From contig OX485806.1 in the NCBI GenBank assembly GCA_950295325.1, positions 18,600,001-18,664,000 on the forward strand: 64,000 bases of DNA. Reading direction: 5' to 3'. This DNA is from Polytrichum commune (Eukaryota > Streptophyta > Polytrichopsida > Polytrichales > Polytrichaceae). Within the stretch, counting starts at the first letter, position 1; every line of letters begins with the position of its first letter. Under the pieces are notes generated by a model. That model was not told the DNA's origin and made no database searches. It saw nothing but the letters and a program-made list of their open reading frames with translations. Shown piece after piece: positions 1-64,000 of this stretch. A program made the translations under genes and the position numbers.

Positions 1-841
1 GATAATACTGTCGTCCACCACCAAGCAATTCTCAGGTGCCACACCTAGCACCTCAGATGCTTTCTTATAAATTGTTGGGTCAGGCTTCTTCTTATCCACG
101 TCATCACCTGCTACCAACACACTCTCTTACATGAGAAAGCTGAGCATAATTTTGATGAACAGATTTTTCAGTGCACTTAGACACAATAAATTCAGGCAAA
201 TAATGGATGTCATTTTTGTTACGAGGACAAGAATACATGAAACATTGTAAATTGCATGTACATGTGTGCATGCACAACATACAATTTTGTGTACATCATG
301 AAGAAAGTCAGTGTGTAATTTGCCAAGAAGCAGTCCAATCCTTCAAACCTTTCCTGCATGAATGAAAACTTTACTCAGTGATTTCCCAATGGTCATACTG
401 TCTCTCTATTTGTGAAACAAGGAAATAAGAACAACATGGTTTCCTTTTGTCTTTCTTTCTGATTTATAAGAGAGATCCTTGCACCATCTTTTCCAAGTAA
501 AAACAGGGAAGACTACCTTGCCCAGTAGATTGGAAAGGCAGAACACCACTGAACGTTTAGTTGCAGCTGAGCACACTGCCAGTTTTATCACCTGCACACA
601 AATTGAAATCAATGCAACCATCCCATTAGATTACACCCTTTTGACATCAACTAATATGGGTCTTACACTGCTTCTAATACTTTACCAATTCATATGTCAT
701 CTAATGCACAATTTCATTCCAGTCCAAGGTTATTCATTCGCAGGAATTTATCCAGTTGACCAACTGTTGAAGTGCATCCTCATACATTACCTTTTCCCGA
801 GTTGCATCCATGAGCTGTAAGACTCCTGGACGTGGCTCCAC
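1..841 (-). CDS. CBBY-like HAD-superfamily hydrolase, partial, 4 exons seen
   Basis: Four short minus-strand exons join in frame. Exon 841-791 encodes a VEPRPGVLQLMD stretch, exon 591-517 has KLAVCSAATKRSVV, exon 353-323 has ERFEGLDCFL, and exon 110-1 has AGDDVDKKKPDP followed by CLVVDDS. The order and residues match the middle and C-terminal half of the plant chloroplast CBBY-like/At4g39970-type HAD phosphatases: cap return, motif II Ser/Thr region, motif III Lys (KKKPDP) and motif IV acidic pair (VVDDS). CBBY proteins dephosphorylate sugar bisphosphates; the exact substrate is not readable here. The C-terminus lies beyond the left edge. The N-terminal exons with the nucleophile DxD motif were not found to the right, either up to element A or just beyond it. 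The donor after 323 reads CA instead of GT, although the reading frame demands that junction, so the gene may be damaged or the site non-canonical. Confidence 0.8.
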
Positions 842-1660
842 CTGCAATATATAACCTATGTTCGGGCAAAACCGACGGCTAGTTCATTATCAGCCGATGG
901 ATTTCCCCTCATGGCCGGTCCAAATTTCCAACCATCGGATGGCAATCCGACTGTAATTTCAATCCTCCGGCAATTAGCCGATGGACCAGAAAATGTCCCG
1001 GAAATGTAGCCGATTCTTCTTGTGAGTTACTGGATTTCAGCCGGAAGCATCCAGAACGCTATTTGTCTGGGGTATCTGATGATGCACTTGAGGAAGTACC
1101 CTAAACCTTAAACTTTTTGAATTCTGCAACCTTTCCATGATGACCAAATCCAATTGCTTCTATGAAGAATTGGGGGACCCTTGGCCTTCAAGCGGTGAAG
1201 GCATTGCAAGGTTCAATTCCTGCCAAGGATATTATCTCTTCAAATTTAAAGTTTTGAACATGCCTTTTCTTTTCACTTATTCAAGATTTTGTACTAAGAA
1301 ATGATTTCTAATAACTTTTCATACATTTTTTAAACAATTAGTGCCGATATGAATTCCATTTAATCGGATATTGGCCAATGAAAATATGAAAATATAGGCA
1401 ATTGGCCGATTGATTTTACAAAAGACCGGCTCTTGCCGATGTAAATTGGAAAAAATCCGACCCTTCGTAGCAACTACCGGCAATTAGCCACTAAGGCTTC
1501 AAAAACTTCCCGAACTCTGTATATAACTAGATTTGAGCCAATGTTTCTGGTAGTAACCAAACTAAATTGAGTACTCGGTAGAAAAACAGACAGAACCCTG
1601 AACAAATAAGCATCAATTTTAGGCTCAGTTTGGGCTGTTTTGAGATCAAGGCATGCGATG
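842..1660. other. Non-coding, dispersed-repeat DNA
   Basis: No gene is seen. Between 880 and 1500 short CCGATGG / GGCAATTAGCCG words recur in both orientations, typical of a decayed transposon. The stretch follows the acceptor of the last visible CBBY-like exon, so it is either intron or inserted DNA. Confidence 0.4.
1165..1240 (+). repeat. tRNA-derived (SINE-like) fragment
   Basis: Contains GGTTCAATTCC near 1210, close to the Pol III B-box, preceded by CCTTGGCCTTCAAGCGG. A related copy lies on the minus strand near 13750-13830 inside element A. It does not fold into a full tRNA cloverleaf that I can draw, so I call it SINE-like, not a tRNA gene. Confidence 0.4.
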
Positions 1661-1674
1661 AACTAGGTAATGCT

Positions 1675-1765
1675 AGGTGATGGATGCGAGGAGCTCTGCC
1701 ATGGGGCTGCCTAAATACCCCCGACGAGCGTTGCAGCTGTCAGGGCGGCGGGCAAGGGCAGCCCC
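1675..1765 (+). repeat. Dispersed repeat, inverted copy at 23405-23480
   Basis: GGGGCTGCCTAAATACCCCCGA and its surroundings reappear reverse-complemented at 23405-23480. Both copies sit in repeat-rich DNA on opposite sides of element A. Family unknown. Confidence 0.5.
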
Positions 1766-2141
1766 AAAAAAGCCAGAGGTTCGGACACCCGACCCTGGCC
1801 TAATCCCCCGACCATGTCCACCCGGTGTCCAGCCCGGCCTCCAACATGGATTCCCGCCCGGCCTCTAGCCTGGACAGACGCCCAGTTTTCCGGCCGGCTT
1901 CCAGCCTGGCTGCCTGCCTCGCCCTCCACCTGGCCACCCTCCACCTAGCACCTAGCCACCCTCCACCTTTACTAGTGCACCCGCCTTTCATTTGAATTTT
2001 TTTGGTTTTGCTTTGCTCATGGTTGTTGCAATGATGTGAGGAGCTTTGGTGTGGTTGTCAAGAACATGGCGGCGGCCATGCATATGCACTAGATCTTGGT
2101 TCTAAGGTTGTAGGACAGGGCGCTGCTCCAAAAAATGGAAT

Positions 2142-2460
2142 GGATCCATGAGAGGGACACAATTTCATGGCATCCGGCCAAGCACATGAACCACATCTTG
2201 GATCTGAGGGCGATGGACAGGGCGTTTAGGGTTTGAGGTTGCAATGGATCAGAGAGAGGGACACAGTTTCATGGCATGCGGCCAAGCTCATGGACCGGAT
2301 CTTGTGTTTCAAGGCGTAAGACAGGGCGCTGATCCACTGAATGCAATGGATCCAAGAGAGGAAAACAATCTCATAACATGCGGCCAAACATATGGACCAG
2401 ATCTTATGTTTCAAGGTGTAGGACAAGGCGATGATCCACTGAATGCAATGGACGGAAATG
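2142..2460 (+). repeat. 102-bp tandem repeats, about three copies
   Basis: Units begin near 2142, 2244 and 2346, with a partial one near 2448, each reading like ATGGATCAGAGAGAGGGACA. The period is a multiple of three, so the plus-strand reading gives 34-residue repeats with the core CGQxxGPDLxFQGVxQGxDPLNA. They form the N-terminal part of the broken gene annotated at 2244-4038. Confidence 0.75.
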
Positions 2461-4038
2461 AGGGAAACCCTTTAAGAATATGGAATTTTGGAGGTGACCC
2501 TGAACTTGCACAAGAGCGATCTACAGTCCATGAACACAGTGGCTACAATGCATATGCAGTGGATCTTGGGACAGGAGATGATGCAAACACTTCGGAATTT
2601 GAATTCATAGCTACTCACAGACTTGGATAAGGACCACCTGGAGGACATTTAGTAGATCACAACGTCAACCATGAAAGCCATGCATCTCACCTGCATACGA
2701 ATGATGCAGATTTGAATATGCTAGAGTTTGTTTATGTGATGGAAGTACAAACTTCAGTCCAAGAGAAGAAGATCCGTCCGTCATGGAGGAATTTGTACCA
2801 GAGAGTCCTGGCATCTGTCCAAGTACCACCCCCTGGCCCTTTTGACAAGACATATTTAAAGTGGGAGGCCAAGTCCAATCACGGCAATGGTAACATAAAG
2901 GATACAATTCATTGGGCTCGGCTAGATGATTTTTTGGAAGGAGAAATGTCAACCCGGCAGTTCCCTTGCACCTTTCATGAGGAATCTAGGCAATGCATAA
3001 AGAGACAAGACAGGAAGCAAATATGTGCCGAATCTGCAATTCAAAAGATGAGGTAACGATTCTTGCGTTTTTTTTAGGTGTTTTGGGTTTAGGATTTAAA
3101 CATGTAATGGAATTTGCATTTATCCCCTTCGAATTTTGGTTTTTAGATAGCATTGAAGCCTGTCATACACGCGTCCTCTGCATGACCTAGTCCATATTGT
3201 GAACATGTGGTCTATCACGTCGTGAGAGCTTGAACTAACCATGAGACGTGTCCTCCAATGTAGTTATTGGTGCCAGTATGGGCCAATGGACTACACTAGA
3301 CAATACAAGGTAGAGGTTCAGAAGGTGTTTGCACATGTGCTATTGGAGAAAAAAAAATCAACATCTCATCGACAAGCATTACAGAGGGCGCAAAAACTTG
3401 TAGAAAAGGCTTAGAAGGACGCAACATCAAAACCACAATATCGGAAGAAAGGAAGGACAGAGGCTGTTCCAGATCTCAATGAGGACGATCCTGATGAGGA
3501 TCTCCAGGATCAAGCCAGGGTGCAAGATGCACAGGCCAAGCTCCTTCAGGCACAAACCCTCATCCAGGCATCTACGAAGCCTAAGAGGAAAACTAGGGTT
3601 GGTAAGGTCCAGGCTGGAATGTCCATCAAGAGAGGATGTCAATGTAATTTTGTTGCCAAACAATTACTTCTAGATGAATCTCTTTGTACAATTCAATTTC
3701 ATTGCATGACACATACTAATAAGGACAGCAAGCCCTGTCATGGCACTGAGTTTGGAGGGCAGCGGGTTGGCTTATCGGGTCGTTTGTCCACGACAACAAA
3801 ACAATGGATAGTTGATACACTCAAATCTGGGAAGTCGCCGGCTCAGGTTATGGCAGAGCACAAGTTTGTGGTTATGCAAGGTGTATGTAGTACAATCATT
3901 CAATCCACCCAAAAGCATAAATTACACATAACTTACACTAGAACTTATCAAATCAACCAGAAGCTTGCGGCTCAAAGGGGCCCTAATTGTATCACTGGTG
4001 TTGGGAAACTCGATCCGGATAAGAACATATCAGAATAA
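2244..4038 (+). pseudogene. Degraded transposase-like gene (possibly MULE-related)
   Basis: Open stretches at 2244-2630, 2712-3056 and 3241-4038 look like exons of one old gene. A donor-like GAG|GTAACG lies near 3053 and an acceptor-like ATGTAG near 3260. The last part is acidic (DLNEDDPDEDLQD), then Gln/Ala-rich, then has a Cys/His cluster (GCQCNF ... FHCMTH ... KPCHG) followed by a KSGKSPAQVM segment. This arrangement reminds me of the N-terminal zinc-binding part of MULE/FAR1-type transposases, but no catalytic triad is present. An in-frame TAG near 3412 and loss of the 3' part mark it as broken. The function call is tentative. Confidence 0.4.
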
Positions 4039-4134
4039 TTACAAGCTTGAGTTAAAGGAGCGTAAATCTCAAGAAATATGATCTTGCAACTGTGACACCA
4101 TTGGCACCTTGATCTCTCCAGGTCAATGAATGAG

Positions 4135-4195
4135 GAGAACCGACCGCTAGTTACAGATGAACCGGTTGAGTTTGAAAAATAACTGGTAAGTTCAG
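4135..4195 (+). repeat. Short dispersed repeat
   Basis: The stretch around ACCGACCGCTAGTTACAGAT matches, reverse-complemented, 31080-31145 and 52270-52350. It is part of a dispersed non-coding repeat around both elements. Confidence 0.45.
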
Positions 4196-4279
4196 GACTT
4201 CAGGAAAGTTACCGATCATTTTACAATGTACATAAGTTAATACTCAACCACAGGAGTACAATCTGAAGCCTACACTGAT

Positions 4280-4390
4280 TGGGAATAAGTATCCATATCC
4301 ATCCTAATAACGGAATGAAACTTGGACAATACATTTGGTCCCATTCATCAATTCTACTTTGCTCCTGCAAGAAATAACTGAAGATACAAT
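4280..4390 (+). repeat. Direct repeat flanking element A (left copy)
   Basis: The stretch containing CATTTGGTCCCATTCATCAA and TCTACTTTGCTCCT matches 21508-21618 in the same orientation, just beyond the right end of element A. It is diverged, so it predates the insertion of A. It could be part of an older repeat into which A inserted. Confidence 0.55.
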
Positions 4391-4434
4391 TCCCAAGTAT
4401 AGAATAGCTCATAGCAAGGTGGTAAATCTTTCTG

Positions 4435-4463
4435 AAACAACACTATATTCGTTAAATTGAGAC
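4435..4463 (+). repeat. Element A left target duplication and TIR
   Basis: AAAC (4435-4438) followed by AACACTATATTCG and twelve further bases, all matching the reverse complement of the right end. Confidence 0.95.
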
Positions 4464-4599
4464 CTTTTGGGCATTTTGAGACATTCATAGAAATAAGAAC
4501 AAGGATAAATGGAACACATATTGGTGAAAGTTGTAAGATGCGAACACTTTGAAGCGGGTGTTTAGACCAAGAACCCCATTAATAACTCATATTTGTGAT

Positions 4600-4920
4600 G
4601 GTTTAGGTAGGGCAATCCAAACCATAGATCTTATTGAAGGGAAAATCTTAAAACATTCATATTAATGCACACAAAATATGAGAGCTTGTATGAATATGGT
4701 TTAGGTAGGGCAATCCAAACCATAGATCTTATTGAAGGGAAAATCTTAAAACATTCATATTAATGCACACAAAATATGAGAGCTTGTATGAATATGGTTT
4801 AGGTAGGGCACTCCAAACCATAGATCTTATTGAAGGGGAAATCTTAAAACATTCATATTAATGCACACAATAAGACACTCCAAACCTTAGACCATATGGA
4901 AGGGGAAATCATGTCTAACT
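4600..4920 (+). repeat. 98-bp subterminal direct repeats of element A
   Basis: Copies start at 4600, 4698 and 4796, each with GGTTTAGGTAGGG then C(A/T)CCAAACC. A partial copy ends near 4920. The unit core is itself an imperfect inverted repeat. Reverse-oriented relatives (TTTGGAGTGCTCTACC) lie near 21069 and 21112 at the right end. Such subterminal repeats usually bind the transposase complex; here that role is inferred. Confidence 0.8.
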
Positions 4921-5051
4921 TATATTATTGCAAAAAAAAACATACAAAGTGTGGCATGTAAAATGCATATCATGCTAACACCACACATCCATTGGATAGT
5001 GCGACCCAAAATGTTCTTGCCTATGGCCCAAAACCCTACGCCTACTATGGC

Positions 5052-5852
5052 CTATCTAGCCTCGGATACTACCTCTTTTTCTTTTGCTTCATTTTCTTTT
5101 GTTTTTTTTTCTTTTGCCTCTTTTTCTTTTGCTGCAGCTTCTTTTGCTCGCATTGCTTCAACATTCCTGAAAATCTCCGCCCCGCGACTATAGCCATTCT
5201 TGGGGTGACCGCCATCCATAACACATTTTGGAGTCCGTCGGCCACCCGAAATATACGTCGAAGAATTCGAATACGATGAAGTGGATTGTCTCGCATTTCT
5301 GGTCATGGCGTACATATGCTCGAACTCGATGGATGCACTAGACCGCATAGGTTTACGGGTGGGAGCAACCTGCAACGCGTCAATGCAAGACCACATGTGT
5401 TAGTTTAGGGAGGAAGACCCAAACGTGTCACACATTCATTTTTTAAGTGCAAAATGATTGTAATGCGCGGTTAACCAGGTTTGGGGGGGGGGGTTCACCT
5501 TGTCACCGGGGGCGTTCCCGTCGGAGTCGGCGAGGAGGGGCAATGCGTCCCGCAAAGGAATAGGAAGGGTTCCACTCTTCGTTGGCCGAGCGTCCATCCG
5601 CAGCCGCCGTTGAGGTGTACTACTGCCGCCGGGCGGAGAGGGGGATGTCCGGACGCATTTGCGATTTATGCCCTTGAGCGGTGACGGGGACGAAGAATGC
5701 TGGAAGATTTGCTTGGGTGGGGGGCTATCGACGACGCCGGCCTCAAGAGGCTCCTTGGAGTAGTCAATGGTCGACGCGGCGTCGTAGACGGTCTCGTAGA
5801 AGAAGCTCCCCAAGTCCGACTCGCTGACGATGTCAATCGAGGGCTCCAAATG
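5052..5852 (-). CDS. Element A small Ser/Pro-rich gene (two exons seen)
   Basis: Exons 5852-5499 and 5369-5052 join in phase 0 (donor AAG|GTGAAC, acceptor TTGCAG|GTT), giving about 223 residues to the stop at 5052. Element B has the same gene with the same splice junction. Shared blocks are YDAASTIDYS, VV(D/N)SPPP, SPSPL, RRLRM, a Ser/Tyr-rich part, then YSRGAEIFR and a Lys/Glu/Ala-rich helical tail (MRAKEAAAKEKEAKEKK). No known domain is recognised. Conservation between the two diverged elements shows it is a real gene. Its position next to the FCP1-like gene suggests a partner or adaptor role, which is inference only. The 5' exon is unresolved; 5852 follows an acceptor-like TTTGCGCCAG. Confidence 0.65.
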
Positions 5853-5965
5853 CTGGCGCAAAAAAAGGAACGAAACAAAACCCAAGGGAGGAGGGTTTGC
5901 TAGAGCGCGTGAAAATCAAGATACATATGAAGCATATATTACACAAAATGAACGGGCGCGTACGC

Positions 5966-6011
5966 ACACACATACATACATACATACATACATACATACA
6001 CATACAAACAC
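5966..6011. repeat. CA/CATA microsatellite
   Basis: A run of CACACA followed by repeated CATA units, between the Ser/Pro-rich gene and the FCP1-like stop codon. Confidence 0.9.
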
Positions 6012-6021
6012 ACGTAGTGTC

Positions 6022-6834
6022 TCAAATGAGCTTGTTAAATTTCGCGTGAGATAACAACTCTCTGTACAAATGGTCTCGTGGATCCATGTATCTCTCGCCT
6101 ATCGGATTGTTCCTAACAAAATTGTTTACGGGCAGTTCGCTTCCGCAGAGCGCCTGGAGGTATTTACCAAGGTCTAACAAAAATCGGTCCCGGACCTTCT
6201 CGACCGTCCAGGTAGGGCAAACTATGAGGTTGGCCGTCGGGTTCAACATGTTCTTTGCGGCGCTGTCGTCCACCATGAGCGTGTTCTCGCGGGTGGGACG
6301 GACGTCGTAGGGGACGCCTATCAAGGACGGCCGCTGGTCCCCAAAAATGGGCTTCAAGACCTTGAGATATTGGGGGGAAGCGGGGTTGTTTGGTTTTTTG
6401 ACGACTTTGCCGTCCGGTGTGTACAATATTCTACAGGCTTCCTGTGCTAGGACCATGCAGGGGGGCTCGATGCCCTTGAAGATGAACTCCACGACGGCAT
6501 TGGTGTTCTCGGCCGTCATGGAGCTCCAAACGACCACCCACCATCGTTGTTGGGCCAGCTGGAGGAAGGTCCGAAGCCACGGGCGGAGGTGAACTAGCTT
6601 GCTCTTTATGAACGTGGGCGGGCCGTCGTAATTCGTGTCCTCGGGCTTGCAAAAGGGCACCGTGGGGGTCCTCGGGCAATGAACGCATTGGACGAGGACC
6701 CCGTTCAGGTCTAACACCAGGAATCGTTTCTTCGGCCGCGGGGGCGGGGCGGGTAAAATCGGGGGCGCCGCCGCGCTGTCCTCTCCGCTCCTTGGAGAAG
6801 AGCGTCGGGGAGCCGCTACGCTATGCTCCGAGCC
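6022..6834 (-). CDS. Element A FCP1-like (HAD) phosphatase domain exon
   Basis: Open from acceptor CCGCAG|GGC at 6834 to the stop at 6022 (270 codons). After a basic Pro-rich leader, LVLDLNGVL is the FCP1/SCP nucleophile motif, normally DxDx(T/V); Asp42 is kept but the second Asp is Asn. Downstream come VVVWSSM (motif II) and MVDDSAAKN (motif III/IV), as in Pol II CTD phosphatases and the plant DLNG group. The protein ends AKFNKLI, identical to element B. No in-frame ATG exists before LDLNG, and the exon starts in phase 0 like the upstream gene's last donor (7351). It may therefore be a further exon of the ParB/methyltransferase-like gene rather than separate. With Asn in place of the acid/base Asp, activity is uncertain; it may act as a phospho-CTD binder. 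Confidence 0.75.
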   Translation of the reverse strand, partial: GSEHSVAAPRRSSPRSGEDSAAAPPILPAPPPRPKKRFLVLDLNGVLVQCVHCPRTPTVPFCKPEDTNYDGPPTFIKSKLVHLRPWLRTFLQLAQQRWWVVVWSSMTAENTNAVVEFIFKGIEPPCMVLAQEACRILYTPDGKVVKKPNNPASPQYLKVLKPIFGDQRPSLIGVPYDVRPTRENTLMVDDSAAKNMLNPTANLIVCPTWTVEKVRDRFLLDLGKYLQALCGSELPVNNFVRNNPIGERYMDPRDHLYRELLSHAKFNKLI

Positions 6835-7305
6835 CTGCGGATACGATCGAGAGAAAACGGTGGGCGACTTATGTCATGCTATGTCCAAACGAAGCATTAA
6901 AGAAACGAGTGTTCTCGGTGCAAACACAAAACCATTTGATTCATTTTGGAGGGGGTGCAACAAGGGACACAAGAGAGGCAAGAGCATACAACATACATTC
7001 AAACACAGGATACAAGTATATAGGAGTAAAAAATGGCGATTATATTGTATACAATGCTCTATGTACATCTTGATTGGGGGGAGCCGCGTTGAACGATGCG
7101 TTCAAACTAGCCTACTTCTACATCTAGCAAAAATTGAAGAGACGGGCCGCCGTGATGAAGACTTCGTCGCAAGCCGGGGGGTATGTGGACGAACGAATGG
7201 TCGGGGGGATGTGGCGAAGGGCGCGAGTGCCGGGGGGGGGGCGACGTGTGCGTGAGTTTAGGGTAGCTAGGGGACACGACCAAGGCAAGAAGACAAAGAC
7301 CCAGG

Positions 7306-7332
7306 GAGTTTGGGTCGACCGACCCAAACTGA
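7306..7332. repeat. Family-A palindrome, one copy, 3' intron
   Basis: TTTGGGTCGACCGACCCAAA inside the presumed intron between the donor at 7350 and the acceptor at 6835. Copies in the coding part of exon 3 (about 7612-7632 and 7680-7701) read as FGSADPNP and FGSSDPNS in the protein. Confidence 0.9.
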
Positions 7333-7350
7333 GTGGGGTCAGTGCATTAC

Positions 7351-10300
7351 CTCGCCTTGGTCGTGCCTTGACGACGTGGATGCCGTCACCGCGTGCGCTG
7401 CCCCACCTCTGTCACCGCCGCCTCCGACGACGACGTCAGCCGCAACCTGCTCCTGCAAAGGCTGACTGTCAGGCCTTTGTCCCAACCCAACCTCCGCATG
7501 CGCATCATGCATTGGTTCATCGACTGGGTTAGGAGTAGAGGTATCACCAGGCCCTTGCGGGCCTTCAACATCTAGCATGGGCTCGTCCACCGGGGTCTGA
7601 TCGGGGACGGGGTTTGGGTCGGCCGACCCAAACCCTGCTGCTTGGCGAGCGTCGCTCTGGGACGCTGCAACGTCGGCACTGTTTGGGTCGGACGACCCAA
7701 ACATGTGGGGGTCGTCCCGCTGGTGGTGTGGGGGCAAGAGGATGGGAGGCCGGAGCGGCGGGGGTGCCAACGGGCTGGAAGCTCTTGGGACGCGCCAAAG
7801 GTTGGGGTCGTCCACCTGCTGGACGGGCGCGTAAGGGCGGGCGTGCGGCTGCAGCAAATGCGCGAAGCTGAAGGACTGCTGCGGCGCCGGCCGCGGGCAG
7901 ATATCCTGTGGAGGGAAGCCTGCGGGCAAGTGAGGGAATGAACTCGGGGGAGCCATCACCAATCCCTGCGCCAGCATGCCCTGGATCACTTGCGTGATCA
8001 GGTCCGCTTGGGACGGAGGTGGGGCCATCGCCCTTTGCCGTTCCTGCTCCAACAGGAGAGCCCTCAACTCCGCGACTTCGTTGCGGACCGAGGGCTCCTC
8101 GGCGGCGGCCTTTTGCAATCGGACGTGTTGCTCCTCGTCCCGGAGCATCTTCGCGTTGGCCTCCTCCACGGTGAGGACCTCGGGTTTCACCCTCACCATC
8201 TTGGCGAACGCTGTGGGGGAGGCAGGATCCGACCTCAGCCTCTTCGCGAGCTCCATGTCGTCCTCGTCCTCGGAGCTTATGGCGATCGTCTCCTCCACCG
8301 CATAGTCCCCGTACAACTTCTTCCCCTTCAGCATTCGCCGCTCCCTGAAGGTGGCCGTCACGTCCCTCGAATACATGTCCTTCGCGTCGGCCACCGTTAG
8401 GACGGGTACTAGCTTGCTCTGCGGCGTTGCAGCCCGCATGGCCTTCTTCCGCTGAGGGGCCTCGGATTCTTGAGTGAATCCTGTTGCCCCTTCCTCCACC
8501 TCCCCCTCCACTTTCTCTGCTTCCTCCTCCTCCTCCTCTTCCTCCCCCTCCTCCGCAACCTCGCCACCTGCTCCCATAGAGGGATTGCCCGGATGCAACC
8601 CGATGAGCGGCTCTGGCAATTGAACGGGGGCTCGCATGGCGAATTCACCCGGGTTGATTCGCCTCGCCATATCCAAAGGATTCTTGCCCCCCTCGACGAT
8701 CTCTTCGACGTAGGATCCGGGTATCCAGTCGAGGATGTCCATTCTCTTGGCCAGCGCCTTCTGGGTCCTGTAGAATTGAACATCGGCATCCTCCACATAG
8801 GAGTAGATGTTCAACCCAGACATCTGCACAATCAAAATCAATACTATTAGTATCACCAAATGAACAAATAATGGAAAGTGACATCCAAAACAAAATAAGA
8901 ATAGTTAGTTTGGGTCGAGCGACCCAAACTGTGCATGCCCATAGACCGTGCCCCTAGTTTGGGTCGAGCGACCCAAACTAGGTATGCCCATAGTTTGGGT
9001 CGAGCGACCCAAACAATGCATGCCCTAGTTTGGGTCGCTCGACCCAAACCGTCCATATAGTTCCTTCAGGTTATTTGCTTACCATGGCTGCGAAAACCGG
9101 TTTGGAGCCCCCGAAGACGTTGAAGATGCAGTCCCCTCTCTTCGTGAGGGTCCTCATCATCCGCAGGTAGAACTCCATGCGCAGCTCATCCGCGGGGTAG
9201 TTGGCGTACTTCGCCTCGTCGTACAAACTCCTGCTGGTGCCCAACCCTTCTTGGACTTGGAAGAGCTTCTCCATCCTGGCTATGGGATGGTTTGGCACCT
9301 TAAGCAGCTCAGCTTTGTACACAAAGTACAAGCACATCACGTTGACGATCTTCGTCTTCTTGTCTTTCAGCGTGCTATACGCCCCCTCCGCCGGTGCAGC
9401 AACGTAGTGAGATTTTGAGACGGCGTACTCTGGCTGCACTTTCCGCACGATCTCGTACACCTGCTTTGCCCTCCTGTCCTCGACAATCCACAGCCAGACG
9501 TCGACCTCCCTGAATTTGGGGCTGCCGTAATCCACAAACTTCGTGAAGAACGGCTCGTAGAATGGGGTGCTCATCGTCCCCTCGAATGAGGCTCCAGGGA
9601 TGTTCCTGAAGTCTATCATTCCAAAGGGGAAGCGGTCTCCGGCTTTTGTCCTGATAGCCTTCCTGGCATCAGAGCCCGGCCATCCTTGGATCTTGAGAGG
9701 CTCGAGGGTGACCAAGTTGAAGTAGGCGTCGCCCTCGAAGCTGACGATCTTCTTCTCCTTTATAAAGTTGGAGAAGGCACGCGCGGAGTGTTCGGGAAGC
9801 GCCCGGTTCCTCCCCCCCTTCACAAGCTTGGACTTCAGGAAGTCGTCTCCCGCCTCCCTGATGAGTGCCGCCATTGACGCACTGGTGAACTTGTAGTCGG
9901 CTTTGAATGCCCTCCAGTGCGCCTCGTCGACCTCTCCATCCACTATGAGTTTCCTTTCCGGCACCAGCTTGTGCAGCTCCTGGACGATGGTCGTCTTCTT
10001 TTTCCTATTCTCCGTCCATTCTTTCATGGTGTAGCATGAAGGGACGAAGATTTTGGGCTTGATGAAGACGATCTTCGGGTGGACCCAACATCTCTTCGTC
10101 GTCGGCTGCACGTGAAGGATGTGGGACGCCGCTTTTCCCATCTCTGTCTCCGAGAGACCTTGAAGAGCCCTGAAGAACTCCCTCACCAGAGGCTTCATCT
10201 GCTTGAAGCGCGCAGTCTGATTGAAGAGCATGCCGGTGTCGGGATCCATGAGGTCCCCCGTCTCGTGTTTCTCGAAAACACTCTTCCATCTCCCCCACAC

Positions 10301-11988
10301 GGAGTCAGACGCTGTGATCAAATAAATTTCTCCTCTTAGCTCGTTGTACTTCTTCTGCTTGTGGGAAGCGTTGTCAATCGAGGAGAATTTGTTGATCATC
10401 TGGTATTTGAAGTCCTGCACATGAAGTAAATAACACACGTGAGAAAACTGCGAATGCAAGAGTTTGGGTCGATCGACCCAAACTATAAACCTCACGAGAA
10501 AAAGTAAGCAATGTTACAGTTTGGGTCGATCGACCCAAACTATAAACACGACGAGAAAAAGTAAACAATGTTATAGTTTGGGTCGATCGACCCAAACTAT
10601 AAACCTGAATAAAAAAGGTAAACAATTCAAGAGTTTAGGTCGATCGACCCAAACATACTCACCTCCCATTTTGGGTTCTTGTCTTTAGCATTCTCCCTTT
10701 CCTTGGGAGGCCTGCCGTAAAACTCCCACACCTCCCTCGAGGCCATGATGTTCCGAATCCAGGATGCCTAGTACGCCCTCTTTTTGTTTCCCATGTTGAA
10801 GAAGCGTGAGATGTCGGTTAGTACGGTCTCGTTGTCAGACCAAACCACCAATGCCTTCCACACCTTTAGCTTCTCCTTTTGGTTGTTGGGGTCGTCCCAC
10901 TCGGTCATCAGCTGAATTTTTTTAGACGCCTCCACACTGTGCTGGCCGTCAATCAGCCAGAAGTCGCCTTTACATATTGTCGGCCACATTTCAGGCGTCG
11001 GCATTCTCTTCAGCCCTTGCGGCATGACAACAATTGTCTGCCTGTCGTCTTTGAATTGCCCTCCCAAGATCTGAGCGACCATCCAGTCGACGTAGGCGTC
11101 CTCCTTGGCTCGGACACACTTCTCAGGTGGCGCAAGGTGGCACTGTGCAATGTTCACCTCGAACTTGAAGTCCCTGCCCATGAAGAAGCAATGCAGGCAC
11201 TTTGTCTTGCAGTTATCATTGATTTTCTGTATCTCGCCTGCATCCACCTCTTGGCCAGGTTTCGGCATCCGCAGCTCCGGGGAAACTGGCTCGGTGGTCA
11301 TGACGGAGGACTCTCTCGCCCTCTTCGACGGGGTCGTCTGCCGGCTTCCGGACGGTGTGGGCGTCTCGCTGTCAGCCGGCGTTCCTGTAGTGCTAGGCCG
11401 TCTGGAGTCTGCAGGGACCGGACACGGTATTCTCACAGTTTGGGGTCTGGACGACCCTGCGCCTTCTTCCGCCGTTGCCTTACGCCTCACAGGCTTCTGC
11501 GTTTTGGCTTTACTTTGCAGCGCCTTGTTCAGGACCGTGATGGCCTGTTTCAATTTTGTAAACCTACTTGCAACCTTCGTGTTGGTTACATTGCCATCTA
11601 TGAAAATTGTCTCCGGTTTAATTGTTTCAGGCTCCACGCATGACTCCTTGGCGTATATAGTGTCGAATGACTCGGAGAACTGGTGCATGAACATGTGGGC
11701 GTTCTGCACGGCGGAGTTCTCGAGAATTACGTCCACGTAATCCCCGAGGGCTTGGACGGACGCAACCTCCCATCCTGTCAATGTTGTCCAAGTGTGGTTC
11801 TCGTGGGTCCCTACTTTTACCACGAACAGGAGCTTGAATTGGGAGCCCTTTACAACCTGAACTGACCACGCAAGGACAAGCCCATCCTTGGGCACGTATG
11901 AGTCGTCCTGGGGGGTTTCATACTCCTGCCATATTACGTCTGGCGCGAGCATAAAGAACCTTTCTCCAGGTCTCTTCTTGGGGGCCAT
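7351..11988 (-). CDS. Element A ParB-like / DNA-methyltransferase-like / coiled-coil fusion gene, amber-interrupted
   Basis: Exons 11988-10663, 10414-9083 and 8823-7351 join in phase 0 at GT-AG borders. The ATG at 11988 directly follows an acceptor, so there is a leader intron. Exon 1: N-terminal globular part, Pro/Thr/Ser-rich linker, then LIDGQHSVEAS (10933-10953), resembling the ParB/sulfiredoxin DGxHR motif with Arg replaced by Ser. Exon 2 resembles a beta-class DNA methyltransferase: a motif-IV-like MIDFRNIPG where DPPY would be, then NVFGGSK (9101-9121) like motif I, continuing into exon 3 with YVEDAD (motif II acid). Exon 3 also has an acidic SSEDEDDMEL patch, VRVKPE and a coiled coil. 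Phage ParB-methyltransferase fusions have this order. The missing DPPY suggests DNA binding without methylation. TAG at 10768-10770, where element B has GAG, truncates the product. Confidence 0.65.
8905..9053. repeat. Family-A palindromes, four copies in intron 2
   Basis: Four copies of TTTGGGTCG-NN-CGACCCAAA at about 36-49-bp spacing lie in the 259-bp intron 9082-8824. The centres are AG or CT, so the arms are palindromic but the 2-bp centre is not. Confidence 0.95.
10459..10655. repeat. Family-A palindromes, four copies in intron 1
   Basis: Four copies of TTTGGGTCGATCGACCCAAA (the last with TTTAGG) at about 57-bp spacing fill the intron 10662-10415. The segments between them also repeat (ATAAACC(T/A)... 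AAAAAGTAAACAATG), so the intron grew by tandem duplication. Confidence 0.95.
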
Positions 11989-12012
11989 CTGTAAGTCCAG
12001 AAATTAAAACTA

Positions 12013-12613
12013 TTAGTTTCGGTCGATCGACCCAAAGTAGTCGACAATGCATTTAACATTTGGTGGAAATGGAACAAATGTATTTTATTGACCAGCCCGA
12101 ATTCAAGGTTTGGGTCGATCGACCGAAACCTTGAACACTTGGTGGCTCGTGCTCCTTGTGTTCTAAAATAGACCTATGATGGTTCCTCGTTAGAGAGTTT
12201 GCGTGTATTTAGTATAATATATGTGTATGTACATGATTTCATCAATTTCAATTATGGACATCTGAAGGATTTTTTGATACTTTACTTGTTCAGACGTCGT
12301 GTTTGGGTCGGTCGACCCAAACATGAGGCTTTGTTTTGGGTTTAGGTTCCCAATCATGAGGCCATGTTTGGGTCGAACGACCCAAACATGAGGCTTTCTT
12401 TTGTGTTTAGGTTCACAGACATGTGGCTTTCTTTAGGGGTCAGGGTCCCAAAATGAGGACATGTTTAGGTCGGACGACCCAAACAATAACTTGTGTTTGG
12501 GTCGACCGACCCAAACAAGAGGCTGTGTTTGGGTCGATCGACCCAAACAAGAGGATGTGTTTGGGTCGATCGACCCAAACAAGTGGCTGTGTTTGGGTCG
12601 TCTCCCCAAACAT
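12013..12613. repeat. Family-A palindromes, nine copies in the leader region
   Basis: Upstream of the ParB-like start codon, near 12015, 12107, 12300, 12365, 12463, 12496, 12527, 12559 and 12590. The centres vary (AT, GT, AA, GA, AC) and the outer arms have point changes. They lie in the 5' leader/intron region of the minus-strand gene. Confidence 0.95.
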
Positions 12614-12729
12614 TATTATTTTATTATATATTTTAAACTTGGCATGAAGCATATACATTGCTTATGCGTTGTGTATGCTACAAACCATGAATTAAACATC
12701 TCACATTGTGGATATAAGAAAACACAATA

Positions 12730-13130
12730 CCTTTGAAAGATGTGTTGTAGACACTTTGGAGTAGATCTGGTTCTGTGGCTTCCAAACAATTATAAATTCT
12801 CTCAAACAACTCTTGAATCTCTGAACGAACTCCTGAACCTCTGAACCAACTACTGAATCTCACACACAACTACTATACCTCTGAAACGAATTCGAAATCT
12901 CTCAAGCACTCCTTAAACAACACAAACTCCCAAAACTTCAAAGATATAACCACTCCTGAATCTCACAAAAAACTGCTGAATCTATCAAACAAACCTAAAA
13001 CAACACAAACTCACAAAACGTGCACCTCACAAACACTCTTGAATCTCACAAGAACTCCTGGACACTCTTCCAACTCTCTTCCAACACTCTTCCAACACTT
13101 TCCAACAACTCTTCCAACTCTTTCCTTCAC
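12730..13130 (-). repeat. Low-complexity leader of the minus-strand gene
   Basis: Imperfect units such as CTCTGAACCAACT and CTCTCAAACAACTC repeat every 15-35 bases. Element B has a similar stretch (41860-42230) built on CTCTCAAGCTTC at the same place relative to the ParB-like gene. On the minus strand this would be a purine-rich 5' untranslated leader. Confidence 0.55.
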
Positions 13131-13269
13131 CCTCACGCCCTAAAACCTTCCTCCGTGTGTTTCTGGTTTTTTCTAAACTCTTCCTAACTTCCAAGGTTGC
13201 ACAAGTGCTATTCTGTTGTAGAGCAAGAGAAAGGAGGGATATAGAAGAATGAAATACAAGCAAAACGCG

Positions 13270-13530
13270 GGAGAAAGCAAACTAAAAGCTACACATGCGC
13301 CTGAATCGCCACGCCGCTTCGCGAAAGCGGCGCTTTAGGAGAGGCGGCGCTTCCAAGCGAGGCGCGGAGAGTAAGAGAGAAAGAATGAAATTTTGTGACG
13401 GTTGGGGTTTTGTTTGCCTCGGGAATTGGCCCCCAACCGCGCGAATAGGGTGCCCACAAGATTAGGGCACCCACGGGAATAGGGCTATAGGGAACCCTAA
13501 ATTCGAAAGCCCGACTCTAAACCCTTAGCG
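13270..13530 (-). promoter_or_regulatory. Putative promoter region of the element A minus-strand gene
   Basis: A GC-rich island (CGCCACGCCGCTTCGCGAAAG and similar) in AT-rich DNA just upstream of the low-complexity leader. Element B has a counterpart at 42270-42500. Promoter activity is inferred from position and conservation of layout; no clear TATA box was chosen. Confidence 0.35.
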
Positions 13531-13534
13531 GGCC

Positions 13535-16500
13535 TACCTCTTTAAAAAGGCATAGGCAATTTCCCTCATGGCATAGGTTGCATACTACAATATCAAATTT
13601 TTGTAAGTTGAAAACCTTTTGAGCCTTTAAGTTACCCGCCAATTGCCTTCAAAACTAATTTTTAGTAGGTTAAAATCCTTCATATCTTTTAATGTTGTAG
13701 GTTTTAAATTCAATTACCCGCCAATTGCATTCAAAATTTGAGTACTAAGTCGTATCCTTGGCAGGAATTGAACCTGGCTAAGCCTTTCACCACGTTTGAA
13801 GGCCAAGGATTAACCATCTGTTTTTTAAAGCGTTGATTATAAGTTATGAAAGGTTGCTTAAATTCAAATGAGTTCAAGGGTGAAAGTCCTCACCATCTTC
13901 TGATTCAACCTCTATTCTTCCTAAGATATAGCCTAAAGATATGTACTTAGGCCAACTAATTTCCTAATTTGAAGAAGGATGAATGGCCAAAATCCTCTCT
14001 TTTAAACAAATTGTATGTAAAATTTCCTACATGTTTTTTATCACATAGGTTGATATCCTATGTTCTTAAATTGTGCATAGGCTCTTTGTCCTACACTTTC
14101 AAAATTTTATAGGCTAAGTCACTTATTTTTTAGGCTACATTTGTATTAATCACTTTATTCGTTAATTTGTGATGGTTTAGGTAGGACGACCCAAACATTA
14201 GACTATGTTGTTGTGGTCTTACAATAAATATGGTTCTAAGCCCTTGAAATAATTGGATGACTTTATGGTTCTATTCTCAAACCTAAGTTTGATCCTCGAC
14301 TTCATGTATAACTCTACTATGATGTATAAAATGGCCCCCACCCCCACCTCGCACCCCACCAAAGCTTTTGTACAAGTTTCTCAAGATTTCAATCCCTTGT
14401 GCTTGTGATCATTTCCTAATCCACTAGACTGTTTTCTCTAATTAGTGTGGGTTACCATTCGGAGCTACACATTTCTGTAACATTTAATAGAAAGTATTTT
14501 TTTCATCCAAATAACATAAGTAGGTAGTATGCACACGAAAGATTATGATCTGACTTAGTTGGTTAAAAACGATAATGTCGGTAAAAAGTTATAGCAAGAC
14601 ATAATTATGAAGTGCACAAGTGCACCTCTCGTTCATCCAACATAAAGCCCTTAAATAGTATGTAACTTGATCTCTGGAGTACACTAAGGGTCTACATAAA
14701 ATGTGTTATTCTACAAAACTAACCATTTATATAGCCAATGCATTCTTACAACAAAACTTTATGCTAAACTATTACTTAACCCCTACATACATGACACCAT
14801 ACCCTCCCTTTTCCAAACACATTGAAGGCATTGGTTTCTCTTTTGTTTGACCATGTTAGGAAAACCATACAATTGCGTGATATTTGACGATGGAATCATT
14901 GACATCTAGACTTTACCAATGATGCCAACAACTCACACGATATTGAATGAATAAAAAAAGGGTCCCACACCCCCCAACATGTGGAACAATTTAGAACACG
15001 TGAGTGTGGAGCCTATTAAATGAATACCTTCCCCAACTGCATTTTGTAAGGGTTTTGAAATGCATGATCCTTATTTGAAAATACTAACATGCACAAGTTT
15101 TAAGTACATCCCTGAGATCGTGACTTTGATGACTTCGCCAATAAACCATGGTTCACGATATATTTAATATATAGATTATGATATAAGAGTAAATCGGATA
15201 AGCACAACATGAAATGAAACCATTCAAGCAATCATGTTGTTATTCATTGTTCCCTCCATGTATATTAGATGATGGCGCAAGATAAATTAGATGTTGTTTG
15301 TATATGGGGGCATCAGTGGACCACAACTACATTTGGTGTTTAGGGTTTAGGGTTTAGGGTTTAGGAGATATGGTTATAACATATTAATCTATCCAATGTC
15401 AATGTATAACATTGTCTTACTCGTGAGAAGAGTCTTATAGGAAGGTTATAGTGAAGACGATATTGATTATGTTAATTTGTTATTTGAGACGTTTAAACGC
15501 GATATATTGATTGGTCGTGTGTTTATTCAAATAACATGAAATATTGTGGATGTTAATAGGGGCTAGGGGTCCAACTTTGGATGTTTCGCTCACTTTAGGG
15601 AATCACATATTAGTCGCTAATAAACCATCGTTCATGATGTATTTCATATATGGAATGTGATGTAAAAGTAAATCGGAGAAGCACAACATCATGTTGTTAT
15701 TCATTGTTCTCTCCACGTGTATTAGATAATGGAGGAAGATATAACATATATTGTTTGCATAATATGAAGAAGAGTCCAATCGGAAGGTCATAGTAAATAC
15801 AATCTTCATCATGTTAATATGATATATGGGACGTTTAAACATGATATCCTAATTGGTTTTGTATGTAGTCAATGTGTATTTCATGTTGTGGATGTTATAA
15901 GGGTTTAGGGTCCAATCTTCGATGTTTTGCTCTCACACATTAGTAAACTTGAAGTGAACTTGAGGATGGATTCAAGTAACATTAAAAGATTAAACTAAAA
16001 AGGGACATTGGTAGTTAGTATCCCCTTAACAACGTCCACATACGTTCGTCATTGCCACTCTTGCATGTGAGATAATAGAGCAAGGTTCTAGGGTTTAGGG
16101 TTTAGGGGAGACAAATAAATAATTCTATTCATGATGACAATGGCCTCAAGCCTTGGAAACTCTCTCATAATTGCAGCCTCCAAATGGCCCAAACCCCACC
16201 TAAATAGGTTTACACTTGAAAGCATTGAATGGAGTTGTGTTTGGGTCTACATATTGGTTAAAATATACCTTGATGATACTTGAAAAAATTAATGTGGCCG
16301 CCACCCTTCCTCCCAACGGCGTATGTCATATCCACACAAGACAAAAAAAAGAAGATTAAATATCATAGACTAAGTCATATGACGGCTGGGGTATGAGAGG
16401 GGCATTGATAGATGCGCATTTTCTACTATAAACAGAAAACGGGGAATTATGTCAGGAGGTTTGAAAAAACCTATGCAGGAGAACAAGGCGGGAAAGACAT

Positions 16501-16640
16501 CCAATGAGGAAGTCGGAGAAACGGAGGTGGATAGTATAAAGGGACGCACCCCCCAAAAGTCTGTCATTTTTTGCTCTTCTCCCACTCTTGAATTCGTAGA
16601 GAGAACTCTTAGTCGGAGCTATACTTCAAGGTTCGTGCAT
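13535..16640. other. Gene-free spacer of element A
   Basis: No gene is seen. It contains a minus-strand SINE-like fragment (about 13750-13830), a bridging motif near 14171 (GGTTTAGGTAGGACGACCCAAAC-like, between subterminal repeat and palindrome), a diverged tandem duplication (about 15135-15560 and 15608-15925) and telomere-type TTTAGGG runs at 15341-15365 and 16088-16107. Confidence 0.6.
15135..15925. repeat. Tandem duplication of about 480 bp, two diverged copies
   Basis: Both copies share AATAAACCAT(G/C)GTTCA, GTAAATCGGA(T/G)AAGCACAAC and CATGTTGTTATTCATTGTTC in the same order. The second copy is shorter. Confidence 0.6.
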
Positions 16641-16803
16641 GCTGCCGTTCATTAGCACTTATCCACAGCATGCAAGTTCATGAGCACCTATTCACAGCAT
16701 GGAAGCCCACCGGGAACTTTGCAATGAGCTCAAAATCATATGGGATTTCGGATTATCCGCCGCATTATCCGCCGGATTTTGAGGGTTTCAGTGTGACTCT
16801 TAT

Positions 16804-17490
16804 CAGGTTTGGGTCGGTCGACCCAAACCCCTCCACTAGTGTGGGAGGGTTTCAGCCTGACCCTTACCAGGTTTGGGTCGGTCGACCGAAACCCCTCCAC
16901 TAGTGTGGGCGGGTTTCAGCCTGACCCTTACACAGGTTTGGGTCGGTCGACCGAAACCCCTCCACTAGTGTGGGCGGGTTTCATCCTGACCCTTACCAGG
17001 TTTGGGTCGGTCGACCGAAACCCCTCCACTAGTGTGGGCGGGTTTCAGCCTGACCCTTACACAGGTTTGGGTCGGTCGACCGAAACCCCTCCACTAGTGT
17101 GGGCGGGTTTCAACCTGACCCTTACACAGGTTTGGGTCGGTCGACCGAAACCCCTCCACTAGTGTGGGCGGGTTTCAGCCTGACCCTTACACAAGTTTGG
17201 GTCGGTCGACCGAAACCCCTCCAGTAGTGTGGGCGGGTTTCAGCCTGACCTTTGCCAGGTTTGGGTCGGTCGACCGAAACCCCTCCACTAGTGTGGGTGG
17301 GTTTCAGCCTGACCCTTACCAGGTTTGGGTCGGTCGACCCAAACCCCTCGACCAGTGTGGGCGGGCTTGACCAAAACCCCTCGACCCCTTGACATACAAT
17401 GTTTGGGTCGACCGACCCAAACCCCAACCCCAGCTTGGGCGGCTGGAGGTTGACCATGAGAAGGTTTGGGTCGGTCGACCCAAACCCCCT
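16804..17490. repeat. Family-A palindrome tandem array upstream of the transposase
   Basis: About nine units of 64-66 bp, each with TTTGGGTCGGTCGACC(C/G)AAACC followed by CCTCCACTAGTGTGGGCGGG and CAGCCTGACCCTTAC. Two further palindromes lie near 17401 and 17463. Most internal units carry the same C-to-G change in the right arm (CGACCGAAACC), so they spread by recent unit duplication. The array ends about 185 bp before the transposase start codon. Confidence 0.95.
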
Positions 17491-17674
17491 CCCAAAATTT
17501 TTTTTGGAACTTGCGCAAAGTATTGGGAGTTCACATTGTAGTTGTGTTGCAAATGTCTTTATCCTCGGTGTCCCCATTTATCATGATGTCTTGTATTTTT
17601 CGATATTTGATTCTTTTGAACTCTTACATGGTGTGCATGTTTGTTGAGGTTTCATGTGCATGTGTGTAGGCGAA

Positions 17675-20600
17675 ATGGAGGGAGTTGGTGGAAGAGGGGA
17701 TGCCTTCTCTGATGACGTGGGCAACTCCCATTTTTCGTCTGGGGATGACCTAGACATTGTTGGGGAGGATAGTTTTGGTGACAGTGCAGATGAAGGTCAT
17801 TTGGGGAGTCCTTCGCCATCTGCCCCTTCTTGCCCCACTGTGGAATGTGTTGGGCTTTCACGAGCTTCATGGGTGAATTTGGATGTGGTACTTGTTAATG
17901 ACAGTGGAGTTGCTGTGGCGGAGGGTATTTGTCGTAACACACATCCACAAGATTGCATTGATGAAAACCCCCTTGGCACCGAGGACGTTGGAGTTGTTAT
18001 ATTGGAATCACTCGTACATTCCGAAGTGAATCCAACTCATAGGTTCTCGTTGCGAAGGTGGCCGTTGAGGAATGTGACAATTGATGGGGTTAATTTGCAT
18101 GAGCATGAGCGACGACACATCGAAATCCAACAAGAGCTCCAAGCAAACATTCGGCCACGTAAAGGCCTACGGAAGTACGATACATTGGCACATCCTACTC
18201 CGTCTGCAAATGAGTGTAAACGTCAAAGGTTGCTCTGTGAGGAGTCTATTAGAGAAGTTGCCACAAAGGATTGTTGTGTACATCGTTGTTGCCAATTGTT
18301 CCCAAGGGATAAATTGAAGGCCATCCGCGAGGAAATGTGGCTTGGAGATTTCCGTCTAAGATCCACCAAAAAGCTTGATGTCCATAGGACGATACATGTG
18401 AACGGAGCGGGTCGCAAGGTCATCACCCTTGAGAGCATAGACGTGTGTTGTACGGCATGGTACACCATTTATGGTGTGTCGAAAGCGGAATTTTATAGAC
18501 AAGCCGCGTATGCCAAGGAAGGACGCCGGTTCCGTCACCATGGGAATACGGGCTTAAAGAAACCAAGGGAAGCAACGAGACAAGCAACAGCCACTGTGGC
18601 AACCATCATTGTCCCCCTTGCCGATGCAATGCCGCACAAAACACGCACACTCTCAACCGGTGAAAAGGTTGTGGAGAAGGTTCTTCCTACAGGCACGAAA
18701 TGGAAAGACATATTGTTGGACGTAAACGCAGTTGGCGAGAAGGCCGGGCTGGACCCTATTTCGTTGTCGAAACTGAGTGCAATAAAAAAATCTCACTTTA
18801 GCGAATACATCACAAAAAGACGAGGTGACAAATTTGCCCGTTGTTCCAAATGTGAGAAGTTGAAACGCCTTCGAGATGCACACATGATGGGGACAGAGTC
18901 CTATGCCGCACATCAAATGAACTATTTCAAGCATGTGAACATGCAAGAGGCACACCGTAATGATTACTACACAAATAGAGCTTTGTCCATCTCTAGGCCT
19001 TTGGAGGTCCTTACAATCATCCATGACAAAATGGACCATGCCAAAACAACCTCACCATGTTTTGCAAATCGAATCAAAGCCACGGACGGCCTTTTTAAGC
19101 TTCCTGTTTCGGTTACAGGTGATTTTGATAACAATTGCATTGCATTGCATTACCTAAACACAAATTTGTGCGTTTAGATTTGTACTTGGGGCCAAACATG
19201 TACATCATGTGAATTTTTTGGTGTTATAGTTGAATATTAAACCATTGGGTTGCCTTTGCAGGAATGATTGCACATGGGCATGGTGATGTCAAGTATGCTC
19301 ATTATGCTCTTGATTTGTATCCGGCGGATTCAAACCACACGATAGGGTCATTTGCAAAGCTTTTACGTGATTTGGAGAAACCGCCGTCCTATTCATCAAG
19401 ATTGTTATTTGAAAACTCGGGATCAACACCTCTATATGAAGCGGTCTTGGATGGAAGAGATGTATGCGTGCACTCATTGCCGGAGCCACCAAGTGAAGAT
19501 GTGATTGCGAAGAATTTGCCCCCAACTCTGCGTGTCCAATTGGACAATTGTGCGAAGGACAATAAAAGTAGATATGTTTTTGCATATTGGTCGTTGTTGG
19601 TTGCGAAAGGCATTTTCAAGGAGGTTTTTGTGTCCTTTCTATTGGTAGGCCACACGCACGATGATATTGATGCGTCTTTTGGGCGGTGGAGCATGAAGTT
19701 GCGCGAGGAGGATTTTCCAACAATCCCATTGTTGATGAAGTCGTACATGGATTTGGAGAACATTCCCGTCATCCCCCATATGATCGAGGAGGTTCCAGAC
19801 TTCAAGGCATTTATAGAACTGTATATTCAAAGCGGAGCTCACCGATTGATCGGACATACGAAGGCACAACAATTTCGGTTCTACGTGCGTGACGATGGTG
19901 TCCCCGCCATGCAATACAAGTTGTTGTGCACGTCACAAGACTGGAGCCCGCCGGAGGGTCTCCTTGTATGGCGTGTTGATGGGGAGGGAAGGACGATGTT
20001 GCCTGACGGAGAGCCTAAGCCTTGCAAACCAATACCCATGAAGAATTTGGAGGACATTTGTAAAGGCATATCAGGCTTCATACAATATTGGGAGAGTTTG
20101 AGGGTAGCGGATGTTGGTGGATTGTGTTGGCTTCGTTACGGAAGTTGGATACAATATTGGACACGTGTTCGTGGCGCTTTGGCAAACCTTCATCAAGATA
20201 CACCCCTTACTTTAAGGCATGGGTTTTGGCCACAAACACGTGTCAACGTACAAGTTTCGGAGGCTAGTCTTTTGGGAAATGGAGAGGTTCGAGAGGAGTT
20301 TGATGTGGACGACCATTACGTGGGACCTGCTAGTAGTCGTCCGCCACCATCTTTTCGCATTGCAGTGGATTGTCATGAAGGTTATATGCTCATTTTGCAT
20401 CCTGGAGATGAGACATATGCAAAGCCAGTGTGGGTGGCAAGAGCTTTGTCCAAACCAAATTTTGTAACTTCCAGCCCTCATTTTCGACAAATACAAGTAG
20501 AGTACTACCGACCGACAGCACGGAATGAAGATGTTGTTCGGCATTATACAGGCTGGGATACAAACCCTAACTTTCGGTGGAAGGTGGATTCTGAGCACGG

Positions 20601-20748
20601 TCCATCTTGGGTAGATACAGATTCCATATTCATAGCATGGAAACCACGGAAAAATCATAGTGGATCAGTGTCCATCCCTCAAAAGTACATAACTTTTGCA
20701 AAAGGCAACCTTGCTCGGATCGCAGAAGAAGCAACCCACGTTGAATGA
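17675..20748 (+). CDS. Element A transposase (two exons, 976 aa)
   Basis: Exons 17675-19118 and 19262-20748 join in phase 1 inside VTG (donor ACAG|GTGATT, acceptor TTTGCAG|GA); element B shares the junction. The ATG at 17675 lies just after an acceptor-like GTGTGTAG, implying a leader intron. After an acidic N-terminus come Cys pairs (CC200 and CC205, KDCCVHRCC) and a second Cys pair (C390-x-x-C393). Then come IIHDKMDHAKT (Asp451/454), QLDNCAKDNK (Asp576) and VGHTHDDIDASFGRW (His612-Asp618). The pattern and spacing fit an RNase-H-fold D/D/D transposase. The DNxxxDNK and GHTHxDID motifs recall plant and oomycete proteins labelled DUF7869. It would cut the TIRs in the nucleus. It appears intact. 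Confidence 0.85.
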
Positions 20749-20819
20749 GAAGTTGGTAGGATTGTGTTAGCATGATTATAGTGTAATATGTAATTCGACG
20801 AATATATATTACTCATATG

Positions 20820-21254
20820 TGTGCTCCTCAAACTTGGGGCAAAGTTTGGGTAGAACTTGCGAATGCTATATTGTTTGGGGTTGGATGAATATCCATTTAC
20901 TATATTTCAATACAGTTGTGAAGTTCATTTTTTTATTAAGTTTGGGACTAAATTTTCCATTGAAGAAAAATGCATTTATTGCATGTACTTTGTATGTTGC
21001 AATGTCTATATTTTATTGACCATGCTAATAATAGAAATCATTTTATATGTTTCTTGGGTGAAACTAGTTTGGAGTGCTCTACCGAAAGTGTTTTTGTTGA
21101 TGAAGTTGGTGTTGAGTGCTCTACCATATGTGCTTATGTCCACACCCCATAGATTTGGGATATTAGAACATATAATATATTTGAGATTGTTCGCAATATA
21201 GTTTCGGAACACGGAATGTTGTTTGATCCATATATTAATTTGAGACTAGAGAAA
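20820..21254. repeat. Right subterminal region of element A
   Basis: Holds inverted relatives of the left 98-bp repeats: AGTTTGGAGTGCTCTACC near 21068, GAGTGCTCTACC near 21113, and looser AACTTGGGGCAAAGTTTGGG near 20830. Next to the TIR is a small hairpin, TGAGAC-tagagaaa-GTCTCA (21241-21260), with a counterpart in element B. Confidence 0.6.
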
Positions 21255-21283
21255 GTCTCAATTTAACGAATATAGTGTTAAAC
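21255..21283 (-). repeat. Element A right TIR and target duplication
   Basis: The exact reverse complement of 4439-4463, then AAAC (21280-21283), identical to the left flank. Confidence 0.95.
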
Positions 21284-21507
21284 ATAAAAACTTGACCCTA
21301 TAGGTTTGTGAACTAGATTACTTCGGAGTCTTTGAAGCTACTTTCAGTGTCAAATTGAATCAAACCTCCAGGTTGCAGGCTAAATCAGGGCTTTTATGCT
21401 GGATAAATGAGAGGTACGCTCATAAGTGACAGTTTCCTCTCCCGGAGTGCAACTGCTTCTTAGAAAAAGGAGCCTGAAAAGAATCCCGAAATTGCTTACT
21501 GAGTGGC

Positions 21508-21618
21508 AGTAGGTAACCATGTCCATCCCAATGACGATGAAATTAGATGCCATTTGGTCCCCCACTCATCAACTCTACTTTGCTCCTCCAAAATATGATC
21601 AAGATATAATCTACTATG
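21508..21618 (+). repeat. Direct repeat flanking element A (right copy)
   Basis: Diverged same-orientation copy of 4280-4390, including CATTTGGTCCCCCACTCATC and CTACTTTGCTCCT. Confidence 0.55.
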
Positions 21619-21916
21619 CTGCAATAAGATATACGAAGTTCCAAAAAATTGCAATGTACAACATAATGCAGCAGCTGAGTACATGCAAGGAGAGCATATG
21701 GTATAGAGATCTCAGACTTGATTGTTCAGAGACACCAAAATACACATGGAAAAGTGACTTCAGTAAATGCCTGCAACATTTTAGGTTCAGCACTCTAGGT
21801 GTCTCAAACATTACACTCAAACATAGGAAAAAACACAATCCACAAATCCCTACAAACTTCTCCAACAGCAATTAAATCTAACAGCATTCATGTGTAGGAC
21901 GAAAAGCCTGACGGAA

Positions 21917-22039
21917 TCATAGATATCTATTCCAAAAATCATGACTAGGTCTCTCATGGTAAATCACACTCTCCTCAAACTCCTTCAATGGCACCACATA
22001 ATCAGGGAATTCCTCCTCCTGCTTAGACATCAAACATCT
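21917..22039 (-). other. Exon-like open stretch, unidentified
   Basis: The minus strand encodes SKQEEEFPDYVVPLKEFEES followed by VIYHERPSHDFWNRYL and a TGA at 21917-21919. It follows an acceptor-like TCTGAAG. The composition is protein-like, unlike the surrounding repeats, and could be the last exon of a host gene. I do not recognise the family. Confidence 0.3.
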
Positions 22040-22406
22040 TCAGACAATTTCTTCCTCGTGAGTGAAACCAGCTTCACCTTTACTGTTGCACTACCCTAAA
22101 TTTCACCCAGACAATCAACCTAAAATCTAGTCAATTTTCTGCCTTCAGACTTCCAGAAGTTACAGAGGAAGCTCCTGCTATGAATCAGGTTCACATGTAT
22201 ACATGGTCATTATACAGATTCATCACCAGTACACCCGGTTAACATACTCACCATATCGAATACAATTGGGCACAATGCAAGCTTGGAATTTCCCAAGCAG
22301 CCACCCAGAAAGGCTAAGATGCAAGCCTTCCATCTAAAGAATTTATTCATTTTACATTATCCTAGGCACTACAACAAGGCCACTAATATGGCCGGAAGCA
22401 AAGATT

Positions 22407-22610
22407 CTATTGAAATGTGGCACCCCAGACAGCATCGTCACCCTCCCCACATCTTTCATGAACGTCCTTTATCCTTTCTACTGACTTGCAAATCCCACTG
22501 CATGTCCAGTCAAACGATGCCATACACACATTTCCTGCTTGTGCCTTCCATTCGCAGTCCGGGGGAGTCCCACAGCACATGCTCCTGACTCGTCCTCCCA
22601 CACTCAGACT
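22407..22610 (-). other. Exon-like open stretch, Cys-rich, unidentified
   Basis: The minus strand reads [19 protein letters not shown] then [16 protein letters not shown] and a stop at 22407. The Cys and Trp spacing looks like a conserved plant protein end, but I cannot name it. No clear upstream exon was found. Confidence 0.35.
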
Positions 22611-23404
22611 TGTCCTCCACTATGCTCTACCGGTATAAGTTAGGGATACTAGATATTCATGTAGTGAGCAGCAGGCAGCAATTATTATGGAATGGCTCGA
22701 GTCAGTTGCATTCAGATCAAGAAGAGTGTCCACCATGTGGATGGAAGTACCTAGCTACTCAGAGTCCACCTCTCTTACAAAGCACATGTGAACAACTTCC
22801 GCTTTTGACAGAATTTGTTGCTCGCATCAAGTTACAGTCTCCGATGGCGAAGGCTTGAGGTTCAAATTCCGAGAATATACAAAGACACAAGCAAGCAAAC
22901 AGAGCAGGAGCAGCAAGAATAGTAATAATAACTCACTGAGGATGACTTTGAGTGCGCCCACCACCGAAACTCCCCTTCCTGCTTGCCCATCAACTTTTTT
23001 CTCTCACCCTATCATGCTCCCCTCACTCCGCTCGCTTGCTCAAACCGCTTTCCCTCTTGATTCCAAACAACCTTCCGCGTAAATCCACCTTTGCAAATCC
23101 TCAATGACGCTCAATTCAGCATTCATACACCCATTGTCGCCATGACCAATCCGCCCCTGCAGCTTCTTCTTCCAATCCTCTCTTGACCTAGCACAGGTTT
23201 CTGAAGCCCTCCCCCTGAGCAGTCCTCCGTGAGTCGGAGAGAGCGTCGCCGCAGGGAGGGCGGGCATCGCGAGCTCGGCGGGGAAGGGCCAGCGGGGAAG
23301 GGCCAGGTGGGCGGGCGGGGCGGGGCGGGGCTGGGCCGGCAGGCTCAGGGCTGACCTAGCCTCGGGCATATTTCACCGAGCCTGGGGCATTTTTTGGGGC
23401 TACC

Positions 23405-23990
23405 ATTGCCCACCGCCTGACGAGTGCAACGCTCGTCGGGACTCGGGGGTATTTAGGCAGCCCCCTCTGCCATGGGCTAGGCTGTAGTAGTTTCTTAGCC
23501 TCCCAAGCCACAGTAGTGGCTTGGTGGGTATTGGGTGCCTAAATACAGTTGATGGTGGGGCAACACGTGCCCATTTCCAGACATAGTGGTCAGTCCATGG
23601 CTGGTCCACCCATTACATGTGATGATGTGCCTCGACATATCCAATCAAGAATAGACACATCAACAAAATCGCTTACCTTAACCAATACAAACTAAGTAAT
23701 GGATGCAAGGAGCCCTACCACGGACTGTACTAAGCACCCAACCTACCGAGCCATGGTAGCGTCAAGGTGGGAACTAGGTTAATGGCAAGGCAACACATGT
23801 CTATCCCTGGATGTAGTGGTTGGACCATGGCAAGGTCATCCATTATAGGCGATAATGAACCTCCGCATGTCCAATTAGGAATATAGACCTCAACAAAATC
23901 ACTTAGCCTGACCAATACAAACTAGGGAATGGATACAACGAGCCATGCCACAGACTATCGAGTCACTACTGCGGCTAGTGGCTCGGCAGT
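23405..23990. repeat. Dispersed repeat with internal duplication of about 230 bp
   Basis: CAACAAAATC(G/A)CTTA followed by ACCAATACAAACTA and AATGGATGCAAGGAG occurs near 23660-23710 and again near 23890-23940, with matching sequence before each. The first 75 bp match 1690-1765 inverted. No coding sense. Confidence 0.55.
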
Positions 23991-24189
23991 CACTCAACCT
24001 ACAAGCCACAGTTTCCTAAACCTAATGAGTCATAGTAGCCTTCACAAGTTCTTTGCAACTCTTGATGTACACAAGTTGGTTGTCCGCAAAATTGAGGCCA
24101 ATAATGAACGTGGCATTTTTGACACACCTTTGGTACTCCTTCAATACTTTGAGATCCGAATTGGAAGATGGAGCCTTATCGGATTGTAG

Positions 24190-24710
24190 AGCTCACAACC
24201 ACTGAAGCCTAGTGGAAGGCCGAGAGCAATAAGCTTAAACAAGCTAGCCACAGTAAGAGCGAGGGGAAAGAAATCTACCAGGGGCCGTGGCTTAGACCCC
24301 CAGTGAGAACGCAGACCGGCTCTGGAACGTGCATGCGACCGGTGGGAACGTGGACCAAGTTAAGAGTGGCCCCGAGGCTAGTGGGAATGAGGGCCGGGGC
24401 GAGAACTGAAGAGGCATGACGTCCATATTTATAGGGTATGTGGCCAAATCAAATTGATGGATGAATTCCAAATGAATATCTAACCAATAAATACCAAAAA
24501 TTATGTAACTAGAAGGAACATTTCAAGCATGGTAGATTCATAGAAATAGAATTAAGACTTTGAGTTTAGGCTATTGTTAGACACATTACTAATTACAGCC
24601 GCAACTGACATTTACAAAATTTTACAAATACTCATATGTGAAAAACTATTTAAAAAGGCCAAGTTGAGGGCCATGATACACTTCATTTGCCATGAAGACT
24701 CTACATGAGT
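24190..24710. other. No gene recognised
   Basis: Unique-looking non-coding DNA between two repeat blocks. Confidence 0.4.
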
Positions 24711-24714
24711 GTCC

Positions 24715-24925
24715 AAGACTCCTAGCCTTTCAAAGCTAGCATAGGCACATGTGTTGCATTAGAATTACCATATAGGCACCCACGGTGCATTAGAAATACC
24801 ACATAGGTACCCGTGGTGCATTAGTGACCCTACATTAGGGTTAGGCACCCGTGGTGCATTAGAGATCTCACCTTAGAGTTAGGCACCCGTGGTGCAATTG
24901 GATTTTCCTACAAGTACTAGGCACC
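24715..24925. repeat. Short tandem motif GGCACCCGTGGTGCATTAG
   Basis: About five diverged copies spaced 40-60 bp. The motif contains the near-palindrome GGCACCCGTGGTGC. Non-coding. Confidence 0.6.
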
Positions 24926-27900
24926 CATGGCACCTTAGGATCAACTCCACGGCATACCAACATGGGCTCAAAGGAAATTGAAGATTCTAAGTAAGGTGGG
25001 AAGATCAAGGACTTAGGAAAATACCTCAAAAATATGATGACCCTTATAACCTTAGGGACTTAAATAATTCTACAAGGTTGAAGACCTATATAACTTAAGG
25101 GGGAAGTTAAGAGCTTTACCTAGGGGAAGGGACTTGTAGGAAATCATGAATTGGAGCCCTTAAGGAGCTCTTTCAATGGATTGTGAAAACGAGGGTTAAA
25201 ACACTAACACTTAAGGATTGAAGTGACTTGAATTTCCTACCCATATGCTCTAGTGATGTCAGATTTGAGGTTTTGGGATTATTCCACCGAAATGACATAA
25301 GGACTCAATCCGATAATTGTATACATAAGAGGAGCCACCAAGTAGGCTTGTTCACTACCACATTGTTATCATACATGCACTAAGATTTTGTACCATCACA
25401 TATCACATATCAATCTAAGAAAGCTTTAAGGAAATTAAGAAGGGTACTTGGGAATAGACGTGAGTATTGGCCAAATACCCCATTTTGAAATACCCCTTTT
25501 GGAATGTTGATAAATATTGATCAAGCACCTTTCGAGATTAAGTTTACACGTAAATGGGATGGTATGCACTTGGGCTCAATAGAATAAGAAGGATTCCATG
25601 CCATCAAATGTTTCCAAACACACCTAAGGGAGTTTGAATTAGTGAGGGAATATGCTTGCCTCTAATTAGGTGTTTAGATCTTAATACTTTGAAATTGGAT
25701 TGAATGGTATAAGAGTAGTTACAAATCATTCAAACCATGAAAGATACAAGGGCGATTATACATAAGGTTGGATATAGGAATAGATCCCATTTAAAACACT
25801 TAACCTTGACATTAGGCTTTAGGGAAACATAAACTTAGAAACCCGGGACACCTACTCCTTGAGAATTCGTGGAAACTTATAAAAGAGTACTATAAGAGAC
25901 TAGATACCAATAATAATATGCACGTGACCACCTTCATAAAAATGAGAAGCAAGAATAGTCTAATTTTGGTGGGAGTGATGTCCGTGTAAACCAATCAACA
26001 ATGGGTTATACCGTCTAAGGCTAAGGGTTGAAGGTGATCTCGACACGAATCCGTCCACAATGTCCCAAAGATTCATGAAACCCAAAATCATCTTAATTTT
26101 AAACTTCTATAGGTTATATTTCCCTCCGTAGAACTTGTCCATGAGTCTAGCTCCTTTGCTATCAAGATATGCTATCTTCCGTTCAAAAAATGAGTTCATA
26201 TGCTCAAACTTGTAAATATGACCCCAAAGTTACTAAATGAGTCATTTTTTCAATTCAAAATGCACCTGAAATTCTCAAATTACTCGATTATATATTTTTT
26301 GACCACAAATGATATCCCTTAAATGTGCTTTCCAATATTCAAATAATCCAAAATACTCAAGTATACTCCTTTTGAGCTCAAATATCTAGTTCATCCCTCA
26401 CATGTCATTTCCAACACTTAAATCCCTCAAAACATTGGAGTATGCTTTTTTTGAACTCAAATGACTGGAATATCTCTCAAATAAGCGTTTCAACACTCAA
26501 ATGACCCAAGTCAAATCATTTCAAGCTCCAAATACGTTCAACGCCCTCAAAGAAACCCTCAAACATTCAACTTAAATTCAAAAATACTCCCTCGCTATCT
26601 AAATGTATCCTTGCAACTCAATGCATTCAAATACCACCCTTTCAATCTCCCATGAACCCTCTCGCCTTCAAACTTTGTGCTTCCACTCCAATCCATTCAA
26701 ATAAGGTCCGTTTCAATTAAAAAATGTGCTTGTGGTGTCAAATGGGTTTTGGACTCTCAAATCACTCAAGTCAAATTTTGTTTACCAAAATAAGAGCTCT
26801 TGTTTTCAAATATGCCCTAGAACTATCAAATCTCTCAGGTTACATATTCTTCACTTCAAGTAAGTCCACTTCCTTCAACAAAGTGTCCAAAGACACTCTA
26901 ATTATCCAAGTCAAATCTCTCACACCTCAAATGAGTCCACTTGCTCTCAAATACATAATATTAGATTTTTTTTTAATTTTTTTAATCATTCAAGTTAGAT
27001 CTTGCTTCACTTAAATGTGTGCATTTTCTCTCAAATGTGTCCTTTGCAATCTCCAATCATTCAAGTAAGATACTCTTGATCTCAAATTACATTCAATGCA
27101 CTCACATAAGCCTTGTCACACTCAAGGAACTCAAATAAAACTTTCTTCAAGTTAAAAGACATTGAATCATTTCAAACAAGCCTTGCACTCTCAAATACCT
27201 CAAGTTAGATCTTCTTCAATTCAAATGCGCCTTATGCTTAGACTCAAAGAAGCTTCTCAACACTCAAGCCTCTCAAGTCATGTGATATTAGAGTCTAAAC
27301 ATCTTCAAAGCTTTCTAAAAAACCCTTGAATGCTCAAAACATTCAAGTCAAATGCTTTGAAGTATAAACACCTCCAAATCTTTCAACTAAGCTTCTCAAC
27401 ACTCAAGAAATTCAAATCACATGCTCTTGCATCAAACATACATTCAAGCAAAAAATGAAAAATAAAAAATAAAAATCACAACAACCAAATGCGCCGTTGG
27501 AGACCTCTGACGCTCCAAAGCACCTACCCCTAAAGATCCACTCCATAACCTCAAAGCAATCATATCTCCAGGCACTTCACTTGCATGGTGGGCCCATAAC
27601 CTATTGGATATCAATAAGACTAGAGATAAGATTGCACAAGCATATACACATACACAAAGGCATATGAACAATGCTTGGAGTGAGATGGTCTCATGCTCTC
27701 CTTGCTTTGCGTTTTGTTATTTTTTTCTTTCGTTTCCTTGATTCATACAAACAATATGGGATAACTCTTATCCCTCTCAGACTAGCATTATAGCCTTATT
27801 CCAACCTTATTGTTTCTCATGCCTCTTTCATTACATTTCTAATGACTACGAATAATCTAATGCTCTACCTTCTACAACAACCTTATTCCTTCCAGTATCA

Positions 27901-27970
27901 CATTTTTATTGACTACAAGCCATCTAATGCTCCACCTTCAACAAAACAAGACACACCGCCACAACCTTGC
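24926..27970. other. Gene-free AT-rich DNA
   Basis: No gene is seen. From about 26180 to 27420, CTCAAAT/CTCAAGT words recur every 20-60 bases, separated by variable sequence: a decayed low-complexity repeat field. The stop-free runs here carry no recognisable protein. Confidence 0.5.
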
Positions 27971-28068
27971 TAGCAACCCTTTGGAACGCGTAATGCTTCC
28001 AAGGTAGGTTGACATGTGCATTAAGCCATATTTTGTGGATGAATGGTGTGGTCGAATGCCTCTTGATT

Positions 28069-30546
28069 TCAAGGTGGGAGCAGAGGGGGCTCGTGCATGC
28101 GAGCGGTCGCAATGGGCTTGAGAGTGGTAAGCATGGGCATGAGGCCTTCGAAATTGATGCGCATGTCAACATCTTGGCATCGACGACCGTTAGCCGGGGT
28201 CCAGTTGAAGGCATGGACAAGGTTGGCGACGCACAACATGACCAAATGGGTGCCTAGACCGGCACCCGGGCAGCTGCGTCGACCGATGCCAAAGGGGTTA
28301 ATGCGAAGCTCCGGGTCTTGCAACAAGATGGGCATGTTGGGTCCTTCTTGCCACCTCTCTGGCTTGAATAACTCTGGATCGGGCCAGATGGACGGATTCA
28401 TCCCCAACTCGGTGTTGCTCACCATCACTTGCGTGCCAGCGGGAATGTCATAGCCTGCGACCTTGGTTGCCACTATGCTCATCCGCGGGACCCCAAACGG
28501 GCCCGCAGGATGCATACGGAATGTCTCTTTGATCACACACCAGAGGTATGGCAATTTGGGGATGTCCGATTCCGTTACTGCACACTTATTGCCTACTACG
28601 TTGTTGAGTTCCTCTTGCAGCTTTTGTTGAATTTCAGGGTGGCGCACCAACTCCGCCATGGCCCACTCACTGATGTTCACGGGCACGTCCAATCCTGACC
28701 ACATCATATTCTGGAGGACATGCCACCACCATGAGTCGATTGATGTGTATGATACCCATTAGAATGAATAATAACACAATTATGACCATTCAACCACGTT
28801 GAGATCATCATCTGCATGCAAAGCCTTGGACTACAAAAGCATGAAAGCGGGGAAGTGGTAAACATGGCTTGTCAATTCTCACCAGAATGAGCGCCTTTAT
28901 TGTGATGTCTTCAATTTTCTCCTTCGTATTTTCGTCTGCCTGAAGATCCAACAACACATCCACAAAGTCGCGTGTACGCTTCCGCTGGTTGAGCTCACTA
29001 GTCAAATGCGACCTGTTCTTTGTCGGGTGTTCCCTGGCTTCCCGATGTTCCTCAATAATGAATTGTAGTTTTTGATCCAGCTGGTCATGCATCTGAACCG
29101 CCAACAACTCAATATACATAAGTCAATGTCAAGACTACAATCGCATTGGCATATCCAAGTTTAGCTTCTTATGGGCCTCTAGATTTGGGTGCTCTAGATG
29201 GGCGGTGCATTACAATTGAGACTTGTAGAGAGGTGGCCCTGATGAGGTTAGAAGGTTCATGAGACAGTAACCCAAGGAAACAGTTGGTGGAGAAGGAAGG
29301 ATGGGTCTCCTCTACGAACGCCGTTGCCATGGACTACACAATTAACAAGCCGCGGGAGCAGCGAGTCATCCACCTACTCGAGTTTGTGGTCATGAATGCA
29401 CCTTTGAAGAGAAGAGGAATCGGATGATGGGATACGACGCAGACCACAATTTCCTCCTGGAGGGTTTCTTAAACAGTCTCTGGAAAGATGGAAATGCAAG
29501 CGCAAATGTATGGAAATGGGGTCAAGCTAAGTCCAATAAGTGGACTTCCTTCTCTAGTCTATCTCACAAGTAACTTCTAGTACCGCCCAGGGAAACATCT
29601 GGTATTTCCAAGTCGACAAAACCTGGTGGACGCACCAGGGTATTTGAATAGACAATGTAATGCACATAGAAAAACCACAATGATGGAGGCAGACGAATGA
29701 GCTGACCTTTTTCATCTTCCTCTTGTATCCTTGCAAGTCCAAGGGTGCAAGCCATTTGATAAAGTCGCCAATGTTAAGCACCCCGAAGAACTGGAAGCTG
29801 TCCATGAGGAGACGCAGCACCTCGTTGTTCTCGTCCTGGTCGGCGAGGTGCGTCCCGAAGTACTTCTTCCCCAGCACCATGTCGGTCATCACGTTCATCG
29901 CGAAGCTCTCGATCTTGTGTCGGACATCGACTTCCACACCAGAATTTTGGCCTCGATCGCAACTACTACTCCGAGACTGATCCCACACTGCTCGAACCAA
30001 GTGAAGCACCTCCTCCTGCCTTGTGGCCGCGAAGGTTTCGAGGCTCCGGTTCGAGAGGAGCTCCTGCACGCAGATCCGGCGCATCGCCCGCCAATGCTCA
30101 CCGTAGGGAGCCATGATGAAGTCGTGCATCTCGTACGTCAGCGCTTTCCCGCAAATGGTGTCGGGGCGCGACGAGAAAGCGTGGTCCTGCACTTTCATGA
30201 TGTCGGTAACGATTTTGGGGTCGCTGCTGATGACCACTGGCCGGGAGCCCAGCTTGAGGAAGACGATGGGGCCATATGTTCGGGTGAGCTCCGCGACCGT
30301 CCGATGAGGGACCGGGCCCAGTTGGTGGAGGTTTCCGATGATGGGCAGGGGCTTGGGGCCTGGAGGCAGATTCAGGTTCTGATTCTGCAGTTGGAGGGAG
30401 TTACGATGTAATCCGTAGAAGAGGAATGTGAGCAATGCAAGCACAGCGAATGTGACCAACAACTGCAAGTAACTCCATCCGCTAATAACTCCTGCATACT
30501 GGCCGCTCAAAAACATCGATACAGCATCATGGGGGGCCATGTTCAT
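28069..30546 (-). CDS. Cytochrome P450, CYP71 clan, CYP703-like (563 aa)
   Basis: Exons 30546-29707, 29092-28883 and 28710-28069 join in phase 0 at GT-AG sites. An N-terminal hydrophobic anchor (LVTFAVLALLTFLFY) and LPPGPKPLP hinge place it on the ER membrane. WRAMRRIC is helix C, ETFR (412-415) helix K, FKPERW the PERF motif, and FGIGRRSCPG the haem loop (Cys497). ETFRMHPAGPF and CPGAGLG with the adjacent LVMLCVANL resemble CYP703, the fatty-acid in-chain hydroxylases of sporopollenin synthesis; the subfamily is inferred. Helix I is odd: SGLDVPVNISEW replaces the usual GxDT(T/S), so the oxygen-activating Thr is Val359 followed by Pro360. A second possible start is two codons downstream. Its upstream region is duplicated at 51784, without the gene. 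Confidence 0.9.
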
Positions 30547-31406
30547 TGGCCGCTTGTTGCAGCAACTTTAAATGCACAGTCTTCTTTGTGAAGGCAAGCC
30601 TTTTGTGTGTTGTGGCCTCTTATTCAAAATCATTACAAACCAAAACACATTCTAAACTAAATAGTAGTGTCATGTATTTATACCATATCGTTACTTCATG
30701 TTCAACTCTTGTTATGTGGACCTTCAAAATATAATTATAGTTGAATCCTTGAAAAGTTGTGCAAGAAGACTCATATTCAAACAAAGCTCCTAACATCCCA
30801 CTATTATATTTTGAGGACTCGCGTTGTTCATTAATGTTATGATGATTATTTTGTCCTTTTTGATGCATTCTACCACTATAAATTAACCTTATTAAATTGA
30901 GCCTATGAATGGAACATTCCGGACTAGTGTCCGGGGAGATTTTTGGGTCTAATCGGTCAAAGTCATAGTAGTTTCAAAGTCTAACCGGTTACATATTGTT
31001 ATCTTTTAGTTTTTCTCCACTAATTTGAGGTATATTTCATAGATTCATCAAAATCGATTGGTAAATTTTCCGACACCTTGAATTTGAACCTGTTATTTCT
31101 TATTAACCTCAACCAGTTCATTTGTAACCAGTGGTCGGTCTCCACGTTCTTGTTATGGACTCACTTTTGGTAGGTGTATGGGAGTCATTACAATTCTTTC
31201 TAAGTTGTGAACTTGTGATTCAAACATTCCAAATTAAAACTCAATGTAGACCTCTCATATGAAATAAGTATAACTTAATATGACCATGAAACTAATATGT
31301 GATGACCATAGCTTGTGGAAAGCGTCGAAGGCTATGACAAAGATGATTGATGTATCTCATTTGACAAAGTACCTTGAACGTTAGGAGGTTCACATGTGGG
31401 TGGCTT

Positions 31407-31739
31407 CACCGGTAGAAAACTATGCGAAAAAGAACCGCAATCGTTTTCCCATTGCGGTTTTTTTGACCAGCCTGCTGTGCAATCGTTGAACGACTGCAGA
31501 TTTGTCTTTTTAGTTTACCAACTCAAACTATAGGAACTCGGGGACTTGTAATATACTATTGGAAAGTTCTTAAAAATACCTTTCCAACGGTGTATTATAC
31601 GCCCTAAACTTTTCAAAATAGGAGTCGCAAAAAGAAAAAGAAAAATATGTAGTCATGTAGCAACTACGGATCAAGGTGGTCAAAAGAACCGCAATGGGAA
31701 AACGACTATGGTTTATTTTCACATGGTTGTCTACTAGTG
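31407..31739. mobile_element. CACTA-type MITE, copy 1
   Basis: Ends CAC(C)GGTAGAAAAC and CTACTAGTG. About 60 bp at each end are inverted copies, including GTTTTCCCATTGCGGTT. Flanked by the 3-bp duplication CTT (31404-31406 and 31740-31742). The copy at 52615-52937 has the same flanks, so it was there before the segment duplicated. Confidence 0.8.
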
Positions 31740-31780
31740 CTTGTCAATAACTATGACAATTTTAAAGGACAACCTTTCAA

Positions 31781-32374
31781 CCCGGGTACGCAACTCCCGT
31801 ATTATATGGTCCTGATTATAATCACTTATAATGCGTTTTAGTCCAATATTGAGTGATACAATTTGTTTTAATGTAGGAAAACCTTGTAGCCCTTCTAACA
31901 AGGAATCCACAAATGTAATTATATATAGGAAATGAATATATTTTGAAGCATATAATTGCATGAAAAACCTAATTATATGATTTTCTTTAATACATGTACC
32001 ATAGGTCAAACTACCCAACTTTTTGGACTTTTTAATAAAATTTTAACATTGTGAATGAATTATAATTTTAATGGGAGGCAACTATTCGTGGCTTAAAATT
32101 TTAATGGGAGGCTTAATAAATATGCAACCCAAATTTTTTTTCATCTCATTTATTTAATTTGGTCTTCACCCAACTTTTTTTTCATCTCATTTTATTTAAT
32201 TTGGTCTTTACCCAACTTTTTTTTCATCTCATTTTATTTAATTTGGTCTTCACCAAACTTTTTTATCATTTTAATTTGATCAATATAATTTGATATAATT
32301 TTTGCAAAAGCCGTCCTCTAAGCCATTTTAAGTACGATGCCCCCTGCGTATAATATGGGAGTTGCGTACCCGGG
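31781..32374. mobile_element. MITE with CCCGGGTACGCAACTCCC ends
   Basis: 594 bp with about 26-bp inverted ends (CCCGGGTACGCAACTCCCG.. and its inverse, one mismatch). Flanked by the 8-bp duplication CCTTTCAA (31773-31780 and 32375-32382). Inside is a 42-bp tandem repeat of AACTTTTTTTTCATCTCATT (32130-32265). Absent from copy 2 of the segment. The 8-bp duplication suggests a hAT-type mobiliser, but that is not proven. Confidence 0.85.
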
Positions 32375-33151
32375 CCTTTCAATCCCAATGTCAATCGTCA
32401 CACATATTTTGCCTCCCATTCCATGTTCATTTGATTGAACCTGAAAGTGCCTTGAAGACCAAAGTTCTTCATGTTTTTTCATCTTCTTCAACACAAAGTT
32501 AGGTGTGAATTGTTGCACAAAGTGACGATAGATTATGTCGACATGTTGGTGGATCCCAACAACTTGTGACACTTTAAACCCACTCTTCATAACTTCTAGA
32601 ATCCAAGTGATTTTTCCTCTTACTAGAAGGCATGTACGTTCTTTTTAAAGGTAGACCATACATAAGAAGGATGCCTATGTTGACCTACTTCACTTTTAAA
32701 CTTCACCCCACATTAATACACGATTCCCTCTCTTTTATCGCACGTCGTTTTCTAATAAAAAAATTGGTGCCCCCCCTCCCGGCACAAGGCTCGCACACTA
32801 ATACTATGTGCAATTTAGTTGTATATGAATAGGTTGCCTATTCACGTAAGCTACCTTGGGTCAATATGACCTAGATCACAAAACTTATAACTTTGTTGAG
32901 TCATCCTTATATCAACCACTATAAAATAAACTAGCAATTCTTGTATTGAGTTATTTTAATTGTTATTCGTTGTTATGTTTGTAAATATACAAAATAGTGT
33001 AGGTTAGTGTAAGCCACCTAATTGTACATATCAATGTCACTAAGAATGGATACCAAAATTATATGTGTTATGATGACATTACACTATGTGCTCGTAATAC
33101 ATTGACCATTCAAGGTTTTAATAGTCATTGGGCTTATGGGATCACTTAAAG

Positions 33152-33494
33152 CTCGGGGGGGGGGGCAGTGTGTTAAAAAGTTAAGGATATAGGTGCGAAC
33201 AACCACTATTTTATAGGGGGGTATTACTTTCAATTCTCTTCTTTTTTTCACATGCTATCATTATATAAATTTCTACTTTGGGTTAATAGAAAAATGGCTT
33301 GCATTACTTATAATTCCAAATTACCTATTATTCCATACCCTATAGTACTTTAAAGATGTCCAGTGTCATTTTTGATACCCTATATTACTCTTAAGTCCAT
33401 TTATAATTTTTAGCCCCCATGTTTTTAAAATACCCTATCATTTGTTCACACGTATATTGCTACTCCAACCAATGACTACCCCCCCCCCCCCGAG
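33152..33494. mobile_element. MITE with CTCGGGGGGG ends, copy 1
   Basis: 343 bp, ends CTCG plus poly-G and poly-C plus CGAG. Flanked by ACTTAAAG on both sides (33144-33151, 33495-33502). The paralogous segment near 53541 has a single ACTTAAAG, the empty site. The second copy, 50194-50543, lies inverted. No coding capacity. Confidence 0.92.
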
Positions 33495-33938
33495 ACTTAA
33501 AGAAGTACGTGATTCGTCAATTTTGGATCCAATGACTTTTTCATCTAAATCATGATTTTGAACCTAGAAATAGCTTCATATATTATTTGCAATTCTGAAT
33601 AATTGGATGATGCAATATCCACGGATCCAATCGAATATTCATAGAAGGTTGCGGAGTTGGAAGTGTACACAATAGAAATGAAAATTAAATGTTTCATACA
33701 TTTTGAGAACATAATCTATTCCGATCGTAATGCATGTGTGGCAAAGAGAAGTGTGAACACTAAATTTACTCTAGACCGCAACATCTGAAAATTCAAGTGA
33801 CCATCGTTAATTGCAAAGTCATTGTTATTACACACACCTCAAGGTTGAATGTTTTTTTATGTCACACCCCAACATTTAGGTTAATGATTCATTCAACATA
33901 GATTCAAATGACATTTCATTAGACTCTTACAAGACTTG

Positions 33939-33971
33939 TCAAAACACTATATTCGGTATTTGGAGACTTTT
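33939..33971 (+). repeat. Element B left target duplication and TIR
   Basis: TCAA then AACACTATATTCGG, imperfectly matching the inverse of 49750-49778. Confidence 0.93.
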
Positions 33972-34334
33972 TGTTGATTATGAGACTATATAAGGATGCA
34001 CATTTCAAAATTGGACCAGTAATGATGATTAAAAATCCCATATGTATAATGGTATGCTACTATTATTATACATAAAGGCATGGAAGTGAACAAAAATGTG
34101 AGGCATACATGAGAATAGTTGCGTATGAAATGACAACTCGTTATGAATGGAAAGGAAGATGCGAAGAATGAATGGAAGTTGAATGAATTAATTGGGATTG
34201 AAATACAATTATAATGGAAATACCATCAATGTCTTGAGTAACTTGGAATAGCATAGAAAGTAAGCACTTAAATATGTTCTACACCTAAGCCCATTTAGGG
34301 AGTCCGTCCCACTAGTACACTTCTAGACGTCACA
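33972..34334. other. Left subterminal DNA of element B
   Basis: AT-rich, no gene. Unlike element A there is no obvious tandem subterminal repeat here. Confidence 0.5.
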
Positions 34335-35308
34335 CTAGTCCGACCCACTATTTTTTTTTGCGGCTAAGTCCTTTTTTTTGGCGGCCTCCATGGCTCTAAA
34401 AATCTCAGGCCCACGACTGTATCCTTGTGTGTTGCCTGGACAGGAATATGTGTCGTTCTTGCATGTTTCAGGACGCGCTCCCGAATTGTAAGAGGTGGTA
34501 TTATAAGTAGAATGCGAGGGTGTTTGCGAAAGGGAACGTCTTGCGCTTCTCCGGAGGGCCAGACAACGATCGGACTCGGAAGATGCGGCCTTGAGGGCGT
34601 GCCTATCCAAGGAGGACGTGGAGGAGGGCCGGGCACCAAGCGAGCGGGTAGCCACCTGCGAAACAACGTCATAGGAAGATAAGAATAGGAATGGAGTGGG
34701 GAAAATAATGAGGGCGGTTTGGGATGGGCGCTCGTAAAGAGAACGGCACGCAAACGGAAGACAAGGGAAGCAAAAGCGGGAAAGGGGTTTAGGGTTGAGG
34801 AGGGCACCTTGGCTTTGGGGACGTCCATGCGGGGAACGGTGGGAACGAGGGGGGCGTCGACGGGAGCATCCGGAGCCGATGGAACTATTGTATTGGTGAG
34901 TGGCGGGGGGGAGTCGAGGCGTGGGGGGCTCACGATGGCGGAGGACGTTGCGCGGGGAGGAACGGAGTCGGCGGGGGAGGTGTGGCAACGGGGGCCTTCC
35001 ATGCGGAGACGCCGGCTCGGCCCGCGACGAGCGACGGCGTCGTCCTTAGAGGGCGAGAGGTGCCCCAAACGAACGAGCGTCCGTTTCTCCTTGGAGAGGG
35101 GGGAGGGCGACGGGGCGTAGGCGCGGGCGACAAGTGCGGGGGGCGGGCTGTTGACGACGCCGTCGTCGATGCCGATGTCGCGGGAGTAATCCACGGCCGA
35201 GGCCGCATCCACCGCTGAGAACTGGTAGAGGGATGGCATTTGGAAGTCCGTGACGTCGCGGGAAGGGGAGGCAGGGGGCGAGAGGGGACGGGAAGGGCCG
35301 TCGACCAC
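34335..35308 (-). CDS. Element B small Ser/Pro-rich gene (two exons seen)
   Basis: Exons about 35308-34808 and 34655-34335 join in phase 0 (donor AAG|GTGCCC, acceptor TTCGCAG|GTG), matching element A. Conserved blocks: VDAASAVDYS, GVVNSPPP, SPSPL, RRLRM, then after the splice VATRSLGARPSSTSS, a Ser/Tyr/Arg-rich part, YSRGPEIFRAME and a short Lys/Ala tail ending at the stop 34335. The N-terminal part is Pro-rich (RPLSPPASPSR). The 5' limit is uncertain: there is no convincing ATG, and QMPSLYQF could hold an internal start. Function unknown. The shared YSRGxEIFRxxEA tail is the strongest sign of a constrained protein. Confidence 0.6.
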
Positions 35309-35443
35309 AGGGGCGTCGCATATGGGGGCAGACTATGGGCAAGAACAACAACAACAACAATCACAACAACAAAAGACATCCAAAAACGAAGCAAACATTA
35401 GTAAATGTGAACCACATGATACAAGCAAAGACATGGAGGCATT

Positions 35444-36211
35444 TCAAATCAATTTATTGAATTTGGCGAGCCTCATGATGCTCTTGAATACACTATCGCG
35501 GGGGCTTAGTGCCGCATTGCCGAAGGGGTTGGACCTAACAAAAAATGGGATGCTACCAGCGTGGAGCACGAGCCTTCTAAGGTAGGGGGCTAGCCTATCG
35601 ACCAAAAATGTGTCTTGCCTATCGCCGGTCCAAGTGTCCGGGAAGATGACGTTTCCCGGGGGGTTCAAGACGCTCTTAGTGGGGCTGTCGTCGATGAGGA
35701 CGGTGTTCTCTGGAGTCGGCCACCACCCGTGCGGCGTCCCTTGCAGACGGGGGACGCCTCGCCATAGTCTCGAGCGGAGGACCTTGAGGAACTGTTGTCC
35801 TCCGCCCCGACCGCCAAACTTGGGCACCGGTTGACCTTTCTCGTCGAGCAGCTCATCGCAGTCCTCTTGGCCGAGGACGAGGCACGGGCTCGGGAGATCG
35901 CGGAACAAGAAGTGGACGATGGGCTCCGTGTTCTCCATGACCATGGAGCTCCACACAACGACGTGAGCGAACTCGACCACCTCGCGAAGGAAGTCACACA
36001 AGCCGGGACGGGCGCGGACAGCCTTGCGGTTAATGAGGGTGTCGAGCTCGCCGTCGTAGTCCCTTTCGTCGGGGTGACGGAAGGGACGCGTGGGGACCCT
36101 TGGGATGTGTTGGGTGTGACACAACACCCCGTTGAGGTCAAAAACGATGAAAGGTTTGTGCCGGGTGGGAGGTCCACTGGTCGAGGGGTTGCGACCTATC
36201 TCCGGGGGGTC
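35444..36211 (-). CDS. Element B FCP1-like (HAD) phosphatase domain exon
   Basis: Open from acceptor CATCACAG|GAC at 36211 to the stop at 35444 (255 codons). The motifs in order are FIVFDLNGVL (nucleophile Asp kept, second Asp replaced by Asn), VVVWSSM, a LGQEDCDELL segment aligned with LAQEACRILY of element A, LIDDSPTKS, and the C-terminus AKFNKLI. The Pro/Ser-rich stretch before the domain has no ATG in frame, as in A. So the domain is probably reached by splicing, perhaps from the ParB/methyltransferase-like gene upstream on the same strand. As in A, the substituted DxD motif leaves catalysis in doubt. Confidence 0.75.
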   Translation of the reverse strand, partial: DPPEIGRNPSTSGPPTRHKPFIVFDLNGVLCHTQHIPRVPTRPFRHPDERDYDGELDTLINRKAVRARPGLCDFLREVVEFAHVVVWSSMVMENTEPIVHFLFRDLPSPCLVLGQEDCDELLDEKGQPVPKFGGRGGGQQFLKVLRSRLWRGVPRLQGTPHGWWPTPENTVLIDDSPTKSVLNPPGNVIFPDTWTGDRQDTFLVDRLAPYLRRLVLHAGSIPFFVRSNPFGNAALSPRDSVFKSIMRLAKFNKLI

Positions 36212-36329
36212 CTGTGATGAACAACTCGACTAGTTTAATTCTATGATCCAATAATGAAATTTTGCGTAGAAAATGAAGACGGTGCATTATGGGGAAAGAC
36301 GAGGAAGTGAGGAGAGTGCAAGGAAAATG

Positions 36330-36510
36330 TGCTCAAAGGCACACTTGCGAACGAGCGTTCGTGAATGAAGGCTGCGGGGGCGGTACGCATCATTTACGAG
36401 CGCTCGTTCGTGAGCGCGGCTACACGTACATTTACGAGCGGTCATTCGCGAATGAGGTGGACAGTGGGTCGCACCCTTTCACGAACGAGTGTTCGCGAAT
36501 GAGGTGGGTA
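36330..36510. repeat. Degenerate family-B palindromes
   Basis: Four decayed copies (near 36346, 36390, 36433, 36480), such as GCGAACGAGCGTTCGTGAA. They lie between the ParB-like gene and the FCP1-like exon, matching the single palindrome at that place in element A. Confidence 0.8.
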
Positions 36511-36890
36511 TGCAAAAATGAACATAATCTCATCAACATATACAATATACGAGAAGGGGTCGAGGGCAGAGAATTTGAAGCAACGCGATGCAAATAACAT
36601 AGGCTCATATATTAATCCGTTGAATATTTACATTTCTCACGTGATAGTCTATCACATTTTCCTAAGGCAAAATGATGTCGTGTCCTACAAAACTGTTCGG
36701 CTCTAAGGGGGACCGCTGAAGAGGGCTCTCGCAAGGCCACTGGATGTTGATGAAGAGAAAAACATCGCGATGTTAGAGAGGTTACGAACGCGCGTTCATA
36801 AAAAAATGGTATTCTCAGAGGAGAGTTACCTCGTCATCGGGGGGAGGGGCAGCGGCGCTGGACCGAGCAGCAGGTCCCTCTTCAACGATT
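36460..36890. repeat. Internal duplication of element B, copy 1
   Basis: Shares the order GGGTCGCACCC, a palindrome, a long AT-rich middle, GAGGGCTCTCG, then CGTCATCGGGGGGAGGGGCA and CCGAGCAGCAGGTCCCTC with 45590-46020 (there GGTCCGAACAGCAGGGCCCTCC). One copy is at the 3' end of the ParB-like gene, the other in the leader of the transposase. Confidence 0.7.
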
Positions 36891-39800
36891 AACAAACGCG
36901 CGTTCGTAAATCCTCGTCCTCCTGGATGGCCGCCGCCACAGCATCGTGGGAGGTGGTCGAGGGAACCTCTGGGGGCGGAGGAGTGCCAACAGGCGTAGGG
37001 TGGGGCGCCTGCTGGCGGGAAGGCCCTCCGGTGAACATGCCTGGTGGAGGGGATTGGGAGGGGTATCCTCCAGGGAAGGGGTAGGCCGGCTGGGGGGGCG
37101 CCGAGAAGCTCTGCATACGCTGGAGCATGGCGAGTATGGCGTCCGTCTTCTCGTTGGACTGCCTCAGCTCCTCCTGAATTGCAAACATTTTCTTGGCATT
37201 CTCCTCTGCCGCCTTCGCCATGTCCTCCTTCATCTTTTGCTCGAGCTTGGCGTTAAGCTCGGCGACGGACAACGCCTCCTCTTTGACCCTCTTGTTTTTG
37301 TCAAAGTCTACCCCCAGCTCGACCATGATCTCCATGTCGCCCTCGTCCTCATCGGAGACCTCGATGATTGCCCCCGGAGGCAGCTCCACGTAGGGGGTCT
37401 TCTTCATCCTCCGCCTCGTGTTGCGGTAGTGGTCCAACGTCGGTCGGGACCGTTGGTCCAGAAGGTCGAGGTTCTCCATCTTGGGAACCACGATCGGCCT
37501 GGGCGACACGGATGTCGAGCATCCCCCGGGAGTGCCGAATGCCTCCGCTCCAGACGTTCTCGCGGGGAGGACATCTTGGGTTGTCCCCGCCGACGACCCC
37601 GTGTATCCACCCGGAGTCCCTTGCACGTCGGATGGATTTCCCGACGGCGCCAAAATGCGGAGAGGAGTTACGTCCAAGGATCGGAGGATCGCCTCGACGT
37701 TGTAGGAGGGCGCGGGCTCGTCGTCGTCCGTCTCCATGGCGGGCATGCCTTTGTCGACGGGCATGTTGATGTCCGTCCTCGGGAGGGACATGTCCTCCAG
37801 GTCCATCGTGGAGGCCTTCACCCTGTGTACGTGGAAGTCCTCCTCGTCGATGGCTTCAATGAAGCTGTTGACGACCAGCCCCAGCATCTGAGATTCAAGC
37901 AAATACGTTAGAATATACGAACGTGCGTTCGTAAACATCAACGACGAGAAACAATGTCATCAAAACCCAAGACAAGTTGAGGTGAACTTTACGAACGAGC
38001 GTTCGTAAATATTAGTTGGAGAGCTTACCATCGCAGCGTACATGAACTTGCTGCCTCCACAAACGTTGTACACAGTCTCTCCGCTTATTGCCACGCTCTG
38101 CAAAACGGAGACGTAGAACTCCAACCTGAGTTCCATCGCCAGGAAGACAGTGTACAAGGTCTCCTGCAGCAGATCCTTGGGAGGGGGATGGGGGATGCTG
38201 TAGATCTTCTTGAACGTAGTATTCGCCCTGACAGGGGCTCGCCCATTCCGAAGCGCGTTGTACGTCAAGAAGACGAGGCTGACCGCCCCCACCTGTTTGT
38301 TCCCCCTGGCCTCGTTGATGGCCACGATCCCTTCCGTCTTGGCGGGCACGTAAGTGCTGTGGAAGATGTTGTACTCGAATTTGATCGTCTTCTCGTACAG
38401 GTCGGTGACGACAGACAGCTTCTCCTGCTCCACTATCCACAGCCAAACGTGAGGCTCCCTCATGTCCGAAGACTTGTGCTCCCTGAACTTGGCCATGAAG
38501 GGGTCGTAGAAAGGGATGTCCTTCCCCCCCTGCCTCGACGCACCGGGGATCCCCCTGAAATCGATCAGGGCAAATGGGCACCCCCGCCGATCCTCCCTCA
38601 CCTCGGCCCTGCTCATGGTCCGGTCCCACTTGGAAAATGTGACCCTCTCTACTCCGGTTGTCACCAAACAAAATTTGGCCACTCCTTCGAATGTGGCCAA
38701 CCTCTTCCGCGCCAAAAAGCTTCTGTATTGCTCCACCTCCTGGGGATCCGTCTCGGTTTTCTTTGTCCTCTTGTTCCCCTTCTGCTTCAAAATGGAGGCG
38801 TGCTCCTTGACAAGACAACGCATTGAGGGTCCGGAAATGTTGTAGTCGACCTTGAACATCTTCCAGCTAGCCCAATTAACGTCTCCGTCGGCTAAGATGA
38901 GTGCGTACTCCAGTATTAGAGCGCTCAACTCCCTCATTGCAGCAGTCTTCAGCTTGCGGTGTTCGCACCATTCCTTGATGGAATACGTGCCGGGCTTGTG
39001 TCTTGGCCTCTTCAAAAATATCTTCGGGTATGGGATGGTTCTTCCCACTGTGTTCCCAAGAAGATGCACCGCGCACCTCTGCAACTCGGACTCTGTTAAC
39101 CCTTGAAGGGACCTGAAGAACTCCCTCAGTAGTGGAGGGGCCTCCCCGGTCTTCTCCGCGCTGTATTTCTCCTCGGTGTCGGGGTTGACCAGATCGCCCA
39201 AGCTGTGCGCATCAAAAAATTGTGTCCACAACTCCCAAGTGTCCCTGTTGCAACAGATGAGGCGGAGCTCACCCTTGAGCTCCAGGACAGACTTGGTTGT
39301 TGTAGACTTCATGTCGATGGAGGAGAACTTGTCCACCATCGCGTCGCAGAATGCCTGCAGCAAGAAAAACATCAATAACGCACAAAATACGAACGCACGT
39401 TCGTAAATTTGAATGTCAAAGAACTTGAAAATTTGAATGTCAAAGATATTTACGAACGTTCGTTCGTAAACTCACCTTCCATTGTGGAGACGGCGTCTTC
39501 GCGTTCTCCCTTTCTTTAGGGGGGGACCCGTGGGCGACCCAAACGTCCCTTGCAGCCACTATGTTGGCTGCCCACGACACCTCGAAGGCCTTGATCTTGT
39601 TGCCGGAGTTGAGGAAGGTGGATATCTTCCGCAGCTTGTTCCAATCGTCCGACCACACCAAGAACGCCTTCCAGTAGCGCAAGTCCTCCTTCAGCTCATG
39701 CTGGAAGTTGTCGTCCTTGAGGATTATCTGGAACGCCTCCAAGCTGTGTTGGTCGTCTATGATCCAGAACTCTCCATTCTGGATCCGTGGCCAGTCCTTC

Positions 39801-40771
39801 TCCGTCGGACGGGATGTCAGCCCCTTCGGCATGACGCAGACGGTCTGCCTGTCCCACTTGACGTTGTTCATTAGATTATTTATCTGCCACTTCACACCAC
39901 CGCTCTCGCGAGAGCGAACCACCCATTTGTTGGGGGACATCTCGCACTTAAAGCAGTCCACGTTGAATGTGAAGTGGCGTCCCATGGGCCAGCAATCCTT
40001 CGAGTAGTTGTTGAAGTCTCGAAGGATCCTCGTGGCCTTCACAGCGTCAGGGTTCTCGCCCTTTTTCAAGGGGGTGGGCATTACGACAGGCGAGGTCACC
40101 TCCGCGGTCTCTGTTACTCCCGATTTCTCCATCTCCTCCCTTGTCCTCTTCGATGGCGTGGAGTGTCTACTGGGGCCCTCCGTCGCCCTGCTAGCGGAAG
40201 GCACAGGCCTGGGTGCACTTCTAGATCCTCTTGCCCCTGATGTGGATGGTTTCCTAGGGCTCTTCTTCTTCTTGTTTGCCTCAGTGACCACACTGTTGTA
40301 TTTGGAGATGTTCAATGCCAGGGCGGTCAATTTCCTTGCCGTCCAGTATGGGCTCAACGCATATTTGGAGAAGAGGCCGTCCAGGTCGAAGTGCTTGGCA
40401 TCTTCCGCTACGTTATTGGTGGCGTATTGGTAGGAGAAGGTATTTTTCTGGAAATGCAACAAGAGGTTGATATGATCCTTCTTGTTCTTCATGTCCAGAA
40501 TTACATACTCCCCCTGGGCCTCTATGGACTCTATCTCCCACGTCTTCATTTGAACCCACTATTCGGGCTGGTCCGGTCTTGTCTCCAGCTCGTAGGTGAA
40601 GCGCATGCAGAAGAGGCCGTCCCCGATCTTCTCTGGCAGTGCCGTCCACTCCCCCATGAAGTCTTCTTTGGGGACATAGTTGTCGTTGCCGTTATCGTCT
40701 AACACCGACTTTGGGAGGCCATCGACCTTCACCGCGAACATCTCAATGACGCTTCTGCTTGATCTTGCCAT
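36889..40771 (-). CDS. Element B ParB-like / DNA-methyltransferase-like / coiled-coil fusion gene, amber-interrupted
   Basis: Exons 40771-39476, 39354-38029 and 37887-36889 join in phase 0, at the same positions as in element A. The ATG at 40771 follows an acceptor. Exon 1: N-terminal domain, basic Pro/Ser linker (SPRKPSTSGARGSRS), then IIDDQHSLEAF, the ParB-like motif with further loss (DGQH to DDQH). Exon 2: ALIDFRGIPGAS in the motif IV place, VWLWIVE, and YNVCGGSK like motif I; exon 3 continues with SFIEAIDEED (motif II acid). Exon 3 has SDEDEGDMEI, VKEEAL, a coiled coil and a Pro/Gly-rich tail. TAG at 40559-40561 interrupts exon 1 at a point open in element A. The stop at 36889 falls inside a palindrome copy, and the donor seen in A (GAG|GT) reads GAG|GA here, so the 3' end may be altered. 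Confidence 0.62.
37915..38010. repeat. Family-B palindromes, two copies in intron 2
   Basis: TACGAACGTGCGTTCGTAAA near 37915 and a full copy near 37989 lie in the 141-bp intron 38028-37888. Confidence 0.95.
39387..39471. repeat. Family-B palindromes, two copies in intron 1
   Basis: Near 39389 (centre CA) and 39449 (centre TT), inside the intron 39475-39355. Confidence 0.95.
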
Positions 40772-40799
40772 CTGCAACAGAATATAAACAATTAGTGAC

Positions 40800-41435
40800 T
40801 TTACGAACGAACGTTCGTAAATGACATGCATATCCCACATACTACGCAGTGTTAATGCGTCTTTGCAATTGATGTAATTATATTTACGAACGTTCGTTCG
40901 TAAATGAGGGGTTGCAAGATCATATAATTTTTTAGTATTGAGTTTACGAACGAGCGTTCGTAAAAGATATGAAGATCAAAGAGACTACTCGTCATGAATG
41001 TATTTGTAATATATTTGGTTATTTTTACGAACGATCGTTCGTAAAAGATATAGGTTTTATAGATTTGGTTTTATTTACGAACGTGCGTTCGTAAGTATGT
41101 CCATTTGGTCTATCTTGTCGGACATTTGGTTGATTTATCTTTCGTAAGTACATGTGATTTGTTTTATTGGTGTTCGCAAAATTATATTTGTTCTTTAGAT
41201 ATTCATAGAGGTTCATATTAAAGTTAAGGTTCCATCTGAGTGATATTTTGAGTATATTTACGAACGTGCGTTCGTAAATATAGATCATTTCAAAGAACGT
41301 GGAGTGCGTATTTACGAACGCACGTTCGTAAATGGAGGTTCGGTATGCAGTGTATGTCCATTTACGAACGAGCGTTCGTAAATGGAGGTGTGTATGCAGT
41401 GTATGTCCATTTACGAACGAGCATTCGTAAATGTG
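40800..41435. repeat. Family-B palindromes, about nine copies in the leader region
   Basis: Near 40802, 40884, 40942, 41022, 41072, 41258, 41312, 41360 and 41411. Arms TTTACGAACG and CGTTCGTAAA are mostly intact; centres include TT, AG, AT, TG, CA. This is the same relative place as the nine copies at 12.0-12.6 kb in element A. Confidence 0.95.
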
Positions 41436-41699
41436 ATGGTTTTGGGATCCCTGTCCGTACGTATATGTATTCGTATATATATGAATACGTATACGTATGT
41501 ATATGTATATAACTGACTTATTAGCTACTCTGCTTGCAGCCGTGCCTGCAAAATTTTGGTCAGAATGATGCAAATCTTGAATCATAAAGCAATTGAGATG
41601 CAGAATGAGATGCAGAATGAAACATGAAGAAGAAAGTGATAATTCACATTGCATGTAACAAAACAAATTGAATTCAAGAAGCAACATTTTCAGAATGTG

Positions 41700-42300
41700 A
41701 GAGGAGTTGGAAAGGATAACAAATTACATTGAAATGCTGCAGACTTCAAACCCTACTTCTTCTCTTTCTGAAAATCCCAGAAATCCTCACAACTGCACAC
41801 TCAATTGCCTTTCAAATGCACACTCAGATAACTCTATAATGCAGACCTCAAGCCTTCACAGCTTATATACAAACCCTAGTATACTCCCATGTACACAAAA
41901 CTCACAAGCTTGTAGCTCTCAAGCTTCTGAACTCTTAAGCAAACCCTTAACTCTCAAGCTTCCCTAAACTCTCAAGCTTCACTTCTGAAGCTTCCCTAAA
42001 CTCTCAAGCTTCAACTCTGAAGCTTCCTTAAACTCTGAAGCTTCTAAAGATCACCCTCAAGCTCTCAATCCGAAACTCTGAAGCTTTCCTACTCAAGCTC
42101 TCAAGCTTTTGAAACTCACAAACTCTCACACTGAAAGCTTTCACAAACTCACAAGCTTTCACAATGAAAGCTTTCACAAACTCAAAAGCTTTTACACAAG
42201 CTCTCAATCTGAAATCTCTCAAAACTTGCAACAAAACTAATTTAAAACTTCAAGACTAAAAATAGCAAGAGCTTCGCTCTCTAAGCGCTCCGCTCCTCCT
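41700..42300 (-). repeat. Low-complexity leader of the element B minus-strand gene
   Basis: ACTCTCAAGCTTC and related words repeat about every 25-30 bp from 41880 to 42210. The counterpart in A is at 12730-13130, with the same arrangement but different words. Confidence 0.55.
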
Positions 42301-42500
42301 CTCCTCGAAATGACAAATGAGGAGAAGAGGAAGGGGCGCGGGGAGGTAGGTGCGCCGCTAGGGTTTCCCAGCACCTGCCACGTGGCACAACTCCACTGGC
42401 TAGGGCTGGGAGGGAGATGGGATGGGATGGTATGGGAGGTGATGGGAAGGGATGGGATGGGATGGGATGCGATGGGAGATGGGAGATGGTTGTATATTGC
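42270..42500 (-). promoter_or_regulatory. Putative promoter region of the element B minus-strand gene
   Basis: GC-richer block with GCTCCGCTCCTCC and a (GATGGGATGG)n run at 42410-42490, just upstream of the low-complexity leader. Inferred by position only. Confidence 0.35.
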
Positions 42501-44670
42501 AACCCTTCATGTTATTCTCATGCTTTGACATATTTATATGTAATGGACGCGTTTAGGGCATTATCTTGAAAAGCTTAGTTCAAATACATGAATTTTACTC
42601 GTTTTATTTCCTTAGTACCTCTACATTTGGATTCCTTGTAAACATATTTTAGAAAAATATACTCAGTTAATTCGTAATAAACAATGCATGTCATTTCCTA
42701 GGTTGTCAATGTAGAATCCACCCCCAAAGATATGTATATGGTGTTTTAAAATATAGTTTATGTAAGAGCTAGATATCTTTCAATTAATTCGATGGTTCCT
42801 CAAATAAATATTACATGCAAAAAGGAATTCATAATAATATGAGATTGCGCAGAGTTGCTATACGATAGGATGCCAATTCAAGTTCCAATATTAGGTGTTA
42901 GCTTGAACTAATGCATTTCTGGAGTGGTCAACTATTTTGCTAGCATCAACTACGAGCTTGCGATGAATGAAGTTAGTGCAATTACAAGGGTTTTTGAGGA
43001 GTCACTATTGTTTGTGTGTGTAATGTATCCTAGTAACAATCTAAAACCTAAACCCAAATACCACATACACAACTTTCACAAACCCTAAACCCTACCCCCA
43101 AACCCTAACCGCAAACCCTAAACCCTACATCCCTGCATCTTTTTATCTTACCAACCTTTCTTATATGTGACCATGTTGTTTTCTGAGGGCAGGTCAAATT
43201 GGTCTACCAATGTTGGTTGGATGGAGAATGCTTAATTCCGTTCATAACAACTATAATAATTGATAATGATGCCAATTGTCATTTTCACATTCCAAATTAA
43301 TAGATTTGAGATAAAACTTTGGTTTAGGTGATAAGTGAAATTTCAAATATTTCCTCTTTCACCTTAATAGTTCTGAGTGAAATTTCATCACACAATCCAC
43401 GATCTTATTATAATAACATGCATGTCTTAAGACTTCAATTTATATCAACACTTTAAGCTATGATGATGCACATCCTTCTCATAGGATGCAAAACATATAT
43501 TAATTGTAAGTACATACTATTGTATGCACCATTCCAAATTAATAGTGCATTTCCCCAAACCCTAAAAGTCTATTTCCAATAGGACCTCAACTCATTTAAT
43601 CATGTGTCAACTTAAACTAACAATTGAACAATGCATTCAACTATAAATATCACCAATGATCTAATAAACATTTAACCAATGTATATCCGTACCCTTACAA
43701 CAAGTGGACGAAAATTCAATTTCCAATAGAACGTCAAACACATAATAATTATAACTATGATTCAACGTTACGGTAGCTAGTATGGTTTCAAGTCTCAATG
43801 ATCATTACGCTATCATACTATGCAGCATTACAAATTGATTAATCCTTCCTACTCATGCCATGTTAATTCCTTATTTTCACACCTAGATACCATTTGAAAG
43901 AAGACCTAACTTACATATATTATTAGGTATAATTAGTTCATAGTGTCCTCAATCTACCCTAGTGCAAGCCATTATGGATTAACCTGATTTTTTAGTTGTA
44001 TTCATGCACTTGGTGACCATATTACGGTCATTTTTTGATGTGAAACATATGATACCTATAATTTTAGGGGCGTCCGCAACATGTTCTTAGCCACTCTGAC
44101 CTCATTGTGTGTGTGTGTGTGTATATGTATATATATGTATAGATATATATCTATGACTTCGACATTCATAACTTTATTAGACATCAATTGTCAATTAACT
44201 TGGACTTTATACCTTAGTCGCAAATCATTAAATATTCAATGTTAACCATCTCCATATTTAGACATTATGTGTATATATATATACATATATGTATATACAT
44301 ATATTTCGATGAGACCTTGGTCACAACTAAGGTGTGCAACCGATATATATATTTTCAATATGTTGGCGTGCATGCAAGGCATGTTCCATACATGACAGTG
44401 CTATTTATATAATTCCGCATGGATAGAATGGGAGATTGTTAGGTCAAAGAAGGCGGCGGGAATCCGCTTTTTAAAGAGCATCCAAGGGATTTTGAACCAG
44501 CGGGGTGAAGTACTTAAAGCTCTTCCCCCCACAACAAAGGTCTTTTCAGCGGCACATGCAAGTGTGCGCTCTACAGACCTCACCGAACGCGCTCAAGCCA
44601 TTTGGTGTGCGCCAACCCTACACCACCCAGGTACAGTACAGGCTGTATCTACCGCATATACCGCCGTAAA
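42500..44670. other. Gene-free spacer of element B
   Basis: AT-rich, no gene. It holds CCCTAAA telomere-type repeats at about 43075-43130, a TG/TA microsatellite at 44107-44155 and another TATA/ATAC run at 44270-44305. It corresponds to the 13.5-16.6 kb spacer of A. Confidence 0.6.
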
Positions 44671-44677
44671 TACCGGA

Positions 44678-45645
44678 ACTTTACGAACGCACGTTCGTAA
44701 AGATGAGGAGCTTCAGGTTTAGACAAACGATTCATGGCAAGGATTTACGAACGTGCGTTCATAAATTCCACATGAGAGCATGTTCTGGATTGAGCTACTC
44801 ATATGGATAGTCACATGCACGTAATCCATGTCAGTTATTTACGAACGTGCGTTCGTAAATATGCCTTCGAGGACCATGCAGACATATTTGACCCTTATCT
44901 ATTGGTACTTGATGGTCAGTAATTTACGAACGTACGTTCGTAAATCCCACCTGAGAGCATGTTTTGGATTGAGCTACTCATGGATAGTCACATGCACATA
45001 ATCCATGGCAATTATTTACGAACGTGCGTTCGTAAATATGCCTTCGATGATCATACATATATATTTGACCCGTATCTATTGGTACTTGATGGTCGGTAAT
45101 TTTATGAACGTGCGTTCGTAAATCCCACAGGAGATCATGTTTTGGATTGAGCTACTCATGGATAGTCACATGCACATCATCCATGGCATTTATTTACGAA
45201 CGTGCGTTCGTAAATATGCCTTCGAGGTTCATACATACATATTTGACCTGTGTTTATTGGTACCTGATGGTCGGTAATTTACGAACGTGCGTTCGTAAAT
45301 CCCACATGAGAGCATGTTCTGGATTGAGCTACTCATATGGTTAGTCACATGCACTTAATCCATGACAGTCATTTACGAACGTGCGTTCGTAAATATGCCT
45401 TCGAGGATCATACATACTTATTTGACCCGTATCTATTGGTACCTGATGGTCGGGAATTTACGAACGTGCGTTCGTAAATACATGTCATTATTGTCTACGC
45501 ATCCAGCAACACATCTTCATTCATGCACATCAGTATGGCAGTAATTTACGAACACAGATTAGCAAGAAAAATATGCTCATCGCTCGTCCGTGAAGGATGT
45601 GAACACGGGGTCGCACCCATTTACGAACGTCCGTTCGTAAATGGG
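44678..45645. repeat. Family-B palindrome tandem array upstream of the transposase
   Basis: About eleven palindromes. A unit of about 178 bp with two palindromes repeats four times; palindromes followed by ATATGCCTTCGA start at 44837, 45014, 45192 and 45371. Those followed by (C)CCACATGAGAGCATG alternate with them. Most centres are TG. The last copies near 45542 and 45620 are looser. The array sits about 600 bp before the transposase ATG, as in element A. Confidence 0.95.
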
Positions 45646-46020
45646 TGGGTACGTAAAAGTCAACATAATCAAATTCACAATATGGAGGTGCTCAGTGTTC
45701 AAAATATTGTTGGAGTTGATTCATGCATCATCTACATATTTACTACTTTTGTGCTTATGGACAAGTGTTCTCTTGTGATAGTATATCGCGCAGGTTCCTA
45801 AGTCAACATGGTACTTTGACGTACAAAACCGATATTCCTGAGGGTGCTCTCAGATGAGGGATCTCGAAGGCCGCCGGATGCACATGGAGAAGTTACTGAG
45901 GTCACGAACTCGCTTTCGTAAATGCATGTGGCGTTCTTGGATTTCTGATTTCGTCGTCGGTTGTATGGGGACAGGCGGTGGTCCGAACAGCAGGGCCCTC
46001 CTGGACGACTAACGATTGTT
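45590..46020. repeat. Internal duplication of element B, copy 2 (transposase leader)
   Basis: Diverged copy of 36460-36890 placed upstream of the transposase. It could supply the first, untranslated exon of the transposase transcript; an acceptor-like GCATTGCAG lies at about 46200. Confidence 0.65.
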
Positions 46021-46243
46021 CTCCTCTTTGTCCATGTATTGTTTACATTAGTGTACAACCTAGACGTATGCTTAAAACGTTTTTTTGGGACGCGCGTTCG
46101 TCTTTGTGCGTGAGGTTCTCCAATGGTGCATCAAAATTTGTTTGTCAATTTTGGGCCATTTATCTCCACATATATTCTATCCTCTCTTGTATGCATTGCA
46201 GTGGTGGTTGGGTTGATCATTTCCTGGTGGTTGGTCTAGCGGT

Positions 46244-49200
46244 ATGGCGTTGCATGTGGGTGATAGTTCATTGGAGTTGTCGACATATGCATCGTCATCC
46301 GATGCTGAATGTGAACTGTCTTCCCCGTCGGCAGATAGTAATGGTGTGCCAAACGTGAGGGGGGTGTTTGTGGATACATCCTCCCATGAATCTTTGGAAG
46401 TCCACGAACAATCTCTGCATTCCGGAGATGACCACGATGACATTCCGTTGTGTGCCGGTTTCGGGAGGGAGCAATGGGTTGGCCTTGATGTCGTTCTACT
46501 CAACGAGGTTGGTGTCCCGGTGGCAGATGGCATATGTAGAAACTCCAATCCCCGTGATTGTGTCGATGCCAACGCCCTAGGTCTCGATGATGTTGGCGTG
46601 TGCATCTTGAACTCTTTGCTTCCGGTAGAGGTCCCGGTGACATGGAGATTTTCCTTACGTCGATGGCTGCTTCGTCAAGTTCTACATGAGGAAGTGAGTT
46701 TGTGGGATCATGAGCGGCGGCATAAGCAAACACAATTAGCTTTGTTGGCCACAACACGTCCTCGCAAAGGCCTCCGTACATATGATTCAAACCGTGTGCC
46801 TCGCGGAGATAAGGAGCGTCGACGGGATCGGCTTTTGGGGGACGAATCTATCCGTCTAGTGTCCGGCAAGGATTGTTGCGCGAGGAAATGTTGCCAATTT
46901 TTTCCGCGGGAGAAAATTAGATCTCTGCGTCAAGAGATGTGGCTTGCGGATTTTCGTATGAGGTCGGCTAAGAAACTCGAGGTCCACAGAAATTTGCACC
47001 TTGATACCCATGGGCATAAGGTGGTGACACTTGAGAATGTTGATGTGTGTTGTACAGTGTGGTATACCATCCATGCCGTCTCCAAGGCTGACTTTTATAG
47101 GTTTCGAAAGTGTTCATCGTTGGGTCGCCGCTCTCGATTTCATGGCAACTCGGACACAAAGAAACCTAGGGAGGCTACACTGCAAGCGTCCGCGACACTA
47201 TCCACCATCATAGTGCCATTGGCCGATGCAATGCCCCACAAGACGAGGACATTGTCGTCAGGGGAGAAGGTTGTTCAAATGGTGTTGCCCACGGGCACAA
47301 AATGGAAGAACATCTTAACAGACATCAATGAAGTGGGTCGCATAGCGGGATGTGGGTCCATTTCTTTGTCCAAGTTGAGTGTGATTAAAAACCAGCAGTT
47401 TGCGGAATACATTCTGAAAAGACCCGGGGACAAGTTCGCTAGATGTACGACGTGTGAAAAATACAAAGGTCTTCGAGATGCCCACCCCATAGGCACTGAA
47501 TCTCATTCCAGACACCAGAAAAAATATATTGAGCATGTCAACAATCAAGAGGCACACCGTCAAGATTACTATAAGAATCGTGCTCTATCCATAATGAGGC
47601 CCACAGAGGTTCTAACAGTCATCCATGATAAAATGGACCACGTCAAAACCGCATGCCCTTGTTATGCACGCAAAATAAAGGCCACGGATGATCTCTTCAA
47701 GTTGCCCGTAGCTGTCACAGGTTTGTATGAAATCACAACTACGTGTTTAAAGTCTATCCAATTTTCTTGGGTGTGTTTGGCAAATGTCCAAAATCATACA
47801 TCCGTTTAGTGGTTTTTTGATTATTTTGGTCACGCATCGTTTGTTTTTTCCAGGTATGATTGCCCACGGCCATGGGGACGTAAAGTATGTCCATTATGGT
47901 TTGGATTTTTACCCTAGGGATGCTAACCATACGGTGGGTTCATTTGCAAAATTGTTGCGCGATCTTGAGAAGCCACCGGTATATTCTTCCCGTGCACTTT
48001 TTGATGGTTGTGGAACCACATCCCTTTATGAGGCAGTGCTTGCGGGGAAGGAGGTTTGTATGTCGTCATTGCCAGAACCACCCGGAGAACCCATTTGTGC
48101 AAAACCATTGCCTCCAACTCTCCACGTTCAACTTGATAATTGTGCGAAGGACAACAAATGTCGATACGTATTTTGTTTTTGGTCATTGCTCGTGGCGAAA
48201 GGAATCTTCAAGGAGGTGTTTGTGTCTTTCTTGATGGTGGGACATACACACGACGACATTGATGCATCATTCGGACGGTGGAGCATGAAGTTGCATGAAG
48301 AAGATTTTCCAACCATACCTCTTCTTATGAAATCGTATATGGATTTGGACCATATGCCAGTAATTCCGCACTTGATTGAGGAAGTACCAGATTTCAAGGC
48401 CTTCATCAAGCCATACATGTTGAAGGGAGGGGACCGTTTGGTGGGGCATACCAGAGCACAACAATTCCGATTTTATATGAGGGACGATGGTCTCCCGGCC
48501 ATGCAATTCAAGCTTTTGTGCACATCTCCTAATTGGGGCCCGGATGATGGTATACTCGTATGGCGTCAAGACAATGATGGGAAATGTTTGGTCCCGGATG
48601 GGGAACCAAAGCCTTGCAAACCCGAACCCATGAGGAATGGGCTGGAAATCATCAAAGGCATATCCGGATTCATTGAATATTGGAAAGAGTTGTGCGAGGA
48701 GGACATCACAAGACATGTTAGAGATACCCATGAACCGTTGATCGCGTATTGGGATCGCATTCGCTCAGCCTTGATGACACTTGGTGGCGACACCCGTACG
48801 ACTTTGACACAAGGATTTTGGCCACAAAGTCGTTTGACGGTTGTCGAGTCCGATACTATGTTTTTCAGCAATGGAGACGTTCGTGAAGAGTTCGCAATGG
48901 ACGAGCATTACGTTGGCCCTGCCCGCAATCGACCGGCACCGTCGTTTCGTGTAGGTGTTGATTGCCATGAAGGGTATTTGGTCCTCGTACGAGCAGGGGA
49001 TGAGGAGCATTCCAAGCCAATTTGGTTGGTAAAAGCATTGTCTTCACCCAATTTTGTTCGAACTAGCCCCAACTTTCGTCAAATTGAGGTGGAATATTGT
49101 CATCCAAGCACTAAAGACCAGAACGTGCTCCGCACTTATTTAGGTTGGGACACCAAAAAGAATTTTAAGTGGACAGTGGACTCAGCGTACACACCGGTTT

Positions 49201-49373
49201 GGATAAACACGGATACTATACTTTGTGCTTGGAAGCCGCGCAAAGGTTCCAACACAAAAGCAATGACCATCCCCCAAAAACATATAGATTTTGCCAAAGA
49301 CAACTTGGCACGTATTGCAGCTGCGGAAAATGACGCCGAGAATGGATATGAAGCGGAAGATGGAGATGGGTAA
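46244..49373 (+). CDS. Element B transposase (two exons, 998 aa)
   Basis: Exons 46244-47720 and 47854-49373 join in phase 1 inside VTG (donor ACAG|GTTTGT, acceptor TTTCCAG|GT), as in element A. Homologous along its whole length to the A transposase: KDCCARKCC and FARCTTCEK Cys pairs, VIHDKMDHVKT (Asp462/465), QLDNCAKDNK (Asp587), VGHTHDDIDASFGRW (His623-Asp629). D1-D2 spacing is about 125 residues and D2-D3 about 40. No stop or frameshift is seen. The ATG at 46244 begins MALHVGDSSLELS; the acidic, Ser-rich N-terminus is poorly conserved with A, while the core is strongly conserved. Probably still able to make protein. Confidence 0.87.
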
Positions 49374-49749
49374 ACATAACATAGGTGAAAGTTAACGGCG
49401 GGAAAAAACATTAGTGCTTAGTAGTTTTGGTTTTTAATAGACTTAGTAGACTTGTCACACTCCATTGTGGTATACGTTTGGGATGTGCCATCCAAAACCA
49501 TAAGAACCTTACTTATGGGATGCGCACCCCAAACTCTATAATGACATAAACCATTTGTTTTTTAGATTCGCTTGTTATTTTCCACATGGAGTTCACGTTT
49601 TCATTATAATTGCAATTTTCTATTTTTAGTATTAGGAATATTCTTTATGTGCGAATTTTTAAATTGTCATGTTCTTGATGTTCCCAACATTCCATATGCC
49701 CACAATATTGGCATCCCAAACTATGGGCATATTTTATTTTGAGACTTTC
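49374..49749. repeat. Right subterminal region of element B
   Basis: Contains imperfect inverted motifs GTTTGGGATGTGCCATCCAA (near 49478), ATGGGATGCGCACCCCAAAC (near 49516) and GGCATCCCAAACTATGGGC (near 49711). A hairpin GAGACTTTCAAAAGTCTC (49741-49758) lies against the TIR. Confidence 0.6.
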
Positions 49750-49782
49750 AAAAGTCTCCGATTAACGAATATAGTGTTTCAA
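49750..49782 (-). repeat. Element B right TIR and target duplication
   Basis: Inverse of the left end, then TCAA. Confidence 0.93.
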
Positions 49783-50781
49783 CTATAAGATGTGAAATTT
49801 AAACCCTATGTTTAGTAGGCAGTTGTAGGTCGATATATATATGCGTCAATTACTATGAAATTATTGTCGATATATGGATCTACATGTTCTTTGTGATGGG
49901 TGGCATCAAAAAATCTAGGCCTCTTCCGTTGTATGGTTTTTGAGGTTGTAGGTTTCATTGCAGTCCATATAATTGGAAAAATCATACACATAGGTAATTT
50001 AGATAAGCCAAAATCAAAACGGGGATACACCACACTGAAGTTGTGATATTTATAAGAGATGAGGTATGTGGCCTTTTTGTGGGGAATTCAAGCTCCACAT
50101 ACAATTTTGAGGTTGTTCAACTTTTGTGGAATACCTCTTATACCTTGTCGTTTAGTGGGTACATTTTAGAATAGCCATTGTGGTTGTTGGGGGCTCGGGG
50201 GGGGGGGGGGTAGTCATTGGTTGGAGTAGCAATATACGTGCGAACAAATGATAGGGTATTTTAAAAACATGGGGGCTAAAAATTATAAATGGACTTAAGA
50301 GTAATATAGGGTATCAAAAATGGCACTGGACATCTTTAAAGTACTATAGGGTATGGAGTAATAGGTAATTTGGAATTATAAGTAATGCAAGCCATTTTTC
50401 TATTAACCCAAAGTAGAAATTTACATAATGATAGCATGTGAAAAAAAGAAGAGAATTGAAAGTAATACCCCCCTATAAAATAGTGGTTGTTCACACCTAT
50501 ATCCTTAACTTTTTAACACACTGCCCCCCCCCCCCCCCCCGAGGTTGGGGGGTGGACTCTTTATTGGAATATGAATGACGTGTTGGGTAATTATGAATTA
50601 GATTCCTTTATACACAAGAGATTTATGGAGAAGAAAAAATGTATATGTACTAACGGTAACCTAGAAAATAGGCTCTTGTATTTAATATTGAGTTCCTCAA
50701 TTCAATGTGATAAATGTCATCAGTTTATGTATAAAATATAAATCATGAAAAAAAATAGATCTTTATGACAAATACAACATC
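49783..50781. repeat. Segmental duplication, copy 1 right part
   Basis: Continues the segment interrupted by element B (CTATAAGATGTGAAATT onward) and matches 53981-54631. It contains the second poly-G MITE. Confidence 0.9.
50194..50543. mobile_element. MITE with CTCGGGGGGG ends, copy 2 (inverted)
   Basis: 350 bp, the reverse complement of 33152-33494 with few differences. Flanked by GTTGGGGG (50186-50193 and 50544-50551). The paralogous site near 54385 lacks it. Same family, independent insertion. Confidence 0.9.
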
Positions 50782-50839
50782 TAGATGTTAATGTTCTGTA
50801 ATGTCCAAGCAACCAAACCCTAAACCCTAAACCCTTGAA

Positions 50840-51702
50840 AATATTATTGAGAATAGTGAGGAATGGGGATAAATTAGCGTCATGGGCCGACAACCTAATC
50901 ACATGTCCTATCAAGGCAATTAAGAACGGACACTAGCTTTAGTGTTACGCTTGACATTATATGATATTATGCATTCATAACACACAGACCAATCTAGGTT
51001 GAATGGTGATTGGCAACTGGGAGAGAGCCTATGCGATCGCTTGGAGTCTAGTACAAATAAGTTTCACTTTTTTCTCTCATGGTGATTGCATCCAAACCCC
51101 GATGTCGAAGCGTGATTCAAGTAGAAGGGGGATGAAGATGGGATTGGCAAGCATTGAGCAGATGAGACCATCATTCCTGCACATGCCAATCCAACACTCA
51201 ACAATGTATGTTTGTGGACTTGCAAGTGACTGTCCACAATTGGGCCAAGTATCTTGCTGTGGATCCTCCATTTGTAGGTTACTCACAACCATTACATTTC
51301 TAGTCACAACGAAACCCAACTTCAACTTCGAAACTAATCATAGGTCAAAAAGCAACAAATTTATGAGGACTAGCTATTCAAGCCACCTTTTATTTCCATT
51401 AGAGTGTTTATGGTATTTAGTGTCACTTATTATTTGGAATTACACATTGTTATAACAATTTATTGTTACTGTAGGTTTTAACTAAGTAAAGATGTTAATG
51501 TTCTGTAATGTCCAAGCAACCAATTTGATCTTTTTTGGTGAGAAAATAGATCCATAATAAAAATTTATAGCACAACGTAAGTCCAAATAGCAAGTCACAC
51601 TAATGTAGTGGGAATTTCCATTTGGAATTATTTGGAGTTTTTATGCAATTTTATACAAGTTCAATGATAAAAATAGATAATGTGCGCTCCATAGAGCCTA
51701 CA
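50840..51702 (+). repeat. Near-identical 0.87-kb direct repeat, copy 1
   Basis: Matches 58037-58912 with a single 13-base indel and about four substitutions. Both copies contain a 150-codon open frame (51003-51455 here) of no recognised family. The ends are AATATTATTGAG and GAGCCTACA; no clear target duplication was found. CCCTAAA repeats lie just before this copy (50815-50835). Confidence 0.9.
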
Positions 51703-52614
51703 ATAGTTAGTGTAGTAGCATATGAATTTTTTATATGAAATGGTAGTTGTAAAAAAAACACATTTTCCAGGTCTCCAATTATAGCACAGTCTTCTTTGTG
51801 TAGGCAAGCCTTTTTTTGTCTTGTGGCCCCTTATTTAAAATCTGAATAAATACAAAGACATTCTAGACTAAATAGTAGTTTCATGTATGTACATTATATC
51901 CTTACTCAATGTTCAACTCTTGTTATGTGGGCCTTCAAAATATAATAGGTGGATCCTTGAAAAGTTATGCAAGAAGACTCAGATTCAAATAAGGCTCCCA
52001 ACTACGCACTATTATATTTTGAGGACTCACGTCGTTCAATAATGTTATGATGATTATTTTGCCCTTTTTGATGCATTCTACCACTATAAATTAACCTTAT
52101 TAAATTGAGCCTATAAATGGAACATTCCGGACTAGTGTCCGGGGAGATTTTTGGGTCTAATTGGTCAAAGTCTTAGTGGTTTTCAAATCCAACTGGTTAC
52201 ATATTGTTATCTTTTAGTTTTTCCCCACTAATTTGAGGTATATTTCATAGATGCCTCCACATCAATTGGTAATTTTTCCGGCACCTTGAATTTGAACCTG
52301 TTATTTCTCAACCTCAACCAGTTCATTTGTAACTAGCGGTTGGTCTTCCCGTTCATTGTTATGAACTCACTTTTGGTAGGTGAATGGGAGTCAATACAAC
52401 TCTTTCTAAGTTGTAATTCAAACATTCCAATTTAAAATTCAATGTAGACCTCTGATGTGAAATAAGTATAACTTAATATGACCATGAAATGAATATGTGA
52501 TGACCATAGCTTGTGGAAGGCGTCATAGGCTACGACAAAGGTGATTGATTTATCTCATTTGACAAAGTACCTTGAACGTTAGGAGGTTCACATGTGGATG
52601 GCTTCACTAGTAGA

Positions 52615-52937
52615 ACATTATGCGAAAAAGATTCACAATCGTTTTTCCATTGCGGTTCTTTTGACCAGCCTACTGTGTAGTCGTTGAACGATTTTGGATT
52701 TGTCTTTTTGGTTTTCCAACTGAAACTGTAAGAATTAGGGAACTTGTAATATACCGTTGGAAAGGTCTTAAAAATACCTTTCCAGCGGTATATTATATGT
52801 CCCAAAAATTTCAAAATATCAGTCGTAAAACGAGAAAAAAACAATCTAGAGTCATTTAGCGACTGCGGATCAGGGCGGTCAAAAGAACTGCAATGGGAAA
52901 CGACTATGGTTCTTTTTAGCATAGTTTCCTACTAGTA
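52615..52937. mobile_element. CACTA-type MITE, copy 2
   Basis: CACTAGTAGAAC ... CTACTAGTA (last base changed), CTT on both sides. It is the duplicated copy of 31407-31739. Confidence 0.78.
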
Positions 52938-53976
52938 CTTGTAAATATCTATAACAACTTGTGACACTTTACACCCATTGTTCATTACTTCTAGAATCCA
53001 AGTAATTTTTTTTCTTCTGGAAGGCATACGTTGTTTTTAAAGGTAGACCATACATATCAAGGATGCCTATGTTGACCTACTTCACTTTTAAACTTCACCC
53101 CACATTAATAAATGACTCCCCCTCTTTTATCGCACGTTGTTTTCTAATTGAACATTGGTGCCCCCCCCCCCCTCCCGGCATAGGCACACACACTCATACT
53201 ATGTGCAATTTAGTTGTTTTCATGAATAGGTTGCATATTCACCTAAGCTACCTTGGGTCAATATGAGCTAGATCACAAAACTTATAACTTTGTTCAGTCT
53301 TCCTTATATCAACCACAATTAAAAAAACAACGATTATTGAATAATAATATTTGAATTGTTATTCGTTGTTATGTTTGTAAAGATACAAAATAGTGTAGGT
53401 TGGTGTGAGCCACCTAATTGTACATATCAATGTCAGTAAGAATGGATACCAAAATTATATGTGTTATGACGACATTACACTATGAGCTCATAATACATTG
53501 ACCATTCAAGGTTCAATAGTCATTGGGCTTATGGGATCACTTAAAGAAGTACGTGAATCTTCAATATTGGCTCCTATGACTTGATCATCTAAATCATGAT
53601 TTTGAACCTAGAAATAAATTTATATATTATTTGCAATTGTGAATTGGATGATGCAATATTCACGGATCCAATCCAACATTCATAGAAGGTTGTGCACTTG
53701 GAAGTGTACACAATAGAATTGAAACTGAAATGTTTTATATATTTTGAGCATATAATTGTGGCCGATTGTAATGCATGTGTGACAAAGAGAGGTGAACACT
53801 AAATTTACTCGAGACCCCAACATCTCAAAATCCAATTGACCATTGTTAACTCCAAAGTCATTGTCATTACACACCCTTCAAGGTTGAATGTTTTTAATGT
53901 AAAACCTCAAAATTTAGGCTTATGATTCATTCAACACAAATTAAAATGATATTTCATTAGACTGTCACAAGACTTG

Positions 53977-53980
53977 TCAA
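53977..53980. other. Empty paralogous site of element B (TCAA)
   Basis: GACTTG-TCAA-CTATAAG is uninterrupted here. In copy 1 the same words are separated by element B, with TCAA on both sides. Confidence 0.95.
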
Positions 53981-54631
53981 CTATAAGATGTGAAATTCAA
54001 ACCCTATGTTTTGTAGGCATTTGTAGGTCGATATATATGCATTAATTACTATGAAATTGTTGTCGATATATGGATCTACATGTTCTTTGTGATGAGTGGG
54101 ATCAAAATTTCTATACAGCTTCCGTTGTATGGTTTCATAGAGTTTTAGGCTTCATTGCAGTCCATATAATTGGTAAAATCATCCAGATAGGTAACTTAAA
54201 TAAGCCAAAATTAAGATGGTCATACACCACATTGAAGTTGTGATATTTATAAGAGATGAGGTCTATGGCCTTATTGTGGGGGATTCAAGCTCCACACATA
54301 ATTTTGAGGTTGTTTATCTTTTGTGGAAAACCTCTAACATTTGTGTCATTTAGTGGGTACATCCTAGAATAGCCATTGTGGTTGTTGGAGGGGGGGGGGG
54401 GTTGGACTCTTTATTGGAATATGAATGATGTGTGTGGGTGACTATGAATTAAAACCCTGTATATACAAGAGATTTATAGAGAGAGGAAAATGTACATGTA
54501 CTAACGGTAACCTAGAAAATAAGCTCATATATTTTATATTGAACTCCTCAATTCAATGTGATAAATGTCTTCACTACATGTACAAAATATAAATCATGAA
54601 ATAAGTAGATCTTTATAACATATACAACATC

Positions 54632-57600
54632 CTACAAAAACAGGCAACGTAGTTATTGGGAATCATTACCATAAAACATTAATTTCATAGTGATTGAAAT
54701 ATATATATCGCACTACAAATGCCCACAATTCATACGGTTTGAATTCGATCGTATGGGTTCACATATTATAGTTGATAGACCTTATAAGAATCTAATAAAT
54801 TGCCATTTGAATCTATGTGGAATAATTCATTACCCTTAGTGTTAAGCTATTACATGAAAGCCATTCATCATGAAGGGTGTTTAACAACAATGACTTTGCA
54901 GTCAATGATGGTTGCTTGGATTTTGAGATGTTGGACTCCAAAGTGAATTTATAGTTCACCTCTTTTTGCCACACATGAGTTACAATGAGACTAGATTATA
55001 TGCTCATAATTTTTGAAACAATCCAAGTTTACTAATTTACACGATTAGACTGCTTATTTGATGATTTATTAAGGAAACAAAATTCCGTATGGATATACTC
55101 CTATAAATTTTGCATCTCAAATTTGATTATAAACTTGGAATTCCATTTTTCATCACTTGTAATTGTAACTATTTGGGACGCTTCTAAATCAATCCCCAAG
55201 TCTAAATTCCTTGTAGAATTAGAAGTTTCTCAATTTGAACCTAAAGGGCTGCATCTTTCATTAAAACCAAGAACCATGTGTATTTGCAATATACTCTAAA
55301 ACCCCCAATGTACACGCTTTTTCTTTTTTGTTAAATCAAGTAATACATGTACAACTTCAATGAAAGAATACCAATGACAATAGGTGCACGTAAAATAACT
55401 TACATTCATATATAGTCATTAACATAAGTATACACATCTACTTTTGAATAATAATGAGCCTCTATCATTTGTATAATGTAACTTCCGATGATTCATTAAT
55501 AAAGTCGTTCAAGATTTTTTCATCCCTTGGATGTTATTCATTAGCATCTAAGTTTGTAATATATGTCATAAAAGCTAATGCAATGATTGTTACTAAATCT
55601 ACCATCAAACAATCCATAAGATCGTAAGTCCACTTATTTTTGGTGCCTTATTAATACCAACATAACCAATTTCCATGCTTGATCCTAGAACTTGCAACCC
55701 TTAGAACTTGCAATAGTTGTGATATAAATGCTTGAGCCCAATTTGTTGCACATATTGTAGGTTTATCATTGATACAAAGTAAATGGAGAGAAAACCCACA
55801 TGGGAATCAAAACCTTCACAATTTTGATGCCACCCATGATCTAATGAAGGCATCAACCACAAAGAAGTGCCAAGCATCCCTCTTGCAACCTTAAGCAAGA
55901 AGTGGCCTTGTTCTCAACTTAACCACCCCTTCCTAAACCCCAATGTTGCCTCTTCCATACATACATGGATGAGATAAGGAAATGAGAAGATTATTCATCC
56001 TAGTTTCATTCAATATGGAATATTTATCTCATAAAGTCTAGTGACCCTACCTTACAAGTACAAATGTTATATATTTTCCAAAGATCCTCCATTAATGAAC
56101 ATAACTACAAGTTATAATTTGTGTAGCATGTGTATACATAGTACGGAAAAGTTCAAATTAATGCCCAATTTGCGCACTCACGTATACTTATAGGAGTTTT
56201 ATTTTTTATTTTTTTATGGCACAAATACGTATAGATGTTATGAAAGGTGCACCCCCAGGATCTGGACCTTGTTGGATGGACTCTTCACACTATTGTGACG
56301 GTTATGTTTTTTAGTGAAAGTGACAAGGTTATTGGGTTACAAGTTTCTATGCGTGACTCCGTGACATTCATTTGTCCTTCCAACAACAGACCACCTCTTA
56401 CAATATCCTAAATTTTTACTTCATGTTTTTATTGAAATTCGTATTGTAAAACGCTATAAACACACTTACCATACATTGAGGGTAGGTTGAGATGTCTACT
56501 TTGGCCAACAATAAAAGATTGACAAGGTCAAAATACACGGGGGATGCACTTTCATTTGAAAATGGGAGCCACCTGAATTGGGATCCCAGACTAAAACCTC
56601 CTATATACAAAGAATTTCATGGCCAAAAGAAAGACTGTACATACAAACCATGAACAACATATTTTGCCTCATCTACATATCTATACAAGAAATTTGAATT
56701 CATAGAATAAAATGATGCCAATTATAGTTACGCAACACAAGCGGGTGTAGGCTAAGTAAGCGCTTTCTATAAATGTGCTCAAATTTTTCCCTTTCCAATT
56801 GGACAAAGTCATTGAACTATGACACGAGGAGTGCCAAATATTATTGCATAAATGAATACACATGAACCATTGGGAGAGGTGGGCAAGGGGTTAATAAGGT
56901 AAGTTTGGATTCAATAAACCCCTCATGTGAGAAACCTTAAGCGAGCCCAACTGTGCACTTGAAAACCGAGATCCAAGACCCAACTACAAAGTGTTGTAAT
57001 TCATTGCACAAGACTAACAATGACATTGGACTATGTGCTCAAATGAAATCAACGTAACTAGGTTTCAATACTGTTAACAAAATTGGCAAGTGCAATGCGA
57101 TCATTTAGAGAAAAATGAAATTTTCACTTTCACCCCCCATAACTTTTGCATCTCCACCTCGATCCTCAAACTTCAAATGAGAATCTACGTGATTCACAAC
57201 CGTTAACCACCTGGACACAAGTTCTCTGATCTAATCAATCTGAGCATAGACCAACAAGTCAAAATTGACCACAATAGGGATACATACCCACCTTCATGAA
57301 GTTCATCATATGATCCATGTTTTACGTGCTCGCTCTTGTAAAATACAACAAAAAAATGATCATTGATATTAGCTACAGACGTGATTTTCAACCCGTTGAC
57401 CCTATCTTGTTCAAGAGTTTCCTTGGTACATGATAAGGTTAATTTACCACCCACCTTGCTCACTCCTGCATTAAGAAATCTACTGATCATGATGGCTCGA
57501 AATCTAGTGATATGGTGAGTGGCAATGCCGCGCATGCGGAGATTCGAGAATGCCTTTCAGTTATTTGGATTTGGTGCCCTGAACGACCTCTCTACCATTG

Positions 57601-58036
57601 TGAGAGAGACTGCCCAATTTGCATGCAAAATTGGCCACTCGTGCCTCCAAACGAGGCCAACCGACAAGAAAGGCTTTCACCTGCCTCCTCCACAGACAGA
57701 TTCATACAACATCAGATCAAATCCAATCCAATCGGGAGCACGGCTTTCTGCGAGTGAGTCCCACACAATCTAAGCCACAGCCACTCTTCGACCTCCACTC
57801 GTCTGAGCATTTGTCGGACGTGGACAGCCGCAGCTGCCCTCAGGCATTGGACGGTGGTTGGATGGTGCATGGCAGTTGCTGGAAGGCTCCTCTGCTCATG
57901 AAATTCGGTTGCCAACTTTGCCAATAGCCTGCCTAATGAGTTGGATCGCAAGAACTCGGAACTTAGTTTCCTCCTCTGTTACTGTGGCAAGCACAACTTG
58001 TGTTCCTTCTCATTCTATGTGGAAATTGTGGTAGAT
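54632..58036. other. No recognised gene
   Basis: AT-rich. Open stretches on the minus strand at 57203-57535 and 57712-57951 are not recognisable proteins and have no counterpart elsewhere in the window. A (G)n run at 54391-54401 marks the unoccupied MITE site region. Confidence 0.45.
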
Positions 58037-58912
58037 AATATTATTGAGAATAGTGAGGAATGGGGATAAATTAGCGTCATGGGCCGACAACCTAATCACA
58101 TGTCCTATCAAGACAATTAAGAACGGACACTAGCTTTAGTATTACGCTTGACATTATATGATATTATGCATTCATAACACACAGACCAATCTAGGTTGAA
58201 TGGTGATTGGCAACTGGGAGAGAGCCTATGCGATCGCTTGGAGTCTAGTACAAATAAGTTTCACTTTTTTCTCTCATGGTGATTGCATCCAAACCCCGAT
58301 GTCGAAGCGTGATTCAAGTAGAAGGGGGATGAAGATGGGATTGGCAAGCATTGAGCAGATGAGACCATCATTCCTGCACATGCCAATCCAACACTCAACA
58401 ATGTATGTTTGTGGACTTGCAAGTGACTGTCCACAATTGGGCCAAGTATCTTGCTGTGGATCCTCCATTTGTAGGTTACTCACAACCATTACATTTCTAG
58501 TCACAACGAAACCCAACTTCAACTTTGAAACTAATCATAGGTCAAAAAGCAACAAATTTATGAGGACTAGCTATTCAAGCCACCTTTTATTTCCATTAGA
58601 GTGTTTATGGTATTTAGTGTCACTTATTATTTGGAATTACACATTGTTATAACAATTTATTGTTACTGTAGGTTTTAACTAAGTAAAGATGTTAATGTTC
58701 TGTAATGTCCAAGCAACCAATTTGATCTTTTTTGGTGAGAAAATAGATCCATAATAAAAATTTATAGCACAACATAAGTCCAAATAGCAAGTCACACTAA
58801 ATATTGTAAACAATGTAGTGGGAATTTCCATTTGGAATTATTTGGAGTTTTTATGCAATTTTATACAAGTTCAATGATAAAAATAGATAATGTGCGCTCC
58901 ATAGAGCCTACA
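58037..58912 (+). repeat. Near-identical 0.87-kb direct repeat, copy 2
   Basis: See 50840-51702. It carries 13 extra bases (AATATTGTAAACA) near 58800. The substitutions seen are all G-to-A or C-to-T relative to copy 1. Confidence 0.9.
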
Positions 58913-61900
58913 TAAAATTCGTGATAAAATACCAAAGTCTTTGTAAGTTATAACATTGCGTGTATTGAAATGGTAGCCCACAGTGGGTAATTGAAGTGAA
59001 TGGTCTAAGATGTTTTTGATGGATTATGTGGTAGCCGGTGGCATCATGTGTGGTTTGTTATATTTCTTTTCATTTGTTCACGTTTGTGGTCTAAATCTTG
59101 GTGCACATGGCCAAGAGCTTCACTATGTCTAAGTAAACTCATCCATTGGATAAGTAAACACACAACAAATCATAATATACCTAGGAAAACTAAAAATCTT
59201 GGTCGAATACGTATATGTGTTTCAAAGTAAAATGTAGAGTTTTTAAAACCACTAAAGCACACACATATTCAATGATAGAAAACAACATGCAAATATTGTA
59301 TGTTAACATAAGAATTACTAACTTGACAACTTTGGTTCAAACCATCATTCATAATAGTTTTAATTGTCATAATTGTGCTAGGAATACACCCATTCTTATT
59401 CCTAACTTCCATAGCACTGATTCCCCCTTACTCTCGCTACTCCTTGTTATTTATATTGTTAATGATTTGAGCCTCCCATACTAATGACCCCATATAGTTC
59501 TTAAGGCCCACATATTGGGAAATTATTGAAAGAGAGTAAAAAGACGCCAGTTTATAACGCTTGATGTACATGCACATATCTTTGAAGTAGCTGCACCGTT
59601 TTTTTCGGTTGTGTAAGAGGATTCTAAACCTCACACAACTCCAAGAAATGTGTAATAGGTGTTGATTGCCATCTATGGTCTTGTCATTTTGTAGTTCTAA
59701 ATATTCGTAGATTTCAATGGTCACGACTCATGGGGCCTCAAGCTCTAGCATAATTTGGTGCCCCTTACTTTAAAAAATTGATCATCAGTGTCTTATAACC
59801 CTTAAGCATCTCAGATTCCTATTTCAGGTCTATCTGTGAACAAAATATGACTTTTAAGATACATAATCTCATTTTCAGTTAATTGTGTTAAAATTGATCC
59901 TATTCATTTTTTCATTTCTCTTCCACATCTTTGAAACGGAATGGTTTTGGAAGACACTTAAAATGTCCATTGTATGACAAACTACATTAAATATAATATT
60001 GAATGTTTGATACACTAAATACGAACGCATACACTAAATATCACTAACTCTATGAAAGTAAGTGACTCTCATTAGTCCACACCTCATTGTTACCTATCGG
60101 TCTTCACACAAAACCATCTCCCATTTATCAAGATTCAACTTATACGTATTGCCAAAGGATAAATCTCACGAAGTGCATCCTCCCTTATCTTGGGAGCACA
60201 GTCACTCCATGACCACTCGATAAGAATGCTTTGCCTCAGGATTCAGAACTTTTGAGATTCTGCCCAAAACTTGCTGGACATGCATGATCATGAGCACTTC
60301 AACAGATGCATCAGAGCAGTACCACAACTCAAACTCTAACTGAAAATTCAAAAATAGCAGCATCGAAATTGGAAGCCGGAAATCTCACCCGGAGAGTATA
60401 AAGAGTAGTGCCGGGAGTGAATGTCCAGCTACGCAAGGACACACATGCTGCAAAGTGGATTGAAACCCTCGGGAAAAAGTTGGCCTTCAACCTTGAAGAC
60501 TCCAGAGACCTTCTTCTTGAGTTCTTCTTGAGTTCTTCTTTCAGCTCCTTGGATACACAATCTTGCCTTCAGAATGCACAGGGTGCTTAGCAGCTTCCCT
60601 TGGATACCACAATCTCAACCTCAGAATCACAGGATGGCTAGCAGCTTCCCCAGAGCAGCAGTACTACTCCACCTACATACGATGATTTGGCCCACATCCC
60701 GGCCACCTGCCCTCAACCTCAACCTGCAAAAAAACCAAACCTCGACCACCTCTTTATATATAACTACATTTGCAGCAGGGTTTGAATACCTAGAACTAAT
60801 ATCTATCCTTGCCACAGCAGCAGCAAACCTGTAGAAGTTGGATTCAAGCGTTGACAAATATTAACTCCGCGCCAGTTGCAGCTCCAGTGCCAAATATACA
60901 AGCAGAAAATGGAACGAAACCAAATAGGAGAATCAACTTATCAAGCTCCACAAGCTATGTAGCTGTGACAGAACTGTGTGAAATATATTGTAACCTACTT
61001 AGAAACAAACATCATCATCGTCATCGTCATCATTATCATTATGTGGCTCAAATCCATGTCCACTAAGGCTTATAGGTGAGAGAGATTTTGCAAAGACACT
61101 GTTGAGTTTATAAAAGTACTGAACCTGTGATTGTAACCTTTGATTATAACTTTTGATCAAACCAAACAAACTTCTGATTGTCACCTCTCAGATTCAAGTG
61201 GATGATTCCTTATGCGGACGTGTTACTCTAAGCATGGTATCACACAATCACCTCGTCCCAATTCTCAAAACCTGCCATTGGGCTAGGGCAAAGCATGTCT
61301 TGCCTAAACCCAACATAAGATTCTAATCCCCGCCCCAACCTCTTACCCAAGACAACTTCCACTTTTAAGATGAAAAACATTGGACTCTAAACGCATGCGA
61401 ATTCCCTGAGGCAGTAGACATTCCCTCGCTCATTTGTCCAGGGTTCAAGTGCTCACTCAAATTGGAGGGGCACAGTCACCCCAACATTTCCCTTCTCCCA
61501 TACACAATGTAGTGAAGACCACAACAAAAATTTCCCTTCTCCCATACATTACATTGACATAAGACCACAACAAAAATATCATTCCGGTCCAAGGGAAACA
61601 GAGGCAATTGCTTCCTACTGTCGACAATATGTTACCATAGCCACATGTTAGATGTATGTGAACATATTTGCAAGCATCAGTAAGGACTAAAATCACACCT
61701 CCTTGATCTCACCTCACAGCAGCCGAGGACAAACTGGATTGTTTGTTGACTCTTTCTCTTCCAGATTCTCGCCCCCCTGATTTGCTACTCTTCTCTCTCT
61801 CTTTATCCTTCACCCCCCTCTTTGTGCTTATCAAAGTACTTCTGACCAAATTTTTCCAGATTCCTACCAACACCTCAACCAAACCAAACCCCGGATTTCG

Positions 61901-64000
61901 TCTTGCTGCAATCCGACACAAGCACTCCGAATGGAACTTTGCAAGGCGAGGATGTGAATGGCAGCTCCAATTTCTTCCACTGGTAGAGTCATAAGAGAGC
62001 TCCCGAGCTAGCGAGCGAAGGCATGCAAATGAATTGTGTGTTTTCATTTGCGCTGGCGATCCTTGAGGAAGATCGTGAGGGTTTTGGTTAAATGGAAGCT
62101 TAAGGAAGTGAGGAAGAAGAGAGAGAGAAACCTAGAAGCGATTGAAGAGGACTGTTTCATAGGAAAGGAGGTGGTAGTAGGGAAGGTGGCGGCGCATTTA
62201 TGTCCAACACTAATTATCAAAGAATTGAAATCTAGTGTTGAGCATGATAGGGTGATAACAACACTAAATATAATCAAACACTAAATATCATATTTAGTGT
62301 AGTGACCATGTATTGGATCTTATTTGTAGTGGGTTGTTGCGGGAATAAATTAGAGATAACTAATATGCTACATTGTTACAAATTGTCACATGATTTTGTC
62401 TCGTGCGGGTTGTGGGAAGCATATCATAAATTTTGATGCCTCTAGGCATCCATTAATATTACAAATACCAAGTTGTGTGGACCTCCAAACCTCATTCTTA
62501 TTATTGGATTGCTATATTTCATGGCAAGGGTTGTAGTAAATAATGAAATCCATACGACATGTGTTTCGGTGTTGTTGCATCAAACATCCTCAAAATATAG
62601 ACATCATTATATTACATTCAATCGTTGAAACTTTACTCAAAAAGAAAGGAAACAATGACTTTGACCTTTTGCACCTTGGTCCCGATTTTAGAAGTTTAAC
62701 TTGACAATTTGTGTGATCCTTGCTTGGCCAAGGTAATCATAGGTCCCTCGATTGCGACCATATTAAGCCATACCACATATGCATGTCAATTTAATTCTTG
62801 CATGGTGTGTTATTTAATTGATATTAAATAGCGTCGCATTCTTACTATCGTCTTGCAAGTTCTTTTTATCATGATCCATTCAAGTTCAATATCTCAAGAA
62901 TATTGATTGAAATGAGCGTTGACCATTTCTTTGATTATTTCTCATTTTTCAGTTATTCTACTTTCATGTTCTTTCAGCATATATTCATTGCTTACAAGAA
63001 TGTCAGCAATTAAGTCTTTTCGGCTACCACCAGTTCGTTTCTTTTCTTCCTTCGCCACTAGTCTTGTTCAATTACCCTCTTGTCTTCTATGGAAGGTTAG
63101 TACAATTGAGACTCAACTATTCATGGATATTAAGACCATAGCCTTCAACATCAACATTTCCTACTTACAATTTCACAGCAACCACCAAGGAATCATTCCT
63201 TGCTGATCTCACAACTTAATTTGCAATTCAATTTCTACACTAAAGATTGAACACTATCACTTGTAATCCAGTAGCATCACCCTGGATCCAACTTAGTTAC
63301 AGAAAGTATTAGACAATCGCCTCGCCAGTAAATATCCCACTCATTTGCAACCTTAAACAATCTGAGATGAAAGACTCAAACTCACAATGACTCTCAGTGC
63401 AGGTAGTTGACAGAATCTGATAATACATTAAAGGAGTTTCAACATTTGCTTTCCAACCAAATCTCTACTAGACTATGGTCGTTCAATGCTTTCACAGTTG
63501 CATCAATCCTTCCATGACTCAAACAAAACTCAGAATTAGTCTCAGCTCAAAGCCCCGTACACTGTAGAATTATCCAGGCAGGCTATGTGTTCAATCTCAC
63601 TTGCTTTGGCCCAAAATTTCCTCAAGGATTTTTCTTTTCTTCTCTTTCAGACAAAACTTCTAATTGCAGCTATTCCTCATTAGATTATTGTCTTGACTCC
63701 TTGCCACATTCAATCAGGATTCAATGAGGCTGAGATAATAATACTTCTATGTTAGACACACATCAAGGGGAATCACTCCATGTAGTTCATACAATCTCAC
63801 TGTAATTGTAAATTCAGAAAATTCAATTTACGTTTATCCATTGTCCTGTTCAATCCCCCTGGAATCCACTTTAAGCACCAAACTTCCACATACAATTGAC
63901 TAACAAAACACAAACTCACACAATTATTGCTGCAATTCCGAAATGATAATGAACATAAGATGTTATTTCAAAAATTGTAAAGTTTGGCAGAGTTTCGGGG
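58913..64000. other. No recognised gene
   Basis: AT-rich with GC-neutral patches (60.4-61.0 and 61.7-62.2 kb) that have short open frames but no recognisable domain. A CAT/CGT microsatellite lies at 61009-61040. The 61.7-62.2 kb block (CT-rich, with ATG-containing frames on both strands) might be a promoter or first exon of an unseen host gene. Confidence 0.4.

Follow-up and report, generated by a model that had tools for sequence, protein, structure and literature searches.

Dozens of family-specific palindromes around a fast-changing gene of giant Polytrichum commune transposons suggest a protein that recognises only its own family's DNA

In the bacterial ParB-parS system, clustered palindromic sites lie beside the gene of the binding protein, which has a DGxH-type motif. 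Reference 50 of PMC12477816 is reportedly Iyer et al. 2011. To our knowledge, recognition of its own copies by selfish DNA has been worked out mainly for VANDAL elements, whose VANC proteins are DUF1985 proteins. As the relevant parts of PMC5735166 describe, VANDAL elements of Arabidopsis encode VANC and carry short family-specific motifs in tandem repeats, enriched in introns and upstream regions; motif and VANC protein diverge together, and an unrelated element, AT9TSD1, carries VANC6 motifs. According to the corresponding sections of PMC12477816, which cite the Bostrychia genome 2025, the giant element Sola1-1_Ec32 of Ectocarpus carries an accessory gene, ParB plus methyltransferase, on the opposite strand to its transposase, related algal transposons have such genes too, and self-binding has been proposed. 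ParB-methyltransferase genes in algal transposons are thus already published; our literature search found no published report of co-diverging palindrome arrays.

The window, a 64,000-nucleotide stretch of the Polytrichum commune genome, contains two giant transposons, A and B, with the following features.

4439..21279: element A, a giant DNA transposon bounded by the terminal inverted repeat AACACTATATTCG; 4-bp target duplication AAAC at 4435-4438 and 21280-21283
6022..6873, minus strand: A NIF/CTD-phosphatase-like domain (PF03031, E=1.1e-14)
7309..7701: A 3' side and exon-3 frame; palindrome at 7309 (3' side), two in the frame (7613, 7682)
7339..8904, minus strand: A exon 3, stop-to-stop reading frame; diverges faster than the other parts (26% to B)
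8909..9048: A intron 2, 4 palindromes
9080..10414, minus strand: A exon 2; resembles a methyltransferase only in the motif FNVFGGSK; no Pfam match
10463..10653: A intron 1, 4 palindromes
10662..11988, minus strand: A exon 1; resembles ParB only in the motif GDFWLIDGQHSVEA; this copy has an in-frame stop at 10768-10770
12017..12579: A leader of the divergent gene, 8 palindromes
16808..17484: A tandem array before the transposase, 11 palindromes, ~65-bp units
17648..20748, plus strand: A transposase, two reading frames; frame 2 with DUF7869 (PF25273), E=5.6e-41
33943..49778: element B, giant transposon related to A; terminal repeat AACACTATATTCG as in A; 4-bp target duplication TCAA
35444..36229, minus strand: B NIF/CTD-phosphatase-like domain (PF03031, E=3.2e-16)
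36344..38009: B intron 2 palindrome (37988) and others in or below the frame of exon 3; 1-3 mismatches in several
36889..37956, minus strand: B exon 3, stop-to-stop reading frame
38029..39351, minus strand: B exon 2, methyltransferase-like in motif only
39386..39470: B intron 1, 2 palindromes, one abutting the splice donor
39476..40786, minus strand: B exon 1; resembles ParB in motif only; the frame of this copy is open only from 40558 down
40800..41431: B leader of the divergent gene, 9 palindromes
44680..45641: B array before the transposase, 11 palindromes
46217..49373, plus strand: B transposase in two reading frames, with DUF7869 at E=1.4e-40

Both elements fall into a group of giant DNA transposons that share a DUF7869 transposase and 4-bp target duplications. 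The DUF7869 profile scores 140.7 bits in A and 139.3 bits in B (gathering cut-off 26), and the NIF/CTD phosphatase profile 54.9 and 59.9 bits (cut-off 21.8). A paralogous uninterrupted site at 53961-54000 confirms the insertion of B and its TCAA duplication. Target duplications of 4 bp are a trait of the Sola1 superfamily; they were found in all four elements read at both ends (AAAC, TCAA, CATA and ATAA), a comparison that rests on duplication length. The initial annotation of two related giant transposons is borne out.

Element A holds 32 copies of the palindrome TTTGGGTCG-NN-CGACCCAAA, all within 4991-17484, and element B 28 copies of TTTACGAACG-NN-CGTTCGTAAA, all within 36344-45641 (up to three mismatches), in agreement with the earlier estimate of about 30 each; the two spacer letters are free in both. 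Dinucleotide shuffles gave expectations of 0.03 and 0.00, respectively, which excludes chance as their source. With up to one mismatch, 30 A palindromes lie in A and 23 B palindromes in B, neither element contains the other's palindrome, and the 31.3 kb of window flanks contain neither, as had been claimed. A single A half-site occurs inside B at 39535. The positions also run parallel, as the same annotation had it: with up to two mismatches, A and B respectively have 8 and 9 sites in the leader, 11 and 11 in the pre-transposase array, 4 and 2 in intron 1, 4 and 1 in intron 2, and 1 and 1 on the 3' side, and none in exons 1 and 2 or the transposase. At this threshold the stop-to-stop exon-3 frame contains two palindromes in each element; both of those in B sit at the frame edges, so they are perhaps non-coding, and one further A palindrome lies in the middle of its element. 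The arrays and the intron units repeat in tandem with periods of about 57, 65 and 85-94 bp.

The label ParB/methyltransferase, which the divergent gene had been given, found no statistical support. Sequence and profile searches of PDB, Pfam and NCBIfam with exons 1-3 gave nothing convincing, with no significant profile match to ParB (ParBc/Srx fold), no methyltransferase profile match for exon 2 and no recognised DNA-binding domain. Weak Pfam matches of these exons near E 0.001 carried unrelated names. The motif ID[GD]Q[HY]S is present in 35 of 46 exon-1 proteins, and the catalytic amino-methyltransferase (N4C/N6A) motif [DNS]PP[YFW] in 0 of 101 proteins from exon-2 queries and 0 of 46 from exon-1 queries (fragments included throughout). 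CpG retention was 0.75-0.92 in coding parts of A, B and D, 0.71-0.72 in those of C, E and O2, and 0.52-0.60 in non-coding parts; the elements do not clearly depart from a P450-like neighbour gene (0.77) and the flanks (0.43-0.66), so hypomethylation cannot be read from these values.

Exact copies across the genome number 9731 for the A palindrome and 2909 for the B palindrome, against 0 for reversed-pattern controls. The proposed genome-wide confinement to one family each does not hold for A: a different, MULE-like element class also carries the A palindrome, which is not private to the A family because 17 of the first 100 A sites listed lie in MULE-like loci (2 more lie in one further locus). 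Profile-profile comparison of the MULE-like gene with exons 1 and 2 gave no significant homology; the best exon-1 stretch, itself not significant, was the DGxH motif.

Other families with the same DUF7869 transposase have different palindromes in the pre-transposase array, which directly precedes the transposase in the sampled families with a readable promoter side. In families D and C, palindromes also flank the homologous divergent gene. The palindrome is symmetric with a 2-bp spacer in every family sampled, and in six of the seven genome families, A, B, D, C, E and O1, each half-site closes with CG next to the centre, the O2 half-site TCCACTTG having no central CG. A palindrome-by-element matrix covering four A-type, six B-type and two D loci and single loci of C, E, O1 and O2 was near-diagonal: each locus holds one word, with other words present only as 1-mismatch neighbours. 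One decayed A relative retains one near-A site at the 1-mismatch cut-off. A, B and D each repeat their one word at 4-5 places that are separated by up to 10 kb and differ in their surroundings.

For the family counts that follow, transposases of C and D were labelled by hand from codon variants. Among the matches listed, the D palindrome (1147 copies genome-wide, control 0) lies upstream of three of five D-type transposases and 0 of 14 others, with no exact D site upstream of the remaining two. Some D leader sites are hybrids that read wholly or half as B. The C palindrome occurs 71 times (control 0); on C1 its array lies 0.5-6 kb upstream of 4 of the 100 transposase sites listed and none of the other 96, and those four are exactly the ones with one codon variant. 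The position of the family C divergent gene was foretold from palindrome spacing alone, and the DNA between distant palindromes then revealed strongly diverged homologues of both exons, an exon-2-like ORF (163.9 bits, ~25% identity) and an exon-1-like ORF (126.5 bits), both on the expected strand. The idea that families C, E and O2 have no divergent gene was wrong for C, in which the gene sits further upstream; in the DNA read of E, O1 and O2 the gene was not seen.

The intron palindromes are conserved islands. Pairwise identity of intron 1 inside and outside the sites was 0.881 and 0.617 among four A copies, and 0.990 and 0.748 among five B copies. Between B and D, identity is 72-91% for transposase pieces, 33 and 50% for exon-1 pieces and 53% for exon 2. 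We also labelled protein trees with half-sites decoded from the read-through tails of metagenome exons. De novo decoding found 74 palindromes against a mean of 27.6 in shuffled tails and, given so many chance matches, the tree labels were confined to fixed candidate half-sites. Pieces below 240 residues and P0095, P0096 and P0147 were left out of the final exon-2 tree, pieces below 230 residues out of the exon-1 tree, and L034 and L035 out of both; labels of P0043, P0094, P0107 and P0144 were omitted as ambiguous, P0118 looked hybrid and stayed unlabelled, and for P0067, P0090, P0112, P0120 and P0122 the label was assigned by hand from the tail. The second site of P0029, which carries the A label, is a hybrid.

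Half-sites follow the protein lineage on both trees, as the initial annotation had anticipated for further families. On the exon-2 tree, where 40 of 100 rows carry labels, seven states required seven half-site changes (shuffled mean 21.7), and on the exon-1 tree six states required six (shuffled mean 10.6); in each case 0 of 200 shuffles were as low. On the exon-1 tree TTTCGGTCG arises twice and TTTCGGGCG is not a clade, and D and TTTACGnCCG labels interleave on the exon-2 tree. Because sites and gene lie on one DNA, linkage by descent alone yields part of this signal; concerted change at many spaced sites is the stronger argument.

Taken together, dozens of own palindromes around a fast-changing gene suggest a family protein that recognises only its own DNA. 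We infer that each family probably encodes a dimeric reader of its own palindrome, serving VANC-like anti-silencing or self-regulation. The large, fast-evolving protein encoded opposite the transposase, ParB-like and methyltransferase-like in layout, would bind as a symmetric dimer to two 8-10-bp half-sites across the 2-bp spacer. It would occupy dozens of sites, in the leader, in the introns and at the promoter of the transposase, with effects limited to same-family copies, which might be kept unmethylated and expressed or have their own two genes controlled. When the specificity of the protein shifts, nearly all sites of the family would shift with it, spread by tandem duplication and conversion.

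Binding by the transposase instead, for self-regulation or assembly of a transposition complex, is unlikely. The array directly before this gene in the sampled families with a readable promoter side would fit such a role, but the sites lie deep inside the element and in the other gene's introns, not near the ends. Half-sites of B and D differ despite their 72-91% identical transposase pieces, A copies down to 83.5% share one half-site, and the MULE-like element has the A palindrome with another transposase. Somewhat more doubtful is an active DNA methyltransferase, encoded by the element, that uses the palindromes as substrates and so marks its own copies. The ParB-like plus N4C/N6A methyltransferase gene opposite the Ectocarpus Sola1-1 transposase, as presented in sections of PMC12477816 that also mention algal transposons and this idea, and the central CG of the A, B, D, C, E and O1 half-sites point that way; the missing catalytic motif in both protein sets, the lack of a methyltransferase profile match for exon 2 and the O2 half-site point away from it.

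Both remaining explanations are very improbable. Many sites lie in introns and leaders and are probably transcribed, as RNA hairpins acting in splicing or as small-RNA decoys would need to be, but arms in aligned introns are almost unchanged in sequence and show no compensating substitutions, in seven array units a change in one arm goes uncompensated in the other, and the array precedes the transposase reading frame. Meaningless satellite words, homogenised within families by tandem duplication and gene conversion, would account for the tandem repetition of array and intron units, but not for a palindrome kept in intron 1 while other letters diverged, for one word reused by A, B and D at separate places with different surroundings, or for a symmetric word with a 2-bp spacer in each sampled family.

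Returning to the dimeric reader, a more specific and tentative version is a self/non-self addressing code used throughout a group of giant plant transposons, in which a catalytically dead, methyltransferase-derived ParB-like reader, linked to the CTD-phosphatase-like domain, might recognise a 20-22-bp family palindrome. Related readers would have switched among at least eight half-sites, TTTGGGTCG, TTTGGGCCG, TTTCGGTCG, TTTCGGGCG, TTTACGAACG, TTTACGGACG, TTTACGnCCG and GTTCCTCTCG; three more, CTTTCACTCG, ATCCACTCG and TCCACTTG, occur in families known here without the sequence of their divergent gene. If the code is real, it would provide a natural library of programmable long-site DNA binders that unrelated elements can exploit. 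The elements here are a second transposon group, with a different transposase, that shows VANDAL-like logic. Their sites are longer and symmetric and their natural specificities many, so the code of recognition could be worked out from sister proteins one base apart per half-site, such as the exons P0029 and P0031, or P0025 and P0023/P0024/P0026. The proposed self-binding of ParB-methyltransferase transposon genes also gains candidate target sites.

Among known systems, Sola1-1_Ec32 likewise has its accessory gene opposite the transposase in a giant element, but its account in the relevant sections of PMC12477816 mentions no site arrays or family palindromes, and the proteins here have neither ParB or methyltransferase profile matches nor the catalytic motif. 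ParB-parS resembles these elements in palindrome clusters adjoining the candidate binder's gene and in the DGxH-type motif, and differs in that the present case is a eukaryotic transposon with no ParB profile match and no ParA partner seen. By their DUF7869 transposase and a candidate binder without a known domain, the elements are not VANDAL members, which combine a MULE transposase with a VANC-type protein. In the parts of PMC5735166 concerned, VANDAL motifs are short and directional (9 bp for VANC21), in contrast to the 20-22-bp palindromes here, and loss of methylation was demonstrated for VANDAL elements. Clusters of family-specific motifs in non-coding element DNA are nonetheless common to both, with the A word in MULE-like loci as the exception, and even that exception has its counterpart in AT9TSD1 with its VANC6 motifs (as those parts describe it). 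VANDAL/VANC, which the initial annotation named as the closest concept with different proteins, is thus a fair functional analogy, with a DUF7869 transposase in place of MULE.

The two elements in the window (A and B) are giant transposons that, as the initial annotation proposed, are related to each other; they share a terminal repeat (AACACTATATTCG), 4-bp target duplications and DUF7869 transposases on the plus strand. In both, the minus strand contains a multi-exon divergent gene followed by a NIF-phosphatase-like domain.

4439-21279: element A, giant transposon, both ends in the window; 4-bp target duplication AAAC
33943-49778: element B, giant transposon, both ends in the window; 4-bp target duplication TCAA
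6022-6873, minus strand: NIF/CTD-phosphatase-like domain of A, reading DLNGV
35444-36229, minus strand: NIF/CTD-phosphatase-like domain of B, reading DLNGV

The TCAA at the B insertion point is uninterrupted in a paralogous copy of the B flank (53961-54000), and two further elements read at both ends have the target duplications CATA and ATAA. Between A and B, identity is 64% for the transposase, 43% for the NIF domain, and 31-35%, 36% and 26% for exons 1, 2 and 3 of the divergent gene. Phosphatase activity of the NIF-like domains is doubtful, since DLNGV replaces the usual DxDx(T/V) motif of NIF/CTD phosphatases. The window copies are not intact: exon 1 of A has an in-frame stop and the exon-1 frame of B is interrupted; uninterrupted exon-1 copies do occur, in B-type loci and in metagenome relatives. 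An inverted duplication of 341 bp (98%; 33155-33494 and 50194-50534) lies on both sides of B, and a diverged copy (~87-89%) of 51784-54401 makes up parts of the B flanks (30574-33942, 49779-50206). A direct repeat of ~870 bp (98% identical) occupies 50837-51702 and 58034-58912; cytochrome P450-like reading frames, seen by eye between A and B (28069-30567), probably represent a host gene.

As the initial annotation described, each element is populated by its own palindrome (the A word and the B word) at matching places: leader, introns and the array ahead of the transposase. At up to three mismatches, there were 32 A-word sites (0.03 expected) and 28 B-word sites (0 expected). The site count gave zero palindromes in exon 1, exon 2 and the transposase of both elements, and two in each stop-to-stop exon-3 frame. 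Exact matches across the genome (407.8 Mb, 64 contigs) numbered 9731 and 2909, respectively, with none for the reversed controls. The words in intron 1 are conserved islands: pairwise identity was 0.881 in site columns and 0.617 outside for four A copies, two of which miss one site, and 0.990 compared to 0.748 for five B copies. The two bases at the centre of either palindrome are free to vary. Seven units of the A array (16872-17279) carry a one-base change in a single arm, i.e., TTTGGGTCG/TTTCGGTCG half-site hybrids, and a TTTAGGG run is present at 15340 within A; together with the P450-like frames, this run hints at a plant host, perhaps a moss.

We searched for further families with a degenerate DNA pattern for the transposase motif VGHTHDDID, which has 370 exact matches on one strand and 356 on the opposite one, with none for the controls; the first 100, those listed, all fall on one genome sequence, C1. 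Seven loci were picked among other codon variants and fetched, six of which contain other palindromes, each built around two central base pairs and forming an array ahead of the transposase: TTTACGGACG (family D, two loci), GTTCCTCTCG (C), CTTTCACTCG (E), ATCCACTCG (O1) and TCCACTTG (O2). In the seventh, L035, a decayed A relative, degenerate A words mark the leader and the two introns. Counts of 12 half-sites in 22 element or flank sets gave a nearly diagonal matrix; every DUF7869 element counted contains its own word, and foreign words occur only as one-mismatch neighbours. The D word (1147 sites genome-wide, control 0) is kept in the D leader, both introns and array, with a few sites B-like or hybrid; within the listed range, the array precedes three of five D-type transposases compared to none of 14 others. 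Elements of unlike palindrome families lie close by or nested in two loci: in L022 (from 7009 on) an A-type gene fragment adjoins a B element, and in L032 (from 2806 on) the O1 array has an A-type terminal repeat next to it.

In family C, palindrome spacing located the gene. The C word occurs 71 times in the genome (control 0). Among the 100 transposase matches listed on C1, arrays lie 0.5-6 kb upstream of four, exactly those sharing one codon variant, and of none of the other 96; of 23 C words on C1, two are ~33 kb from the nearest C-variant transposase. The C word recurs 10-15 kb ahead of the array, at gaps of ~1.6-2.6 kb roughly resembling the 1.5-kb leader/intron spacing in A, and exons 1 and 2 were therefore expected between them. 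Two small fetches of this DNA yielded two ORFs on the predicted strand. One, of 521 aa, is hit by the exon-2 profile at 163.9 bits (~25% identity; E = 6e-51 when the ORFs of that locus are searched); the other is hit by the exon-1 profile at 126.5 bits (E = 9e-40).

Homologous exons in public sources often run on into the presumed intron, so that their tails spell the palindrome. On an exon-2 tree (100 rows, 40 labelled, six of these from this genome), seven half-sites required seven changes (minimum possible six; shuffled mean 21.7); the D and TTTACGnCCG labels interleave. Six states required five changes on the first half-site tree (52 rows) and six on the tree of exon 1 (28 of 53 rows labelled), where TTTCGGTCG arises at two places, compared to 10.6 when shuffled in each case; no shuffle of 200 was as low for any tree. 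On these trees the half-sites go with the protein lineage, in more families than the initial annotation covered. This fit partly reflects descent, since sites and gene are linked; concerted change across many spaced sites is a stronger sign of a trans-acting reader. At nearly all sites, the B and D words are one base apart in each half-site; the two families have identities of 72-91% for transposase pieces, 33 and 50% for exon-1 pieces and 53% for exon 2. The first tail sites of the sister proteins P0029 and P0031 likewise show a single-base difference in each half-site, though the second site of P0029 is a hybrid.

The ParB/methyltransferase label of the initial annotation rests on motifs only for the A, B and D genes: no profile gave a convincing match, and the amino-methyltransferase catalytic motif was found in none of 101 proteins retrieved with exon-2 queries. 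Nor is the A word private to the A family, as the initial annotation called it: of the first 100 A-word places listed, 17 fall in loci of another, MULE-like class (two more in another locus).

L026, 832-4734 and 7600-10000; L025, L027 and L028: MULE-like class carrying the A word

The word occurs in L025, L026 and L028, which are linked by shared sequence. L026 ORFs look MULE-like by eye (SWIM match below cut-off, E = 0.076), and its A words lie between two transposase ORFs and ahead of a gene with a DGNH motif. The next stretch, L027, has a methyltransferase-like motif with three weak NCBIfam matches, all to methyltransferase-type families (E 0.035-0.2). Two further features of L026 and L028 are the palindrome CCTGTGCGTTAACGCACAGG and a tandem repeat of 64 bp. 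The MULE-like element may use A's protein in trans, by analogy with AT9TSD1, an unrelated element that an excerpt of PMC5735166 describes as affected by VANC6, or it may use a protein of its own; the DGNH gene shows no significant homology to A's divergent gene.

Accessory genes of this type have been reported before. Excerpts of PMC12477816 describe a giant Sola1 element of Ectocarpus with a ParB-like and N4C/N6A methyltransferase gene opposite the transposase, mention green and red algal cases of ParB-methyltransferase transposon genes, and suggest that such a gene binds its own transposon. Literature searches turned up no work on DUF7869. Judged by the titles listed, there was also none on palindromes in giant moss transposons, on moss transposons of this kind, on bryophyte anti-silencing or on arrays of palindromic targets for ParB-type transposon genes. 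Given the algal reports and the empty searches, this type of gene has precedents, but palindromes specific to a family and diverging along with the gene seem to be new. We consider it likely that each element encodes a dimeric reader that binds and co-evolves with its palindrome and would serve anti-silencing or self-regulation; such a protein would work like VANC without being a VANC.
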